DNA from: Prevotella nigrescens
GTDB taxonomy: Bacteria > Bacteroidota > Bacteroidia > Bacteroidales > Bacteroidaceae
Reading direction: 5' to 3'
Assembly (NCBI RefSeq): GCF_031191185.1
Contig: NZ_CP133465.1
Coordinates: 2,041,255-2,105,254 of the forward strand
Length of the DNA: 64,000 nt
The notes beneath the pieces were generated by a model. That model made no database searches. It was not told the DNA's origin and worked only from the letters and a program-made list of their open reading frames with translations. How positions within the stretch are numbered: position 1 is the first letter of the stretch; each line of letters opens with the position of its first letter. The translations under genes were made by a program, and so were the position numbers. Below, in pieces: positions 1 through 64,000 of this stretch.

Positions 1-38
1 TACACTACGTAGTGTATCATAAAATAAAAGTCTATCAT
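1..38 (-). CDS. 5' end of a second candidate immunity gene (runs off the window)
   Basis: The ATG on the minus strand at 36-38 opens a frame that runs off the left edge of the window. The twelve codons visible read MIDFYFMIHYVV, identical to the start of the candidate immunity gene at 173-580. The ATG overlaps the stop of a toxin-tip remnant (TGA at 35-37) in the same ATGA arrangement. It is probably the first codons of a paralogous immunity gene. Nothing can be said about the rest of it. Confidence 0.5.
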   Translation of the reverse strand, partial: MIDFYFMIHYVV

Positions 39-91
39 TTGTTCCAAAAATCCATATCAAATTCTTCCATTCCATATCTTCCTAAGAAATA
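1..91. repeat. Direct repeat, copy 1 (toxin end / immunity start)
   Basis: Positions 1-69 are identical by eye to 543-611, and similarity continues to about 91/633. The repeat covers the junction between a toxin C-terminus and its immunity gene start. It also contains the 16-bp palindrome TACACTACGTAGTGTA, which falls inside codons of the immunity gene. It is probably a by-product of cassette duplication. Confidence 0.85.
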
Positions 92-155
92 TCTACGCAC
101 AGTATAGTAAAAGAAGGCAATAATATAACGTGAATTCAACGAAATCACGTTATAT
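35..155 (-). pseudogene. Remnant of an Rhs toxin C-terminal end
   Basis: Reading the minus strand, the frame ending at the TGA at 35-37 encodes YFLGRYGMEEFDMDFWNK. This is nearly the same as the last residues of the Rhs tip at 577-1707 (YFLGKYGLEEFDMDFWNK). The frame stays open only to about 155, where a stop closes it, and no start or Rhs core is present. It is therefore the tail of a deleted or recombined toxin cassette. The DNA of 1-69 is identical to 543-611, so the toxin end and immunity start were duplicated together. Confidence 0.6.
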
Positions 156-158
156 TAT
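120..158 (-). terminator. Terminator-like hairpin after the immunity gene at 173-580
   Basis: A perfect 14-bp inverted repeat, ATAATATAACGTGA at 120-133 and its complement at 145-158, sits just past the stop of the 173-580 gene. On the minus strand it is followed by a pyrimidine-rich stretch. It would insulate this toxin-immunity pair from the remnant beyond it. Confidence 0.55.
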
Positions 159-172
159 ATTTAAACATAATG

Positions 173-580
173 CTATCCGCCATGATGATTAAGATAATCA
201 AGTATAAACAGCAGAATAACGTCTAAAATAAAAATACTATAGTTAAATATCTTGGCATTTTTCATCTTTCGCTTCATTACAGGAGTATCTATTTGCTTCT
301 CATACTCGGTAAAGATTTTAAGGTATCTGTCTTTCCGAAAGAATACAAGATACTCAAATATAAGAGAAATAATTGCATAAGACCAAATAAAAGGCTTATT
401 AATAATTGATTGATATCCAAGTAATATGTCTAATAACCATTCGCCCAGAATCATTAATGATCCTGAAAGAAGTATGTTCAAGCTACAGGCATAGAATAAG
501 CAAGTGTCTCTATCGTAAGTGCTTCGCTTTCTATAAAACCGATACACTACGTAGTGTATCATAAAATAAAAGTCTATCAT
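173..580 (-). CDS. Small integral membrane protein, candidate immunity protein for Rhs tip A
   Basis: The product is about 135 aa with at least three hydrophobic segments: roughly residues 25-55, 63-83 and 110-130. The preferred start is the ATG at 578-580, because it overlaps the TGA of the upstream Rhs tip (577-579) as ATGA. An in-frame TTG three codons earlier is less likely. Tight translational coupling directly after a variable toxin C-terminus is the usual place for an immunity gene. A membrane immunity protein would suit a toxin that acts on the membrane. I recognise no family; the role is inferred from position and topology. Confidence 0.6.
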   Translation of the reverse strand: MIDFYFMIHYVVYRFYRKRSTYDRDTCLFYACSLNILLSGSLMILGEWLLDILLGYQSIINKPFIWSYAIISLIFEYLVFFRKDRYLKIFTEYEKQIDTPVMKRKMKNAKIFNYSIFILDVILLFILDYLNHHGG

Positions 581-633
581 TTGTTCCAAAAATCCATATC
601 AAATTCTTCCAAGCCATATTTTCCTAAGAAATA
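543..633. repeat. Direct repeat, copy 2 (toxin end / immunity start)
   Basis: This is the partner of 1-91. Identity is complete over 543-611 and falls off over the next 20 bases. It spans the last codons of Rhs tip A and the first codons of its immunity gene. Confidence 0.85.
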
Positions 634-1707
634 TGCACCTGACACAACCCAACCATAAGGAGGAATATAACCAGCACCTGTCATTATCAAGTCTAAACCG
701 CCCTCGCCTATAAAGTTTTTCTTCTTTGCTCTAATTTCTTTTAAAGTCATAAAAGCTGAAATAAACCCAGAAGCTATACTCACTCTATTTGCAGTTTTTG
801 CAATACGACTAATAACTTTAGGATTAAATTCAAAAGAAATATTATTGAACTTTACCGATGGTTTTATAGAACTCAGATATCGTCCTGTGTTATCATAAAA
901 AATATAAGCTGTACTTCTTTTTAATGCTTTTCCAAAATTAAATTCTATCAGTGAAGCACCTGTACCAAGCTCTGAATTAAAATTACTAATAGAGCTCCAT
1001 TCCTTTGTTTCTACTAATCTTTCAGAAAAACGTCTCTCTAATGTTCCACCTGATTTATATCCTTTGCCATCTTCTCCAAACGAAACATACCATTCTTTCT
1101 TATCATATGCATAATGTACATTTTTAAAACGAACGTTATTTCTTTGTGCATAGTTCCATGCAGCCAACTTTGTTGGGAACATTCCATAAAAATCTACTCG
1201 GTTTACAGGATTATTGCCACCATAAGCATAAGGACTAACGCTATAATATTCCTCTGCCAAAGGATCTATTCTATCCCACGAAGGAAGAACTGGACTATAT
1301 TGCCGTGCCCCATAATCGTAAGTATTTAAACCATGCATTCTATCAAATTCTTTTCCATTATATTTGTAAGGTTGTAATGAGGCCTTCAGACAGCTAAGAG
1401 AATCGCAAAAAGAAGAACCAAAGGGATAATAATTAGTAACTTGTATGATACGTCCTAAATTATCAACAACTTCTCTATTATTTCCTAAATGGTCTTGATT
1501 GTAAAAATAGGGTTCGAAAGTGCTAATGTTATTTAATGTGCTATGCATGTCATCTTTCATATTCATATTTGTTGTAACATTTCTATCTGCTGTTCCTAAT
1601 CCTTCCTTTATTCTATGCCCAATATTACCAAAATAGTATGCTTGTGCATAGCCTCCATGAAATAAATATTTGTCAATTCGTCCATTTTTTAAAAGATGAG
1701 ACGTCAT
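577..1707 (-). CDS. Orphan Rhs tip A: RHS core plus variable C-terminal toxin candidate
   Basis: Residues 1 to about 160 are the end of an Rhs/YD-repeat shell and the RHS-associated core, with motifs YKYNGKEFD, YDYGARQYSP, WDRIDPLAE and SPYAYGGNNPV. The remaining 200 or so residues are a different domain that ends in hydrophobic stretches (VSIASGFISAFMTL and YIPPYGWVVSGAYFLG), which could suit a membrane-active toxin. A full Bacteroidetes Rhs protein is far longer, so this is a displaced tip without its shell or secretion signal. The ATG at 1707 lies inside a 22-bp repeat array fused to the core at about 1695. It may be silent, expressed by recombination, or translated as it stands. No toxin family is recognised. 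Confidence 0.75.
   Translation of the reverse strand: MTSHLLKNGRIDKYLFHGGYAQAYYFGNIGHRIKEGLGTADRNVTTNMNMKDDMHSTLNNISTFEPYFYNQDHLGNNREVVDNLGRIIQVTNYYPFGSSFCDSLSCLKASLQPYKYNGKEFDRMHGLNTYDYGARQYSPVLPSWDRIDPLAEEYYSVSPYAYGGNNPVNRVDFYGMFPTKLAAWNYAQRNNVRFKNVHYAYDKKEWYVSFGEDGKGYKSGGTLERRFSERLVETKEWSSISNFNSELGTGASLIEFNFGKALKRSTAYIFYDNTGRYLSSIKPSVKFNNISFEFNPKVISRIAKTANRVSIASGFISAFMTLKEIRAKKKNFIGEGGLDLIMTGAGYIPPYGWVVSGAYFLGKYGLEEFDMDFWNK
1222..1695. repeat. 474-bp Rhs core repeat, copy A
   Basis: The block aligns without gaps to 3152-3625 at a constant offset of 1930, with about seven mismatches by eye, clustered near 1240-1430. It ends abruptly on both sides: at the 22-bp repeats on the right and at the start of the variable toxin domain on the left. 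It is long enough to serve for homologous recombination between tips. Confidence 0.9.
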
Positions 1708-1785
1708 ATTTATCAGAATTAGACGTCATTTCCGTCAGATTGAGACGTCATATTTTAGAGTGTATGACATCATATTTTGAATCTT
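1698..1785. repeat. Four 22-bp repeats with GACGTCAT core
   Basis: The cores GAGACGTCAT (1698-1707), AGACGTCAT (1721-1729), GAGACGTCAT (1742-1751) and ATGACATCAT (1764-1773) end exactly 22 bp apart. Each is followed by an A/T-rich segment. On the minus strand each unit offers an ATGACGTC-like start, and the start codon of Rhs tip A is in the last one. The array fills the gap between the immunity gene at 1791-2438 and tip A. Its role is unknown. Confidence 0.8.
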
Positions 1786-1790
1786 AATGC

Positions 1791-2438
1791 TCATTCTTTA
1801 AGAATCAGGTAGTTATTGGGATAACTCCCGATTAGCATTACCTGTGCTGTTCCTTGCCTACTAATTGTAGGTTTATTATCTTTGTATGCTTCATCTGATA
1901 ATCGTCTAATTAAATAGGCCCAAAGACTTGCATTAATTGGTAAAGGAGATGTAACTGCTGACAATCGGTACTCGCCATATCTTTTACCATCAATATCCTT
2001 TAGAACAAAATAAGAATATCTTCCACTCGTATATTTAGTATCAGGCATTTTCGTTATAAAACCCGTGTGGTACTTGCTTAAATCAAATATGGGTTCTGCC
2101 TCTGATAGTAACTGCCGGTATTGCTCCTGTTGCTTCCTCTGTTTCCTGGTTTTTGTTTCTGCTTTTACAGGACGCATTTTATCTATTCGACCTAAGCTGT
2201 CTAAGGCTACATAATATTCCTGATAACAAGGATTACTTTTAATAATGACATAAAAATATTTATTGTCCAAAGAATATAAAAGCTTGGGAGCTATAACTGT
2301 ATCAAAATGCTGCAATACTTTATCTGCTTTAGTCCTGCTGACCATTGCCATTGAGTCGGCTATGTTCCCTCTATCTTCCTGTGCTTTACACACAAGCGAA
2401 AAACATAGCATTAAAATTATGGAATACGCTGCTTTCAT
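1791..2438 (-). CDS. Secreted protein, candidate immunity protein for Rhs tip B
   Basis: The product is 215 aa and begins with a signal peptide (MKAAYSIILMLCFSLVCKAQ, cleavage after about residue 20), so it is exported to the periplasm or beyond. A Lys/Arg/Gln-rich stretch lies in the middle, and the end reads AQVMLIGSYPNNYLILKE. It starts 11 bp after the stop of Rhs tip B, the usual immunity position. An exported immunity protein would imply that tip B acts outside the cytoplasm. I recognise no family; it could also be an unrelated envelope protein carried with the cassette. Confidence 0.55.
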   Translation of the reverse strand: MKAAYSIILMLCFSLVCKAQEDRGNIADSMAMVSRTKADKVLQHFDTVIAPKLLYSLDNKYFYVIIKSNPCYQEYYVALDSLGRIDKMRPVKAETKTRKQRKQQEQYRQLLSEAEPIFDLSKYHTGFITKMPDTKYTSGRYSYFVLKDIDGKRYGEYRLSAVTSPLPINASLWAYLIRRLSDEAYKDNKPTISRQGTAQVMLIGSYPNNYLILKE

Positions 2439-2449
2439 CTTGTAATACT

Positions 2450-3643
2450 TTATTGGGTACGTGGTAATTTCTGTGGGTCAACAATTCCTCCATTAAATCC
2501 ACCTGCGTGGTCACTGCCATCTCGTTGTGGTAACCCTAATATTCGTCTAATTAAATTGTCAGTCCTGATGGCATTGGTATTATTATTGACATCACTTTCC
2601 CGTCTTGCAGATGGAATACCATGCCCAAACACTTCGTGCCCGGATGTAACTGCTCTTTCTGTATTGCTTCCAGAAACCCCTGATATAATTACGGAATGAG
2701 AACCTTTTTTAGTGGGGGTATTAAATCCTTCTCCTCCCAAAAGTGATAATGTTGCAGCCTTCAATGTTCCGTCAGGCGTTAACGGAGATGGAAGATTGTT
2801 ATTCTTAAAGTGGTCATTAATCGCATTTCCTCCCTCTAAGGACACATCACCTGAAATGTTCACATACTCTACCTTATGAACGTCTTTTGAGTTAATGGTA
2901 TTTGTAACCATATCAATATACGTTCTCTCATCAATGCTAAGAGTTACACCGTCCAACACTTTTGTTAAGGCATCGCCATCTATTTTATTAAACTTATTTC
3001 CTTTAATGGTTATCAATTCCCTTACTCCCGAATATTTATCATCTGCTAAAACTTTGTAGACATCATCTCTAAAATTCTGTGCATCTTTCTTGGTTACTCC
3101 AACTATCTGCCTACCATCTGGATCAATAAATCTTATCGGATTATTATTACAATAAGCATAAGGACTAACGCTATAATGTTCCTCTGCCAAAGGATCTATT
3201 CTATCCCACGAAGGAAGAGCTGGACTATATTGCCGTGCCCCATAATCGTAAGTATTTAAACCATGCATTCTATCAAATTCTTTTCCATTATATTTGTAAG
3301 GTTGTAATGTGGCATTCAGACTGCTAAGAGAATCGCAAAAAGGAGAACCATAGGGATAATAATTAGTAACTTGTATGATACGTCCTAAATTATCAACAAC
3401 TTCTCTATTATTTCCTAAATGGTCTTGATTGTAAAAATAGGGTTCGAAAGTGCTAATGTTATTTAATGTGCTATGCATGTCATCTTTCATATTCATATTT
3501 GTTGTAACATTTCTATCTGCTGTTCCTAATCCTTCCTTTATTCTATGCCCAATATTACCAAAATAGTATGCTTGTGCATAGCCTCCATGAAATAAATATT
3601 TGTCAATTCGTCCATTTTTTAAAAGTAATGCACCATTGAGCAA
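2450..3643 (-). CDS. Orphan Rhs tip B with HExxGH-type metallopeptidase candidate
   Basis: The N-terminal half matches the core of tip A almost exactly (YKYNGKEFD, YDYGARQYSP, WDRIDPLAE, SPYAYCNNNP, FIDPDGRQ). After IDPDG the sequence diverges into a domain of about 220 aa. Near its end is GHEVFGHGIPSARRE, an HExxxH pattern of the HExxGH form with a following acidic residue. This is a plausible zinc site, resembling the hexapeptide of dipeptidyl-peptidase III, though no wider homology is claimed. The frame is open from a TAA at about 3661 and continues Rhs-like sequence (FDGNDYLLNG) upstream of a TTG at 3643, so the tip is truncated at its N-terminus. Expression as a separate protein is uncertain. 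Confidence 0.7.
   Translation of the reverse strand: MLNGALLLKNGRIDKYLFHGGYAQAYYFGNIGHRIKEGLGTADRNVTTNMNMKDDMHSTLNNISTFEPYFYNQDHLGNNREVVDNLGRIIQVTNYYPYGSPFCDSLSSLNATLQPYKYNGKEFDRMHGLNTYDYGARQYSPALPSWDRIDPLAEEHYSVSPYAYCNNNPIRFIDPDGRQIVGVTKKDAQNFRDDVYKVLADDKYSGVRELITIKGNKFNKIDGDALTKVLDGVTLSIDERTYIDMVTNTINSKDVHKVEYVNISGDVSLEGGNAINDHFKNNNLPSPLTPDGTLKAATLSLLGGEGFNTPTKKGSHSVIISGVSGSNTERAVTSGHEVFGHGIPSARRESDVNNNTNAIRTDNLIRRILGLPQRDGSDHAGGFNGGIVDPQKLPRTQ
3152..3625. repeat. 474-bp Rhs core repeat, copy B
   Basis: This is the partner of 1222-1695, ungapped and about 98.5 percent identical by eye. Tip B extends the Rhs sequence about 35 bp further upstream than tip A, so B is closer to the ancestral gene. 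Confidence 0.9.
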
Positions 3644-3744
3644 ATAATCATTTCCATCAAATTATACTGCGCACATATTCCATTAGCGTATAACAAAAAG
3701 TTTTTTGCATATAACTATTGTTTGTTAAAATGATTTTAATGTTA

Positions 3745-3752
3745 CAAAGGTA
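3745..3752 (-). promoter_or_regulatory. Candidate Bacteroidetes -7 box upstream of Rhs tip B
   Basis: The minus strand reads TACCTTTG here, matching TAnnTTTG. A TTTG at 3779-3776 could be the -33 element, but the 23-bp spacer is slightly long. Transcription would begin about 95 bp before tip B. The rest of 3644-3928 is A/T-rich with no gene. Confidence 0.35.
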
Positions 3753-3928
3753 TAATATTAAAAAAACATAACCAACAAAGAGAATAAAAAATGGTTTTAA
3801 TGGGTGTTTTAGAGAATAGAAAAAAATACTTTTCTGCTCTTATGGCTTATTGTTCGATAAAAGTAAGAAAAATCGGAGTATGTGTTTGTGAAAAGCAACC
3901 ACTATGCTACGAAAAATATGTGTTCGGT

Positions 3929-5755
3929 TTATTGAAACATTTTTTCGATATCAGCTTGTTTTAAAATTGTTAGAATGGGTTTTCCGTTCGGTGTATAATT
4001 AACATTGGTGCATACAAACAACTGGTTTACAATATTCTCCATTTCTTCGTTGCTTAATACCTGTCCGTGTGGAATAGCTGCATTTTGTGCAAGACTTAAT
4101 GCTAATTTTTTATCAATATCTTGTTTCACAGAACTTTCTCCTTCGAGAGTAGAAGTAACCATTTCGTTCACAAGCATAGGTACATTTAGTCCTTCTATTC
4201 CTGTGGGAATACCATTTATAGCATAGCTTCCGCTGCCCATATTGCTTAGTTCGAAACCCATAGTTTCCATTTCGAGAAGTATATTTTGCAACATAACTTC
4301 GTTGCTCGATGGCAGGTCTACAATTTCAGGGAACAGCAATTTTTGTGTGTGCGCAGTATGTTCTTCCAACTGTTTCAGATATTGTTCGTACAAAATACGC
4401 ACATGTGCACGGTATTGGTCTATTATCATTAGTCCCGATTTTACTGTAGTTATGATGTAACACCCTTTATATTGATAATGTATAGGCGAACGTTCGTCTT
4501 CAATATGTGTATTATCAAATTTGTCTGGTTTAAATAAAGTTTGTTCATCGGTAGAACTTAATGCAGATGACATTTCTTCAGAGCCTACATTTAGACCTTT
4601 GTAAAGTTCTTCCCATTGAGTTGTAGAAGAATTGTTTTTCTTAGTCTCTTTAAAAGGATTGTAACTGGGGTTGAAACCTACAGATGGAGCATTAATGTTT
4701 GCAGAAGGATTAAAGACAGGAATGTCTGGTTTTCCTTCGGTATCGAAATCTATAGATGGAATATCGTTGAATTTTCCTACAGCTTCTTTTACAGACGCCA
4801 TTAGAATTTGCCAAATAGCTTGTTCGTTTTCAAACTTAATTTCTGTTTTCGTAGGGTGAATGTTTACATCTATATTTTCGGCAGGTACTTCGAAATAAAG
4901 AAAATAAGGAACTTGTTCGCCAAATGGTATCAGCCGTTCGTAGGCATTTACTACTGCCTTATTAAAATAGGGGTGTTTCATGTAGCGATTGTTCACAAAG
5001 AAATATTGCAAAGCGCCACGTTTCTTTGCCGATTCAGGTTTACCCACAAAGCCATAAATACGACACAAAGTAGTTTCGACATCTATAGAAAGTAGGTTTT
5101 GATTTATGCGCTTACCAAAAACATCTACTATGCGTTGGCGTAGATTGCATGCTTTGAGCGAAAAAACTTCAACTCCATTAGAATGTAAAGTGAAAGAAAT
5201 GTTAGGATAAACAAGAACAATACGTTCGAATGCCGAAATAATATTATTCAGTTCTGTGGTATTCGATTTCAGAAACTTTCGTCGTGCAGGAACATTATAA
5301 AAGAGATTTTCTATCTTAAAATTGCTTCCTACAGGACAGGAACAAAGTTCTTGATTTTCAAATTTGCTTCCAGAAATAATTAGTGAAGTTCCTATCTCAT
5401 CTTTTTCTTGACGTGTCTTTAATTCTACACGAGCAACAGCAGCAATAGATGCTAAAGCCTCGCCACGAAAGCCCATTGTTGATAAAGCAAATAAATCGTC
5501 GGCTTTTCGTATTTTAGAAGTGGCATGGCGTTCAAAAGAAAGACGAGCATCTGTTTCAGACATTCCCTTTCCATCATCGATAACTTGTATTAAAGTGCGC
5601 CCAGCATCTATAACTACAACATTTATAGTTTTTGCTCCTGCATCAACAGCATTCTCTATCAACTCTTTTACTACTGAAGCTGGACGTTGTATTACTTCTC
5701 CTGCAGCAATTTGATTTGCGACACTGTCTGGTAAAAGCTGTATAATATCACTCAT
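3929..5755 (-). CDS. mutL: DNA mismatch repair protein MutL
   Basis: The 608-aa product couples MutS mismatch recognition to strand removal. The N-terminal GHKL ATPase has [11 protein letters not shown] (31-41), DDGKGM (60-65) and GFRGEAL (95-101); the transducer domain and a flexible linker (about 330-420) lead to the C-terminal dimerisation domain. The usual endonuclease motif DQHAxxExxxxE reads [12 protein letters not shown] at 446-457, and the CPHGRP-like motif reads TPNGKP at 588-593. The nuclease is therefore probably inactive, as I recall for other Bacteroidetes MutL proteins. It is the last gene of the operon starting at guaB, 7 bp after the small membrane protein gene. Confidence 0.95.
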
Positions 5756-5762
5756 TCTCTTT

Positions 5763-6035
5763 TTATTTAAGATAGATAATCAGTAGAACTGCTAAAATTG
5801 CTATAAAGATAATACTCCCAATGAATGATAGAAGATAATTGTTTGTCCTTCTACTTGTATTTCGGCAGCTATGAAAGTCGAAGCAATGTTCTTTATCGTT
5901 CGCATCTACCTCTAACTCCCCCTCCTTTTTTCCCTTTAATTTCTCTTCCAATTTTTTTAGACGTTCCTTTCTTTCATCAAAATAGATATATTCATGATGG
6001 AATCGTCGTGGTTTTGGTAAATTAAAGAATATCAT
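5763..6035 (-). CDS. Small single-span membrane protein
   Basis: The 90-aa product has a Lys/Glu-rich, probably helical segment at residues 20-42, two cysteines (HCFDFHSC), and one C-terminal transmembrane segment (about 68-89). It has no signal peptide, so it is probably a tail-anchored inner membrane protein. It lies 17 bp after the LptA-like gene and 7 bp before mutL, so it belongs to the same transcript. No family is recognised. The context suggests an envelope role linked to its upstream neighbours. Confidence 0.75.
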
Positions 6036-6052
6036 AAGTTAGAAATCTACAA

Positions 6053-7999
6053 TTAGTTGCTAAACTTTTGGCGTGGAGGAGCTGCTACTTCGGAAGGACG
6101 AACATCAGAATCGTCTTTTCGTGCCACTTTCCTGAATATATCGAATTTATCTTTGGGTCGTACCGATTCGTACCAATGAAAATTAGGGAGAAATACTTTG
6201 TCGGGAGGTATTTGCGTAATAGGATATAAGGTAGAAGTAAATTTGTTTGTCCAAATTTTTTCTAACTGTTGTTGTGGCGACATATAAATACGCATAGTGT
6301 CGGTTTCCAAATAATTTAAGCCTATAATAGAACTATCCTTTTCTTCTATAGGATAATAAACGGTGGCAACATTGCTGACAGCTTGTGCAGTTCTCATTTT
6401 TCCATCTAAGAACTGTGCATGCATTGTTTTAGAGGCTACCTGATTATAATGTTCCTTATCTTTAAGTTCTTCTATCGATAATGCGTTACCAAAAATATGT
6501 GCTTCACGAATGGTGGAATCGTTCATAAAAACTTTGATAGAATCGCCGAGAAGTTGCCTATTGTCGCTCCAAACAATAGGTTCTTGATACATAACCAAGC
6601 AAGAATCTTTAGTGTTAGCTATGAATAAGCCACACACAGCCTGAACATCTGTACGATAAGCACGTACATTATCAATACCAAAAATTTTACGATACACTTG
6701 TGGCGTATTAAAATTAAAAGCTTTCATAGTGATGGTATCGGCATGTACAAACAAAGTGTCGTTACCTTTTGAAAAGTCTTTAGCTACCGGACCTGGTTTT
6801 CCACCGTATGCAATAGCTGCGGTATCGGTATAATGAATATAATCTCCTTTAAAAGCGTGCTTACTTTTATAGTCAATATAATCTACATTTCCTTTACCTT
6901 CTCCAACATGAGTCTTACTATTATATAAGAGATTATCGCCAGTTATGGTACGCTGTTTAAGTTCATCTACTATTTTAACATTGCCATGCCCCTCACTATG
7001 TCCCGTGTTTGCATTATAAATAACATCTTCACCAGTAATTGTACGTTTTTCTTTATGGTCTATAATTTTAACTTTCCCATGTCCTTCTGTGTGTCCACTC
7101 TTACCATTATAAGCAATGTCTTCGCCCATCATAGTACGTTTGTTTACTTTATCGTTTATCTTTACGTTACCATGCCCTGTTGCATCGCCAGTAATACTAT
7201 TATAGGTTATTTCGTTTCCTTCAATATCGCGTTGTGGAGATTTAATAGTAGAGAAGCCATTCAATTGCATATTATCGGTTTTACTATTATATGTTCCGTT
7301 TTCTGTATGAACAATTTCGCCCCGTTTGGTTCTAATTACCGATTTTCCAACAACATTCATTATTCCCGTTTCAGTATTTCCGTGTGCAGTTGGCGTATTA
7401 ATATTGTATTTTGGTGTACGAATTACAACATTACCATAGAAATTAGCATCGTGTGTTTCTGTATTGTAATCGCCTTGATCAGCTGCAATCACATTTCCAC
7501 CATAAGTTAATATTCCACGTCCACCAAAATAATTTGCAACATTCGATGCCATGTTATAATCTAAACTATCGCATTTTAAAGATTTGAATGGTTGGCGCAC
7601 AACAACTTTTCCACGTGCTCTTAATGTTTGTTGAAAACCATCGTAAAAAGCTCGCTGACAAGTTAAATGTGTTCCATCTTTACGCCTGAAGTTAACATGC
7701 CCAAATGCTTGAAATGTATTTTGCTGGTCGTTAATATAAGCACTGTCGCACAGCAAGGTCATATCTTTATGTCTGAATTTTACATTACCTTTCACAACTT
7801 GGACATTTGGCATTTCCATTTGATTATGTCGCAAAATGTCGGCGTGGTCAATATATATCTTTGCCTTTTGTTTTTGTTTATCTTTTTGTGCAGAAACAGA
7901 AAGCGATGAACTTAGTCCAAATAGGCATAGAATCATATAAATGAAGATCCTATGCCTGTTGAAATATTTCGTATGTTTACTATTATTATCTATAATCAT
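6053..7999 (-). CDS. LptA/OstA-like periplasmic protein, lipopolysaccharide transport
   Basis: The 648-aa product has a signal peptide ending near ...SLSVSAQ (residue 38). The following region is the OstA/LptA-like beta-strand fold that carries lipopolysaccharide across the periplasm (for example KGNVKFRHKDMTLLCDSAYI split over 71-90). It is much longer than E. coli LptA and contains a 31-aa tandem repeat at about 275-385 (GHGNVKI...KRTITGED..YN pattern). The last 250 residues are less typical and end in a basic/proline-rich tail. The start overlaps the stop of the SurA-like gene by 4 bp (ATGA at 7996-7999), so the two are translationally coupled. The neighbouring chaperones support a role in outer membrane assembly. 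Confidence 0.85.
   Translation of the reverse strand: MIIDNNSKHTKYFNRHRIFIYMILCLFGLSSSLSVSAQKDKQKQKAKIYIDHADILRHNQMEMPNVQVVKGNVKFRHKDMTLLCDSAYINDQQNTFQAFGHVNFRRKDGTHLTCQRAFYDGFQQTLRARGKVVVRQPFKSLKCDSLDYNMASNVANYFGGRGILTYGGNVIAADQGDYNTETHDANFYGNVVIRTPKYNINTPTAHGNTETGIMNVVGKSVIRTKRGEIVHTENGTYNSKTDNMQLNGFSTIKSPQRDIEGNEITYNSITGDATGHGNVKINDKVNKRTMMGEDIAYNGKSGHTEGHGKVKIIDHKEKRTITGEDVIYNANTGHSEGHGNVKIVDELKQRTITGDNLLYNSKTHVGEGKGNVDYIDYKSKHAFKGDYIHYTDTAAIAYGGKPGPVAKDFSKGNDTLFVHADTITMKAFNFNTPQVYRKIFGIDNVRAYRTDVQAVCGLFIANTKDSCLVMYQEPIVWSDNRQLLGDSIKVFMNDSTIREAHIFGNALSIEELKDKEHYNQVASKTMHAQFLDGKMRTAQAVSNVATVYYPIEEKDSSIIGLNYLETDTMRIYMSPQQQLEKIWTNKFTSTLYPITQIPPDKVFLPNFHWYESVRPKDKFDIFRKVARKDDSDVRPSEVAAPPRQKFSN
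6899..7177 (-). repeat. In-gene tandem repeat, 93 bp (31 aa) x 3
   Basis: Three consecutive 31-residue units (275-305, 306-336, 337-367) share the pattern GHGNVKI-D...KRTITGED--YN--TGH-E, and a degenerate fourth follows. They fit extra rungs of the LptA-type beta slide and may vary in number between strains. Confidence 0.75.
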
Positions 8000-9429
8000 C
8001 TAACCCAACCTTCGTATTCGAAATCGCAATCCCGATATTCTGGAGCCATCTTTACATAAGTTTCCTTTACTTTTTTCTCAATCCATTTACGAATAACTTC
8101 TTGACGTTTCTTTGCAATAACAATATTCTTCATTGGTTGTAAATCTTCTGTAATTGTTGCACGATGTTCGTCTATTCTACTCCTCAACTTTATAATAGCA
8201 CAAACCTCTTGTCCTTTTGCATCTACCATTTTAAAAGGAGATGATATCTCTCCAACTTTCATAGTATCTACAATATGCGCAATCTCAGAAGGTAAATCTT
8301 TCATTGCAAAGTGCGATGTACGGGTTGCGCCTCTAACATTAATCATAAGTCCATGATTATTTTTTGTATCTTTATCGTCAGATAGGAACGATGTCGCATC
8401 GTCGAAAGTAAATTTTCCTGCTTTAATATCATTACGAATAGAATCTAATCGATGTATTGCTCCATTCAAAGCCTTTTCAGAAACCTTCGGTCTTAACAAA
8501 ATGTGCCGACAGTTTATTTTATCGCCACGTCTATCTATTAATTGTATAATGTGATACCCAAAATCGCTTTCTACAACTTTAGATATTTTTTTAGGATCCG
8601 TCAGATTGAAAGCGGCAGATGCAAATGTAGGATCTAACATTCCACGTCCCATATAGCCCAATTCTCCACCTCTACGTGCCGATTCTGTATCTTCAGAATA
8701 TAGACGTGCAAGTGTTTCGAAAGAAGTTTCTCCTTTCGTAACTCTTTCTGTATAATTGCGAAGTTGGTCTTTTATTCTTGCTATTTCTTCAGGTTCAATT
8801 TTTGGAGTCTGCGTTAAGATTTGCACTTCCACATTTGCAGGAATCATCGGGATACTATCTGTTGGTAGTTTCTTAAAAAACTCACGAACTTCAGCTGGAG
8901 AGACCTTTACATCTCCAACTAATTTCTCCTGCATTCTCTCTACTAACAAACGATTCTTAAAATCATCGTGCAAGTCCTGTCGTATTTGTGCAATGCTTTT
9001 ATGTTGATATTCTTCTAATTTCTCTTTCGAACCTATTTGAGGAAAAGATATCCACGCATTAATTTGTTGTTCGACACTTTGCATTACTTCTGCTTCTGTA
9101 ACAGAAATACTGTCCAATGCTGCTTGATGCAAGAAAAGTTTTTGTACAGCAATCTGTTCCAAGATTTCGCAATTAGGATTTTTCTTCCATTTTTTACCTT
9201 CTGTTTCGCTTTGCAAACGCATAATCTCAAGATCAGACTTAAGAATTGGCTCGTCGCCTACAACCCACAAAACTTCATCTACAACGCTTTCTGGGTTTTC
9301 TTTTCCAATATCCGTTGAGTCGTTTTTAAAAGGAGATTGAGATATAGAAAGCGTTCTTGCTGGAACTCCCATCATCGTAATGACAGTTCCAACAAGAACA
9401 AATATAACACAATATTTCTTTAAATTCAT
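7996..9429 (-). CDS. SurA-like periplasmic peptidyl-prolyl isomerase/chaperone
   Basis: The 477-aa product has an N-terminal signal segment (about 1-25), a SurA-type N-terminal chaperone region (about 45-190) and two parvulin domains. The first (about 200-300) has YSEDTESARRGGELGYMGRG and ESDFGYHIIQL. The second (from about 304) begins CRHILLRPKVSE. It should assist folding of outer membrane proteins on their way to the BAM complex. It sits 15 bp after the PpiC gene and overlaps the LptA-like gene by 4 bp, which groups outer membrane protein and lipopolysaccharide assembly in one operon. Confidence 0.88.
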   Translation of the reverse strand: MNLKKYCVIFVLVGTVITMMGVPARTLSISQSPFKNDSTDIGKENPESVVDEVLWVVGDEPILKSDLEIMRLQSETEGKKWKKNPNCEILEQIAVQKLFLHQAALDSISVTEAEVMQSVEQQINAWISFPQIGSKEKLEEYQHKSIAQIRQDLHDDFKNRLLVERMQEKLVGDVKVSPAEVREFFKKLPTDSIPMIPANVEVQILTQTPKIEPEEIARIKDQLRNYTERVTKGETSFETLARLYSEDTESARRGGELGYMGRGMLDPTFASAAFNLTDPKKISKVVESDFGYHIIQLIDRRGDKINCRHILLRPKVSEKALNGAIHRLDSIRNDIKAGKFTFDDATSFLSDDKDTKNNHGLMINVRGATRTSHFAMKDLPSEIAHIVDTMKVGEISSPFKMVDAKGQEVCAIIKLRSRIDEHRATITEDLQPMKNIVIAKKRQEVIRKWIEKKVKETYVKMAPEYRDCDFEYEGWVR

Positions 9430-9444
9430 AAGCTTCTATTCTAA

Positions 9445-10872
9445 TTAATGCTTATTAACTGTGGCTAAAACTTCAGGATCTATTACTACAGAATATTTCT
9501 GACGAAGACTTTTTACCCACTCTTTCTCGAGTTCTTCTTGATAATCGGAAATTACAAGACTACGAACATCGTCTAAATCTTCTGGCGCTTTTAGTTTTTT
9601 ACCATAAACAGCATCAATAGGATAATCTTTCATTGGTTTTACTTCTACTTTTTCCTTAAAAATATCTCTATCCACTAATGCATTGTCGCCTTTCTTAAAT
9701 ATTCCTTTCTCTACACGAATACGAATAGTACTATCATTATTGAACGTTGTTCGTAGCTTATCGCCCCATGTTTTGAATGGGATTTTAGCAACACAATCTT
9801 TAACGGCTTTTACATCGGCAGCCTTTTGTACATGATAGGCTATGCCTTTAAAGCGAGGCTCTTTCCATGCATAGTTTTTTCTATGCTTATTAAAGAATGC
9901 TTGTAGCCCCGCTTCATCTGATGCAGCCTTGTCCCAAACTGTGCGTGTGCTCATTTCGATAAGCAGAAGACCATCGTGATATTCTTTCACAAGGTTTTTA
10001 AGGTTCTCATCTTTCGCTTCCATTTCTGCAAGTTTCTTTTCCACAAGCTGCTCCGGCGTAATTCCATTTCCTGCTTCTGCAGCCATTCTACCAAGTTTCT
10101 GATCGATAATTTGCTCACGCAAGTTACGTGCTTCTATGAATTGGTGAATGTCAGCCTTTAGAGAATCGTACGGTTGGAAGTCCTCTTTCTTGATATATTT
10201 AATGATATGGTATCCGAACGGAGATAATATTGGATGACTAATTTCTCCAGGTTTCATAGAGAAAAGAGCGTTTTCAAAAGCTTGTACAGTCTGACCTTTT
10301 GTTATTAAAGGTAATTCGCCACCGCGTGCAGCTGAACCAGGGTCGTTAGAATATTTCTTTGCCAATTCAGCAAAGTTACCACCTTTCTTCAATACATTAT
10401 ATATAGAGTCGGCTCTGTTGGCAATAGCTGCCTGCTCTTTCTCTGTTGCCTTTTGGTTAAGCGAAAGCAAGATATGAGCACAACGAACTAAACCACCATT
10501 ACTTTCTATTCTATCTCTTGTTTCCTTATAGATTTTCTGTGCCTCAGCTTCTACGTCGGCATCGGTAATCATTGTAGGACGTACCTGCTGATCACGGTAA
10601 GTCATAAATTCTTGCTTAAAGGAACTAAGTGTATCAAGTTTTGCATCTAAGGCAGCTTGAACCTTCAATTTATAATTGACAAACAAGTCTACATATTCGT
10701 TTATAGACTTTTTATCTATTACTCCATCGGTATTATTCTTATTATATGAATACTCAAACTCTGAACGATGAATGGGATTGCCATTTATCGTCATAATTAC
10801 AGGATCATTTTGTTGTGCAAAAGCCATTACACTGCTGAGCAGCATAGTAGCTAAAGAAATTATTATTCTCAT
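9445..10872 (-). CDS. PpiC-type parvulin peptidyl-prolyl isomerase
   Basis: The 475-aa product has a signal peptide (MRIIISLATMLLSSVMAFAQ) followed by a chaperone region. One clear parvulin domain at about 128-230 carries RCAHILLSL, YSNDPGSAARGGELP and SPFGYHIIKY. A long C-terminal region (about 250-475) contains further helices and a second, weak parvulin-like segment. It acts in the periplasm as a foldase. It is encoded 109 bp after guaB and 15 bp before the SurA-like gene; the two are distant paralogues. Confidence 0.88.
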   Translation of the reverse strand: MRIIISLATMLLSSVMAFAQQNDPVIMTINGNPIHRSEFEYSYNKNNTDGVIDKKSINEYVDLFVNYKLKVQAALDAKLDTLSSFKQEFMTYRDQQVRPTMITDADVEAEAQKIYKETRDRIESNGGLVRCAHILLSLNQKATEKEQAAIANRADSIYNVLKKGGNFAELAKKYSNDPGSAARGGELPLITKGQTVQAFENALFSMKPGEISHPILSPFGYHIIKYIKKEDFQPYDSLKADIHQFIEARNLREQIIDQKLGRMAAEAGNGITPEQLVEKKLAEMEAKDENLKNLVKEYHDGLLLIEMSTRTVWDKAASDEAGLQAFFNKHRKNYAWKEPRFKGIAYHVQKAADVKAVKDCVAKIPFKTWGDKLRTTFNNDSTIRIRVEKGIFKKGDNALVDRDIFKEKVEVKPMKDYPIDAVYGKKLKAPEDLDDVRSLVISDYQEELEKEWVKSLRQKYSVVIDPEVLATVNKH

Positions 10873-10981
10873 TTTAAAATGATATTCATTCTCTAATTTA
10901 TATTATTATAGCTTATCTTTTTTAGATTGTACATTGAAGCAATACATATCTTTTTGTAGTAACGAACTCGACAGATATTTA

Positions 10982-12505
<1,524 letters not shown>

Positions 12506-12594
12506 TTATAATTCATACCAGCTGCCATTTATATGGTTTTTCTACCGTGCATTAAAGGTATTTAACGCATTGGTTTGTCCCAACGCCTTAATGT

Positions 12595-15399
12595 CTATCT
12601 TCTTTGTTTTTTGCTCTTTGCATCGAACTTGTAAGTGAAGGATATGCGTGCGAAGTGGTGCATCGCTTCCTCCCATTGTTCGGTGCGCTGTGTTGGTGTA
12701 ATGGTAGAACTGTTCCACACTGCCTGGTTCAGAATATCGTCAAGATCTATACCCAGCACACCTTTACCTTTCCAGAAGAGCCACTTCGCATTTGCGTTCC
12801 ACACGAGACGATGCCTGTTTATTTCCGGACTTAGATAGCCGGAGCGTAACCGGTCTTCGAATTTCGTAGAGAATTCCCACTGCTTCAGCTTTGCCAAACC
12901 CTTTAGTCCGAAATTATAATTGCCGAATGTGTTGTTGTATTCAGATGCCAACGAATATCTGTTCCGGCGCAAATTCATTGAGCCAAAGAGGTTTAGTACA
13001 AGCCAATCGTGCTCGTAACTAAGTTCTGGAGATAGGTTCAGTGTAAGCTGTTTCAGCTTGTTCTGCTGCTTTTCCACGGTTTCATTGAGTGCTGCAAGGT
13101 AGCCATACGATGTTGTGAAATAGGTTTCAGCCTTGGTAAATAGGTGGAAGTTGTCGCCAATGCCCTTGTCCAACACAGCACTGAAGAGCCATTCATCGCC
13201 ACCCCGTACGTTTTCGTCATGTGTGCGGTAGACACCTGTAGCTGGATTATAGTAGAAAACGCTTGCTATTGGATTGATGTTGTGGGTGTAGCCAGCTTTC
13301 AGCAACATCATAGACTGTACTCTTGGCAAGGTCTGTCTGTACGTTACCATGCTGCTATGCTTGTGGCTTCGGTGCAACAATGGGTTGCCTTCCTTAATCC
13401 AAAGAGGGTCTGTGTCATCGCGATAGGCAAGGGTCGAAAGCAGATCTGGCAAGCTTGTAGTGTAGTTGAACGTAAAATCGAAGTTGCTGCGCTTGCCAAT
13501 CTTCCACTTTATCTCCATGTTTGGGTTTATCAGCACGCTGTTTCGGGTTGATGCCGTGTCCAATCTGCCCCGCTGGTAGTCTAAGTGTTCGTGTAGCCAG
13601 TCTACCTTTACGTTCGGAAGAAACTGCCATTTGTCCAACTTGTAGGTCAGTCCTGCCTGCGCCGTATGGGTTGCCGTGCTTCTGTGGCTGTCGAAACTGT
13701 TGGCTGCGTCTTTTACTTCGTCACGGTTGTTGTCCAACTTCGACTGCACATCGGTGCTGTAGAAATCTTGCCGAACCGATTTGTTCAGTTTATCAAAAGT
13801 ATAACCCCCAGTTAAAAGCAAGTTATTTTTAATGTAATATTGCAGTTCTGTATACGCCTTGAAGTCTAAGTTGTGGAAAGGTAGGCGGCTGTATTGATAT
13901 AGCGGCGACTGCACTCCTTGCTCCACATAGTCTATCTGCTGGTTCGTATTCGTGCGGTTGTTACCATTGCTGTAATTGGCAGTTGTACCAAAAGAAAATT
14001 GCCCCTTCTTTCCCAAAAGATGCCCCCACTTTGCGTTCAACGTGGTATTTAGAGCTTCGTTCGTGCTCTGTGCGTAGGTTCGCTTGCGATTAATGAGGTG
14101 GCTGTATATGTCATCGCCATGCTTTGCCATCAGGGCAGGGTCGAGCGGAAAGTCTCCAAACGCTTCGGGATTGCTGTTGAAACGTGCGCTGCTTGCCTCT
14201 TCGTTCTTTCTCTGAAACGTATATTCGAATTCTAAGTCAGCCGTTATATAGTTTACCGAATCAGCGAAAGTGAAAAGGTCTGCCATTATCGTTGGCTGTA
14301 TTTTGTGTTCGTACCGCTTGTTCCTGCTTAGTCCCCACGTCTTTGCGTTGCCTAATGTTGGTATGGTCTGGTCGGTTCTGTATTCCGTTCCCCAGCCGTC
14401 GGTATGGTTAAAGTTGGAGCTGAACGACACATTGTTCCTATTAGAGAACTTGTGTGTGCCCTGTTTCCAGTTGTGTTGCCATGCCGCTGCTGCGTTCTGT
14501 GCCTTTCCGAAGTTATCGAAATTCCCCTTATTGTACCAGTCTATCCCCAACTTTTGGAAATAGTCTACGTTGTTGGCATCTATGCTGACCAATGTTGGAT
14601 TCCTGTCACTCAGAAGGTTTGTCTGGACGGAGGCTTGGTAGTTCTTGGGCGTTTGCAGCCTTGCGGTCATGTCGCCGTACCATTTGTCCATGAAACCAGG
14701 CTTGATATTAATGTCTAAAACGTTGTCGTCCTTACCGTCGTCGTTGCCCGACTGCTGTGCCAGTTCGCTTGCCTTGTTGTAGGTTTTTATGTTTTTCACA
14801 GCCTCGGCAGGTATTTCTCCTACAATGCTACCGCCACCAAAGATGTCGCGACCATTCATGAGCATGCGCAAAGGCTTGTTGTTCCAATAGAGTTTGCCGT
14901 CTTTTTCCACTACTCCGGGCAGTCGCTTTATCAGCTCGTCGAGCCTTGCGCCCTCTTTCAGTTTGAAGGCTTCGGGGTGGAAGACGATGGTGTCGCCACT
15001 CATTGTAAAGCGGCGTGCCTTTGCCGTAACCACTACATCGTCGAGCATCAGCTCGGTAGGTTTCAGCAGAAAGTCGCCTAAATCCAGTGTATCTGTGCCG
15101 GAATAGCCTGACGAATACGAATGTTTTGTTGCTGTTTCGTAGCCTATCATGCTGGCTTTGATGGTCATACGCCCCTCAAAACTGCTTGAACAGGAGAATT
15201 TTCCTTCTGCATCGGAGGTTATATCCATTATCTGGGTGCTGTTGCCACTTTTAATTTCTATTTTTACAGATGCTTTTTCTATTGGCTCTTTCGTGTTCGC
15301 ATCGAGCACACGTCCTTTTAAATCCTCGGCATGAATGGAGGCAGGGATAGATAAAAGCGCAAGCAAGATTGTTGCAAAAAATGTATGTTTCAGTACCAT
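12595..15399 (-). CDS. Outer membrane beta-barrel protein of the TonB-receptor type with CarboxypepD-like N-domain
   Basis: The 934-aa product has a signal peptide (about 1-24, ...SIPASIHA). A carboxypeptidase-regulatory-like Ig domain (about 26-115, starting LKGRVLDANTKEPIEKASV) is followed by a plug-like region containing VVVTAKARRF and LDELIKRLPGVVEKDGKLY. A long Tyr/Asn/Trp-rich region (about 230-925) is typical of outer membrane barrels. It lacks an obvious TonB box and has no SusD partner next to it, so it resembles the outer-membrane beta-barrel family rather than a classic SusC. The substrate is unknown. It sits alone between recQ and guaB with its own promoter box at 15462-15469. Confidence 0.82.
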   Translation of the reverse strand: MVLKHTFFATILLALLSIPASIHAEDLKGRVLDANTKEPIEKASVKIEIKSGNSTQIMDITSDAEGKFSCSSSFEGRMTIKASMIGYETATKHSYSSGYSGTDTLDLGDFLLKPTELMLDDVVVTAKARRFTMSGDTIVFHPEAFKLKEGARLDELIKRLPGVVEKDGKLYWNNKPLRMLMNGRDIFGGGSIVGEIPAEAVKNIKTYNKASELAQQSGNDDGKDDNVLDINIKPGFMDKWYGDMTARLQTPKNYQASVQTNLLSDRNPTLVSIDANNVDYFQKLGIDWYNKGNFDNFGKAQNAAAAWQHNWKQGTHKFSNRNNVSFSSNFNHTDGWGTEYRTDQTIPTLGNAKTWGLSRNKRYEHKIQPTIMADLFTFADSVNYITADLEFEYTFQRKNEEASSARFNSNPEAFGDFPLDPALMAKHGDDIYSHLINRKRTYAQSTNEALNTTLNAKWGHLLGKKGQFSFGTTANYSNGNNRTNTNQQIDYVEQGVQSPLYQYSRLPFHNLDFKAYTELQYYIKNNLLLTGGYTFDKLNKSVRQDFYSTDVQSKLDNNRDEVKDAANSFDSHRSTATHTAQAGLTYKLDKWQFLPNVKVDWLHEHLDYQRGRLDTASTRNSVLINPNMEIKWKIGKRSNFDFTFNYTTSLPDLLSTLAYRDDTDPLWIKEGNPLLHRSHKHSSMVTYRQTLPRVQSMMLLKAGYTHNINPIASVFYYNPATGVYRTHDENVRGGDEWLFSAVLDKGIGDNFHLFTKAETYFTTSYGYLAALNETVEKQQNKLKQLTLNLSPELSYEHDWLVLNLFGSMNLRRNRYSLASEYNNTFGNYNFGLKGLAKLKQWEFSTKFEDRLRSGYLSPEINRHRLVWNANAKWLFWKGKGVLGIDLDDILNQAVWNSSTITPTQRTEQWEEAMHHFARISFTYKFDAKSKKQRR

Positions 15400-15461
15400 A
15401 AGCTGGAAGATTTTTATTTTAAATTTATTTCGGCATCAATATATGTGGTTAGTTATATTCG

Positions 15462-15469
15462 CAAAGTTA
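15462..15469 (-). promoter_or_regulatory. Candidate -7 box for the outer membrane barrel gene
   Basis: The minus strand reads TAACTTTG, matching TAnnTTTG, 63 bp before the start codon. No good -33 element is seen. Confidence 0.45.
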
Positions 15470-15723
15470 GTTCTTTTCTGTCAACTGTTGCTTTCCTTTT
15501 TTCATCTTTCTTATACTTTAATTTTTTATAACACAATAGAAGGGATTTAAAAGACAAATGGCGTACAATCAAAGCACCGCTTATTTACATTCCAAGGCAA
15601 CAGGTATTGAACTTCAAAACAGTCTTGTTTGCATCGAATGTCAATACATTTGAATATTTGAGGAAGCCATGAACAGACGCCTACTAACCACCAATTGCCA
15701 ACTACTAATCACCGTTTGTAGAT

Positions 15724-15776
15724 GTAAGGGTGCGACAATTCTACCTCTATTTGTCTTACAACTACATCTAATAACA
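15724..15776. other. Imperfect inverted repeat in the recQ / outer-membrane-protein spacer
   Basis: TAGATGTAAG and, further on, CTTACAACTACATCTA can pair with a small bulge. Just before it lies a short degenerate repeat of the CTAACCACCAATTGCCAACTA type (about 15685-15715). The spacer 15400-16166 has no gene; it holds a promoter box, this structure, a 22-bp repeat array and the recQ terminator. Confidence 0.35.
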
Positions 15777-15839
15777 ATGCTGCAACTATGTGTCAAAATT
15801 GTAAACAATTTCTAAAAATATAGTATTCCTGCAACTGTC

Positions 15840-16016
15840 TATATTCCAACACTTTACAAAGTCTATTCTCTTAGTCTGTCAAACAGGCTCTTTTGCAATG
15901 CAAAAGAATGGTTTTTACCGGACAAAAACCATTGTTTTATCTTTCAATACCGCTGCTTTTGAAAAACAGAAAAGGATTTTCGGCTTTTCAACGCTGTTTT
16001 TGTTGTTTCGCAAGAA
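15840..16016 (+). repeat. 22-bp degenerate repeat array, locus 1
   Basis: Consecutive 22-bp units include 15884-15905 (CAGGCTCTTTTGC then AATGCAAAA), 15906-15927 and 15928-15949, with weaker units on both sides. The register is defined by a TTTT run in mid-unit and a terminal AAAA. The best unit contains the near-palindrome TTTTGCAATGCAAAA. The array lies between recQ and the outer membrane barrel gene, and no convincing protein is encoded in it. Confidence 0.7.
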
Positions 16017-16118
16017 TATCAGATTATTTCCCAAATGTCAAAACACACGGTTGCGAACTTCCCATTTCATACTTGCATAATCCCTGCATTCCTACAGCTA
16101 AAGCAGTAAGATAATGGT

Positions 16119-16155
16119 AAAAAGAAACCGCCCTTTCCAAACTGGAAGAGCGGTT
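16119..16155 (-). terminator. Rho-independent terminator after recQ
   Basis: On the minus strand the stem AACCGCTCTTCC pairs with GGAAAGGGCGGTT around a short loop, followed by TCTTTTT. It lies 12 bp past the recQ stop. Confidence 0.85.
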
Positions 16156-16166
16156 GAGAGTGCCTG

Positions 16167-18350
16167 TTAGTTTGCCATCTCGGATATAAACTTTATGCGA
16201 ATCAACCGAATATCGTCTTCGGTATAGTCATCGTCGAGTTCCTTGAGAGCCTCGTCGATGTTGTCGGTATGGCTGTTCATAAAGTAATCGTAGATGTCGT
16301 CTATCTTGTCTTCATCGTAAATGTCCCTCAAGAAGTAGTCTATGTTGAGCTTTGTGCCACTATACACGATTTCTTCTATCTTTGAAAGCAGTTCGTCGAA
16401 GCTGAGTCCTTCGGCAACGGCAATGTCGTCTAACGGCAATTTGCGATCAATATCTTGAATAATCTTCACTTTCTGCATCGATTTCTTAGCCACGGTGCGC
16501 ACGCGCAGTTCTTCGGGACGCTCTATGTTCTTTTCCTTGCAGTATTTTTTTATGAGTTCGCAGAACTCCTTTCCGTAACGTTTTGCCTTGCCCACGCCCA
16601 CGCCTTGTATGTTTTGCAGTTCCTCTTCCGTAATGGGATACATCATAGCCATTTGGTCTAACGATGGGTCTTGGAAGATAACGTAAGCCGGAATGCCTAA
16701 CTTGCGTGCCAAATGCTTGCGCAGGTCTTTCAGCATAGCATAGAGTTCGGGGTCGGCAACACTTGTTCCGCCTACCATACTTTCGTCTATTTCATCGGTT
16801 TTGAACTCTTTGTCCATTACAATCATAAACGACTTCGGTTCTTTCAAGAATTGTTTTCCAGCTGCGGTGAGTTTCAGTAGACCATAGTTTTCTACATCTT
16901 TCTTTAAATAGCCTTCCAACATGGCTTGCCGAATAACGGGGTTCCATATCTTCGGATTTTCCTTTTCACCGAGTCCAAATTCTTCGAGCAAATTGTGTTT
17001 ATGGTCTTTTATATCGTCAGTACCACGCCCCTTGACAAAGTCTATGACATATTCTTGGCGGAAATTTCCGCCTAAAGCCTTCACTGCTTGCAATACAATC
17101 AATAGCGGTTGCTTTGCTTCAATCTTCTCTTTCGGGTGCAGACAGTTGTCGCACATACCGCAATTGTCTTTCGTATATTCTTCGCCAAAGTAGTGGAGCA
17201 GCAGTTTGCGGCGACAAACCGACGATTCGGCGTATGTTTCGGTCTCTTGCAGCAGCTGTCTGCCTATGTCTTGCTCAGCAACGGGCTTGCCTTCCATAAA
17301 GTTTTCGAGCTTCTTGAGGTCGTTTTTCGAGTAGAAAACAATACATTTGCCTTCTTCTCCGTCGCGTCCCGCACGCCCTGTTTCCTGGTAATAGCCTTCC
17401 AGACTCTTTGGAATATCGTAGTGGATAACGAACCGGACATCGGGTTTGTCGATGCCCATACCGAAAGCAATGGTTGCAACAATGACGTCGATGTTTTCCA
17501 TCAGGAAGTCGTCTTGCGTCTTCGAACGCGTTTCCGAGTCGAGACCGGCATGGTATGGTGCTGCCTTTATGTCGTTGGCTTGCAACACGGCAGCCAGTTC
17601 CTCAACCTTCTTGCGTGAAAGGCAGTAGATGATACCGCTCTTTCCGAGATTTTGCTTGATGAATTTGATAATCTGACGGTTGGTGTCTTCCTCGTTCTTC
17701 TTGGGCCGTACCTCGTAGTAAAGGTTAGGACGATTGAACGAACTCTTGAATTCGGCACAGTCTTCAATGCCCAAACTCTTCACGATATCTGTGCGTACCT
17801 TGTCGGTAGCTGTAGCAGTGAGGGCTATTATCGGTGCTTTGCCAATCTGGTCTATAGCTTGTCGTATCTTCCTATACTCCGGTCGGAAGTCGTGTCCCCA
17901 CTCCGAGATACAGTGCGCCTCGTCTATCGCATAGAAACTGACCTTTACTGTCTTGAAGAATTCTATGCTTTCCTCTTTGTTTAGCGACTCCGGTGCAACA
18001 TAAAGCAACTTCGTCTTGCCGTTCTGAATGTCGGCTTTAACGTTGTCAATCTCTGTTTTCTTCAACGATGAGTTTAGATAATGCGCCACACCATCTTCTT
18101 CGCTGATACCATTAATGACATCTACTTGATTTTTCATCAATGCTATCAGAGGGGAAATAACGATAGCCGTGCCTTCCATTATGAGTGAAGGCAATTGATA
18201 GCAAAGGCTCTTGCCGCCACCCGTAGGCATCAGCACGAAAGTGTCGTTGCCAGCTAATACGTTGCGGATAATAGCCTCTTGTGCGCCCTTGAACTTATCA
18301 AAGCCGAAAAAGTGCTTTAGCTTTTCTGTAAGATTGACTTCTTTTGCCAT
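16167..18350 (-). CDS. recQ: ATP-dependent DNA helicase RecQ
   Basis: This is a 3'-5' superfamily 2 helicase of recombination and repair, 727 aa. It has Walker A MPTGGGKS (41-48), DEAH (143-146), SALTATA-like ALTATATDKV, and the helicase motif RAGRDG. The RQC zinc cluster carries cysteines in CRRKLLLHYFG and CGMCDNC. A winged-helix region leads to an HRDC domain (about 530-610, with IQGVGVGKAKRYG). The C-terminal 100 residues are an acidic helical extension seen in Bacteroidetes RecQ. It lies downstream of clpX and has its own terminator at 16119-16155. Confidence 0.96.
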   Translation of the reverse strand: MAKEVNLTEKLKHFFGFDKFKGAQEAIIRNVLAGNDTFVLMPTGGGKSLCYQLPSLIMEGTAIVISPLIALMKNQVDVINGISEEDGVAHYLNSSLKKTEIDNVKADIQNGKTKLLYVAPESLNKEESIEFFKTVKVSFYAIDEAHCISEWGHDFRPEYRKIRQAIDQIGKAPIIALTATATDKVRTDIVKSLGIEDCAEFKSSFNRPNLYYEVRPKKNEEDTNRQIIKFIKQNLGKSGIIYCLSRKKVEELAAVLQANDIKAAPYHAGLDSETRSKTQDDFLMENIDVIVATIAFGMGIDKPDVRFVIHYDIPKSLEGYYQETGRAGRDGEEGKCIVFYSKNDLKKLENFMEGKPVAEQDIGRQLLQETETYAESSVCRRKLLLHYFGEEYTKDNCGMCDNCLHPKEKIEAKQPLLIVLQAVKALGGNFRQEYVIDFVKGRGTDDIKDHKHNLLEEFGLGEKENPKIWNPVIRQAMLEGYLKKDVENYGLLKLTAAGKQFLKEPKSFMIVMDKEFKTDEIDESMVGGTSVADPELYAMLKDLRKHLARKLGIPAYVIFQDPSLDQMAMMYPITEEELQNIQGVGVGKAKRYGKEFCELIKKYCKEKNIERPEELRVRTVAKKSMQKVKIIQDIDRKLPLDDIAVAEGLSFDELLSKIEEIVYSGTKLNIDYFLRDIYDEDKIDDIYDYFMNSHTDNIDEALKELDDDYTEDDIRLIRIKFISEMAN

Positions 18351-18444
18351 TTTAATCGTTTAGTGTCCCTTATATAGAAAGGTAGGTTTGTTATCGTCGC
18401 ACCCACACCATTGAAGTGGAGTGAGTGCAACGTTCGTATGTGTT

Positions 18445-19677
18445 TCAGGCTGTTTCGAGTTTGTTGAGCTTCGCTTTGTCCAATTGTTGTTGTGCATATT
18501 GGGCGGTTACCTCGTACTTCTTCACTTTCTTTGAAGGCAGTTCAAACATCGTATCCATCATAACTGCCTCGACAATAGAGCGAAGTCCACGTGCACCCAA
18601 CTTGTATTCCACAGCCTTATCAACGATATAGTCGAGCGATTCTTCGGTAAATGTAAGGCTGATGCCGTCCATTTTGAAGAGTTTTATGTATTGCTTGACT
18701 ATCGAGTTCTTTGGTTCGACAAGTATTTTGCGCAGTGCTTCCTTGTCTAATGGGTTGAGATAGGTAAGCACAGGCAGACGTCCGATGATTTCGGGGATAA
18801 GTCCGAACGAGCGTAAGTCTTGCGGAAGCACGTACTTCATTAAGTCCTTCTTGTCTATTTTCGCCACATTCTGCACTGAGTTGTAGCCTACGACGTGCGT
18901 ATTGAGGCGTTGTGCTATCTTGCGTTCTATGCCGTCGAATGCGCCACCGCAGATAAAGAGAATGTTTCGCGTATCTACGTGAATGTAATCTTGGTCCGGG
19001 TGCTTGCGTCCGCCCTTTGGTGGAACGTTCACCATCGTGCCTTCGAGCAGCTTCAGCAGTCCTTGCTGCACACCTTCGCCGCTTACATCGCGTGTAATGC
19101 TTGGGTTGTCGCTCTTTCGTGCTATCTTGTCTATCTCGTCGATGAATACAATTCCCCGTTCGGCAGCAGCCACATTGTAGTCGGCTACCTGCAGCAAGCG
19201 CGAGAGAATGCTCTCCACATCTTCGCCCACATAGCCTGCTTCGGTGAACACGGTAGCATCGACAATGGTGAAGGGAACGTTCAACAGCTTGGCTATGGTA
19301 CGTGCCAAAAGGGTTTTTCCCGTACCTGTTGAGCCCACCATAATGATGTTGCTCTTCTCAACTTCTATGCCGTCGTCGTCCTTTGGCTGCTGCAATCGCT
19401 TGTAATGGTTGTAAACCGATACGGCGAGATAGCGTTTTGCTTCGTCCTGTCCGATGATATACTCATCAAGATAAGCCTTTATTTCTTTTGGCTTGGGCAC
19501 TTTGTTCATATCAATATCAGCTATGTCTGAACTTTGTTTGCCCAATACTCCTGATTCTACAACGATATTGTTGGCTTGCTGCGCACAGTCTTCGCAGATG
19601 TAACCTGTGAGTCCTGTGATGAGAAGCCGTACTTCGTTCTCGCTCCTTCCGCAAAAACTACATTTCTTCTGAGGCAT
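18445..19677 (-). CDS. clpX: ClpX, ATPase subunit of the ClpXP protease
   Basis: It unfolds substrates and feeds them to ClpP. The 410-aa product has an N-terminal zinc-binding domain ([11 protein letters not shown] and ICEDCAQQ), Walker A GSTGTGKT (about 115-122), Walker [12 protein letters not shown], and the sensor/C-domain ending in a basic tail. The ClpP-binding IGF-type loop is not obvious in the form IGF; a likely equivalent is LRSFGLIPE. It starts 3 bp after clpP, so the two are co-transcribed. Confidence 0.97.
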
Positions 19678-19680
19678 TGT

Positions 19681-20346
19681 TTACTTCTTTCTGATTAATA
19701 CTTGGTCTATCATACCATAATCCTTAGCTTCCTCAGCCGTCATCCAATAGTTGCGGTCGCTGTCGTTCCATACCTTTTCGTAGGTCTGGTGAGAGTGGTT
19801 GCTGATAATGGTGTAGAGTTCCTTCTTGAACTTCATTATCTCTTTTGCCTCGATTTCGATGTCCGAAGCCTGACCTTGCACACCTCCAAGTGGCTGGTGT
19901 ATCATGACGCGGCTATGCGGCAATGCCGAACGCTTGCCCTCCTGACCCGCTACAAGCAATACGGCTGCCATAGAAGCTGCCATGCCAGTGCAGATGGTAG
20001 CTACGTCGCTGGAGATAAACTGCATGGTATCGTAGATGCCAAGTCCTGCCGTTACGCTTCCGCCGGGCGAGTTGATGTAGATGGAAATATCTTTCCCAGG
20101 GTCTACCGAGTCTAAATAGAGCAGCTGTGCCTGCAGTGTGTTGGCAGTATAGTCGTCAATTTGTGTGCCGAGGAAGATGATACGGTCCATCATTAAACGC
20201 GAGAACACGTCCATCTGTGTTACGTTCAACTGGCGTTCTTCCAATATATATGGATTAAGATATTGGTTCTGCATACTTGTAACCTCGTCTAACACCATGC
20301 CGTTCATACCCAGATGTTGGGTTGCATACTTTCTAAAATCGTTCAT
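19681..20346 (-). CDS. clpP: ClpP, proteolytic subunit of the ClpXP protease
   Basis: This is a cytoplasmic serine protease forming a double heptamer, 221 aa. The catalytic Ser125 is in GMAASMAA and His150 in RVMIHQPLGG; the Asp is probably in the NDSDRNYWM segment. The N-terminal 30 residues may include a propeptide. In many Bacteroidales tig precedes clpP; here tig is 34 kb away, and clpP instead has a long 5' spacer with a hairpin. Confidence 0.97.
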   Translation of the reverse strand: MNDFRKYATQHLGMNGMVLDEVTSMQNQYLNPYILEERQLNVTQMDVFSRLMMDRIIFLGTQIDDYTANTLQAQLLYLDSVDPGKDISIYINSPGGSVTAGLGIYDTMQFISSDVATICTGMAASMAAVLLVAGQEGKRSALPHSRVMIHQPLGGVQGQASDIEIEAKEIMKFKKELYTIISNHSHQTYEKVWNDSDRNYWMTAEEAKDYGMIDQVLIRKK

Positions 20347-20394
20347 TTTATATCCTTATATTATTTTAATTAGACAATAACAAAAAGCGAATAT

Positions 20395-20447
20395 CCTGCT
20401 TTTGTCCATTGCCTTGAATACAAAGACCGTGCCATTGCAAAAGCGGG
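20395..20447 (-). promoter_or_regulatory. Hairpin in the clpP leader
   Basis: CCTGCTTTTG at 20395-20404 pairs with CAAAAGCGGG at 20438-20447 with one mismatch. It lies between the candidate promoter and the clpP start, so the clpP mRNA would carry it about 50-100 bases before the AUG. It could affect translation or mRNA stability; no known riboswitch is recognised. Confidence 0.4.
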
Positions 20448-20466
20448 CGTCCTGTGTATTCTAACA

Positions 20467-20474
20467 CAAAGATA
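20467..20474 (-). promoter_or_regulatory. Candidate -7 box for clpP-clpX
   Basis: The minus strand reads TATCTTTG, matching TAnnTTTG, about 120 bp before the clpP start. Confidence 0.45.
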
Positions 20475-20765
20475 AGAAAAAAATGATAATTACTCAATAA
20501 AAAAACACTTTTTTAATTCTGTCAATTATAGTTTTTTCACCCTTTTGTTAGAAACAGAACCGTGCAGACCGTATTTCGGGTGGTTGATAATTGGTGATGA
20601 ATAAGCAAACGGTTTTACTTTATCCGGACAGGTGCATCTTCTTAGGCACTCTTCTGCCTCGCTTGCATTCAGTGTATCATAAACGAGGAAAAGGAAATAA
20701 AACCGTCAATATTTTTCATAAGCACAGATATTATATAATCATTTTATTATCAAGGTGTTATAAAA

Positions 20766-20897
20766 CCCATTCTTTCGTATTGCAAAGACATAGGTTTTCG
20801 TTCTTAATATCGGCTGTTTTGTAATGTGAAATATACACTTTTACTGTACAAAACCTACTCTTTTGTTCCGCGAAGATGCATATTTTGTAATGTATTG
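20766..20897 (+). repeat. 22-bp degenerate repeat array, locus 2
   Basis: Six contiguous 22-bp units run 20766-20787, 20788-20809, 20810-20831, 20832-20853, 20854-20875 and 20876-20897. Examples are CCCATTCTTTCGTATTGCAA(AG) and CCTACTCTTTTGTTCCGCGA(AG). The array is in the 700-bp spacer between the clpP promoter and a lipoprotein gene. Apart from the clpP leader, nothing else is seen in 20347-21046. Confidence 0.75.
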
Positions 20898-21046
20898 ATA
20901 GATAATAGGTTATATAAGGCATTGCTTCTTGAGAAATGTTTACAATTTTATGGACTCTGTTCTTCTTTGTTATAATGTATGTAGAGATAATAGAGCAATG
21001 GAGCAAGGTATTTGTTTGCTTAGAAATTTGAAACTATACACCAGTG

Positions 21047-21619
21047 TTATTTATCTGACCTGAACTTTCCATTTAAGAGGAGATAGTTGCTTTTCTTGAT
21101 AAGTATATTCTTATCGGGTATAGCAATCACCTTCCTTAAGATAATTTTCTTGTCGCCCGTAATCGTATAATCTATATAGCAATTTTCTATTCCCCCTTTC
21201 CATTGAATGTTCTTTGCCGTGTAGATAAGTAATTTGTCTGTCAGTCTATACTTACTGTCTAATGCACAAAGAAAGAACCGTCCTTCGCCAACTCGATTGT
21301 TTGCAAAGATTAAAAGCAAGTGGGTATTGTCGGCAGAAGGCAGTTTGGCAACGTGGCAATTGCTCAAATCAGTTTCTTTGTCTACGAAAGTAGCGATTAA
21401 CGGCATTGCTTCTTCACTCGGAATGATTGTCTCTGGCAAGTCTATAATAAAGTCGTAGGAGTATTTGAATGGGAATTTTATGGTTGGAATACGCTTGTAA
21501 AAAGCTGCGAATGTTTCTTTCTGGAGCGACATAACGGCTGTGGGAACAATGGCTTTCCTTGCACTACAGCTACAAGAAATTATCAATAATACGAGAGAAA
21601 GAAGTGCTATACGAACCAT
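21047..21619 (-). CDS. Lipoprotein of unknown function, third gene of the surE-lpxB operon
   Basis: The 190-aa product has a lipoprotein signal (VLLIISC, lipidated Cys16). The mature part mixes strands and basic residues, with motifs HLLLIFANNRVGEGRFFLCA and ILRKVIAIPDKN. It follows lpxB by 7 bp and is probably co-transcribed, which suggests an envelope role. No family is recognised. Confidence 0.75.
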   Translation of the reverse strand: MVRIALLSLVLLIISCSCSARKAIVPTAVMSLQKETFAAFYKRIPTIKFPFKYSYDFIIDLPETIIPSEEAMPLIATFVDKETDLSNCHVAKLPSADNTHLLLIFANNRVGEGRFFLCALDSKYRLTDKLLIYTAKNIQWKGGIENCYIDYTITGDKKIILRKVIAIPDKNILIKKSNYLLLNGKFRSDK

Positions 21620-21626
21620 GTTCTTA

Positions 21627-22766
21627 CTATCTTTTTAGCAAATAAACCATCAGGTTGGCAGCATTGTCGGGTGCAATGTGGTTGCCAAGTTTTTCTTTCA
21701 TCTGTTCATACTCGGCAAGCATGGTTTCGCGGTAAGGCTGTCCAGGCAGAATACGATAGAGTTCGTTGGCAATATTCCGTATTTTAAATCGGTCGGCAAA
21801 TAGTTCCTGCACTACTTCCCTATCGGCAATGAGATTTACCAACGATATAAAGCGCACCTTTATTATGTGTCTGAACGCAAAACGGATAAGGCTTGGCAAT
21901 GGTGTTTCATAGCAAACCACTTGCGGAACATTAAATAAGGCTGTCTCTAAAGTAGCCGTTCCGCTCGTAACAAGTGCGGTCGTAGCGTGCGAAAGTAGCT
22001 CGTATGTATTGTTTTTTATAGCTTTCGCATGATATTTGCTTACAAATTGCTCGTAACAAGCACTATCTATTGATGGTGCACCTGCTATTACTATTTGGTA
22101 ATCTTCGAAGCGTGAGGCAGCTTCGAGCATAGATGGCAGGTTGTCTTTTATCTCTTGCTTTCGGCTTCCTGCCAAGATGGCGATGATAGGTTTGTCGTTC
22201 TGCAAGCCGTTACGACTGCAAAAATCCTCCTTTGTCTCTGTGTACTGGCTCTTGAACGTTGCAACTTCCTCTGCCGTAGGGTTGCCAACGTAGTGTATTT
22301 TGTAGTTGTGCTTCCGCTCAAAGAAATCGATTTCAAATGGCAAAATAGAGAACATCTCTTTCACATCTCGCTTTATTGCGCGGATACGCCACTCTTTCCA
22401 CGCCCATATTTTGGGTGAAATATAGTAATAAACAGGTATTTTGGTGTTCTTGTGAACGAATTTTGCTATTTTCAGATTAAAGCCCGGATAATCTACAAGT
22501 ATCACGACATCGGGCTGCCACTTAACTATGTCCTCCTTACAGAACTTCATATTCTTCATGATAGCAGGCAAATGCAACAGCACAGGAACAAATCCCATAT
22601 AGGCAAGTTTCTTGTAATGGCGCACACATGTGCCGCCAATGTTTTGCATTAAATCGCCACCGAAGAAGCGAAACTCTGCCGCTTCGTCAAATTTCCTAAG
22701 CGATTGCATCAAGCGCGATGCGTGCAAATCGCCCGATGCTTCGCCAACTATCAGATAATACTTCAT
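21627..22766 (-). CDS. lpxB: Lipid-A-disaccharide synthase
   Basis: It joins UDP-2,3-diacylglucosamine to lipid X to form the lipid A disaccharide at the cytoplasmic face of the inner membrane. The 379-aa product is a GT19-family enzyme with YLIVGEASGDLHASRL at the N-terminus, VDYPGFNLKIA, YYISPKIWAW, YVGNPTAEEV and LAGSRKQEI. It starts 51 bp after surE and is followed by a lipoprotein gene 7 bp on. Confidence 0.95.
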   Translation of the reverse strand: MKYYLIVGEASGDLHASRLMQSLRKFDEAAEFRFFGGDLMQNIGGTCVRHYKKLAYMGFVPVLLHLPAIMKNMKFCKEDIVKWQPDVVILVDYPGFNLKIAKFVHKNTKIPVYYYISPKIWAWKEWRIRAIKRDVKEMFSILPFEIDFFERKHNYKIHYVGNPTAEEVATFKSQYTETKEDFCSRNGLQNDKPIIAILAGSRKQEIKDNLPSMLEAASRFEDYQIVIAGAPSIDSACYEQFVSKYHAKAIKNNTYELLSHATTALVTSGTATLETALFNVPQVVCYETPLPSLIRFAFRHIIKVRFISLVNLIADREVVQELFADRFKIRNIANELYRILPGQPYRETMLAEYEQMKEKLGNHIAPDNAANLMVYLLKR

Positions 22767-22817
22767 TCTTCAGACGGTTATTGTTAATTTATTAATGAAA
22801 GAGAGTTGTATTTGGGC

Positions 22818-23591
22818 TTACTGTTCCCACGCCTTCAGTTTGTCCAGCACATCGTAGTCGGTAATGTCGATGCGTGTTGGTGTTACCGAGACATAACCTT
22901 CTTCCAATGCCCAACGGTCAGTATCGGTTGCTGAAGGCTCATCGTTGCGATATTCACCCAGCATCCAATAATAGTCAAACCCCCTTGGGTGTTCGCAGCG
23001 AAGAGTTTCTTTTATCCAGCTACCGTACCCCATTCGACAGACTTTGATACCCTTGAAGCTGTTGCGGATAGGGAAGTTCACATTCAGGCAAACACCCTTG
23101 GGCAAACCATCGCTCAACACTTCCTTTACTATCTTTACGACATAGCTGCGGAGATGTTCAAGATTGGCATCTGGATTATAGTCGCACGACGAGAAAGCAA
23201 TGGAAGGAATGTACTTTAAGCAGCCTTCTCTGGCAATGCCCATTGTACCGCTGTAATGCGTATTCACCGAGGAATTGTCGCCATGATTAATACCTCCAAG
23301 AATTAAATCAGGTCTCCGTCCATCTGTTAAAATCTGTTCGAAAGTAATCTTTACACAGTCTACAGGAGTTCCTGTACACGACCATACATCACAATTAGGA
23401 ATATTATAGCGGCGGTTTAACCGTAGAGGAATGTTTGCAGAGAAAGCGCACGAAAAACCCGAGCGAGGACCCTCGGGAGCACAAACTAAAATATCGGCAA
23501 AGTCGGACAAAAATGAAACCAATGTTTTAATGCCATTAGCGTTATATCCATCGTCGTTGGAGATGAGGATAAGCGGTCGTTTACAATTCAT
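22818..23591 (-). CDS. surE: 5'-nucleotidase SurE
   Basis: This is a metal-dependent nucleoside-monophosphate phosphatase of 257 aa. The N-terminal motif LISNDDGYNANGI supplies metal-binding Asp-Asp; GINHGDNSS and HYSGTMGIAREG complete the active site. The start is the ATG at 23589-23591 (MNCKRP). The frame runs 45 codons further upstream, but that part does not fit the family and would cross the divergent promoter region. It leads the surE-lpxB-lipoprotein operon. Confidence 0.94.
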   Translation of the reverse strand: MNCKRPLILISNDDGYNANGIKTLVSFLSDFADILVCAPEGPRSGFSCAFSANIPLRLNRRYNIPNCDVWSCTGTPVDCVKITFEQILTDGRRPDLILGGINHGDNSSVNTHYSGTMGIAREGCLKYIPSIAFSSCDYNPDANLEHLRSYVVKIVKEVLSDGLPKGVCLNVNFPIRNSFKGIKVCRMGYGSWIKETLRCEHPRGFDYYWMLGEYRNDEPSATDTDRWALEEGYVSVTPTRIDITDYDVLDKLKAWEQ

Positions 23592-23613
23592 AAATTTTAT
23601 TTTCTTTTGCCTG

Positions 23614-23621
23614 CAAAAATA
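23614..23621 (-). promoter_or_regulatory. Candidate -7 box for surE-lpxB
   Basis: The minus strand reads TATTTTTG (TAnnTTTG) 23 bp before the surE ATG. It supports the shorter surE start. Confidence 0.4.
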
Positions 23622-23663
23622 CGAAAAAAGGTTTATAAATATAGCTTTCTCGCTTAAAATATG

Positions 23664-23671
23664 TATCTTTG
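23664..23671 (+). promoter_or_regulatory. Candidate -7 box for parA
   Basis: The plus strand reads TATCTTTG (TAnnTTTG) 30 bp before the parA ATG. It is divergent from the surE box. Confidence 0.5.
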
Positions 23672-23701
23672 TCGGCAAAACAAGTATAGGAAAAGAATAA
23701 A

Positions 23702-24469
23702 ATGGGAAAAATAATCGCAGTGGCAAACCAGAAGGGTGGTGTAGGAAAAACCACCTCTACCATCAATCTTGCGGCATCGTTGGCAACTTTAGAAAAGTCG
23801 GTTCTCGTTATTGATGCCGACCCTCAGGCGAATGCTTCAAGTGGTTTGGGCGTTGACATAAACGAAGTTGATTGTTCGTTGTACGAATGTATCATTGACC
23901 ATACAGATGTTCGCGATGCCATTTATACCACAGATATAGAAGGAATGGACATTGTTCCGAGCCATATCAATCTTGTTGGGGCAGAGATTGAGATGCTGCA
24001 AATAAGCGATAGAGAAGAAGTATTGCAAAAGCTCTTGGACCCTATTCGTAACGATTACGACTATATACTTATAGATTGCAGTCCATCTTTGGGCTTAATT
24101 ACTGTGAATGCATTGACGGCAGCCGACTCTGTTATTATTCCAGTACAATGCGAATATTTTGCGCTCGAAGGCATTAGCAAACTGTTGAATACGATTAAGA
24201 TTATAAAAAGCAAGCTGAATCCGAAGTTAGAAATCGAAGGATTTCTACTTACAATGTACGATAGTCGTTTAAGATTGGCACGTCAAATCTACGACGAAGT
24301 AAAGCGACACTTCCAAGAATTGGTGTTTAAGACCGTTATTCAGCGCAATGTTAAACTCTCGGAAAGTCCCAGTCATGGCTTGCCGGTAATACTTTACGAT
24401 GCCGATTCTACAGGAGCAAAGAACCATTTAGCTTTGGCTAAGGAGATTATAGAAAAAAATAAGAAATAG
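23702..24469 (+). CDS. parA: ParA/Soj chromosome-partitioning ATPase
   Basis: The 255-aa product carries the deviant Walker A motif KGGVGKTTSTINLAASLA at residues 11-28, VLVIDADPQANAS and YILIDCSPSLG. It binds DNA non-specifically in the ATP state and, with ParB, segregates origin regions. It is followed 42 bp on by parB. Its place next to parB, and not near a phage or plasmid gene, makes a chromosomal role likely. Confidence 0.95.
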   Translation: MGKIIAVANQKGGVGKTTSTINLAASLATLEKSVLVIDADPQANASSGLGVDINEVDCSLYECIIDHTDVRDAIYTTDIEGMDIVPSHINLVGAEIEMLQISDREEVLQKLLDPIRNDYDYILIDCSPSLGLITVNALTAADSVIIPVQCEYFALEGISKLLNTIKIIKSKLNPKLEIEGFLLTMYDSRLRLARQIYDEVKRHFQELVFKTVIQRNVKLSESPSHGLPVILYDADSTGAKNHLALAKEIIEKNKK

Positions 24470-24511
24470 GAAAAACCTACTGAACCTCTTTAAGACTTAC
24501 CAACAGAAACG

Positions 24512-25420
24512 ATGGCAGTACATAAAAAATATAATAGAAACGCAAAGGTTAATGCACTTGGGAGAGGCTTAGATGCTTTGATCTCGACGGGAACAGTAAG
24601 TGCGCAAGGTAGTTCAACGATAAATGAAGTCCCTATTGACCAAATTGAAGCAAATCCCGACCAGCCTCGAAGGGAGTTTGACCCAGTGGCATTAGAGGAA
24701 CTTGCAAACAGCATTAAGCAGCTTGGATTGGTGCAACCCATCACGCTTCGGCAGTTAGACGAACACAAATTTCAAATAATAGCGGGAGAACGGCGTTGGC
24801 GTGCATCGCAGTTGGCGGGTCTTACAGCTATTCCTGCTTACATTAGAACCATTAAAGACGAAAACGTAATGGAACTTGCGCTGGTGGAAAACATACAGCG
24901 CGAGGATTTGAATGCCATAGAAATAGCTCTTGCATATGAACATTTGCAAGAAAAAAGTGGATTGACTCAAGAGAAGATTGCAGCCCGGGTAGGGAAGAGT
25001 CGTGTCGCTGTTACCAACTATCTACGTCTGCTCAGACTCCCTGCACAAGTGCAGATGGCTTTACAGAAGAAAGAGATAGACATGGGACACGCACGTGCGT
25101 TGCTCTCATTGAGTAGTCCTTCGCAGCAAATAAAACTGTTCCACGAAATTCAGAAGAACGCTTTCAGTGTGCGAAAAGTGGAAGAACTCTGCCAACAGCT
25201 TAACAATGGCGAGGATATACAGACTGCAAAGAAGAAGATTGCAGCCAAATCGAAACTTCCGGAAGAGTTTAATCTGTTGAAAAAGCGTCTTTCCAATTTC
25301 TTCAATACGAAAGTGCAAATGACCTATGGGGCGAAGGGAAAGGGAAAAATCAGTATTCTTTTTGCTTCTGAAGAAGAATTATTGCATATCATGGAAGTAA
25401 TGGACGGACTAAAGCAGTAA
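24512..25420 (+). CDS. parB: ParB/Spo0J chromosome-partitioning protein
   Basis: The 302-aa product has an N-terminal ParA-interaction segment (LGRGLDALI) and the ParB nuclease-like fold with the CTP-binding motifs PNQPRR-type (NPDQPRREFD) and GERRWRAS. A helix-turn-helix (about residues 140-180, LTQEKIAARVGKSRVAVTNY) should bind parS, and a C-terminal dimer domain follows. I found no obvious TGTTNCACGTGAAACA-type parS by eye in the window. It is coupled to parA. Confidence 0.95.
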   Translation: MAVHKKYNRNAKVNALGRGLDALISTGTVSAQGSSTINEVPIDQIEANPDQPRREFDPVALEELANSIKQLGLVQPITLRQLDEHKFQIIAGERRWRASQLAGLTAIPAYIRTIKDENVMELALVENIQREDLNAIEIALAYEHLQEKSGLTQEKIAARVGKSRVAVTNYLRLLRLPAQVQMALQKKEIDMGHARALLSLSSPSQQIKLFHEIQKNAFSVRKVEELCQQLNNGEDIQTAKKKIAAKSKLPEEFNLLKKRLSNFFNTKVQMTYGAKGKGKISILFASEEELLHIMEVMDGLKQ

Positions 25421-25443
25421 TGGAAAGTATAATTAAAAGTTAA

Positions 25444-26217
25444 GTGAAACAAAATCAGAATATATTCCATCTCTTATTACTAACATTGCTGTTGGTGATA
25501 AGTTATACTGAAACAATAAACGCACAAGTTGTTTATAGCGATTCTGTCAAGGTTCTATATCCTAAGGAAGAAGGATTTGACACATTGTCGAACAGCGGGA
25601 ATAATAAGCAAAAGAATAAAATCTCATTATCGTCCGATAAGACCTTACAACTGAATAAGGCTACAACGAAAGATGGAGAGTACCTAAAGGCGAATTGGAA
25701 CAAGTGGCACCCCAATCCTAAAAAGGCTTTATGGCTGGCAATAGCCCTGCCCGGGGCTGGTCAGATTTACAACCGTAAGTATTGGAAGTTGCCTATTTTC
25801 TATGGTGGGCTAACGGGTTGTATCTATGCAATGACTTGGAATAACCAGATGTATCGGGACTATCAAAGGGCTTATAAAGATATTATGGACGACGATCCTA
25901 ATACGCAAAGCTACAATAACTTCTTGCATTTAGGAACAAAAATAACCGATGCGAATAAGAGTTATTACCAAAGTCTATTCAAAAAACGTAAAGACCGTTT
26001 CCGCAGATGGCGCGATTTAAGTATATTTGCAACAGTTGCCGTTTATGCTTTGTCGGTGATTGATGCCTACGTAGATGCTTCGCTCTCTAATTTCAACATA
26101 TCAGATGATTTATCGTTGCATATTTCTCCAGTTGTATTAAATAGCAATTCATCTGCTAATATAACTAATTTCTTAAAGGGTTCTGCAATTGGCGTAGGTT
26201 GTAAACTTACCTTTTAA
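25444..26217 (+). CDS. DUF5683-type membrane protein
   Basis: The 257-aa product begins at GTG (25444), followed by a signal peptide or membrane segment (LLLLTLLLVISYTETINAQ). The middle carries the family's core: WHPNPKKALWLAIALPGAGQ followed by IYNRKYWKLPIFYGG, a hydrophobic segment, then a YRDYQRAY region. A second hydrophobic segment lies near 200. It is encoded between parB and the transglycosylase, an order I recall as common in Bacteroidales. Function unknown, probably in the envelope. Confidence 0.8.
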   Translation: MKQNQNIFHLLLLTLLLVISYTETINAQVVYSDSVKVLYPKEEGFDTLSNSGNNKQKNKISLSSDKTLQLNKATTKDGEYLKANWNKWHPNPKKALWLAIALPGAGQIYNRKYWKLPIFYGGLTGCIYAMTWNNQMYRDYQRAYKDIMDDDPNTQSYNNFLHLGTKITDANKSYYQSLFKKRKDRFRRWRDLSIFATVAVYALSVIDAYVDASLSNFNISDDLSLHISPVVLNSNSSANITNFLKGSAIGVGCKLTF

Positions 26218-26258
26218 CAGACGAAAACAGCGTTTTCGTGCCACAAAATAAGAAAGAA

Positions 26259-27380
26259 ATGATAGAAGAAAAGAAGATTTTTGCCATTATAATACTATTG
26301 CTGAGCGTTTGTATAGCATTCGCCCAGCAACAGATAGTGAAGGATAATCATGGCCGAACGATGCAAATAAACATTCCAGATGCACCAGAGATTATGGCTG
26401 AAACTGGGGCTGGATATGCTGGAACAAAAAGTTATGTAAAGGAAAACAACGTGAATGCGGCAGCAGTTCCAATGGAAATGGAAGAAGAAACTGTTGCTGT
26501 CGGTCGTCTTATTAACCGAATATCAGGCTCACTATGCCTCTCTTATAATCCGGAAGTGCAGAAACACATTGATAAATACGTAAGACAAGGTCGTCGTTCT
26601 ACAAGTTGTTTGCTGGCACGAGCAAGTTATTACAATCCTATCTTTGAAGAAGCATTGCTCTATTACGGTCTTCCTTTAGAGTTAAAGTATCTGCCTGTGA
26701 TAGAATCGGGGCTGAATCCAAAGGCTGTTTCAGGTAAAGGTGCTGCTGGGTTATGGCAACTTATGCCCGCAACGGGGCGACAATACAACTTGCAGATAAA
26801 CACGTTTGTAGACGAAAGGCTCGACCCCATTAAGTCTTCGTATGCTGCCGCACGATTGTTGGCTGACCTTTATAAACGTTTTGGCGATTGGTCTTTAGTG
26901 TTGGCGGCTTACAATTGCGGTCCGACAAGAGTGAGCAATGCGATTGAAAAGACGGGAAATAATACCGACTTTTGGCAAATCTATGAGTTGCTGCCAAAAG
27001 AAACGCGTGGCTATGTACCAGCTTTCATTGCTGCCAACTACGTAATGAACTGTTATGCAGAATACAATATTTTGCCAGAGCCAACTGGATTGCCAGAGAG
27101 GGCTGGTCGGGTTGTGGTTACAGAAGATGTGTCGTTGACTAAAATAGCAAATGTCTTGAATATGGATGTTGCAGATCTGCGAGCATTAAATCCACAATAT
27201 CGGCAAGACATTGTTAAGACGACAGAGGGTGCAGCCACGCTTTTGTTACCTTCAGAAAAGGTGAAATGCTTTACTGACAATGTCTCTCAATTGTACGAAA
27301 GCAGTAAAAACACAGAAGAACAGCAGTTGGAAATGACAGCACGAATAGAGAAAGAAACAATGCACAATCCACATAGTTAA
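26259..27380 (+). CDS. MltD-like membrane-bound lytic murein transglycosylase
   Basis: It cleaves the MurNAc-GlcNAc bond of peptidoglycan. From the ATG at 26259 the product is 373 aa with a signal peptide (FAIIILLLSVCIAFAQ). The SLT domain (about 130-270) has LKYLPVIESGLNPKAVS, whose Glu is catalytic, then GAAGLWQLMPATG and LAAYNCGP. A single LysM-like domain (about 300-345) follows for glycan binding. A GTG at 26238 would add seven residues; I prefer the ATG for its cleaner signal sequence. It lies 33 bp upstream of rel. Confidence 0.88.
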   Translation: MIEEKKIFAIIILLLSVCIAFAQQQIVKDNHGRTMQINIPDAPEIMAETGAGYAGTKSYVKENNVNAAAVPMEMEEETVAVGRLINRISGSLCLSYNPEVQKHIDKYVRQGRRSTSCLLARASYYNPIFEEALLYYGLPLELKYLPVIESGLNPKAVSGKGAAGLWQLMPATGRQYNLQINTFVDERLDPIKSSYAAARLLADLYKRFGDWSLVLAAYNCGPTRVSNAIEKTGNNTDFWQIYELLPKETRGYVPAFIAANYVMNCYAEYNILPEPTGLPERAGRVVVTEDVSLTKIANVLNMDVADLRALNPQYRQDIVKTTEGAATLLLPSEKVKCFTDNVSQLYESSKNTEEQQLEMTARIEKETMHNPHS

Positions 27381-27413
27381 TCGAAGAATTATACCAAAAG
27401 GAAGGACTACATT

Positions 27414-29723
27414 ATGAAGACAGATGACAACAATAGCCGAATTGACGAACAAAAGGAAGATAGACTTATAGAAGATGCATTCCAACATCTGCTGAATACC
27501 TACTTGGCATCGCCTCACAGAAAGAAAGTCGATATCATAACGAAAGCCTTTCATTTTGCCAAACAGGCGCATAAAGGTGTGCGACGCCTTTCTGGCGAGC
27601 CTTATATACTACATCCTATTGCCGTTGCACAGATTGCTTGCGAAGAGATTGGGTTAGGTTCCACAAGCATTTGTGCCGCTCTTCTGCACGATGTAGTGGA
27701 GGACACAGACTACACGGTAGAAGATATTGAAAATATATTCGGTGCAAAAATCGCAATGATTGTGGATGGACTGACAAAGATTTCGGGCGGAATATTTGGC
27801 GACAAAGCTTCTGCACAAGCCGAGAACTTTAAGAAACTGCTACTGACAATGAGCGACGACATTCGCGTTATCCTTATTAAGATATGCGACCGCCTGCACA
27901 ATATGCGCACCCTTGCCTCGCAACCTGCCAACAAGCAATACAAAATTGCAGGCGAGACGCTTTACATCTATGCTCCGTTAGCCAACCGATTAGGACTGAA
28001 TAAGATTAAGACCGAACTCGAAGACCTTAGTTTCCGTTACGAGCACCCTGACGCTTATAAGGCAATAGAGACGAAAATAGCTTCGACACAAGCACAACGC
28101 GAAACACTTTTCGAGAACTTCACTGCTCCTATTCGTGCAGAACTCGACCGCATGGGATTAGAATACGAAATTAAAGCCCGCGTGAAGAGTCCGTATTCCA
28201 TCTGGAACAAGATGCAGACAAAGCATGTTCCATTCGAAGAGATATACGATATTCTCGCCGTCCGCATTGTGTTTAAACCGAAAAGCAGGCAAGACGAGGC
28301 TAACGAATGTTTCCAAATCTATGTGGCAATCAGCAAACTTTACAAGAGCCACCCCGACCGTCTGCGCGACTGGGTAAACCACCCGAAAGCCAACGGATAC
28401 CAGGCTCTGCACGTAACGCTTATGTCGAAGCAAGGTCAATGGATTGAAGTCCAGATACGTTCCGACCGTATGGACGAGATTGCCGAGCAGGGATTTGCTG
28501 CCCACTGGAAGTATAAGGAAGGCGCAGAGATTACTGAGGACGAGGGAGAACTGAACGATTGGCTGCACACCATAAAGGAAATACTCGACGACCCGCAGCC
28601 CGATGCAATGGATTTCCTCGATGCCATCAAGCTGAACCTCTTTGCTTCCGAGATATTTGTGTTTACTCCGAAAGGCGAAATAAAGATGATGCCCGCCGGA
28701 TGCACCGCACTCGACTTCGCTTTCCAAATACATACGTTCCTTGGCAGCCATTGCATTGGAGCCAAAGTAAACCACAAACTTGTGCCGCTGAGCCACAAGC
28801 TGCAGAGCGGAGACCAGGTAGAAATACTGACTTCCAAGGCGCAGCGTGTGGAAAAGTCGTGGTTAGATGTTGTGTCTACAGCCAAAGCCAAGAGCAAAGT
28901 GATGGCTATTCTGAGAAAGGAAGCACGGGAGACACAGAAGAAAGGGGAAGACATTCTCGAAGAATGGCTTAAAAAACACGACTTTGAAATGACGACTTCG
29001 GTGCTCGACAGACTTTGCGATTTGCACGAACTAAAGAAGCATGCCGACCTTTTTGTGGCTATTGGCGAGAAATCGATAATTCTTGGCGATACCGATTTAG
29101 ACGAGCTCCATGGTAGGCACAAGCACCGAATGGACAAGGACGACAATGTATCTATGTGGCGCAGATATGTTCCGTTCCTTAATCGCAACAAGGCTTCCGG
29201 CGAAGAGAATGCCAACAGCAGGGCGACCGAGGAGAATAAGGCAGGACTTATAATTGTAGACAAGAACCTGAACAAGAAGAAACCTATCTTCATAGACGAA
29301 GACAACATAAAACGATACATATTTCCTGACTGCTGCCACGTTATTCCGGGCGACGATGCAATAGGCTTCATCGACAACAACAACCACATCGAAATACACA
29401 ACAGGGCGTGTCCCGTGGCTGCAAAACTAAAGGCAAGCTTCGGTCCGCGCATACTCGATGCAAAGTGGGACATGCACAAAGTGATGTATTTCGATGCCAC
29501 GATAGAGCTTCAGGGCATAGACCGAAAGGGAATGTTGCTCGACATTTCCAAGGTCATATCCGAACAGCTGGGCATTAACATGCGCAACGTTACATTGAAA
29601 ACCGACAACGGAATAGTTGTAGGTTGTATAGACATGGGGGTTCACGATCGCGAAGACGTGAAGCTTATAAAGAAGAGTCTGATGAAGATAGAAGGCATGC
29701 AGAACGTGTTGGACATTCTGTAG
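27414..29723 (+). CDS. rel: Bifunctional (p)ppGpp synthetase/hydrolase
   Basis: This 769-aa enzyme sets the alarmone level. The HD hydrolase domain is intact, with HPIAVAQI and LLHDVVEDTDY (His92-Asp93, Glu96-Asp97). The synthetase domain has VRIVFKPKSRQDE and HPKANGYQALHVT. A TGS domain (about 410-470, VFTPKGEIKMMPAGCTALD) and a C-terminal ACT domain (about 690-765) provide regulation. The intact HD motif argues for both activities, so the Rel/SpoT type rather than RelA. It is the last gene of the parA operon. Confidence 0.95.
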   Translation: MKTDDNNSRIDEQKEDRLIEDAFQHLLNTYLASPHRKKVDIITKAFHFAKQAHKGVRRLSGEPYILHPIAVAQIACEEIGLGSTSICAALLHDVVEDTDYTVEDIENIFGAKIAMIVDGLTKISGGIFGDKASAQAENFKKLLLTMSDDIRVILIKICDRLHNMRTLASQPANKQYKIAGETLYIYAPLANRLGLNKIKTELEDLSFRYEHPDAYKAIETKIASTQAQRETLFENFTAPIRAELDRMGLEYEIKARVKSPYSIWNKMQTKHVPFEEIYDILAVRIVFKPKSRQDEANECFQIYVAISKLYKSHPDRLRDWVNHPKANGYQALHVTLMSKQGQWIEVQIRSDRMDEIAEQGFAAHWKYKEGAEITEDEGELNDWLHTIKEILDDPQPDAMDFLDAIKLNLFASEIFVFTPKGEIKMMPAGCTALDFAFQIHTFLGSHCIGAKVNHKLVPLSHKLQSGDQVEILTSKAQRVEKSWLDVVSTAKAKSKVMAILRKEARETQKKGEDILEEWLKKHDFEMTTSVLDRLCDLHELKKHADLFVAIGEKSIILGDTDLDELHGRHKHRMDKDDNVSMWRRYVPFLNRNKASGEENANSRATEENKAGLIIVDKNLNKKKPIFIDEDNIKRYIFPDCCHVIPGDDAIGFIDNNNHIEIHNRACPVAAKLKASFGPRILDAKWDMHKVMYFDATIELQGIDRKGMLLDISKVISEQLGINMRNVTLKTDNGIVVGCIDMGVHDREDVKLIKKSLMKIEGMQNVLDIL

Positions 29724-30027
29724 TGCAGCGCTTTCCCGGCTTTGGCTTCCTTGAAGCTATTTGTTCTAATGGTAGCCTTAGAAAGATACTGACTGCCTTT
29801 TATAATGGTCGGAGAGATGGACGAACACTGCAAAGGGTAGGTTTGGCAACTGTAAAAGTTGATTTATAATATTACACTATGGTGCTGCACCGTCTTTATA
29901 TGCAGCAAATCATTTTATTTACGAGCGTATATCAAGATATGGAGCAGGGAGAAGTCTCTTTCTGCATTGACAGTTACACCCCTCTTAATCAACATGAGTC
30001 CGGAGATAAACCTCTTCCGAATAACCT

Positions 30028-30233
30028 CCGGAACAGCAACGGAGTTGCTCCAATTGTCGCTTCGGGGTTGCGGCAATCATCGCTTCGGGGTTACGGCAAT
30101 CATCGCTTCGGGGTTACGACAATCGTCGCTTCGGGGTTACGGCAATCGTCGCTTCGGGGTTACGGCAATTGTCGCTTCGGGGTTACGGCAAACGTCGCTG
30201 TGGGACATCGGTAAACACGGCTGTTTGCTGATG
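30028..30233 (+). repeat. 23-bp tandem repeat array, locus 1
   Basis: Six good 23-bp units begin at 30051, 30074, 30097, 30120, 30143 and 30166; each reads CAATCGTCGCTTCGGGGTTA plus CGG with one or two changes. A degenerate unit stands at each side (30028-30050 and 30189-30211). The array opens with AACAGC (30032-30037) and closes with TAAACACGGCTGTT (30212-30225), so the ends are inverted. The period is not a multiple of three, so the arginine/glycine-rich open frames across it are artefacts. It lies in the 772-bp spacer after rel. Confidence 0.9.
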
Positions 30234-30315
30234 TTTTGAATGCCTGTATTCTGACGTTTGGAGACGATGCCTCATGTATTGATATGCTCACCAAATTAAA
30301 GTTAATCAACCCGAA

Positions 30316-30355
30316 CAACCGCTACCATAGAGTCTTAACTCTTTGATAGCGGTTG
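30316..30355. terminator. Bidirectional terminator-like hairpin between rel and a lipoprotein gene
   Basis: CAACCGCTA at 30316-30324 pairs with TAGCGGTTG at 30347-30355, and an inner pair TAGAG/CTCTT extends it. The genes on either side are convergent (rel on plus, the lipoprotein on minus). The T-tracts are weak on both strands. Confidence 0.5.
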
Positions 30356-30495
30356 CCGTTTATAAATGATAGTTGGTGTTAGAAGTCGGGGAGTTTTGGC
30401 ACACTCTCGCAAGTAGAGCTTTGTTTATGTGCAGATGACTACTATCTGACGTCTATAAGAATGATTGCGCCATAGCCAGAACACGGCTGGGTTCA

Positions 30496-30894
30496 TCAGC
30501 GCATATACCACAAGCCGCGCTTCTTCAGCATGGGAACAACCACCTGCTCGGTGGTGCTGTCGCCATAGTGCAGCAGCAGGTAGGCATTTGCCGTGCTGTC
30601 TTTCGCACGGAACTGGGCACTGTGCACGCTTACCTGCCTTATGCCCTTATGTTCTTTCTCTTGGCGCTTGATAAAGACTTCAAAGTTTTTCAGCATCTGA
30701 CTTTCGTAGCTCCTGGGGAGCTTGTCTGGCAGATTCATGCCCTCCAAGAACAGTTTGTATTTGCCCGAAATAAGGTTTTCGTAATAGTGCTTCGCAGCTT
30801 CTGCAGCTATTGCACCATGGTCGGTCTCCTTCCTTCTGCTGCAGGAGGAAAGTAGAAGAACTGCAAGGAACAGGGCATAAAGTAGTTGTTTCAT
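30496..30894 (-). CDS. Small lipoprotein, DUF4878-like (NTF2 fold suspected)
   Basis: The 132-aa product starts at the ATG at 30892-30894 and has a lipobox (AVLLLSSC, Cys18). The mature protein has AKHYYENLISGKYKLFLEG near its start and ends with strands (ANAYLLLHYGDSTTEQVVV, then KKRGLWYMR). This pattern resembles small NTF2-like lipoproteins. A longer open frame reaching 31338 overlaps der in another frame and is rejected. It starts 14 bp after der and is probably co-transcribed. Confidence 0.75.
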   Translation of the reverse strand: MKQLLYALFLAVLLLSSCSRRKETDHGAIAAEAAKHYYENLISGKYKLFLEGMNLPDKLPRSYESQMLKNFEVFIKRQEKEHKGIRQVSVHSAQFRAKDSTANAYLLLHYGDSTTEQVVVPMLKKRGLWYMR

Positions 30895-30908
30895 ACTTCT
30901 ATAAATGT

Positions 30909-32222
30909 TTACTTCTGACGTATAAACACGTTGATTGGACAGCCGTTGAGGTTCCAACGCTCGCGTATCTTGTTTTCCAAGAAGCGGCGATAGGATTCTT
31001 TCACGTACTGCGGCAGGTTTGCATAGAACACAAACGATGGTATCTGCGTCTTGGGCAACTGCGAACAGTATTTTATCTTGATGTATTTGCCCTTTACCGA
31101 TGGTGGAGGCGTTTCCTCTATGATGGGCAACAGCACTTCGTTGAGCTTGGTTGTACCAATGTGCATGTTTCTGTTCAGATACACTTGCTTTGCCACATCG
31201 AGTATCTTGAAGATGCGTTGCTTGGTGAGTGCCGATGCAAAGATGATGGGAAAGTCTACAAACGGAGCCATGCGCTCGCGAATGGCGTTCTCGAAAGTCT
31301 TGATTACCTTTTGGTCTTTGCTCTCTACAAGGTCCCATTTGTTTACAACTACCACCAAGCTCTTGTTGTTTCGCTGAATTAACTGGAAGATATTCATGTC
31401 CTGCGCCTCTATTCCGCGCGTTGCATCAATCATCAGAATACACACGTCGGAGTTTTCAATGCTGCGAATGGAACGCATGACGGAATAGAACTCGAGGTCT
31501 TCCGTTACCTTGTTCTTGCGGCGGATACCCGCTGTATCAACAAGATAGAAGTCGAAGCCGAACTTGTTGTAACGCGTGTAGATGCTGTCGCGCGTCGTGC
31601 CGGCTATCTCTGTAACGATGTTGCGGTTCTCGCCGATGAAGGCATTGATGAGGCTCGACTTGCCGGCATTGGGGCGTCCAACGACCGCAAAGCGTGGAAT
31701 GTCGTCTTCAGGTCCTTCGTCGGGCACGTCTTTCATACGCTCAAGGAGCAAGTCGAGCAGGTCTCCCGTGCCGCTGCCTGTCTGTGCGCTGATGCAAACA
31801 GGGTCGCCAAGCCCCAAACGGTAAAAGTCTGCCGACATATAGTACTCGCCACTGTTGTCTACCTTGTTGGCAACAAGGATTACAGGGAGCTTGGTGCGGC
31901 GGAGAATTTGTGCCACGTCTTCGTCCCAGTCGGTAACTCCCGTTTCGTTATCGACAACAAAAAGCACCAAGTCAGCCTCTTCCGTAGCCACTAAAACCTG
32001 CTTGCGGATAGCATCTTCGAATATGTCGTCGGAATTAACAACCCAGCCGCCAGTATCGACAACTGAAAATTCGCGTCCGTTCCATTGGCATTTGCCGTAT
32101 TGGCGGTCGCGTGTTGTGCCTGCCGTATCGCTGACAATGGCACGGCGGCTTTGGGTTAATCTGTTGAATAGTGTAGACTTACCCACGTTGGGGCGGCCTA
32201 CGATTGCTACTAAATTTGCCAT
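30909..32222 (-). CDS. der: Ribosome-assembly GTPase Der (EngA)
   Basis: The 437-aa product has two tandem GTPase domains and a C-terminal KH-like domain. G1 motifs are [14 protein letters not shown] (about 8-21) and [14 protein letters not shown] (about 183-196); G3 is DTGG and DTAG, G4 NKVD and NKWD. It acts in assembly of the large ribosomal subunit. It lies 167 bp after era, separated by two small hairpins. Confidence 0.96.
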
Positions 32223-32319
32223 TTATTGATGGTCTTTCCCACGCTGAGAAACATCTCAAGGGGTCAAGGTGAGGTCTGCACCTTATGAATATTTGCCGAA
32301 GATGACCACGTCTCCAGCC

Positions 32320-32360
32320 CTCGCACTGTGCGAGAGTTCGCCCTACATACAGTCAGGGCG
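32320..32360. other. Two adjacent hairpins between era and der
   Basis: CTCGCA-CTG-TGCGAG (32320-32334) and CGCCCT...AGGGCG (32339-32360) stand side by side in the era-der gap. Neither is followed by a T-tract on the minus strand, so they are not standard terminators. They could be RNA processing or attenuation structures. Confidence 0.45.
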
Positions 32361-32389
32361 TTGCTTGTTGTTTCGTTTGGCTTCCTTCC

Positions 32390-33271
32390 TCATTTAGGAT
32401 TGTAGCCGAAGTTGCCCAGCTCTTTCTGTGAGTTGCGCCAGTCCTTGTCCACCTTAACAAAGGTTTCCAAGAATATTTTCTTGTCAAAAAAACTCTCAAG
32501 GCTCTTGCGTGCCTCAGTAGAAACCTTCTTCAATGCCTGTCCCTGATGCCCGATGATGATGCCTTTCTGACTGTCGCGCTCCACATAGATGACAGCATTG
32601 ATGTGTATTTTCTTTTCGTCTTCCTTGAAACGCTCCACCACAACTTCAACAGAGTAGGGCACTTCTTTGTCGTAATAGCGAAGAATTTTCTCTCGGATAA
32701 TCTCCGATACAAAGAACTTTGCAGGCTTATCGGTCAGCTGGTCTTTGTCGAAGTAAGCTGGACTCTCGGGCAACAGCTCTTTAATACGCTTCATCAGCGT
32801 GTCTGTGCCAAACTTGTTCTTTGCCGAAATAGGCAGGATTTCCGCCTTGGGCAGCAGTTCGTGCCACTTTTCAACAAGAGTTACGAGCGTCTTTTGGTCG
32901 CTTTCGTCGATTTTATTGATGAGCAAGATAACTGGAATTTGCATTTTTGCCACCTTCTCCAAGAAGTCTGTATTCTTCTCCAGCTTCTCTATAACGTCGG
33001 TAACATAGAGCAGAATGTCGGCATCGGCAAGGGCTGACTCCGAAAATTGCAGCATCATTTCCTGCATCTTATAGTTCGGTTTCAGCACACCAGGCGTATC
33101 GGAGAACACGATTTGCATGTCTTCCGTATTCACAATGCCCATAATGCGGTGGCGAGTAGTTTGCGCCTTGAATGTTGCAATACTGATTTTCTCGCCGACG
33201 AGTTGGTTCATCAGCGTGCTTTTACCCACGTTGGGGTTGCCTACTATGTTTACAAATCCAGCTTTGTGCAT
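32390..33271 (-). CDS. era: GTPase Era
   Basis: The 293-aa product has G1 [15 protein letters not shown]3 DTPG, and G4 NKID. The C-terminal KH domain carries GIIIGHQGQALKKV and binds the 3' end of 16S rRNA. It functions in small-subunit maturation. It lies 80 bp after fabH in the classic DUF177-rpmF-fabH-era-der order. Confidence 0.96.
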   Translation of the reverse strand: MHKAGFVNIVGNPNVGKSTLMNQLVGEKISIATFKAQTTRHRIMGIVNTEDMQIVFSDTPGVLKPNYKMQEMMLQFSESALADADILLYVTDVIEKLEKNTDFLEKVAKMQIPVILLINKIDESDQKTLVTLVEKWHELLPKAEILPISAKNKFGTDTLMKRIKELLPESPAYFDKDQLTDKPAKFFVSEIIREKILRYYDKEVPYSVEVVVERFKEDEKKIHINAVIYVERDSQKGIIIGHQGQALKKVSTEARKSLESFFDKKIFLETFVKVDKDWRNSQKELGNFGYNPK

Positions 33272-33351
33272 ATCTTTGAATTAAAAAACGCACCTATCTT
33301 TGTTTGCAAAGAAAGATGCGTTAATCTTTTGTTATATACGAACTAAGAATT

Positions 33352-34371
33352 TTATTTCTTTGCCACTGCAGAAGCTCCGTCGTATGCCCACTTGTAGTAA
33401 GATGCGCCGTGAACAAAGCCTGCACCAAAGGCTGTGAATACAATGTTATCGCCTTTCTTCAGCTTAGCTTCCTCGTCCCAAAGTGCAAGTGGAATAGTTG
33501 CAGCACTGGTGTTGCCATAGTGCTGAATGTTGATTATCACTTTTTCCAATGGAACATTGGCACGCTTTGCCACAGCTTCGATGATTCTGAGATTGGCTTC
33601 GTGTGGAACAACCCACGCAACATCGCTTTCTGAGAGGTTGTTGCGCTTCAAAATTTCCATAACGTCGGTGCTCATGCTTGTTACAGCATACTTGAAAACC
33701 GTGCGTCCCTCTTGATAGAGATAGTGTAAGCGACGGTCTACTGTAAACTGAGATGTAGGACAGACAGAGCCACCTGCCTTCATGTGCAGGAATGGCAGAC
33801 CCTTGCCATCGGTACGAAGGAAAGAATCCTGTACGCCAACGTTTTCTTCAGTAGTTCCTTCAACAAGAACAGCTGCCGCACCATCGCCAAACAATACACA
33901 CGTCTGACGGTCTGTATAGTCTACAATCGACGACATCTTGTCGGCAGCTATAATGATAATGCGCTTATAGCGTCCGCTCTGTATCATCGTTGAAGCTACG
34001 TCGAGCGTATAAAGAAATCCGCAGCAAGCGGCAGAGAAGTCGAAACCAAAGGCATTCTTCAAGCCTAACTTGCCTATAACGATAGAGGCGGTTGATGGAA
34101 ATTTATAGTCTGGAGTTGTTGTTGTAACGATAAGTGCATCAATGCTGTCGGGGTCGGCTCCTGTTTTCTCCAAGAGCTGCTTTGCCGCCTTGCGCGCCAT
34201 ATAGCTTGTACCAAGTCCCTCCTCGGTTAAGATTCGGCGTTCCTTGATGCCCACACGCTCCATAATCCATTCATCGGTAGTATCGACCATACGCGACAGT
34301 TCCTCGTTGGTGAGGACATAATCGGGTACATAGCCGCCGATACCAGTGATAATGGCATTTATTTTCTCCAT
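33352..34371 (-). CDS. fabH: 3-oxoacyl-ACP synthase III (KASIII)
   Basis: It condenses acetyl-CoA (or a branched acyl-CoA) with malonyl-ACP to start fatty acid synthesis. The 339-aa product has the catalytic Cys116 in DFSAACCGFLYTLD, His in VPHEANLRI and Asn in HYGNTSAA. Neighbouring Cys117 replaces the more usual Ala. It begins 6 bp after rpmF. Confidence 0.96.
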   Translation of the reverse strand: MEKINAIITGIGGYVPDYVLTNEELSRMVDTTDEWIMERVGIKERRILTEEGLGTSYMARKAAKQLLEKTGADPDSIDALIVTTTTPDYKFPSTASIVIGKLGLKNAFGFDFSAACCGFLYTLDVASTMIQSGRYKRIIIIAADKMSSIVDYTDRQTCVLFGDGAAAVLVEGTTEENVGVQDSFLRTDGKGLPFLHMKAGGSVCPTSQFTVDRRLHYLYQEGRTVFKYAVTSMSTDVMEILKRNNLSESDVAWVVPHEANLRIIEAVAKRANVPLEKVIINIQHYGNTSAATIPLALWDEEAKLKKGDNIVFTAFGAGFVHGASYYKWAYDGASAVAKK

Positions 34372-34377
34372 TCTCGT

Positions 34378-34563
34378 TTACTCTTCAGTTTCGTGTTCGA
34401 TAGCAACCATACCACGATAGTAGCCGCAACTTGCGCAAACTGTGTGGTAAACGTAGTAATCTCCGCAATTAGGGCATACTGCCAATGTTGGAGCTTCTGC
34501 TTTATCGTGAGTTCTTCTCTTGAGTGTACGAGTCTTTGACTGTCTTCTTTTAGGATGTGCCAT
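34378..34563 (-). CDS. rpmF: 50S ribosomal protein L32
   Basis: The 61-aa protein begins AHPKRRQSKTRTLKRRTHDK and has the zinc-ribbon cysteines CPNCGDYYVYH and CASCGYY, so it is the C+ (zinc-binding) form. It lies between the DUF177 gene and fabH, as in most bacteria. Confidence 0.97.
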   Translation of the reverse strand: MAHPKRRQSKTRTLKRRTHDKAEAPTLAVCPNCGDYYVYHTVCASCGYYRGMVAIEHETEE

Positions 34564-34587
34564 AATTCTTTAAACGTTTAATATTTT

Positions 34588-35106
34588 TTATTTTTTCAAT
34601 TTTAATAGGGCTCCCCAGCGCGAATCCATAGGTTTCTCGTCTTCCGAACCGCTTCGGGCGGCAGAGTGTTCCTCAAGGGCTCTTATCATAGCAGGGTTGC
34701 ATTTTCCAGGTGCATGCACATGCTTGATAGGCAGAGCAAGAAGTATAAATTCGTAGACGAACCATGAAACATCGAGTATTCCTTCGTTCTCGGCCACCGT
34801 AACAAGGTCGTCGTCTTCTGAGTATGCGTTTCCAAACTTAGCTTCAAGACGCTGTTGTGTCTCGATAGGTTGCTCCATATCGTCCAAGCAGAGGTCGCAC
34901 GGCAGTACAACCGTTCCTTTTTCGTGGAAATCGAGTGTGAAGTAATCGTTCTGCGTGCGTACTATCTTCAATGAAACGTGCACGTTTCCACGACTCACTT
35001 CAGGAGCATTAACTGCCTTAAAGTAAGCATCATCAAGGTCAAACTCGAAGCTATTCAAGCCATCGGCAAGCCCTTTCAAATCTATTTTAAGGATATCTAA
35101 GTCCAT
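34588..35106 (-). CDS. DUF177 (YceD-like) protein, large-ribosomal-RNA accumulation
   Basis: The 172-aa product has the family's core: VVLPCDLCLDDMEQPI (two cysteines), then an acidic segment (AYSEDDDLVTVAENEG) and CNPAM. The C-terminus reads DSRWGALLKLKK, and a C-terminal DPRWAxL-like motif is characteristic of the family. E. coli YceD is linked to 23S rRNA. It is the first gene of the operon with rpmF, fabH, era and der. Confidence 0.9.
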   Translation of the reverse strand: MDLDILKIDLKGLADGLNSFEFDLDDAYFKAVNAPEVSRGNVHVSLKIVRTQNDYFTLDFHEKGTVVLPCDLCLDDMEQPIETQQRLEAKFGNAYSEDDDLVTVAENEGILDVSWFVYEFILLALPIKHVHAPGKCNPAMIRALEEHSAARSGSEDEKPMDSRWGALLKLKK

Positions 35107-35116
35107 AATCGGTGTG

Positions 35117-35150
35117 CAAAGTTACGAATATTTTTCTGATATTAAGCAAA
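35117..35150 (-). promoter_or_regulatory. Candidate promoter for the DUF177-rpmF-fabH operon
   Basis: The minus strand reads TTTG (35150-35147), a 22-bp spacer, then TAACTTTG (35124-35117). The -7 box is only about 10 bp from the start codon, so the leader would be very short. Confidence 0.5.
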
Positions 35151-35286
35151 TTAAAAGTAAAAAATATATGTTCAGTTGTCCACAAGGAGTTTTATAGTGG
35201 CAATTTTATACACCTTATTTTATAGATGAAAGGAAGCTGATAAAGATGTAAAGACTTTTCAGAAGTTTATCTTTAGCTTAATCCAT

Positions 35287-35462
35287 TTATTATCAGAACA
35301 TTGCAAAAACGGATATTTCGCATCACAAAAGTGGTTGTTTTGCGTGGTAAAAACGGCTCTTTTCTGTCTAAAAACAGCCGCTTTCGCAACCTCAAAGCGC
35401 AATTGTCTCTTTTTGACATGTTTATCTTTACAAAACCAAAGGGAATTTTTGGCATTCTCTTT
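35287..35462 (+). repeat. 22-bp degenerate repeat array, locus 3
   Basis: Eight units keep a 22-bp register from 35287 to 35462. Strong ones are 35309-35330 (ACGGATATTTCGCATCACAA(AA)), 35331-35352 (GTGGTTGTTTTGCGTGGTAA(AA)) and 35375-35396. The array lies between the divergent DUF177 operon and the 35776 gene. A TATTTTTG box at 35593-35600 could start transcription of the latter; otherwise 35107-35775 holds nothing recognisable. Confidence 0.75.
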
Positions 35463-35775
35463 AGATAATAAAGAGGAAATGAACCTACTGTCGATAAGGA
35501 TTATTGGCTTGATATAGGGTTGATTGTACGTCAAATTTCTACATATTGGAAAGTATTTCAACAAAAGGTGTAAGTTTCTTGGATTTTATTTGTATTTTTG
35601 TATGCCTGTTGTACAAACTCTTTACTTAGACTTGCAACACCAAGGTAATGAATTTTATGGCATGACAAAGCTCTGAACAATGTATTGTTGCTCAAGAAAT
35701 TTATAAAAAAACTAAATCAACGTGTTGCTAAATTAAGATAGTGATATAATACCAATAAACTAAAAGAATAAATAA

Positions 35776-36501
35776 ATGGAAATTATTAAGAAAAGTATTT
35801 TACTGCAGTTATTATTTTGTGTAAGTGTCCCTGCTTTTTGTCAATTTACCTCTTATAGTAAGTATCATCGAGAGTATTCATATGTCTCTGACGTTGAGGA
35901 TATGAGTTCATATGAAATTAAGATGTATAATCGTTGGACTTCAAATGAAGCTGATGATAAAGCTTATAGTTTGCTTTTATTAAATGCTGCTCGTGCGCAA
36001 GATAATTTAATAGATGCTCCTGCACTAATTGTTGCATTTAATTTGTATAATGCTTCTGATGATAATATCGATGAGGGGTTAAATCAGATATTGCTAGAGA
36101 TAATTAACACTAGCCCCAAAAAAATTAAAAGCATTACTTTTAAGTTTAGCTTTGAGAGAAATGGCGAGCCTGTATATGATGTAAAAACGGGAGACAGGTA
36201 CTGTGTACTGACATTTGGTAATCTTGTAGGACGAACATCTTCTGAACGATATAACGATATTAAGTCGTCCGTGTTAAAAACGTATCATTTTCTTGACTAT
36301 AGAAATGCGTTATTTTTTAAGCCATTCTATAATAAGAAGGTTACTTCTACAAAACTGGAGAGTGTGAAAGTTGTTTATACTGATGGAACTACTACAAAGA
36401 ATATTGCCATCTGGGATGAGGGTTATAATAATGAGGACCGTCTGCTCACAGAAGGTCCTTTACAACCTATTATCAAGTTCTTGGATGAAACAAAAGATTA
36501 A
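35776..36501 (+). CDS. Secreted protein of unknown function
   Basis: The 241-aa product has a signal peptide (IIKKSILLQLLFCVSVPAFC, residues 3-22). The mature protein has acidic stretches, NAARAQDNLIDAPALIVAFN in the middle, a strand-rich part (KIKSITFKFSFERNGEPVYD) and a YTDGTTTKNIAIWDEGYN segment near the end. I recognise no family. Its DNA is more A/T-rich than its neighbours, and it stands alone between a divergent operon and a convergent kinase gene, which may indicate transfer. Confidence 0.7.
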   Translation: MEIIKKSILLQLLFCVSVPAFCQFTSYSKYHREYSYVSDVEDMSSYEIKMYNRWTSNEADDKAYSLLLLNAARAQDNLIDAPALIVAFNLYNASDDNIDEGLNQILLEIINTSPKKIKSITFKFSFERNGEPVYDVKTGDRYCVLTFGNLVGRTSSERYNDIKSSVLKTYHFLDYRNALFFKPFYNKKVTSTKLESVKVVYTDGTTTKNIAIWDEGYNNEDRLLTEGPLQPIIKFLDETKD

Positions 36502-36575
36502 AGAAGTTTTTTGGAGAGGGCAAGTTTGCTTATTACGTAGACAACAAGTCTAAAAAACAAGCGAATAACAGAGAG

Positions 36576-37745
36576 CTATTTGCTTGATTTCAGTTCTATT
36601 CTGAATGTGGTTCCCTTGCCCAATTCGGAACTTTTCACAAAGATTTTACCATTGTGGTATTCTTCCACAATGCGTTTGGCAAGACTTAAACCTAAGCCCC
36701 AGCCACGGCTCTTGGTAGTGAATCCAGGACGGAAAACGTTGCGCAGGTCTTTCTTCCTAATGCCTTTGCCCGTGTCGCTGACCTCTACTACAACACGTTC
36801 GCCAACGGTTTCTACACGTAGCGTAATAGTTCCCGACTCTCCGCCCATGGCATCGACCGCATTTTTACAAAGGTTTTCTATCACCCATTCGAATAGCGAA
36901 GCATTGAGGCGGATAATTATATCGTCGGCAGGAAATACTTTTATCAGCTGGATTTTCTTCGATGTGCGACGGTCCATATAGTCGATAACATGGTCGAGCA
37001 CTTCGCTCAGACTTTCCGGAACGGCTTCGGGCAGCGAGCCAATCTTTGAGAAACGGTCGGCAATGAGCTGCAACCGCTTCACGTCTTTGTCCATTTCGGG
37101 CAGCAAGTCGTCGTCGGGATAGGTTTCCTTCAATATGGTAGTCCACGCCATAAGCGACGAAATGGGGGTGCCCAACTGGTGGGCTGTTTCCTTGCTAAGA
37201 CCTACCCAGACCTTGTTTTGCTCTGCACGCTTCGATGTGAGGAGGGCAAAAATAGCCACTACGACGAAAAGCATTACCACACCCAACTGCACGTATGGAT
37301 AGAATGCAAGGCGTTTCAGCATGAGCGAGTCGTCGTAACAGACGTCGATGTATTCGTTTGAAGCGTCGGAAAGTTGTATTCTTATGTCTTGCTTGTTGGC
37401 TTTCAGGCGTTTTCCCATAGCCGACACATACTGCAAGCTATCCTTGTAGTTCTTGGCATTGATAGCGACGTTGCGGAAGTCGGTTACGTTTCCATCGCTG
37501 TCGAGCACCACGACGGGAATGGTATTGTTGTCGTTGAGCACTTTCAGAACCAATGCAAGGTCGGTATTTTCGTCGGCTTGGCTCAATGCGCGCATCGCCT
37601 CTGCCCACACTTCCATCTTGGTGCGTTCCTGCCGGGCTAAATCTTTCGTAAGGATATTCGATGCTACCAACGAGACAACTGCAATTGCAATTGCTGCCAC
37701 AACAAGAATTATCTTTACCTGCCTTATTCTGTCTGTCCATTGCAT
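36576..37745 (-). CDS. Orphan membrane sensor histidine kinase
   Basis: The 389-aa product has two transmembrane segments (about 11-30 and 150-170) around a small periplasmic sensor region with VLKVLNDNNTIPVVVLDSDG. The phosphoacceptor region is LSKETAHQLGTPISSLMAW. The ATPase domain has CKNAVDAMGG (N box), VEVSDTGKGI (G1) and RGWGLGLSLAKRIVEEYH (G2). No response regulator lies next to it, so its partner is encoded elsewhere. The signal is unknown. Confidence 0.88.
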   Translation of the reverse strand: MQWTDRIRQVKIILVVAAIAIAVVSLVASNILTKDLARQERTKMEVWAEAMRALSQADENTDLALVLKVLNDNNTIPVVVLDSDGNVTDFRNVAINAKNYKDSLQYVSAMGKRLKANKQDIRIQLSDASNEYIDVCYDDSLMLKRLAFYPYVQLGVVMLFVVVAIFALLTSKRAEQNKVWVGLSKETAHQLGTPISSLMAWTTILKETYPDDDLLPEMDKDVKRLQLIADRFSKIGSLPEAVPESLSEVLDHVIDYMDRRTSKKIQLIKVFPADDIIIRLNASLFEWVIENLCKNAVDAMGGESGTITLRVETVGERVVVEVSDTGKGIRKKDLRNVFRPGFTTKSRGWGLGLSLAKRIVEEYHNGKIFVKSSELGKGTTFRIELKSSK

Positions 37746-37811
37746 AACGCCTATATAAACGACTGAAATTCGATTTTATTGTATGTCGTTGTGCCCTCTT
37801 TGGCACGTATG

Positions 37812-37850
37812 AAAACAATAAGGGCGCACCTGAAATTAAGGTACGCCCTT
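37812..37850 (-). terminator. Rho-independent terminator after the 37891-39453 gene
   Basis: AAGGGCGCACCT (37820-37831) and AGGTACGCCCTT (37839-37850) form a 12-bp stem with one mismatch and a 7-base loop; TGTTTT follows on the minus strand. Confidence 0.8.
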
Positions 37851-37890
37851 GTAGTGTAAATTTAATGATTACTGAATTAGAAGCAAGTCA

Positions 37891-39453
37891 TCACTTAACG
37901 AAAACCTTCTTGGTTGTTCCGTCAGATGACTTCACGATGTTCAGACCTTTCTGCAAGTGCTGGAGTCTGTAGCCATCTACTGAGTAGTACGTCTCGGTGG
38001 CGTTGTCGTTGACGGTGGCATTCTCGATACCTGCATAGACAACTTCCGCAGTCATCGGGTCGCTTGAATATTTCTTGCCATCTTCCTCGTATACCATCAC
38101 TACCGAAATCTTCTTTATGGAAGAGTCGTAGAAGTGCAAGATGCGCTGGTCGTCTGCTATCTTAATGTCTTCATTCTTCTTGTCTTGATAGTTGAAAGGA
38201 ATGTTAATCATATCGTTATCAATATAGAAGAATATGTCTTTGGTGAACTTGAAAGGTTCGGTGTTGTTGTTAATGTAAACATTGTAGTACATCTTGTTGG
38301 GGTCGAGATAGTTGCCATCGACATCTGCGTTCTTTACATAGAAAGCCAATGTAATGGTGGTCGTAGAATAGTCGTAGCTCTCAACGGCTGAACAGTAGTG
38401 TAACTTTGGAGTTTCCGGCTTGGCAGCCTTCTGTTGGTATGGAGTCAGAACCAAGTTCTCAAGACTTTCGAGGTCTTCTTTCGGGACATTCTTCTCGCTG
38501 CTCCTGCCCATTACAATCTTGAGTATCTTGTCGTTGGTGAGCGCACCGGTTGTGCTATTGATGCTAAATTCGAGCTTTCCGGCAATGGTTGCAGCATCGT
38601 TGTAGGCTGCTGCGAAAGCGTGATATTCAGCCTTGTCGTTCGAATACTTTAAGAAATCGCCTTTTACGGCTTTGCCAAGATACTGGTTTGTCGGCATGAC
38701 AGCCTTGTTGCCGTCCTTTGTGAGCTTCACCCAAATATTGGCAAGTTTCTGGCTTTTCGAAATTCCTTTCAGGTAAATGTCGTTGCCGTCGATTGCCGCC
38801 TCTATGATGCGTGGAGATGTTTCTCCCTTGCAAGTAAGCGTGTACTGTTTCTTGACGGCAGAGGCAGGAGGTGTAACAAGCTTGTCGCCGAAGGTCTGGA
38901 TAGTAACAGCCCAGTCGCCATATTGGCTATCCCATGTATCTTTGTTGTATACCATTCCCAATATTTCGTTCTTGGAACCTGCTCCTAACATCTTAAGGGT
39001 CTTTCCGTCCCAAGTGAACTCCATATAGTTCTTGTTTGCTGCAACTACTTCGTACTGGTTGTTGTCTTTGATTGCCATGCGGTTAAGCTTGAATATGCGC
39101 TCTGTGCTGCCCGATTCTTCATCGTCGTCGCCCCCGTTGTTGTCTTTGTAGATTACTTGAGGCAAAGTTGCCTTGTACTTTCCGTCGCCGACCTTGTCTA
39201 ATTTCAGCCACGACTTACTGTCGAGTCCTGAAAGAGGATTGTAAATGTAAAGGCAACCATCATCGCCTTCCACAATTTTAGAAACCAAACCTTCGTATGT
39301 ACCAGGTTCTGTGCCAGTCCAGCCTTTCTTTACCCAAGAGTCGCTGCTGCGATACATATTATCAATCAGCTTTCCTTTTGGTGTGTCTACTATCTGTGCT
39401 GAAGCCGTAAGGCTCAGTGCTAATGCACAAATAGAAAATAAAGTCTTTCTCAT
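37891..39453 (-). CDS. Secreted protein with a C-terminal sorting-like tail
   Basis: The 520-aa product has a signal peptide (MRKTLFSICALALSLTASAQ). The body contains several strand-rich segments but no recognised enzyme motif. The last 45 residues (YYSVDGYRLQ..., KGLNIVKSSD, KKVFVK) resemble short C-terminal domains found on many Prevotella surface proteins, possibly a T9SS-type signal. It is flanked by its own terminator downstream and a 23-bp repeat array upstream, so it is probably monocistronic. Confidence 0.7.
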   Translation of the reverse strand: MRKTLFSICALALSLTASAQIVDTPKGKLIDNMYRSSDSWVKKGWTGTEPGTYEGLVSKIVEGDDGCLYIYNPLSGLDSKSWLKLDKVGDGKYKATLPQVIYKDNNGGDDDEESGSTERIFKLNRMAIKDNNQYEVVAANKNYMEFTWDGKTLKMLGAGSKNEILGMVYNKDTWDSQYGDWAVTIQTFGDKLVTPPASAVKKQYTLTCKGETSPRIIEAAIDGNDIYLKGISKSQKLANIWVKLTKDGNKAVMPTNQYLGKAVKGDFLKYSNDKAEYHAFAAAYNDAATIAGKLEFSINSTTGALTNDKILKIVMGRSSEKNVPKEDLESLENLVLTPYQQKAAKPETPKLHYCSAVESYDYSTTTITLAFYVKNADVDGNYLDPNKMYYNVYINNNTEPFKFTKDIFFYIDNDMINIPFNYQDKKNEDIKIADDQRILHFYDSSIKKISVVMVYEEDGKKYSSDPMTAEVVYAGIENATVNDNATETYYSVDGYRLQHLQKGLNIVKSSDGTTKKVFVK

Positions 39454-39532
39454 AATTCTATACTTTAAATGATAAATAATCTGTCCATATTTTTAATGTG
39501 AGTCGATGAATTTAAAGAGGTGTGAGTCTGAC

Positions 39533-39690
39533 ACGAATCGTCTTCTCAACAGCTGTTAAAATCGCTTCGGAGTTACGGCAATCATCGCTTCGGGGTTACG
39601 GCAATCGTCGCTTCGGGGTTACGGCAATCGTCGCTTCGGGGTTACGACAATCGCCGCTACGGGGTTACGATAAACACAGCTGTTCTGATG
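39533..39690 (+). repeat. 23-bp tandem repeat array, locus 2
   Basis: Five 23-bp units begin at 39556, 39579, 39602, 39625 and 39648, with the same sequence as the array at 30028-30233 (CGCTTCGGGGTTACGG plus CAATCGT). It also opens with AACAGC (39548-39553) and closes with TAAACACAGCTGTT (39671-39684). It fills most of the 312-bp gap between the PorV-like gene and the 37891-39453 gene. Confidence 0.9.
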
Positions 39691-39765
39691 CCACGAAACT
39701 CTGCGCCCTGATGCTTGAAGCATGAATGAACTGCACGCTGATAAATTCGTTAAACTCACGTTGTT

Positions 39766-40719
39766 TTAGAAATCATATCCGATGCCAACGGTGCAATAGC
39801 TGCTTCCGGCATCAACTGTCTTCAGCATATAACCTCCGTTAAGGCGTAGTCCGCGATACTTAATGCCTGCACCCATGGTAAAGTGGCTGAGGTTGTGGTC
39901 GCCATACTCGTAGCCTGCCCGCACCGACACCATATTATTATAGGTGTATTCGAGTCCTCCGCCAGCCATGAATACCTTGGTTTCTGATGGCTGGAAGAAG
40001 TATCGTGCAGACACGGCTGCACCGACTTGGTGCTTGTCTGCCATATCAACCGATAATGCTCCGCCTACTGCAACGTGTGTGGGCATTGAAACCTTGTAGC
40101 CATTGCCGTAATCAAGTTTAGGACCTATTGCTGCAACTTTGGCGTCTACCATGAAGTTTGCAGACTTGTTTGCTACCGTCATATCGTTGTTCTGATAGGA
40201 AGCTCCTACAGTAAATGCGCCACCATTGGCATTTTTTGAGAGGTGGCTGAAAATAATACTTCCCGTTGCATAGACTGAAAAGCCTTTGCCTATCATATAT
40301 GCATAACCAAAGTCGATGGTCCAGTCGTAGGGCTTGTAGTCTTTGGTTGGTTCCCCGAGCATATTGAACCCTTTGACTTTTAATCCACCTGCATAGCGGA
40401 AACCGGCAAATGCTGCGTGTCGCTTGGCAAACTTATATCCCACAGTGGCTGTGTATAGTCCGAATGTACCTTCAACACCTTCTTCCTTTTCGTATATGGA
40501 AGCAGAAGCATCTGTCGTAAACTTCTTATCCACACCGAAGAGAGCAGAGGGACTGTTGTATAGATACATTCCCTCGGCAGCTACCGATGCATTGCCCATG
40601 GCAGCTGTTCTGGCATCGGTATTTGCAGTTAATATTGGAAGGGTCTGCCCTTGGGCGTTAGTCCGCGTAGCACCGAAAAGTGCTGCACAAGCAATCATGA
40701 TGATGTGTTTTGACTTCAT
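39766..40719 (-). CDS. PorV/PorQ-family outer membrane protein
   Basis: The 317-aa product has a signal peptide (IIMIACAALFGATRTNAQ). The mature N-terminus TDARTAAMGNASVAAEGMYL followed by YNSPSAL is the hallmark of the PorV/PorQ/UPF0164 barrel family. The rest alternates short strands, as in a 14-stranded barrel. PorV proteins shuttle cargo of the type IX secretion system to the surface. It follows the S8 protease gene by 11 bp; that protease has a T9SS-like tail, which makes a dedicated cargo-carrier pair plausible. Confidence 0.78.
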   Translation of the reverse strand: MKSKHIIMIACAALFGATRTNAQGQTLPILTANTDARTAAMGNASVAAEGMYLYNSPSALFGVDKKFTTDASASIYEKEEGVEGTFGLYTATVGYKFAKRHAAFAGFRYAGGLKVKGFNMLGEPTKDYKPYDWTIDFGYAYMIGKGFSVYATGSIIFSHLSKNANGGAFTVGASYQNNDMTVANKSANFMVDAKVAAIGPKLDYGNGYKVSMPTHVAVGGALSVDMADKHQVGAAVSARYFFQPSETKVFMAGGGLEYTYNNMVSVRAGYEYGDHNLSHFTMGAGIKYRGLRLNGGYMLKTVDAGSSYCTVGIGYDF

Positions 40720-40730
40720 ACTCGTTGTAA

Positions 40731-43493
40731 TTATCGTTTAATGAACATTTGAGTGTAATCGCCCTTGCTTGTATGCACGGTAAGTTTGTAGGTTCCTGAA
40801 TGCAGTTTGGCAAGGTTCAGTGTAGCAACATTGTTCTTGTCTGGAGTTACAGTGGCTTTCATTACTCGTTCTCCTACTGTGGAACTGATAACAAACTCTG
40901 CTTGTTTTACTTCGGGGTTGAGCAGAGCGTTAATATCTCTTTTTACAGGAACTGGATAAACAGCATAGACCGGAGCCGACTTTCTTGCAACGACACGGAT
41001 TTGGAAGGAACCTTCAGAAGAGGTTTGGTGTCCATCTGATGCAAGAATGCTAATGCGGGTTATACCCTTTGTCAATGGCTTTAGCTGAAGAACATCGTTG
41101 CTGATGTCAGCTGCGGCAATGCTGTTGTTTGAAACATTGGCTTTGTAAGAAAGCGGATTGCTGCCACTGTTCGTATAATGTCCCTTCAAAGGAATGTTCA
41201 CAGCACCTTCATCTAACCCTATTATATAGTTGTCGAACGGCTTCTCCAATTTCGGAGGCATATACTTGAGTATCTTGAATGTAAAACTCTTCTGCGATTT
41301 TGCACCTAAGTCGTCTGAGAAAACAAATGTGCAGGTGTGGCTGCCTGCTTCGAGGACGGGGACAATGGTAACATTTACAGTTGATTTATTTACTGTGTAC
41401 GATACACCTTTGGTTTCGCCGGTAGTCTTTAAATCCCATTCGTGTCCGTCAGGGTCGGTAACTTTGAAGCTGAAAGTCTTTCGGTCGTTGTTGTTCAATT
41501 CGATAACTCCTTCTGGGAAATCGGTAACTTCCGGAGCATGGTTGAGTTTCGTTGTACATTTTTGAATAGCAGGTTCTGAGAGGTTGCCCCAACGGTCTAC
41601 AGCTACTACGGCGACACTGTACGTCTTGTTATCTTTAAGATTGTCGAAAGTAAACTTAAGCGTTTCGCCTAAATTGTGCCCCACACCATTTATTTCCTGG
41701 TAGTTCATATTCTTGAGATTATCAGCAGTCAGTTCGTTGGGACTGATGTATAATCGATAGAATGCTGCGGTCTTATCTTCATCTTTTGCAATGCTCCATT
41801 CAGCAGTGATGTCTACAAAGTCTGGCGTAAGGGTCAATGTCCCAACTTTCTCCGGAGCAATCTTCGTATCAGATTCGAAGGCTGCTTCAGCATCGATATA
41901 TCCTTTACCCAACTTTCCCTTATATATTGGATTTATTTCGTCAATGTTGAAAGGTCTGTATGCGGTAATCAAACGCGACTTCAGTTCTTCATTGGTAAAA
42001 CCTTGCTTTCCGAAATACGACGCAATAAGTGCTGCAATACCTGAAACATGCGGACAAGCCATTGACGTTCCTTGTAGATAGCCATAACCCGAAGCAACTT
42101 TGGTCTTCGGCATAGTACTTAAGACACCGCCTTCTGTTCCGAAGGTTTCTTGGTCTCCGCCCGGTGCCATTATGGTAATCCATTTAGCAAAGTTACTATA
42201 ACTTGCCTTGGTGAAGTCCCAAGCCATAGCAGAAACAGAAACAGTAGGGGCATAGCAAGCTGGATAAGCAGAAAACTCTTTGTTCTCGTTGCCTGCAGCA
42301 AATATAACAACACCGCCCTTCATCGGAGAGTCTGCCCGTTGCTGCCCCGTAGCATCGCAACCTGCCATCTTGATGAAATAGTCGATAGCTTCTTTCAGTA
42401 ATTTGGGCATTTCAGTAACATCAGCTGTTGATGAATACCCCCAAGAATTCTGACAGATGACAGCTCCATTGTCAGCTGCATATTTAATGGCAGCTGCTGC
42501 ATCGCCTTGTTCGTTCTTCTTTCTGAAAATCTGGCAACTCATAAGTCGTACACCGCTGCCTGCAGTTCCGTCGCCGCCTGCTACTCCTGCAACACCCTTC
42601 CCGTTGTTATTGCGTGCACCAACAGTACCAGCAACGTGTGTGCCGTGTCCGTCGTCGTCAGGTTCGATTTTGCCTCCGACAACACCGTCTGCCGTTACGA
42701 AGTTGTAACCGTAAACGTCGTCTACAAATCCGTTACCGTCATCATCAACATTTGGTTGGCCGTTCTTTTCCTTTTCGTTTATGTAGAGGTTATCCACCAA
42801 ATCTTCGTGGGTAATATCAATACCGCCATCGACAATGGCAACAATAACATTGCTCTTACCTGCCGTGTACTTTTCCCATACAGGCTTTACATTACAGTCA
42901 GCTCCTTTCTTTGCGTGTGCACTTACTGAGCCATCGTTGTAATAATGCCATTGCTTTGACAGATATGGGTCGTTAAAGACACCTGCAGCACCTTTCATTT
43001 CTGCGCTCGCACTTGGACCATTATAGGGCTTTACTGTAACTTTTGGACGTGCAATGGGCAGAACACGTTCTGCGTATTCTATTCCGTTTACTTTGTTGAA
43101 CTGTTGTAATACAGCTGAAACATCTTTACTTTCATCGAAATAGATGGTGTACCAACGGTCGAGTCCCTCTGCTACTGTCCGTGCTTCATAGATTCCCGCA
43201 GGCTTGAAAACTCTTTCCATTCTATAGGCACCCGAGAATTTCATTGCTGAAGCCATTGCCGAAGGTACACTCTGCATCTCTACATCTCCATTAGGAGAAC
43301 TTGGTATGGCATAGTTAGTGCCTTTCGCCAACTTTACATTAATGCGACCTTTTACCGCAAAAAGGTCTTTATCAATGGTAACATTGCGTGTATTGGAATT
43401 GGTTGCGTCCAAATCCAAGCTATCTTGACACGATGTTGTGAGCATCATACCAAAGATAGCACACACAAATAAATATATAATAGATTTTTTCAT
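40731..43493 (-). CDS. Subtilisin-like (S8) lipoprotein protease with fibronectin-type domain and T9SS-like tail
   Basis: The product is 920 aa from the ATG at 43491-43493. It has a lipobox-like signal (FGMMLTTSC, Cys22), an inhibitor-like propeptide (about 45-150), and an S8 catalytic domain with Asp222 (IVDGG), His283 (DGHGTHVAG) and Ser477 (GTSMACPHVSG). A fibronectin-III-like region (about 550-645) and Ig-like domains follow. The last 75 residues (YPVPVKRDIN..., YKLTVHTSKGDYTQMFIKR) resemble a type A sorting domain. A lipid anchor and a T9SS tail together are unusual. It is co-transcribed with two BACON lipoproteins and a PorV-like protein. Confidence 0.88.
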   Translation of the reverse strand: MKKSIIYLFVCAIFGMMLTTSCQDSLDLDATNSNTRNVTIDKDLFAVKGRINVKLAKGTNYAIPSSPNGDVEMQSVPSAMASAMKFSGAYRMERVFKPAGIYEARTVAEGLDRWYTIYFDESKDVSAVLQQFNKVNGIEYAERVLPIARPKVTVKPYNGPSASAEMKGAAGVFNDPYLSKQWHYYNDGSVSAHAKKGADCNVKPVWEKYTAGKSNVIVAIVDGGIDITHEDLVDNLYINEKEKNGQPNVDDDGNGFVDDVYGYNFVTADGVVGGKIEPDDDGHGTHVAGTVGARNNNGKGVAGVAGGDGTAGSGVRLMSCQIFRKKNEQGDAAAAIKYAADNGAVICQNSWGYSSTADVTEMPKLLKEAIDYFIKMAGCDATGQQRADSPMKGGVVIFAAGNENKEFSAYPACYAPTVSVSAMAWDFTKASYSNFAKWITIMAPGGDQETFGTEGGVLSTMPKTKVASGYGYLQGTSMACPHVSGIAALIASYFGKQGFTNEELKSRLITAYRPFNIDEINPIYKGKLGKGYIDAEAAFESDTKIAPEKVGTLTLTPDFVDITAEWSIAKDEDKTAAFYRLYISPNELTADNLKNMNYQEINGVGHNLGETLKFTFDNLKDNKTYSVAVVAVDRWGNLSEPAIQKCTTKLNHAPEVTDFPEGVIELNNNDRKTFSFKVTDPDGHEWDLKTTGETKGVSYTVNKSTVNVTIVPVLEAGSHTCTFVFSDDLGAKSQKSFTFKILKYMPPKLEKPFDNYIIGLDEGAVNIPLKGHYTNSGSNPLSYKANVSNNSIAAADISNDVLQLKPLTKGITRISILASDGHQTSSEGSFQIRVVARKSAPVYAVYPVPVKRDINALLNPEVKQAEFVISSTVGERVMKATVTPDKNNVATLNLAKLHSGTYKLTVHTSKGDYTQMFIKR

Positions 43494-43510
43494 TACTATT
43501 CCTTTCAATA

Positions 43511-45115
43511 TTATTTCCTTGGATTGTGTTTGTTGAGCATACTCTCAACCTTTGCCAATGTCTCTTGCTTGCTTTCAGCAAAGACATTCGGTTTGTAAAG
43601 TACGCTGATTTGCATTACTGGCTGTCCATCATTTACATCGGCAAACTTTTCACCCGAAATAGCCAATGTCAGATAATCAGAGCGACGGGCATAGACATGA
43701 TGTTTGCCATTATAGCCTACAAACTCAAAGTTATTTGAAGTAAGCAACTTGTCGAACTCACGAGTTACAAACCATTCTTTGCCGTGTTGCCATATACCTA
43801 AGTTTGGTTGGCTGAAGCTTAGACTGTACTGCTCAACACTTCCAACCATTTCTTGTGGGGCTGGAAAATCTCCACCACGAGTGTAGAAGAAGTATGTGCG
43901 AGTTACCAATATGGGGTCTTTTGTCTTATAGACGATAGCTTCAATTTCCCTATTCTTAGAGACCTGTCGTTTAACTTCTTCACTGTTCTGCTCTTTTTCA
44001 TATTCTTCTACTGCACTGACTTTCTTATCAGTTTTATTCAGAAGATAAAGTGGACCAAGGTTAAGACTCTTGAATGTTTCATAATCATGGTCTTGAATGT
44101 GCATCTGGTAAAAGAACAATACGACACTGTTGTTGCTTTCCAGAATGTCTACGTCCATTGTCATAAGCTCTTTCTGGTTGACGTAGTGGTTAGGATCCTT
44201 TGCATCTCTTTCATACCCATTGGCTTTTACGAAGTCTTGGAAAGCCTGCGTTTTCACAGATTCGACACCTTCCCTGGTCAGTGAACGTGTGAAGATACGA
44301 GTAGGCATAAAGTATTGTGTGTCGTGAACATAGAATACTTCCTTGAATAAAGGCGATGATGTCCTGAAGACATAGCTTTCTTCGTACAGTCCACCTTGTG
44401 GATCTGGGGCACCATACTCTGTAAGAATGCTTCCACGACGGTACTCAAAGTCCATCATCTTATAAAGACTGAAAGGAGTGCCGGGGTTGCATGCTAATAT
44501 AAAAGTAGCCACTCCCGGTTGCTTAACAACAACCTCACTGTTCTTTCCTGCACTTGATATTGTAAGCTTTATGCTTCTTTCCATTGCACTGTGATTTGTC
44601 TTGGAAATGAACTTCAAAGCATTCTTCTTCTTGATAATCTGCAACCAATCAGGCTTCTCGCTCTGAACCATTTCGTACATACTGCTTTCCAAATTAATGT
44701 CCACAGTGGTTGTGCCTCCTGCTTGTGGCAGAATAATTTCACCATTGGCAATGTCCAACGAAAGGTCAGCAGCACTTTGATTTACCATTATCTTTTCAAC
44801 AGCCAAACCACCGTCTACGAGAATGTAACTGTTTCTTGCTATTCCACTCGTGTTAGCGTCTGCTTTTACAATAATCTCATTTCCGTTTTGGGTGAGGTGT
44901 ACCCACTGTTTGGGAGTTGTTGCAATCCATTCCTTGCAGTTCGTGTTCACGGTAATGGTCTTCTCACTAATCTGATTAGTAAACTTTATCTCCTTTTCAG
45001 AGACACTTAGCTGCGGTTGTTCGAAATCGACACTTTCTGCACAGCCTGCCACCATTGCTAATAGCAGGCATACAGATGAGTATCGAAGCAGCTTATATAA
45101 ATTTATTATGCGCAT
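43511..45115 (-). CDS. BACON-domain lipoprotein 2
   Basis: The 534-aa product has a lipobox (LLLAMVAGC, Cys25). Two or three BACON-type Ig domains follow (about 35-200; repeated WIATTPKQWVHL and WLQIIKKKNALKF segments), then a conserved 300-aa C-terminal region starting near FILACNPGTPFSLYKMMDFE. The neighbouring gene encodes a clear paralogue with the same architecture. BACON domains are common in surface lipoproteins of Bacteroidetes that bind glycans or mucin. It is the second gene of the protease operon. Confidence 0.82.
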   Translation of the reverse strand: MRIINLYKLLRYSSVCLLLAMVAGCAESVDFEQPQLSVSEKEIKFTNQISEKTITVNTNCKEWIATTPKQWVHLTQNGNEIIVKADANTSGIARNSYILVDGGLAVEKIMVNQSAADLSLDIANGEIILPQAGGTTTVDINLESSMYEMVQSEKPDWLQIIKKKNALKFISKTNHSAMERSIKLTISSAGKNSEVVVKQPGVATFILACNPGTPFSLYKMMDFEYRRGSILTEYGAPDPQGGLYEESYVFRTSSPLFKEVFYVHDTQYFMPTRIFTRSLTREGVESVKTQAFQDFVKANGYERDAKDPNHYVNQKELMTMDVDILESNNSVVLFFYQMHIQDHDYETFKSLNLGPLYLLNKTDKKVSAVEEYEKEQNSEEVKRQVSKNREIEAIVYKTKDPILVTRTYFFYTRGGDFPAPQEMVGSVEQYSLSFSQPNLGIWQHGKEWFVTREFDKLLTSNNFEFVGYNGKHHVYARRSDYLTLAISGEKFADVNDGQPVMQISVLYKPNVFAESKQETLAKVESMLNKHNPRK

Positions 45116-45150
45116 ATCGAATAAGAGTTAAATAAGGTATAACCACTTAA

Positions 45151-46770
45151 TTAAAACTTCAACACTTTCTTTGCCTTCATGAAGTTTCTTATCATTTTCT
45201 CTTGAGCCTTCATGGCTTTGCTCCCTGTACCGAATGCTGACTCGTCGTAGTTGTAAAGTAGTGCGAGCACAGGGACGTTGTTGTCTACTACGCATGTAAC
45301 AGCAATGAGTAGATGGTCGCGTTCGCGTGCAAAGAAGTGAGTGTTGTTTGCAGAACGAAGGAAAGAAAATCCCTCTTCCCCAAGCTTCTTCTGGAACTCT
45401 TTCGTAACAATCCATTTGTTTCCATACTTCCACAAGCCAAGATTGGTATCTTTGAAGAGAAGTGCTCCAATCTGTACGCTTCCAAGTTTTTCCGGCGCTT
45501 TCCCGTCCTTATCTGTTGTATAGAAAATATGGATACGACCATAGGCAGCAGTTGGGTCTGCATTTTCTTTCAGCATATATTGTAGCTGTGATACTTCCGA
45601 TTTCTTATATTCATTATAAGTGCGTTCTTCTTCCTTGCTTCCTGCTTTCTTCTCGAATTGCTCTATTTCAGGTACCTTCACGTTTGCTTTTTGCAAGAGA
45701 TCAAGCGGATAGTAAGGCAGTTTGTCGAAAGTCTTGTATTCTCCAATCTGTTTCGTAATTGGCTTAAATGTAAGGTTTACACCTTGGTTACCTGGCTTCT
45801 CAGATATGTAAACCTTCAATGACATCAATTCTTTCTCATTCGTGTACTCTCTGTCTGATTCGGAATTGCTGCGTACATACCCATTGTCGGTGAGGAATTT
45901 ATCGAATGCTTTGTCTTTGACAGCTTCTACAGCATTGACTCCGTCGCCGATAGTAATAATCTGTGAAGGTGCAACGCCGTCAGGGCTGCAATACTGTATC
46001 AATGTAAATATGGGAGAGGGGGTAATGAAAGTGTACATTTCCTCAAGTCCGTAAGCAGGCATTGCAGACTGATATTCACGCAGATAGCTGCCACGTCCGA
46101 GTTCAAATTCCATTATTTTATGGACATCTTGTGGCATACCAGGGTTGATAGGGAGGATATAACGTTGTATGCCCGACTGTGATACGGTGATTTCACGAGT
46201 CTCGCTGCCGCTCTTTGCGTATAGTTTTACCTCGCGCTTTTGGTAGGTATCGTTGCGTTCAGCCACCAATTTTATGTCTTCATCATGTTTGAATATCTTG
46301 AGCCAACCTACTTCTTCGCTGGTCGTAATTTCGTAAGACGTTGAATTGGTCGTAACATCAACGATCTTTTCTCCGCCCATCTGGGGAAGATAGATAGCTG
46401 TTGGCATAACGTCAAACACCACGTCAGCTGCGCTTTGTCTTACTTCTACCTTCCCCGTAGCCCCATTGGCATTCACTACGATGTGGCTTGTACGCTTGAC
46501 GCCCATCTTGTTTTCAGTAACCTTTACTTTCAGAATGTTACCCTCCTGCATCAACGATAGCCAATCTCCCTCCTGAGGAGATGAGGCTATCCAGTTACTT
46601 TGGTTGGTTGTTACACTGATGCCTCTTTCATCAGCCCCTTTGCTAAAAGTTACATTGTTTTCTGAAAGAACCAGTGTTGGTAGCTCAAATTCGTCTTCCT
46701 TTGCGCATGAAAACAGGCAAAGAAGTATTCCACTCAAAAACAAGGGAACGATTGTCTTTTTTAAATCCAT
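45151..46770 (-). CDS. BACON-domain lipoprotein 1
   Basis: The 539-aa product has a lipobox (ILLCLFSC, Cys22). BACON-type domains (about 32-200) carry WIASSPQEGDWLSL and WLKIFKHDEDIKL. The C-terminal region begins YILPINPGMPQDVHKIMEFE and parallels lipoprotein 2 throughout. It leads the operon, 35 bp before lipoprotein 2. The paired paralogues could form a surface complex with the protease encoded next. Confidence 0.82.
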   Translation of the reverse strand: MDLKKTIVPLFLSGILLCLFSCAKEDEFELPTLVLSENNVTFSKGADERGISVTTNQSNWIASSPQEGDWLSLMQEGNILKVKVTENKMGVKRTSHIVVNANGATGKVEVRQSAADVVFDVMPTAIYLPQMGGEKIVDVTTNSTSYEITTSEEVGWLKIFKHDEDIKLVAERNDTYQKREVKLYAKSGSETREITVSQSGIQRYILPINPGMPQDVHKIMEFELGRGSYLREYQSAMPAYGLEEMYTFITPSPIFTLIQYCSPDGVAPSQIITIGDGVNAVEAVKDKAFDKFLTDNGYVRSNSESDREYTNEKELMSLKVYISEKPGNQGVNLTFKPITKQIGEYKTFDKLPYYPLDLLQKANVKVPEIEQFEKKAGSKEEERTYNEYKKSEVSQLQYMLKENADPTAAYGRIHIFYTTDKDGKAPEKLGSVQIGALLFKDTNLGLWKYGNKWIVTKEFQKKLGEEGFSFLRSANNTHFFARERDHLLIAVTCVVDNNVPVLALLYNYDESAFGTGSKAMKAQEKMIRNFMKAKKVLKF

Positions 46771-46916
46771 ACTCTTCGAAGTTTTATTTGATAAAAAATT
46801 AATAATTAACAGTTAGAATAATATTTTGAAAAAGCTTAGTAACTTGTGTACATAATATACGAATTTTATAAATTAAAATCGTAACATTCTTTAGCTTTTA
46901 TTTAGACTTAACATTA

Positions 46917-46924
46917 CAAATATA
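46917..46924 (-). promoter_or_regulatory. Candidate -7 box for the BACON/protease operon
   Basis: The minus strand reads TATATTTG (TAnnTTTG), about 147 bp before lipoprotein 1. The 936-bp spacer 46771-47706 also holds a 22-bp repeat array and the topoisomerase promoter; a 64-codon frame at 47038-47232 has no clear support. Confidence 0.35.
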
Positions 46925-47468
46925 ATAATAAATGAGGATAAAAACAAGCGTAACGCTTAAAATAAGCTAAAGATTTAACTTTTATTATACGATATTTCTC
47001 TTGCATTTTGTTATTTAACAGTATTTTGTTTGTATTGCTAATCATTAACCATATCTGTGTTGTCATATCTTTTACAATGGCCTTTTTGTTTATAGAATAT
47101 GCGTACAGCGTTGCCCCAATGTGGCTTTTGACGGAACAAACAGGGGAATGGGGTTTGCTTTTGTAGCCGTAAAGTGAGATTTAGCATTATCCTCTCTCTT
47201 CTTTTTCTGTGCACTTGAGTTTTTAGTGCCAAGCAACAAGGTTGCTGTTTGACTAATTCTCATAGCTTATTTATTTTTTGTCTAATTATCATTTCCGCTG
47301 CAAACTTATCTGTTTTTAACGGAATAACCAAGTTTATCTGCATATATTTACTGCCTATAAAAAAAATACTCAATAATGATGATACGTCAGTAGTACCGAT
47401 AAGGGAGGAAGTATAAAATTGAGTAGAGGAGTAGTTTCTCTTTCGGGACAGTTAAGTCATATTTTCGA

Positions 47469-47644
47469 TAAATCTCCTTCATTTTGTGAAGATAATTCTC
47501 TTAAAAACGATAATTGCGTTTTGACGTTGCGAAAGATGCTCTTTTGTGATGCAAAAAGTTTGGGTTCTACGAATAGACAAGATTAAGGAGCGACATATTC
47601 TGCTCTCTTTTGTATTGCATAGACGTGCGCTTCAAAATACGAAT
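47469..47644 (+). repeat. 22-bp degenerate repeat array, locus 4
   Basis: Units in a 22-bp register include 47469-47490, 47513-47534 (ATTGCGTTTTGACGTTGCGA(AA)), 47535-47556 (GATGCTCTTTTGTGATGCAA(AA)) and, two periods later, 47601-47622 (TGCTCTCTTTTGTATTGCAT(AG)). The left part, AAGATAATTCTCTTAAAAACGATA, resembles the flanks of loci 5 and 6. The array ends where the -33 element of the topoisomerase promoter begins. Confidence 0.7.
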
Positions 47645-47675
47645 TTGCATGGTTCGAGTTTTCTTCGTACCTTTG
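47644..47675 (+). promoter_or_regulatory. Bacteroidetes-type promoter for the topoisomerase IV operon
   Basis: TTTG at 47644-47647, a 20-bp spacer and TACCTTTG at 47668-47675 match both elements of the housekeeping consensus. Transcription would begin near 47682, about 25 bp before the start codon. It is the best promoter in the window. Confidence 0.7.
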
Positions 47676-47706
47676 AGCCTCAAAAATAGATACAATCCAA
47701 CTGTTT

Positions 47707-50544
47707 ATGGACGACGACAAGATAATTGAAAACAATGGGGAGGAAAGCCCATTGGACGAAGAAACAACGGGTAATGACGGCAATATGGCAGACACAGAAA
47801 GCGATGAGGAAGTGTTTGCCGATGCAGAAATGACGGACGAAAACGAAGCGGACGAGTTGCGAAACGACTATGTTCCAACCGACAGATTCGATGCTTCGGC
47901 TGTCAAGCACCTATCGGGAATGTATAAAAACTGGTTCTTGGATTACGCAAGTTATGTAATCTTGGAACGTGCCGTGCCCCATATCGACGACGGATTGAAG
48001 CCTGTTCAACGCCGTATTCTCCACTCTATGAAGCGAATGGACGACGGACGGTACAACAAAGTAGCCAATATTGCAGGCCATACGATGCAGTTTCACCCAC
48101 ACGGCGATGCTTCTATCTGCGATGCCCTCGTGCAAATGGGACAGAAAGACCTGCTCATCGACACGCAAGGAAACTGGGGAAACATCTTCACTGGCGACCG
48201 TGCTGCGGCTCCCCGATACATCGAATCGCGTCTTTCTAAGTTTGCATTGGAGACCATTTTCAACCCCAAAACCACCGAATGGCAGCAATCTTACGATGGC
48301 AGAAACAAAGAACCCGTTACCCTACCTGCCAAATTTCCATTGCTGTTGGCGCAAGGTGCGGAGGGTATAGCTGTTGGATTGTCGTCTAAAATCCTTCCGC
48401 ACAATATGGCAGAGATATGCGATGCCGCCGTAAGCTATCTGCGCGGAAAGAAGTTTGAGCTTTATCCAGACTTCCCAACAGGCGGCAGCATCGACATTTC
48501 AAAGTACAACGACGGACAACGTGGCGGTTCCTTGAAGGTACGTGCCAAGGTTGAGAAGATTGACAACAAGACGCTTGTCATTCGCGAAATACCTTTCACC
48601 AAGACTGCAAGTTCGCTTCAAGAGTCGATTACCAAAGCTGTTGAAAAGGGAAAAATAAAGATACGCAAGGTAGAAGATATGACGGCGTCGGAAGTGGAGA
48701 TACAATTACACCTGACACCAGGCACTTCGAGCGACAAGACAATGGACGCTTTGTACGCCTTTACCGACTGCGAGATTTCCATTTCGCCCAACTGTTGTGT
48801 CATTGCCGATAACAAACCGCAGTTCCTGACCGTTTCTGACGTACTGAAACACTCGGTAGACCACACGCAAGCACTGTTGCGCAGGGAACTCGAAATAAGG
48901 AAGGGCGAGTTGGAAGAACAGCTCTTCTTCAACTCATTAGAGCGCATATTCATAGAGGAGCGCATCTATAAGGAACAGAAGTTCGAGACTTCTAAAACAA
49001 TGGACGAGGTGGTTGCTTTCGTCGATTCCAAGCTGGAACCTTTTAAAAAGGACTTCATTCGTGAAGTGAAACGCGAGGACATACTCCGCTTGCTCGAGAT
49101 AAAGATGCAGCGCATTCTTAAATTCAACAAGGACAAAGCCGACGAATTAATCCAAAAGATAGAAGCCGAGATAGCCGAAATAGACAAGGACCTCAGCGAA
49201 ATGGTACGTGTAACCATCGAATGGTTCAAGCATTTGAAGGCAAAGTACGGCAAGGACTACCCACGCCGCACGGAGATAAAGAGTTTCGATACCATTGTTG
49301 CTGCAAAGGTAGTAGACGCCAACGAGAAGCTATACATCGACCGAAAGGGCGGCTTCATAGGCACCGACTTGAAGAAAGCAGAGTTCGTTCAGAACTGTTC
49401 TGACCTTGACGACGTTATCGTTTTCTTCCGCGACGGCAAGTATCGCATCATTCATATTGCCGACAAGGTGTTTGTTGGCAAGGGCGTTATGCACGTGCAA
49501 GTGTTCAAGCGCAACGACCGCCGTACCATTTACAATGCGGTTTATCGCGACGGCGAAAAAGGTCCTTACTACATAAAGCGTTTCAATGTGGTTTCCATTA
49601 CCCGCGACAGGGATTACGACCTTACGCAAGGAAAACCGGGTTCGAGAGTGTTTTACTTTACGGCAAACCCGAACGGAGAAGCCGAAACCATCAAGATTAT
49701 ACTGAAAGACCAACCTGGCAGGGCACGGTTGATGCGCTATTTCGAGCGCGATTTCTCTAATGTGCTTATCAAATCGAAGACTGCACGTGGCGTGTTGCTT
49801 ACGAAAGAAACCGTAGACCGTGTATCTTTAAAAGCACACGGAGTATCTACCTTGGGTGGCAGAAAGGTGTGGTTCGACGCCGATGTCAATCGTATCAACT
49901 ACGAAGAGCAGGGTCGTTTGTTGGGCGAATTTAACGATAAGGACACCATTCTTGTAGTTCTCGACAATGGAGAGTTCTACACTACCAACTTCGATGCTGC
50001 CAATCACTACGAAGACAACATCTTCCGCATCGAGAAATTCGACCCTGAAAAGCCATGGACAGCGGTGGTTTACGATGCCGACAACAACGGTTATCCATAC
50101 TTAAAGCGTTTCTGTATGGAAAATTCGACACGCCATCAGAGTGTGATTGGCGACAATCCGAAGTCCAAACTCGTATTCCTGACCGACGATGCCTACCCTC
50201 GTGCAGAGATAACGTACGGCGGAAGCGATGCAGCACGTGGCACGGAAGTGATAGATGCCGAAGAGTTTGTGGGCGTAAAAGGTTTCAAGGCAAAGGGCAA
50301 ACGTCTTACAACCTTCAAAGTAAGCAAGATTAAACAACTCGAGCCCATTCGTTTCCCAGAATCGGAAGAGGCTGAAGAAATCGAAACAGTAGAACCTACG
50401 GAAGCCGAAACGATAGAGGAACAGCCTGCAAAGCAAGCTGAACCCGGAGCACAAGCACCGTCGGAACCTGTCACAAAGACTGAAAAACCGAAGGAAGACA
50501 ACGGTGGAGAACAACAGTTGAGTCTACAATTCTCTGACAATTAA
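47707..50544 (+). CDS. parC: DNA topoisomerase IV subunit A
   Basis: The 945-aa type IIA topoisomerase subunit separates replicated chromosomes with its ParE partner, which is not encoded here. It has an acidic N-terminal extension of about 60 residues, the breakage-reunion domain (DGLKPVQRRIL, HPHGDASICDALVQMG, QGNWGN) with the active-site Tyr171 in AAAPRYIESRLS, a coiled-coil arm (about 385-500), a C-terminal beta-pinwheel and a Glu/Pro-rich tail. QGNWG points to ParC rather than GyrA. The DUF3316 gene follows 7 bp on. Confidence 0.9.
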   Translation: MDDDKIIENNGEESPLDEETTGNDGNMADTESDEEVFADAEMTDENEADELRNDYVPTDRFDASAVKHLSGMYKNWFLDYASYVILERAVPHIDDGLKPVQRRILHSMKRMDDGRYNKVANIAGHTMQFHPHGDASICDALVQMGQKDLLIDTQGNWGNIFTGDRAAAPRYIESRLSKFALETIFNPKTTEWQQSYDGRNKEPVTLPAKFPLLLAQGAEGIAVGLSSKILPHNMAEICDAAVSYLRGKKFELYPDFPTGGSIDISKYNDGQRGGSLKVRAKVEKIDNKTLVIREIPFTKTASSLQESITKAVEKGKIKIRKVEDMTASEVEIQLHLTPGTSSDKTMDALYAFTDCEISISPNCCVIADNKPQFLTVSDVLKHSVDHTQALLRRELEIRKGELEEQLFFNSLERIFIEERIYKEQKFETSKTMDEVVAFVDSKLEPFKKDFIREVKREDILRLLEIKMQRILKFNKDKADELIQKIEAEIAEIDKDLSEMVRVTIEWFKHLKAKYGKDYPRRTEIKSFDTIVAAKVVDANEKLYIDRKGGFIGTDLKKAEFVQNCSDLDDVIVFFRDGKYRIIHIADKVFVGKGVMHVQVFKRNDRRTIYNAVYRDGEKGPYYIKRFNVVSITRDRDYDLTQGKPGSRVFYFTANPNGEAETIKIILKDQPGRARLMRYFERDFSNVLIKSKTARGVLLTKETVDRVSLKAHGVSTLGGRKVWFDADVNRINYEEQGRLLGEFNDKDTILVVLDNGEFYTTNFDAANHYEDNIFRIEKFDPEKPWTAVVYDADNNGYPYLKRFCMENSTRHQSVIGDNPKSKLVFLTDDAYPRAEITYGGSDAARGTEVIDAEEFVGVKGFKAKGKRLTTFKVSKIKQLEPIRFPESEEAEEIETVEPTEAETIEEQPAKQAEPGAQAPSEPVTKTEKPKEDNGGEQQLSLQFSDN

Positions 50545-50551
50545 AGTTATT

Positions 50552-51370
50552 ATGGTGTTGAAGAAAATACTCCTTGTCTTTCCATTGTTGCTGTACGGTG
50601 TTGCTGCTGATGCTCAAGACACGTTGCGTTCTGGTAAAATCATTACCAATGCGCAGCTTGTTGGCATTGGGCACGTTAATCAATTAGACACCTATCTCAC
50701 ACCAAGCGAATATACCGGAGGCGAAATTCGCTACGTATCGCATACGCTACGAGAGAATGGAACGCCACTCTTGCGTGAGATTATCCACCAGGCACACCTG
50801 TCGTACACGCACAACGCTTCGGAGAAAAACAACAATATAGGCGGACTGTATAACTTTCAATACAACCTGCACTACGCTTTTGGCAAATGGACTGTGGGCA
50901 ATGGCACACTCGCAGCAACGGTTGGCGGCGGCATTGATGCCAACATAGGCTTTCTATACAATATGCGCAATGGCAACAACCCTGCACAAGCGTATCTGAA
51001 CGTGAACCTGTCGCCATCAGCTTCGGCTGCCTATGCGTTCCGTTTGTGGGGCAGACCCTTCCAAGTTCGATACGAAGTGCAAGCTCCACTCGTAGGTTTG
51101 ATGTTTGCACCGAACTTCGGACAAAGTTACTACGAAATATTTTCAAAGGGCGACTACGACCACAACATCGTGCCCACCACCCTTGTTTCCACTCCCTCAC
51201 TTCGGCAAATGCTTACCCTCGATTTTACTTTGCACCACACCACGTTGCGCCTTGGCTATCTGGGCGACTTTCAGCAAGCACGCGTAAACGGTTTGAAATA
51301 CCACACGTGGAGCAACCTTCTTGTGTTAGGCATCGTGCGAAAGTTCTCTATTTCAAAGATTATTCCGTAA
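50552..51370 (+). CDS. DUF3316-like secreted outer membrane protein
   Basis: The 272-aa product has a signal peptide (ILLVFPLLLYGVAADAQ). The sequence has the strand pattern of a small barrel: GGEIRYVSHTLRENG, WTVGNGTLAATVGGGIDANIG, FRLWGRPFQVRYEVQAPLVG, HTWSNLLVLGIVRKF. It resembles the DUF3316 family of Bacteroidales. It is 7 bp after parC, and its stop overlaps the next start by one base (TAATG), so all three genes form one transcript. Confidence 0.75.
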   Translation: MVLKKILLVFPLLLYGVAADAQDTLRSGKIITNAQLVGIGHVNQLDTYLTPSEYTGGEIRYVSHTLRENGTPLLREIIHQAHLSYTHNASEKNNNIGGLYNFQYNLHYAFGKWTVGNGTLAATVGGGIDANIGFLYNMRNGNNPAQAYLNVNLSPSASAAYAFRLWGRPFQVRYEVQAPLVGLMFAPNFGQSYYEIFSKGDYDHNIVPTTLVSTPSLRQMLTLDFTLHHTTLRLGYLGDFQQARVNGLKYHTWSNLLVLGIVRKFSISKIIP

Positions 51371-52389
51371 TGAAAAAGTATAAACGCCCCTTCCGCCACA
51401 CAGCTTTTGTGCTTGCATACACATTATTTATAATGTCGTTCCTCTCGTCTTGCGTTACCAACGACGAATACCCGAACACCGTTCAGGGCAATGCCGAGGC
51501 ACTTTGGAAGATACTCGACGAGCACTATTGCTTCTTTGAGCAGAAAGGAATAGACTGGAATGCGGTGCGAAACAAGTACTTAAAGCAGTTCGACAACTCG
51601 ATGACAGAACGCCAACAGTTTGAAGTTATGGCAAATATGCTGTCCGAACTGAAAGACGGACACGTGAATCTATACACCTCTTTCAATGCTGCACGCTATT
51701 GGTCGTGGCGCGAAGACTATCCGCAGAACTATTCCGACTCGCTCTTGCGTAAATACTTGAAAACCGATTACTTGATAGCGAGCGGATTGGACTATACCAT
51801 TCTCGACGACAACATTGGCTATTTGCGTTGCGAAAGTTTCCAACGTGGAATAGGAGCGGGCAACCTCAACGACATTCTTCTCTACTTCCAACCGTGCAGA
51901 GCCCTTATCATAGATGTGCGAAACAATGGCGGAGGTGCGCTTAACAATGCGGAGGAACTGGCTGCAAGGTTCACCAACAAGTCGGTACTTGTAGGCTATA
52001 TGCAACACAAAACGGGGAAAGGGCACAACGATTTTTCACCATTGAAGCAGCAAATCTTAAAGCCTGGGAAGGGCATACGTTGGCAAAAGCCTGTGTTCGT
52101 ACTGACCAACCGCAGCGTTTTCTCGGCTGCCAACGAGTTTGTAAAGTATATGCGCTGCTTCCCGAATGTGAAGACGGTGGGCGACCGCACTGGCGGAGGA
52201 GCAGGATTGCCTTTCTCTGCCGAGCTTCCCAATGGCTGGTCGGTGCGCTTTTCAGCTTGTCCGATGTACGACAAGGACAAGCAAATGACCGAATTTGGCA
52301 TAGACCCAGACTATAAGGTAGACCTTACTTCCGAAGATTTTCATCGTGGCAAAGACACCATCATAGAGTTTGCGCGCCACCTTATATAA
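51370..52389 (+). CDS. S41-family peptidase lipoprotein
   Basis: The 339-aa product starts at the ATG at 51370, which overlaps the DUF3316 stop. It has a lipobox (FIMSFLSSC). The S41 (tail-specific protease) fold is indicated by ELKDGHVNLYT, IGYLRCESF, ALIIDVRNNGGG, and the nucleophile region LTNRSVFSAANEF. There is no PDZ domain of usual size between the N-terminal helices and the catalytic core. It is probably attached to the outer membrane; the substrate is unknown. A longer open frame from 51046 overlaps DUF3316 and is rejected. Confidence 0.85.
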   Translation: MKKYKRPFRHTAFVLAYTLFIMSFLSSCVTNDEYPNTVQGNAEALWKILDEHYCFFEQKGIDWNAVRNKYLKQFDNSMTERQQFEVMANMLSELKDGHVNLYTSFNAARYWSWREDYPQNYSDSLLRKYLKTDYLIASGLDYTILDDNIGYLRCESFQRGIGAGNLNDILLYFQPCRALIIDVRNNGGGALNNAEELAARFTNKSVLVGYMQHKTGKGHNDFSPLKQQILKPGKGIRWQKPVFVLTNRSVFSAANEFVKYMRCFPNVKTVGDRTGGGAGLPFSAELPNGWSVRFSACPMYDKDKQMTEFGIDPDYKVDLTSEDFHRGKDTIIEFARHLI

Positions 52390-52516
52390 TAATAAGGTAA
52401 GCTGCTTTTACGGAACCGTCAATACTCTTTTGGGATATTGATTTTCCTTTTCTTGCTTGAGACGGCCGCTGAAAATATGTTTGACTTTGTAAAGATAATT
52501 TTATTAAAAAGTGATA

Positions 52517-52604
52517 GCTGCGTTTTTGCATTCTAAAAGCGGTTGTTTCGCTTTGTAAAACCTATGCTATTGCCGTATAAAACCTACACTTTTGCAATGC
52601 AAAA
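52517..52604 (+). repeat. 22-bp degenerate repeat array, locus 5
   Basis: Four contiguous units (52517-52538, 52539-52560, 52561-52582, 52583-52604) end in AAAA; the fourth is CCTACACTTTTGCAATGCAA plus AA. To the left is AAAGATAATTTTATTAAAAA then GTGATA, shared with locus 6. The array lies in the 641-bp spacer before fhs, which otherwise holds only the fhs promoter; a 62-codon minus-strand frame at 52737-52925 has no support. Confidence 0.8.
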
Positions 52605-52935
52605 CAATGAGTCTTATAACGCATTGGTATTAGGCAGGTTATACAAGAAATATGTTATGACAAAATATTTACAGCCTTACGGCTTTCTTTTCGCTCCTGA
52701 AATGAATCGTTCCTGCTAAATCTCTACAGTCTTGTTTCAATGCTTTTTGAATAAGTTTGTGTGTCTTTTCATTAGTGTGGACAAGTCTGTGGTAAGTGTC
52801 CGAAGCCACCACAACAAAGCCGTTGTTATTTCCCTATAGTCTGCTATATTGCTATCTACAGTTTGCAATACCGTTGCACAATGTTCTAAAAATGTGCTAT
52901 TATGTATTTTTTTGTACAAAAACATGGGTAAAAAG

Positions 52936-52966
52936 TTGGTAGTAAGCTATAAAATTCATACTTTTG
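52936..52966 (+). promoter_or_regulatory. Candidate promoter for fhs
   Basis: TTGG at 52936-52939, a 19-bp spacer and TACTTTTG at 52959-52966 match the Bacteroidetes consensus. The start codon is 64 bp further on. Confidence 0.55.
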
Positions 52967-53030
52967 GCAACAAATAACAACTAACTATAAGCAGTTAACA
53001 CTAATAATTTTAAAAACGAAGAACGAACAA

Positions 53031-54698
53031 ATGAAAACAGATTTTGAGATTGCTCACGAGGCAAAACTTGAATTAATTGATAGTATTGCAAAGAAGGCAA
53101 ATATCCCAACGGACGAGATTGAACCATTTGGCAAGCACATTGCTAAAGTTCCTTACCGACTTATCGACGAGGAAAAGGTAAAGAAGTCGAAGCTGATTCT
53201 TGTTACTGCCATTACTCCAACAAAGGCAGGTATCGGCAAAACAACCGTCAGTGTAGGCTTGGCATTGGGTATGAACCGCATCGGCAAGAATGCAATACCA
53301 GCTCTTCGCGAGCCTTCGCTCGGTCCATGCTTCGGTATGAAGGGGGGAGCTGCAGGTGGTGGCTATGCACAAGTGCTGCCAATGGAGAAGATAAACCTAC
53401 ATTTCACAGGCGATTTTCATGCCATTACTTCGGCTAACAATATGATTTCAGCCCTGTTGGACAACTATCTGTACCAGCATCAGGACGATGGTTTCGGTAT
53501 GAAGGAAATATGGTGGCGTCGCGTTTTAGACGTAAACGACCGCAACCTGCGCACCATTATCACGGGTTTGGGTGGTCGTACCGATGGTTTGCTTAGCGAA
53601 AGTGGGTTCGACATCACACCGGCATCAGAGATTATGGCTATTCTCTGCTTGGCTTCTGACGAAGAAGACTTGTACCGTCGCCTTGATAACATTATTCTTG
53701 GCATCACGCTTGAAAACAAGCCGCTCTACTTGCGCGACCTGAATGTTACAGGTTCTATCGTTGCTCTCCTGCATGAAGCCATCAACCCGAACCTCGTGCA
53801 GACCATCGAAAATACACCGGCGTTCATACACGGCGGTCCATTTGCCAACATCGCACACGGTTGTAACAGCATTTTGGCAACCAAGATGGCTATGAGCTGC
53901 TCTGATTACTGTATTACGGAGGCTGGTTTCGGTGCCGATTTGGGCGCAGAGAAGTTCTTGGACATTAAGTGTCGCAAGGCAGGAATATCTCCTGTACTTA
54001 CAGTTCTCGTTGCTACTGCACAGGCTTTGAAGATGCACGGCGGTATCGATGTTGCAGAAATCAGCAAGCCAAACGTAGAAGGCTTGAAGGCAGGTCTTCC
54101 GAACTTGGACAAGCACATCGCCAACTTGAAGGCATTCGGACAAACCGTTGTGGTCTGCTTGAACCGCTTTGCCACCGACACCGACGAAGAATTGGCACTC
54201 GTAAAAGAACATTGCGAGGCTCAGGGTGTAGGCTTCGCCATCAACACAGCCTTTGGCGAAGGTGGAAAAGGTGCAGAAGAATTAGCACATCTGGTAGTCG
54301 ATACCATCGAAAAGAAACCATCTGCACCGCTGAACTTCGTTTACGAAGAGAACGACGACATTGTTACAAAGGTTGAAAAGATAGCTAAAAAGATTTACGG
54401 AGCTGGAAAAGTGGTGCTGCGCCCTGCTGCTAAACGAGACTTGCAGCGCATTAAGGAACTCGGTTTCGAGAACTTCCCCGTATGTATTGCCAAGACACAG
54501 TACTCGTTTTCTGAAGATGCGAAGGCTTACGGAGTACCAACCGACTTCACCATTACCATTCGCGACTTCGTCATCAACGCCGGCGCAGGCATGATTGTAG
54601 CCATCGCCGGTACCATAATGCGTATGCCTGGTTTGCCGAAAAAGCCACAGGCAGAGAATATCCACGTAGTGAATGGCGTAATAGAAGGCTTGTCATAA
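53031..54698 (+). CDS. fhs: Formate--tetrahydrofolate ligase
   Basis: It makes 10-formyl-tetrahydrofolate from formate, ATP and tetrahydrofolate for purine and one-carbon metabolism. The 555-aa product has the P-loop [12 protein letters not shown] (61-72), the family signature [14 protein letters not shown], and [20 protein letters not shown]. It is complete and of usual length. Its own promoter and terminator make it monocistronic. Confidence 0.97.
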
Positions 54699-54718
54699 AG
54701 CATTATCCATAACTTGCG

Positions 54719-54755
54719 AGCCTCGGAGAACGTTGATGTTTTTCGAGGCTTTTTG
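54719..54755 (+). terminator. Rho-independent terminator after fhs
   Basis: AGCCTCG (54719-54725) pairs with CGAGGCT (54744-54750), followed by TTTTG. It lies 20 bp after the fhs stop. Confidence 0.75.
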
Positions 54756-54867
54756 CTGTTTTACAATCTCACCAATATACAATTGGTTACAAAGACAAAT
54801 AAATAAGGCTATTTATTAAAAATGTTTTTTTTCTATATATATATTATGTAGTTAGGTAAAATTTAAG

Positions 54868-54875
54868 TAACTTTG
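54868..54875 (+). promoter_or_regulatory. Candidate -7 box for tig
   Basis: TAACTTTG matches TAnnTTTG. The leader to the start codon would be about 80 bases. Confidence 0.5.
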
Positions 54876-54961
54876 CGACTTAAAGTGGGTGAAAGCCTTA
54901 TCATTCCACCTCTAAAACTCAACAATTGATAATTAAATAATAAATATATAATACTTCAAAG

Positions 54962-56404
54962 ATGAAAATTTCATTTGAAAATCCCGACAAACTGAATGGT
55001 CTTTTGACCATTGTTGTCGAAGAAGCAGATTACAAGGAAGAAGTTGAGAAGGCACTCAAAGACTATCGCAAGCGTGCAAATATTCCAGGTTTCCGTCCGG
55101 GACAAGTGCCAATGGGGTTGCTGAAACGCCAAGTTGGTCCACAAGTAAAGATGGATGCCATTAATAAAATCTTGGGTGAAAATCTTCAGAAATATATTGT
55201 AGACAACAAAATACATATGCTCGGACAACCTATGGCTTCTGAAACACAAGAAGCAGTAGAGCTTGAAAAGCCGGCTCCCTATACTTTTAAGTTCGACATC
55301 GCTATTGCACCGGAATTCAATATCGAACTTACAAGTAAGGATACTATTGACTACTACGATATAAAGGTAGACGACAAGCTCATTGACAAGCAGGTGGAAA
55401 TGTTCGCAAACCGTGCAGGACATTACGACAAGACGGAAGAATTCGACCCCGAAAAGCGTGATATGCTCAAGGGAGACCTTCGTGAACTCGATGAAAAAGG
55501 CAATACACTCGAAGGTGGTATCACCGTGGAAGGTGCTGTAATGATGCCTCAATATATTAAGGTAGAAGACCAAAGAAAACTTTTCGATGGCAGTAAGCTG
55601 GGCGATATTATCACTTTCAACCCACGCAAGGCCTATCCCGAAAATGACATAGAGATTGCTTCATTGTTGAAAATCGACCGTAAGGAGGTTGAAAAACATA
55701 CCGGCAACTTCTCATATCAGATTACTGAAATTACTCGCTTCGTAAATGCAGAGAACAATAAGGAGCTTTGGGACAGCGTTTACGGTCCGGACGCAAACAT
55801 CAACGACGAGGCTGCATTCCGTGCTGCCATTGCTGAAGGTGTAAGCAAGCAGCTCGAAAGAGACTCTGACTACCAGTTTATGATAGATGTACGTGCTTAT
55901 GCAGAGAAGAAAGTGGGCGACTTGCAATTTCCAGACGCGCTGTTGAAACGCATCATGCTTGCCAACAACAAAGACAAAGGTGCTGAATTTGTAGAGAAGA
56001 ACTACGAGGCAAGCATCAAGGAACTTAAGTGGCACCTCGTCAGAGACCAAATAGCAAAGGCTAACAACGTTAAGGTTGAAGACACCGACATACGCGAAAG
56101 TGCTGCACAGATGGCGCGTGCACAGTTTGCACAATACGGCATGAACAACGTTCCTGACGAATACGTGAACAACTACGTTGAGGAAATGATGAAGAAGCAC
56201 GAGAACATCGACTCATTCATTGAGGCTGCACTCGACCGTAAGCTCTCTGTTGCATTGAAATCTATTGTCAAGTTGAAGAAGAAGTCTGTTTCTCTCGACG
56301 AATTCAACAAGCTCATGATGCCTGCAGAAGAGGCTGCAGCAGAAAAGCCAGCAAAGGCAAAGAGAACCAAAAAGGCTGACAAAGCTGAAAAGGAAGAAAA
56401 GTAA
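54962..56404 (+). CDS. tig: Trigger factor
   Basis: This ribosome-bound chaperone meets nascent chains at the exit tunnel. The 480-aa product has the ribosome-binding signature IPGFRPGQVPMGLL (about 42-55), a reduced PPIase-like middle (about 145-250) and a long helical C-terminal domain; the tail is Lys/Ala/Glu-rich. The middle lacks a clear FKBP active site, so isomerase activity may be weak. Its usual neighbours clpP and clpX are 34 kb away. It has its own promoter and a strong terminator. Confidence 0.94.
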   Translation: MKISFENPDKLNGLLTIVVEEADYKEEVEKALKDYRKRANIPGFRPGQVPMGLLKRQVGPQVKMDAINKILGENLQKYIVDNKIHMLGQPMASETQEAVELEKPAPYTFKFDIAIAPEFNIELTSKDTIDYYDIKVDDKLIDKQVEMFANRAGHYDKTEEFDPEKRDMLKGDLRELDEKGNTLEGGITVEGAVMMPQYIKVEDQRKLFDGSKLGDIITFNPRKAYPENDIEIASLLKIDRKEVEKHTGNFSYQITEITRFVNAENNKELWDSVYGPDANINDEAAFRAAIAEGVSKQLERDSDYQFMIDVRAYAEKKVGDLQFPDALLKRIMLANNKDKGAEFVEKNYEASIKELKWHLVRDQIAKANNVKVEDTDIRESAAQMARAQFAQYGMNNVPDEYVNNYVEEMMKKHENIDSFIEAALDRKLSVALKSIVKLKKKSVSLDEFNKLMMPAEEAAAEKPAKAKRTKKADKAEKEEK

Positions 56405-56466
56405 GCCAATGCCTACAAACCATTAACGCTTGTGCCCTGCACAGCAAATAATGGGTATAGAATAAT

Positions 56467-56530
56467 AAAAGCAATATCCTTTCCACAAACTTTCAAACAA
56501 GAAAGCTGTTGGAAAGGATATTGCTTTTTT
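56467..56530 (+). terminator. Long rho-independent terminator after tig
   Basis: AAAAGCAATATCCTTTCC (56467-56484) pairs perfectly with 56511-56528, an 18-bp stem, followed by TT. The loop contains a second small hairpin (CTTTC/GAAAG). Confidence 0.9.
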
Positions 56531-56812
56531 ATGTTTTACAGAGTATTGCCCAGTCTTTTAAATAATAGAAACGCAGGTTCAGCAGAATTTTATTTCAGAA
56601 AATAATTTTCTTTTTTTATTGCTAAAGTCAGAAACAGAAAGTATATTCAATACGCAAAACATAAATTCTATAATTTGCATTACAGATAAGGGCGTAATTT
56701 TATCACGGTTCTGACACTACTTCGTGGTCAATAGCAATTATATGGCACCCATAATTTAAGTAAAACAAAACAACCTTCATTCAAGCAAAGATAATTTAAT
56801 TTAAAAGTGATA

Positions 56813-56944
56813 GGAATGTATTTGTGTTGTGAAAGCATTGGTTTTACATTATAAAACAGCCGATATTGCAACGCAGAAATACAGTTGCTGCTTTTAAACA
56901 GAATATTCTTTACAAAGCAAAAATTGTCTTTAGCGTCTATCGCA
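56813..56944 (+). repeat. 22-bp degenerate repeat array, locus 6
   Basis: Six units keep a 22-bp register (56813-56834, 56835-56856, 56857-56878, 56879-56900, 56901-56922, 56923-56944); the second is GCATTGGTTTTACATTATAA plus AA. The left flank AAAGATAATTTAATTTAAAA then GTGATA matches locus 5. The array lies in the convergent tig/dedA spacer, which otherwise holds only the two terminators. Confidence 0.7.
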
Positions 56945-57066
56945 ATCAGATGAAGGGGAAACGATTTCGCAAACAAACATCTATGAATTAATTATTCTGA
57001 CCTAAAAAAATAGAATAGGAAAGGCATCTAATTCGAAAACAGAGGACAAGAGACAAAGCCACCATG

Positions 57067-57108
57067 AAAAGCGAGTGCATTGGATTAAACCTGTGATACA
57101 CTCGCTTT
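57067..57108 (-). terminator. Rho-independent terminator after dedA
   Basis: AAAAGCGAGTG (57067-57077) pairs with CACTCGCTTT (57099-57108). On the minus strand the stem ends in CGCTTTTC. It lies 6 bp after the stop of the DedA gene. Confidence 0.75.
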
Positions 57109-57113
57109 CTATT

Positions 57114-57749
57114 CTACTTTTTGTCTGCTTTTGCTTTCTTAATGTAGGTTCTAATCACAAAATAAACAACGACTAAAGCTACAACTATCAGGATACCGTC
57201 CTTGATATAGTCGTTATATTCCTCTATTTTTACAGTGAGCTGATTTTCGGGAACTACAGAATGGAGATACCAACCAAGTGTTGCAAGCACGCAGTTCCAC
57301 AGTCCTGAACCGATAGCGGTATAAAAAATGAACTTCCAAAAAGTCATTTTCGACAAGCCCGCAGGTATCGAAATGATTTGTCGGATACCGGGAATAAGTC
57401 GCCCTGTAAGGGTTGCTATAACACCATGGTCGTAGAAATACTTCTCTCCAGCCTTTACTTTGTCTTCGTTCAGCAGGCAAAGGTGCCCCAATTTACTGTT
57501 GGCAAAGCGGTACACAATAGGCCTGCCAAGGTAATAAGCCGCGATATAGTTGGTTGTTGAACCTGCAACTGCGCCCAATGTGGCAATTATAACCACCCAG
57601 AACACGTTAAGATGCCCTGCCGCAGCGTGATAGGCAGCGGGAGAAACGATGAGTTCGGAAGGGAAAGGGATAACTGTTCCTTCGATATACATACCGAGGA
57701 AGATTGTCCAATAATTAAGTGTGTCTAAGAGAGACGAAAACCAATGCAT
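57114..57749 (-). CDS. DedA-family membrane protein
   Basis: The 211-aa product has four to six hydrophobic segments and the family signatures GTVIPFPSELIVSPAAY, GSTTNYIAAYYLGRP and TGRLIPGIRQIISIPAG. The Glu/Pro in the first motif and the Arg residues in the second are family key residues. DedA proteins translocate polyprenyl phosphate or phospholipids across the inner membrane. It is the last gene of the operon after glyS, FKBP and MATE, with its own terminator. Confidence 0.9.
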   Translation of the reverse strand: MHWFSSLLDTLNYWTIFLGMYIEGTVIPFPSELIVSPAAYHAAAGHLNVFWVVIIATLGAVAGSTTNYIAAYYLGRPIVYRFANSKLGHLCLLNEDKVKAGEKYFYDHGVIATLTGRLIPGIRQIISIPAGLSKMTFWKFIFYTAIGSGLWNCVLATLGWYLHSVVPENQLTVKIEEYNDYIKDGILIVVALVVVYFVIRTYIKKAKADKK

Positions 57750-57784
57750 TTTAAAATATTTCTTTTAATAATGTAATTCTGTAT

Positions 57785-59242
57785 TTATGAAACTGTCGCT
57801 TGTTCTGTTTGTGGGGTGTCGGCAATATTTCTCAGCCAACTGCCACGGTAAATCCGTATCAAGAACATAGAACCACGGAACGTAAGTTCTACTGCCATTG
57901 CAAACCAAACACCACGCAAGCCATAGGTGGAAGCGAGGGCATAAGCCAGCGTAAGGCGCACGAACCACATAGAGCCAAGGTTGATTAGCGACGGTTTGAA
58001 CGTGTCGCCGGCACCAACACATACGCTATAAGCCACGATGGCTGCAGCAAAGAATGGTTCGGCAAAGGCTTCAATGCGCAGGACGGCAACACCCAACTCT
58101 CTGATTTCGGACACAGGCGAGAGCATTCCTATCATTTCGGGAGCGAAGATATACATAACCACGCCCATAAACGCCATAACTGCCATACCGATGAAGATAG
58201 TCATATAGGCAAAACTCTTGCAAAGCTCTTTCCGTTTCGCTCCGACACTTTGTCCGACAAGCGTCGTTGCTGCTTCGGCAATACCGTAACCCGGCATATA
58301 ACACAGGCTTTCGGCTGTTACGGCAAACGAGTTGGCGGCAATGGCAAAGTTGCCCAAGGGTGCGACAATCATAGTAGAAACCACTTGTGCGCCATTCATC
58401 AGAAGGTATTGCATCGCCATAGGCGCACCTATCTTTACAGCGTGAATGATATAATCCCACACCCATACAAAACGTTTGGTGTCGAGCTTCCACGCCAATA
58501 TAGGACTTCGGAAGATAGCAAAATAGATTAAAGGAATGGCAGCTACGACAAACGACAGTAGCGTACCGATGGCAGCACCCTTCACTCCTAAACCAAATCC
58601 GAACATTTCAAACTGAAATCCCAATATGGTAAGTGGGCGCGTAGGAAAGATTAAGATGAAGTTAAAGACCACGTCCATAACGCACATCAACACGGAGATA
58701 AGGCTTGGGTGGCGCATATCGCCCGAAACTTTCAACATTGCAGCCGACAAATACTCTACCAAATGCACTGGCACTGCAAACGAAAAGATGAGAAAGTAGA
58801 TGGAAGCGTCGTGCTGAATGTCGGCACCACCGCCCAACCAACGGGGCAACGGCGTAGCCAACAGTGCCGCAACAGCCATCAGTACAAGACTGAAAGCCAA
58901 ACCAAAGATATAGCCGTGCCGCATTACGGCGCGCGCTTTCTCGAAGTCGTTGGCTCCAATGAAGTGTGCAGCTTGCACCGAAAAGCCCATTCCGCCCGCT
59001 GCAACCAACGAACCAAAGAGCCAGGTGGCAGGTTCTACCAAACCGATTGAAGCCGAAGCGGCTGCTCCTAACGAACCTACCATCGAGGCGTCGATGTAGA
59101 ACATCATAACAGTAGTAACCTGTGCGAGAATGGACGGAATACTTAATTGGACGATGAGATTTAACTTCTCGCCCATCGTCATAGAACTGCCATTCCTGAT
59201 TTTCTCTAAGAGCGCATCGGTTACAGTCTTGCTGAACACCAT
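57785..59242 (-). CDS. MATE-family efflux transporter
   Basis: The 485-aa product has about 12 transmembrane segments in two similar halves; the first half starts LNLIVQLSIPSILAQ, the second GAPMAMQYLLMNGAQVVS. MATE pumps expel cationic or other drugs using Na+ or H+. The substrate is unknown. It lies 75 bp after the FKBP gene and 35 bp before the DedA gene. Confidence 0.9.
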   Translation of the reverse strand: MVFSKTVTDALLEKIRNGSSMTMGEKLNLIVQLSIPSILAQVTTVMMFYIDASMVGSLGAAASASIGLVEPATWLFGSLVAAGGMGFSVQAAHFIGANDFEKARAVMRHGYIFGLAFSLVLMAVAALLATPLPRWLGGGADIQHDASIYFLIFSFAVPVHLVEYLSAAMLKVSGDMRHPSLISVLMCVMDVVFNFILIFPTRPLTILGFQFEMFGFGLGVKGAAIGTLLSFVVAAIPLIYFAIFRSPILAWKLDTKRFVWVWDYIIHAVKIGAPMAMQYLLMNGAQVVSTMIVAPLGNFAIAANSFAVTAESLCYMPGYGIAEAATTLVGQSVGAKRKELCKSFAYMTIFIGMAVMAFMGVVMYIFAPEMIGMLSPVSEIRELGVAVLRIEAFAEPFFAAAIVAYSVCVGAGDTFKPSLINLGSMWFVRLTLAYALASTYGLRGVWFAMAVELTFRGSMFLIRIYRGSWLRNIADTPQTEQATVS

Positions 59243-59317
59243 AATATATAAGGTAGGGTTGTAAAGGCAGACAGTATGCCCACCGTAAGTCTTCGCTGAG
59301 AGTTGGTTGGTATATCC

Positions 59318-60010
59318 TTAAATAATATCGGGAACCTTTGTTCCTGCTCTGTAATAAGCGTGCAGGCGCAAATCGAAAATCAAGTTGGAATAAGCTGGAA
59401 TAGAACCGCTCTTGCTTGAGCCATATCCTAACTGATAAGGAATGTAAACCACCCAATGGTCGCCGATGTGCATATTCTGCAAGGCAGTAGCAACTCCATC
59501 AATAACACTTCCCTTTTCACCGCCGACCAAAAGCTGAGCTGGGCGTGATGTTTGTGGATTAAACACCAAACCATTGCCCCCCCAACTGCTATCGAACATC
59601 AGTCCTGCAGTATAAGTTGGTGAAGGTATGAGACGTCCTTGATAGTGCACTAACACCGAATCGGTATACAAAGGAGAGCCAGAACCAGTACCTTTCTCTA
59701 ACTCGTGCACAATAATATAGTTTTCTGGTGTATAGCTTTTTGTTCCATCTCGTTTCTCTTGACTTTGATAAGTATAACTTAAGAGGAGTTTCCAAGAAGT
59801 ATCACCATTGGCTATTTTCTGTTGCGTTATGTTGTAAAGATCGGTCCAATACTTTGTATTTTTGCTCTTCCAATTTGCAAATTCATCTGTATCTTTTTCG
59901 TTTTCAGAACAAGAAGACAGTAAGCCAACCGATGTTATAGCGGCAAACAACAGCACTACAGAAAAGAGAAAGCGATGTAGTTGCATTCTTAATTTATTAT
60001 TATTTTGCAT
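59318..60010 (-). CDS. FKBP-type peptidyl-prolyl isomerase lipoprotein
   Basis: The 230-aa product has a lipobox (SVGLLSSC) and an FKBP domain (about 120-225) with VLVHYQGRL, FDSSWG, VIDGVATALQNMHIGDHWVV and YIPYQLGYG. The N-terminal 100 residues are helical. It should act at the periplasmic side of the outer membrane. The start may instead be the ATG at 59986 (MQLHRF), which gives a shorter leader. It follows glyS by 28 bp. Confidence 0.88.
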   Translation of the reverse strand: MQNNNKLRMQLHRFLFSVVLLFAAITSVGLLSSCSENEKDTDEFANWKSKNTKYWTDLYNITQQKIANGDTSWKLLLSYTYQSQEKRDGTKSYTPENYIIVHELEKGTGSGSPLYTDSVLVHYQGRLIPSPTYTAGLMFDSSWGGNGLVFNPQTSRPAQLLVGGEKGSVIDGVATALQNMHIGDHWVVYIPYQLGYGSSKSGSIPAYSNLIFDLRLHAYYRAGTKVPDII

Positions 60011-60038
60011 GATTTTTATTCTATCGTGAATATAAGTC

Positions 60039-61589
60039 TTATTCCTTCACATCGAGTTTCTTCAACAGTGAAGTTATGGAAACGCGGTCTTCAATGATTT
60101 CACGCAACCTTTCAATGGGCACACGCTCTTGTTTCATAGAGTCGCGGTAGCGCAAAGTAACGGTATTATCGGTAAGCGTGTCGCCATCAACAGTAATGCA
60201 GAAAGGCGTACCAATGGCATCTTGGCGACGATAACGCTTGCCAATAGAGTCCTTTGCCTCAATGGTGGTGTTGAAGTGGAACTTCAAATCGTCCATAATC
60301 TCTTGTGCCTTCTCCGGCAGACCGTCCTTATTGACCAACGGAAGCACTGCACACTTAACTGGAGCCAACGGTTCTGGCAAACTCAAAACGATGCGGCTTG
60401 AACCATTTTCAAGCTGTTCTTCGGTGTAGCTGTGGCACATAATGCTCAGGAACATGCGGTCTACCCCGATAGAAGTCTCTACAACGTAAGGCGTGTAGCT
60501 CTCGTTGCGCTCAGGATCGAAGTATTTTATCTGTCTGCCAGAGTACTTTTCGTGCTGTGAGAGGTCGAAATCGGTGCGCGAGTGGATACCTTCTACTTCC
60601 TTGAAACCGAATGGCATATGAAACTCGATGTCTGTTGCAGCATTTGCATAGTGCGCTAACTTTTCGTGGTCGTGGTAGCGATAGTTCTCGTCGCCCATAC
60701 CAAGCGCCTCGTGCCAAGCTAAACGGTGCTGCTTCCAGTAGTTGAACCATTTCATTTCCGTGCCTGGTTGGCAGAAGAATTGCATCTCCATTTGTTCAAA
60801 TTCGCGCATGCGGAACACGAACTGACGGGCTACTATCTCGTTGCGGAAAGCCTTTCCAATCTGTGCAATACCGAACGGCAGCTTCATACGACCAGTCTTC
60901 TGAACATTCAAGAAGTTCACAAAGATACCTTGTGCAGTCTCCGGACGTAGGTAAATCTTGCTCGACGAGTCGGCAGAAGCACCTATTTCGGTTGAGAACA
61001 TCAGGTTGAACTGTCGCACATCGGTCCAGTTCTTTGTTCCGCTGATAGGGTCTACGATACCTTCATCGAGTATAATTTGTCGCAGTTCCGCAAAGTCTGA
61101 AGCCTCCATAGCCTTAGCATAACGTGCATGAAGCTCGTCGTGCTTGTGCTGATGCTCCAACACACGAGGATTGGTGGCACGGAATTTGGCTTCATCAAAG
61201 CTGTCGCCGAATTTCTTTGCAGCCTTGGCAACCTCCTTATCTATCTTTTCTTCGTACTTGCCGAGCTGATCTTCTATCAGCACATCGGCTCTATAACGTT
61301 TCTTTGAGTCACGATTGTCAATCAAAGGGTCATTGAAGGCATCAACGTGGCCGCTTGCTTTCCATATCGTAGGGTGCATGAAGATGGACGAATCGATACC
61401 AACGATGTTGTTGTGGAGCAGCACCATTGACTGCCACCAATACTGTTTGATGTTGTTCTTAAGTTCTACACCGTTCTGACCGTAGTCATAAACCGCTGCA
61501 AGACCATCGTATATATCGCTACTTGGAAAAACAAAACCATATTCTTTGCAATGGCTTACTATCTTTTTAAACGTATCCTCCTGTGCCAT
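60039..61589 (-). CDS. glyS: Glycyl-tRNA synthetase (dimeric, class II)
   Basis: It charges tRNA-Gly. The 516-aa product is the single-chain alpha2 type rather than the bacterial alpha2beta2 form: VFPSSDIYDGLAAVYDYGQNG at the start, RPETAQGIFVNF, motif 2 FRNEIVARQFVFRMREF, motif 3 GVDRMFLSIMCHSY, and a C-terminal anticodon-binding domain. It is the first gene of the operon. A -7 box lies 40 bp upstream. Confidence 0.96.
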   Translation of the reverse strand: MAQEDTFKKIVSHCKEYGFVFPSSDIYDGLAAVYDYGQNGVELKNNIKQYWWQSMVLLHNNIVGIDSSIFMHPTIWKASGHVDAFNDPLIDNRDSKKRYRADVLIEDQLGKYEEKIDKEVAKAAKKFGDSFDEAKFRATNPRVLEHQHKHDELHARYAKAMEASDFAELRQIILDEGIVDPISGTKNWTDVRQFNLMFSTEIGASADSSSKIYLRPETAQGIFVNFLNVQKTGRMKLPFGIAQIGKAFRNEIVARQFVFRMREFEQMEMQFFCQPGTEMKWFNYWKQHRLAWHEALGMGDENYRYHDHEKLAHYANAATDIEFHMPFGFKEVEGIHSRTDFDLSQHEKYSGRQIKYFDPERNESYTPYVVETSIGVDRMFLSIMCHSYTEEQLENGSSRIVLSLPEPLAPVKCAVLPLVNKDGLPEKAQEIMDDLKFHFNTTIEAKDSIGKRYRRQDAIGTPFCITVDGDTLTDNTVTLRYRDSMKQERVPIERLREIIEDRVSITSLLKKLDVKE

Positions 61590-61628
61590 AATATATTTCT
61601 TTTATCTCTGTTTGTTCGGAATTTGGTA

Positions 61629-61636
61629 CAAAGTTA
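61629..61636 (-). promoter_or_regulatory. Candidate -7 box for the glyS operon
   Basis: The minus strand reads TAACTTTG (TAnnTTTG), and TTG lies about 16 bp before it. The leader would be about 35 bases. Confidence 0.5.
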
Positions 61637-62107
61637 CGGCTTTTTAATGAAACAAGGGTACTAATAAGTATGAAAGTTTGCGAAACAAGCATATTACAAA
61701 ACCTTTTGCAACATTATTCGTATACCAAATAAACGTCTCTTTCGCAAGTATAAGATATATCTTCAAACTTCTCATCACAGATACCGTTCTATAAAAATGG
61801 GTAACCCAAGTTTTTTATAATAGGAACAAAGAAAAAAGGAAACATAATTCATTGTCTTTGCTAACGTCTATCATTTATTAGATTAAGGTCAGTCTTTTGA
61901 GTACATTTATGCTACCTATGGATAAAGACAGATAGACTAAAAGTATTAAGGTTCAAATTCCTTCAAGAAATTCCATCTGTATTACAATATAAGCCGACTA
62001 AATCAAGACAGATTTTACATTAAAGTTGTAAATAGTTTTTGACATTGAAAACAATCACTTCACTTTGTACGCAATCTCGTTAAAATATAGAGTTTCCTCC
62101 CAAAGTA
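61637..62107. other. Intergenic spacer between glyS and the insertion sequence
   Basis: Apart from the glyS promoter at its left end, I see no gene, repeat array or strong hairpin in this A/T-rich stretch. Confidence 0.5.
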
Positions 62108-63548
62108 TAAGTAGTCATCCCTTAAAAACTATATTTCAGCATAGAGCTTGTACTAGCAAACTCTATGCTGATTCTTTTTATAAGGTACAAAAGAACTCTC
62201 ATAGCTCTTTTGAAGTTATATGCTGCGGCAGCTAATAATACATTGATAGCATCTCCTTTGACACCTTTATAAAAGTTGCGAGATAATCGGTGGTCTTCTT
62301 TAAGATGTCCTATCGTTGGCTCTATACCAGCTCGTTTACAAAATAGTTTGTGTTTCTTTCTCTTTTGGTAGTAGCTGTCTTTAGCTTTAGGAGTGTCTGG
62401 GATGAGTATCTTTGTCTGCCCCATCTGCTTTATACCTCCTATACCCTCTATCTCCTGCTAACTTATCAACCTGCCTTCCTGTCATCCTTTGGGTTTGTTC
62501 TAGCGTCTTTTCGATAGTATGCCCATCATATTCATTCCTAAAAGAACATGCACCAAGAATAAGTCCTGACCATGAGCGAAGAATAGATACTTTATTGCCA
62601 AACTCATATTGCTTATGGTCCTTACCCTTGCTGACGCAAACTACATCTGGTTCGTGCAGAGAATATACTTTGTTCTTTGACTTCCTATTCTGAGAAAGAA
62701 CTCTGTAATATAGCTCAAACATCTTCTCATATCCTTTCCTTCCCACAAGATTACGCTCTAGCTCTCTTACTAATCTACCTGCTATGGTCTTCAGTTGCCT
62801 ATCTGCCTTAAGAGCTTTCTTACGATTCTTGGGATGATTACGAAAACGTTGGGAACGGTAAATTCCTTTCAAGGTACGCGTATAACTCTGTCGTAGAGGG
62901 AGACAATTGTCATGAACTATCTTCAGAACGTTTTTGATTATCTTTTTATGCAACTTCGCATCTGTAGGATAGGTTATATTCTTCTCCTGCACGGTAGAAT
63001 CAATGAAAGCCGTATCAAAATGATCTTCGTTATCATGGTCAGTATTAATGCGGATGCTCTCGGCTAATATTAACTCCATACCTTTCTCACCTATACGATT
63101 TCTGAAATGAACTAACTCGGAAGCGTCACAGGGCTCTTTTGGCATAAATTCAAGTCCACCACAGAAATATTGGTAGTAAGCATTCTCGCTCCATTGAGAA
63201 ACCACCATTTCATCTGACACATTACGCAAATGTTTTAAAATTAAAAGACCACACATCAAGCGAATAGCATGGGCAGGGCGACCATTAGTGCTGCAATACA
63301 AAGGAGAAAAAGCATTTTCAAAACATTCCCAATTAATCTTATTACTAAGTTGGAAAAGGGGATGTTCATGGCTAAGCATGTCCTCTAAAGAAGAGAACAT
63401 AGAAAGCTGTTTGGATGTACGTTTAAGCATAAATATCTGCAAGATTTATAATGTAAAGGTACAAAAACTTGCAGATATGAGCAAATAATTTACAGGATAA
63501 TATACTATGAATCAGGAGAATATTAGGTTTTTAAGGGAGAACTAAGTA
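62108..63548 (-). mobile_element. Insertion sequence with DDE transposase (IS4/IS5 superfamily)
   Basis: The element spans 62114-63542 (1429 bp). Its inverted ends are GTCATCCCTTAAAAAC (62114-62129) and, read inward on the minus strand, GTTCTCCCTTAAAAAC (63542-63527), with 14 of 16 bases identical. TAAGTA flanks both ends (62108-62113 and 63543-63548), a likely 6-bp target duplication, or 7 bp if the shared G is counted. The intact duplication suggests a simple insertion. The transposase is split in two frames, so the copy may be inactive. The family is given only broadly. Confidence 0.8.
62122..63442 (-). pseudogene. Frameshifted IS transposase
   Basis: The first frame (63442-62387) encodes 351 aa with a helical N-terminal domain (GRPAHAIRLMCGLLILKHLR), a first DDE Asp in AFIDSTVQEKN, and ends in AGDRGYRRYKADG. 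The second frame (down to 62122, 100 aa from 62424) continues the same protein: KQMGQTKILIPDTPKAKD, then IEPTIGHLKEDHRLSRN with the catalytic Glu. At about 62436 the codons read TAT AGG A GGT where DRGYRG is expected, so one extra base explains the break. The known programmed shifts in this superfamily are usually -1, so an inactivating insertion is more likely, though sequencing error or a +1 shift is possible. Confidence 0.75.
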
Positions 63549-64000
63549 GATGGTAAAAGCTATACCGATAAGAAAGATTGTCCTTTCTTGGACATACCAA
63601 GAAACGAAACCAACTACTATTATGGGATAAGAAAAAGATGACACCTTTCCCTTTTTAAAGACACCACCTAACTAACAAAATTTATCAGTCCGAAACGTAT
63701 CAACCTATATGCATACAATCAATTAACCAAAGATGACACCTGATTTAACCTCTGTAATTTCATCATCAGATTTATTGAAATACTTGATTCTCATTAAAAC
63801 AATTGATACTCATTTATTGCCGTCCAGTAGAACTTTTATCTCCCAATCTGTGTACGAGAAATCATCTTTAATACAACATCTTTTTACATTAAATCCAAAA
63901 TACAAGTCTTTTTGTAAGAAGAACAAGCGTTTTGATAATACTCATTAAAATACCTGCACCCATCATACAACACTTATACCGGGAAAAACAAAAGGGCCCT
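63549..64000. other. Right-end spacer without a supported gene
   Basis: A small hairpin with arms TTTCTTGG and CCAAGAAA lies near 63583-63605. A 71-codon frame at 63733-63948 has no start context or recognisable protein. The motif AAGATGACACCT occurs twice (about 63637 and 63730). Nothing else is supported. Confidence 0.45.

What the first reader, a model, noticed from the sequence alone, without database searches (positions are those of the whole stretch)
15840..56944. Family of dispersed intergenic arrays made of degenerate 22-bp units
Six spacers (15840-16016, 20766-20897, 35287-35462, 47469-47644, 52517-52604, 56813-56944) contain four to eight units each. The units differ greatly in sequence but keep an exact 22-bp register: a T-run in mid-unit, often TTTTGC or TTTCGC, and AAAA at the end. 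The best units contain the near-palindrome TTTTGCAATGCAAAA. Units vary more than within an ordinary tandem repeat, yet the phase is kept, even across weak units (47557-47600). This suggests selection on spacing (about two helical turns), as in arrays of protein-binding sites, rather than recent duplication. I know of no named element with this form.
Basis: seen in the sequence. Interest (0 to 1): 0.75.

Follow-up and report, generated by a model that had tools for sequence, protein, structure and literature searches.

The report
PINSR repeats: phased 22-bp palindrome arrays
The scattered 22-bp arrays are the middle of a known but unexplained 190-bp repeat of oral Prevotella (PINSR), and its strict 11/22-bp spacing, mirror symmetry and predicted bend suggest a structure read as double-stranded DNA rather than leftover tandem copies.

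Summary
In 310 sampled spacers, 85 of 87 pairs of unit cores 12-115 bp apart lie at exact multiples of 22 bp; shuffled spacers give a mean of 0.05 such pairs. The arrays are not nameless: they are the centre of PINSR, a "188-bp" intergenic repeat published in 2015 (PMC4755523). In this window two copies are full-length (35246-35435, 52485-52674), one is leader-leader, one looks tail-tail by eye, two are decayed. Not found in the held literature: (i) end-to-end length is 190 bp in 59 of 65 end pairs; of the six others three differ by 1 bp and three by multiples of 22; (ii) the unit is a dyad TTTTRYNNNRYAAAA plus a 7-nt linker, so A4/T4 tracts alternate about every 11 bp and strong bending is predicted; (iii) linkers 2 and 4 co-vary as reverse complements; (iv) the array frame with other linkers occurs outside the published clade, in P. 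aurantiaca as a full-length element. G-T and A-C mismatches in the stem are equal (44, 42), so neither strand is favoured as RNA. Most likely a DNA-level element: phased dyad sites on bent DNA for an unidentified dimeric protein. Four of six arrays sit at rearrangement breakpoints (suggestive).

The parts
35246..35435 (+).
   Evidence: 190-bp profile score 149 (best scores of 12 shuffled stretches -94 to -69); same site occupied in G017 and G443; gapless identity to G443 0.72
52485..52674 (-).
   Evidence: profile score 161; same site occupied in G017 and G443; gapless identity to G443 0.70
20703..20945 (.). Chimeric PINSR with a leader at both ends around the array 20766-20897
   Evidence: left leader score 54, inverted leader score 42, span 243; lies at a breakpoint against G017 and G443
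56781..56918 (.). Short PINSR remnant with tail-like sequence at both ends around the array 56813-56944
   Evidence: weak minus-strand profile hit 24 at 56781; right-end box at 56917; left tail read by eye; not called as a same-type pair; lies at a breakpoint
47469..47690 (-). Decayed PINSR: tail and array recognisable, leader end not, next to the DNA gyrase/topoisomerase IV subunit A gene starting at 47707; 22 bp longer than its G443 orthologue inside the array
   Evidence: alignment to G443 element C1:791507 (score 215); gene by Pfam PF00521
15799..15988 (+). Degenerate PINSR: leader and array recognisable, tail not
   Evidence: profile score 100; left end found alone; one-sided synteny with G017 element L115:5579
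15885..15906 (+). Best 22-bp unit of the window (AGGCTC TTTTGCAATGCAAAA G)
   Evidence: unit score 24.5
35328..35343 (+). Left arm of the predicted 16-bp stem (columns 83-98 of the element), carrying linker 2
   Evidence: consensus fold and pair tables; coordinates counted from 35246 = column 1
35369..35384 (+). Right arm of the predicted stem (columns 124-139), carrying linker 4
   Evidence: coordinates counted from 35246 = column 1

Best explanation
The arrays are copies, mostly worn, of PINSR, a non-coding dispersed repeat of about 190 bp. Shown: the element has a leader beginning with the box TGTAAAKATWWTTC, a central array of dyad-symmetric 15-bp cores (TTTTRYNNNRYAAAA) separated by 7-nt linkers, and a tail ending in an imperfect inverted copy of the box. 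The 22-bp unit is two 11-bp steps of alternating T4 and A4 tracts, so the element is predicted to be intrinsically bent. Linkers 2 and 4 keep each other's reverse complement, which closes a mirror-symmetric stem of about 16 bp. Length and register are kept while sequence turns over between species. Inferred: the element works as double-stranded DNA, a set of dyad sites on one face of a bent segment, bound by a dimeric protein that either organises the chromosome or moves the element. Also inferred: the dyad units let copies recombine in either orientation and leave chimeric scars.
For: Register. Fixed length: of end pairs found independently, 17 of 19 (G000) and 42 of 46 (G017) are exactly 190; of the six others three are 189 and three are 212, 146 and 124. 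P. aurantiaca end boxes span 186, 187, 186 and 186 in 4 of 5 arrays (PINSR box to box: 186); one of two G445 copies spans 164 = 186-22. Phasing and bend: A/T-tract period 10.75; predicted bend 134 and 124 degrees against 58 and 61 shuffled and 62 and 60 in other spacers. Linker 2:4 complementarity above permutation in all three PINSR genomes tested (0 of 5000; p 0.0028; p 0.0008). DNA rather than one-strand RNA: G-T 44 and A-C 42 in the stem, 113 copies x 16 pairs; consensus fold energy similar on both strands (-55.1, -57.3; 62 copies). Recombination: leader-leader scar, breakpoints at arrays.
Against: No binding protein or mobilising enzyme was found. Bending follows from phased tracts in a model whose parameters I recalled. 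Linker 3:4 pairing is below expectation in G443 and not in excess in G000 (p 0.28) or clearly in G017 (p 0.05); the best-of-two test (linker 4 with 2 or 3) shows no excess in G443 (6.38 against 6.37). P. histicola (23 arrays) and G012 (8 arrays) show no excess complementarity. The PINSR consensus (Fig. 4A) is not held, so letters were not compared; no element was found within 1.5 kb of the tnaA-like gene of G000, G017 and G445 (for G000 also 2.4 kb downstream). Copies with indels are less likely to be found by gapless profiles. Clear end boxes were seen in P. aurantiaca and one G445 copy but not in most arrays of the other species examined. The breakpoint association fades when only long spacers are compared (P 0.007 to 0.52).
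Confidence: 0.6

Rival explanations
1. Null: a dead, once-mobile repeat. All copies descend from fixed-length masters in a few waves with different linkers; register and complementarity are inherited, not selected.
For: Two linker vocabularies in G000, one mostly with good leaders and one with poor ones (by eye, and the listing printed before its script error); G017 copies are uniform in the array (mean identity 0.85); most window copies are degenerate; the paper finds about three quarters of sites shared by two strains.
Against: The two full-length window copies keep 190 bp without a gap at 0.72 and 0.70 identity to G443; P. aurantiaca keeps the length with different linkers; linker 2:4 pairing beats permutation within three genomes.
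Confidence: 0.25
2. A MITE-like or hairpin transposon moved in trans by a transposase that reads the imperfect inverted end boxes (TGTAAAKATWWTTC) or the central hairpin.
For: Inverted end boxes with 11 of 14 positions paired; of 8 G017 copies with two-sided synteny, 5 are absent in G000; hundreds of copies by extrapolation; patchy occurrence.
Against: No convincing target-site duplication among 58 copies; conserved sequence continues about 25 bp outside the left box and 15 bp outside the right one; size differences at the 5 unoccupied sites (241, 326, 460, 377 and -143 bp) do not equal the element; of 3 box-bounded stretches of 2.2-3.4 kb outside known elements, the 5 ORFs scanned carry no transposase domain; Y1 transposase not found in G000 and G017; the paper states that PINSR lacks terminal inverted repeats.
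Confidence: 0.2
3. A transcribed structure: intrinsic terminator, mRNA 3-prime stabiliser or small RNA at gene ends.
For: Long hairpin flanked by A and T tracts; copies lie nearer gene 3-prime ends (medians 109 and 113 bp) than 5-prime ends (278 and 191).
Against: No wobble asymmetry (44 vs 42); 11 of 79 copies lie between divergent genes, and so does the full-length copy at 35246; no Rfam match at any of the 11 copies in the 4 G017 stretches searched; orientation against genes differs between genomes.
Confidence: 0.12
4. An ordinary minisatellite or a BrickBuilt-type MITE as in Porphyromonas gingivalis.
For: Leader, tandem units and tail, intergenic, Bacteroidales (PMC4596501).
Against: 22 not 23 nt; unit number nearly fixed where BrickBuilt has 1 to 22.8; ends differ (GAGACCTTTGCA there).
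Confidence: 0.03

Closest known systems
[quoted passage not shown] 2015, PMC4755523; abstract and passages read)
   Same: About 188-190 bp, intergenic, many copies, P. intermedia-group hosts including P. falsenii, associated with rearrangements, element downstream of a tnaA-like gene in G443
   Different: The passages read do not mention 22-bp dyad units, fixed register, linker pairing, bending or inverted end boxes, and limit the repeat to four species; here P. aurantiaca has a full-length element, and the array frame (not shown to be the full element) occurs in P. pallens, bivia, histicola and others
BrickBuilt MITE of P. gingivalis (PMC4596501; abstract, passages, section 5 and part 1 of section 7 read)
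   Same: Intergenic leader-tandem repeat-tail elements of Bacteroidales
   Different: 23-nt units, 1 to 22.8 copies, IS5-type ends, 19 elements
REP/BIME and ERIC-type repeats of enterobacteria (recalled)
   Same: Intergenic, palindromic, hundreds of copies, near gene 3-prime ends
   Different: No RAYT-type (Y1) transposase found in G000 or G017; tandem dyads in a strict 22-bp register
About 11-bp periodicity of bacterial genomes (PMC4132750; start of abstract in a search listing)
   Same: A period of about 11 bp, read as helical phasing
   Different: Here concentrated in a discrete dispersed element

Membership tests
PINSR | 188-bp repeat unit | tested here: met
   190 bp between independently found ends in 17 of 19 and 42 of 46 pairs; the 2-bp difference from 188 is not explained
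PINSR | Consensus sequence of Fig. 4A | not testable with these tools
   Figure not held; supplements not available
PINSR | Present downstream of tnaA in P. intermedia ATCC 25611 | tested here: met
   G443 (unnamed relative, not shown to be that strain): element score 205, 228 bp downstream of the tnaA-like gene, which scores below the TIGR02617 cut-off. Not found at the same gene in G000, G017 and G445
PINSR | Present in P. falsenii | tested here: met
PINSR | 177-184 copies per P. intermedia genome | tested here: inconclusive
   Sampled density 41 per 864 kb in G000 (about 127 per genome) and 40 per 346 kb in G443 (about 310); stretches not random
PINSR | Restricted to the P. intermedia/nigrescens group | tested here: not met
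   As architecture it is wider: P. aurantiaca 186-187 bp box to box in 4 of 5 arrays; arrays in P. bivia, histicola, pallens and other genera. As strict PINSR consensus not tested
PINSR | No terminal inverted repeats | tested here: inconclusive
   Imperfect inverted end boxes, 11 of 14 positions paired, but conservation extends beyond them
BrickBuilt MITE | 23-nt unit and IS5-type ends GAGACCTTTGCA | tested here: not met
   22-bp unit, ends TGTAAAKATWWTTC
MITE in general | Target-site duplication | tested here: not met
   58 copies: exact matches reach z 3.7 at best among 261 window pairs with 4 or more matches, and the top-scoring window pair by identity has 0.29 against 0.25 among 15,686 window pairs; no convincing duplicate next to the ends
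REP with RAYT | Resident Y1 (PF01797) transposase | tested here: not met
   0 matches in G000 and G017; 12 of 25 genomes have one
Structured RNA | Wobble-biased compensation on one strand | tested here: not met
   G-T 44, A-C 42 of 1808 cells

The most novel reading that the evidence does not exclude
A genus-wide class of bent, mirror-symmetric DNA elements whose protein-contact frame (A4/T4 tracts every 11 bp, 22-bp dyads) is held constant while the 7-nt linkers drift to a species-specific vocabulary kept in complementary pairs. In effect it is a species-coded set of sites read by a co-evolving dimeric DNA-binding or recombining protein. Because each unit is a dyad, copies recombine in both orientations and reshuffle the chromosome, as the leader-leader and probable tail-tail scars in this window suggest.
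Probability: 0.2. Interest if true: 0.8.

Novelty: new variant of a known kind. Interest (0 to 1): 0.48.

Why it matters
PINSR was named in 2015 without a function. A fixed dyad register, predicted bend, paired linkers and the same frame in species not listed as carrying the repeat turn it into a testable object: there should be a protein that binds 22-bp dyads, and its specificity should change with the linker vocabulary. It could also explain why these repeats sit at chromosome rearrangements in oral Prevotella.

Tried and rejected
Tandem-repeat finder: listed none of the six arrays, which are too degenerate. First genome pattern used a 21-bp period by mistake and gave fewer hits (4 and 7) than its reversed control (19 and 20); repeated with 22. 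Column-wise mutual information on 44 aligned copies gave no stable helix; the linker permutation test replaced it. A leader hairpin that I suspected from single sequences had almost no excess pairing in 113 copies and is dropped. Target-site duplication: none convincing. Autonomous partner bounded by the end boxes: 11 box pairs in the G000 and G017 stretches, 3 outside known elements; 5 ORFs from these scanned, not every ORF of the third, no transposase domain. Y1 transposase: not found. Rfam: 4 G017 stretches with 11 copies, no copy matched. tnaA position in the window's own genome: no element. Of 8 pairs of G017 and G000 copies linked by synteny, 3 lie in opposite relative orientation and were not used as orthologues. 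An excision and re-insertion model for the 47.6-61.7 kb segment needs an element at a spacer (C|D) that is empty in both G443 and G017, so it is not claimed. Orientation bias against genes (14 vs 4 in G017, 12 vs 11 in G000) is not consistent. In 3 of 26 groups of fetched loci the array criterion found nothing.

Literature: the held library was searched; PINSR by name came up only in PMC4755523, and no listing pointed to its 22-bp structure; most subscription papers are not held.
Full report
1. The observation. The six spacers were read directly. A position matrix refined on them gives a unit CGGCTC-TTTTGCATTGCAAAA with most information in the T run, the G and C after it, and the A run. Lag-22 identity, pooled over the six, is 0.436 against 0.275 (sd 0.018) in dinucleotide shuffles. 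Single arrays range from clear (52517, 15840, 35287) to not significant (47469, p = 0.13); with all lags from 12 to 40 allowed, 20766 (0.052), 56813 (0.43) and 47469 (0.89) are not individually significant. The stronger test is genome-wide. In 310 spacers of the same genome, cores (at most 1 mismatch to TTTTRYNNNRYAAAA) number 146 against 30.9 in shuffles. Pairs 12 to 115 bp apart fall at 22, 44, 66, 88 and 110 bp 49, 24, 9, 2 and 1 times, and elsewhere twice; in shuffles 0.05 and 1.05. A first version on 464 kb gave 37/19/8/2/2 and 3 others.

2. A fixed-length element, not a free array. Flanks of arrays with good units share a left end (GTGTAAATATTTTTC...) and a right end (...GAATTATCTTTACAAAA). 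A gapless 190-bp profile finds 41 copies (score over 50) in 864 kb of G000 and 48 in 394 kb of G017; the best scores in 12 shuffled 20-kb stretches are -94 to -69. When left and right ends are searched separately, so that any distance could come out, G000 gives 17 pairs at 190 and 2 at 189 (9 left-only and 6 right-only ends), and G017 gives 42 at 190 and one each at 189, 212, 146 and 124 (5 left-only, 6 right-only). The last three differ from 190 by +22, -44 and -66.

3. Anatomy. A typical element has four good cores separated by 7-nt linkers, plus leader and tail. T4 and A4 tracts alternate with 7 nt between them, so 22 bp is two steps of 11 bp. The tract spectrum peaks at 10.75 bp, 6.2 and 5.1 times over shuffled. 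Predicted bend is 134 degrees (G017, 44 copies) and 124 (G000, 32 copies) against 58 and 61 shuffled, and 62 and 60 in 150 and 330 other spacer pieces (wedge parameters recalled). GC is about the same: elements 0.36 and 0.35, spacers 0.36 and 0.34. Consensus folding gives a stem of columns 83-98 with 124-139 on either strand. Linkers 2 and 4, which lie in that stem, are more often reverse complements within one copy than when copies are permuted: G443 5.97 against 5.09 (0 of 5000), G017 5.68 against 5.08 (p 0.0028), G000 3.88 against 3.12 (p 0.0008). Linker 3 with 4 is not: G443 is below expectation (3.65 against 4.62), G017 p 0.05, G000 p 0.28. Taking the better of the two partners, G017 and G000 exceed permutation but G443 does not (6.38 against 6.37). 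In other species P. bivia shows an excess (15 arrays, p 0.005), P. histicola (23, p 0.58) and G012 (8, p 0.77) do not. Mismatched stem cells are G-T 44 and A-C 42, so neither strand looks like a selected RNA. The two ends form imperfect inverted boxes (11 of 14 positions), but conservation runs about 25 bp further out on the left and 15 bp on the right.

4. What it is called. Naito et al. 2015 (PMC4755523; outline with abstract, passages) describe PINSR: 188 bp, intergenic, 177 and 184 copies in two P. intermedia strains, also in P. nigrescens, falsenii and disiens, most likely not coding, no terminal inverted repeats, at some rearrangement sites, function unknown. In G443, a relative whose blocks are 80-94% identical to the window, an element lies 228 bp downstream of the tnaA-like gene, where the paper reports one in ATCC 25611. 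G000 itself has none there. Fig. 4A is not held, so letters were not compared. I regard identity with PINSR as about 95% sure.

5. Beyond the published clade. Species use their own linkers, such as GATGCCC/GGGCATC in P. histicola, GATGACC/GGTCATC in P. bivia, ACCCCCT/AGGGGGT in P. pallens. P. aurantiaca, tested in the paper and not among its positive species, has end boxes 186, 187, 186 and 186 apart in 4 of 5 arrays examined (PINSR 186). In the other species most arrays showed no clear pair of end boxes, so there only the array frame, and in some a leader-like GTAAC-N5-GATTATCA, is seen. Of 398 genomes of the family, 58 have the three-core pattern with at most one mismatch: 52 in the window's own genus (G000 included) and 6 in five other genera. 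The reversed control is zero in most but has hits in 8 genomes and exceeds the pattern in four of them (G412, G423, G217, G362).

6. Evolution. Of 49 G017 copies, 41 had no two-sided synteny with the G000 stretches; of the other 8, two are present in G000, one is replaced by an array with other linkers at the same site, and five are absent. Of 42 G000 copies, 40 had no two-sided synteny and 2 are present. Those two pairs are about as alike as unrelated copies in leader and array (0.61 and 0.74, 0.72 and 0.62; means 0.66 and 0.75) and more alike in the tail (0.87 and 0.77; mean 0.65). Both window copies align with their G443 counterparts without a gap over the element, at 0.72 and 0.70 identity. 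That is the best evidence for selection on length, with the caveat that only recognisable copies are seen. Copies with a gene called on both sides: G017 16 convergent, 8 divergent, 18 codirectional; G000 11, 3, 23; spacers of 200 bp or more have about a quarter each convergent and divergent (simple ORF caller). 16 and 13 copies overlap ORFs called by that script; I take these for spurious, as the paper does for small CDSs over PINSR.

7. Rearrangement scars in this window. Window gene order against G017 breaks in spacers at 15.4-15.9, 20.6-21.6, 29.7-30.5, 47.3-47.6 and 56.6-57.1 kb. Four of these hold an array; the fifth holds a different, 23-bp repeat. 20703-20945 has a leader at both ends, the only same-type pair among 103 end pairs called in three genomes, and 56781-56918 looks tail-tail by eye. 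In G443 the spacer that joins 20.8 to 56.6 kb holds one ordinary element. Splitting one element into a leader half at 20.8 kb and a tail half at 56.8 kb fits this, but the second element needed is absent from both relatives, so the history is not proven. By chance the overlap has P from 0.007 to 0.07 for spacers of at least 20 to at least 200 bp, and 0.29-0.52 if only spacers of at least 300 or 400 bp count.

8. Reading. The simplest account is a known dispersed repeat whose centre is kept as a phased, bent, dyad-symmetric DNA segment. That it is read by a dimeric protein is inference. The null reading, inheritance from fixed-length masters without present function, is the main rival and needs strain-level indel counts.

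Noticed in passing
30051-30199 and 39562-39669: Two intergenic arrays of a GC-richer 23-bp unit (CAATCGTCGCTTCGGGGTTACGG, 92-94% matches), a separate repeat; the first lies in the one G017 breakpoint spacer without a PINSR. The region around the second also matches several places in G017.
   Followed up: partly
1696-1755: A different 22-bp periodic stretch (unit ATGAGACGTCATATTTATCAGA, 2.7 copies) at a gene end, not of the TTTTGC type.
   Followed up: no
L117 8289-8355 (G017): An Rfam FopS small RNA (RF04319) about 165 bp from a PINSR copy at 7935-8124.
   Followed up: no
L178 6691-6800: An array with the same register in a contig binned as Treponema UBA4328, possibly a misbinned contig.
   Followed up: no
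L027: A G000 copy in which the tail sequence appears at both ends, a second candidate chimera; read by eye only.
   Followed up: no
G443 C1:758.7-759.2 kb and G017 C82:73.1-73.6 kb: A conserved spacer with several copies of TTTACGTGTAAATAA-like palindromes, another short repeat.
   Followed up: no
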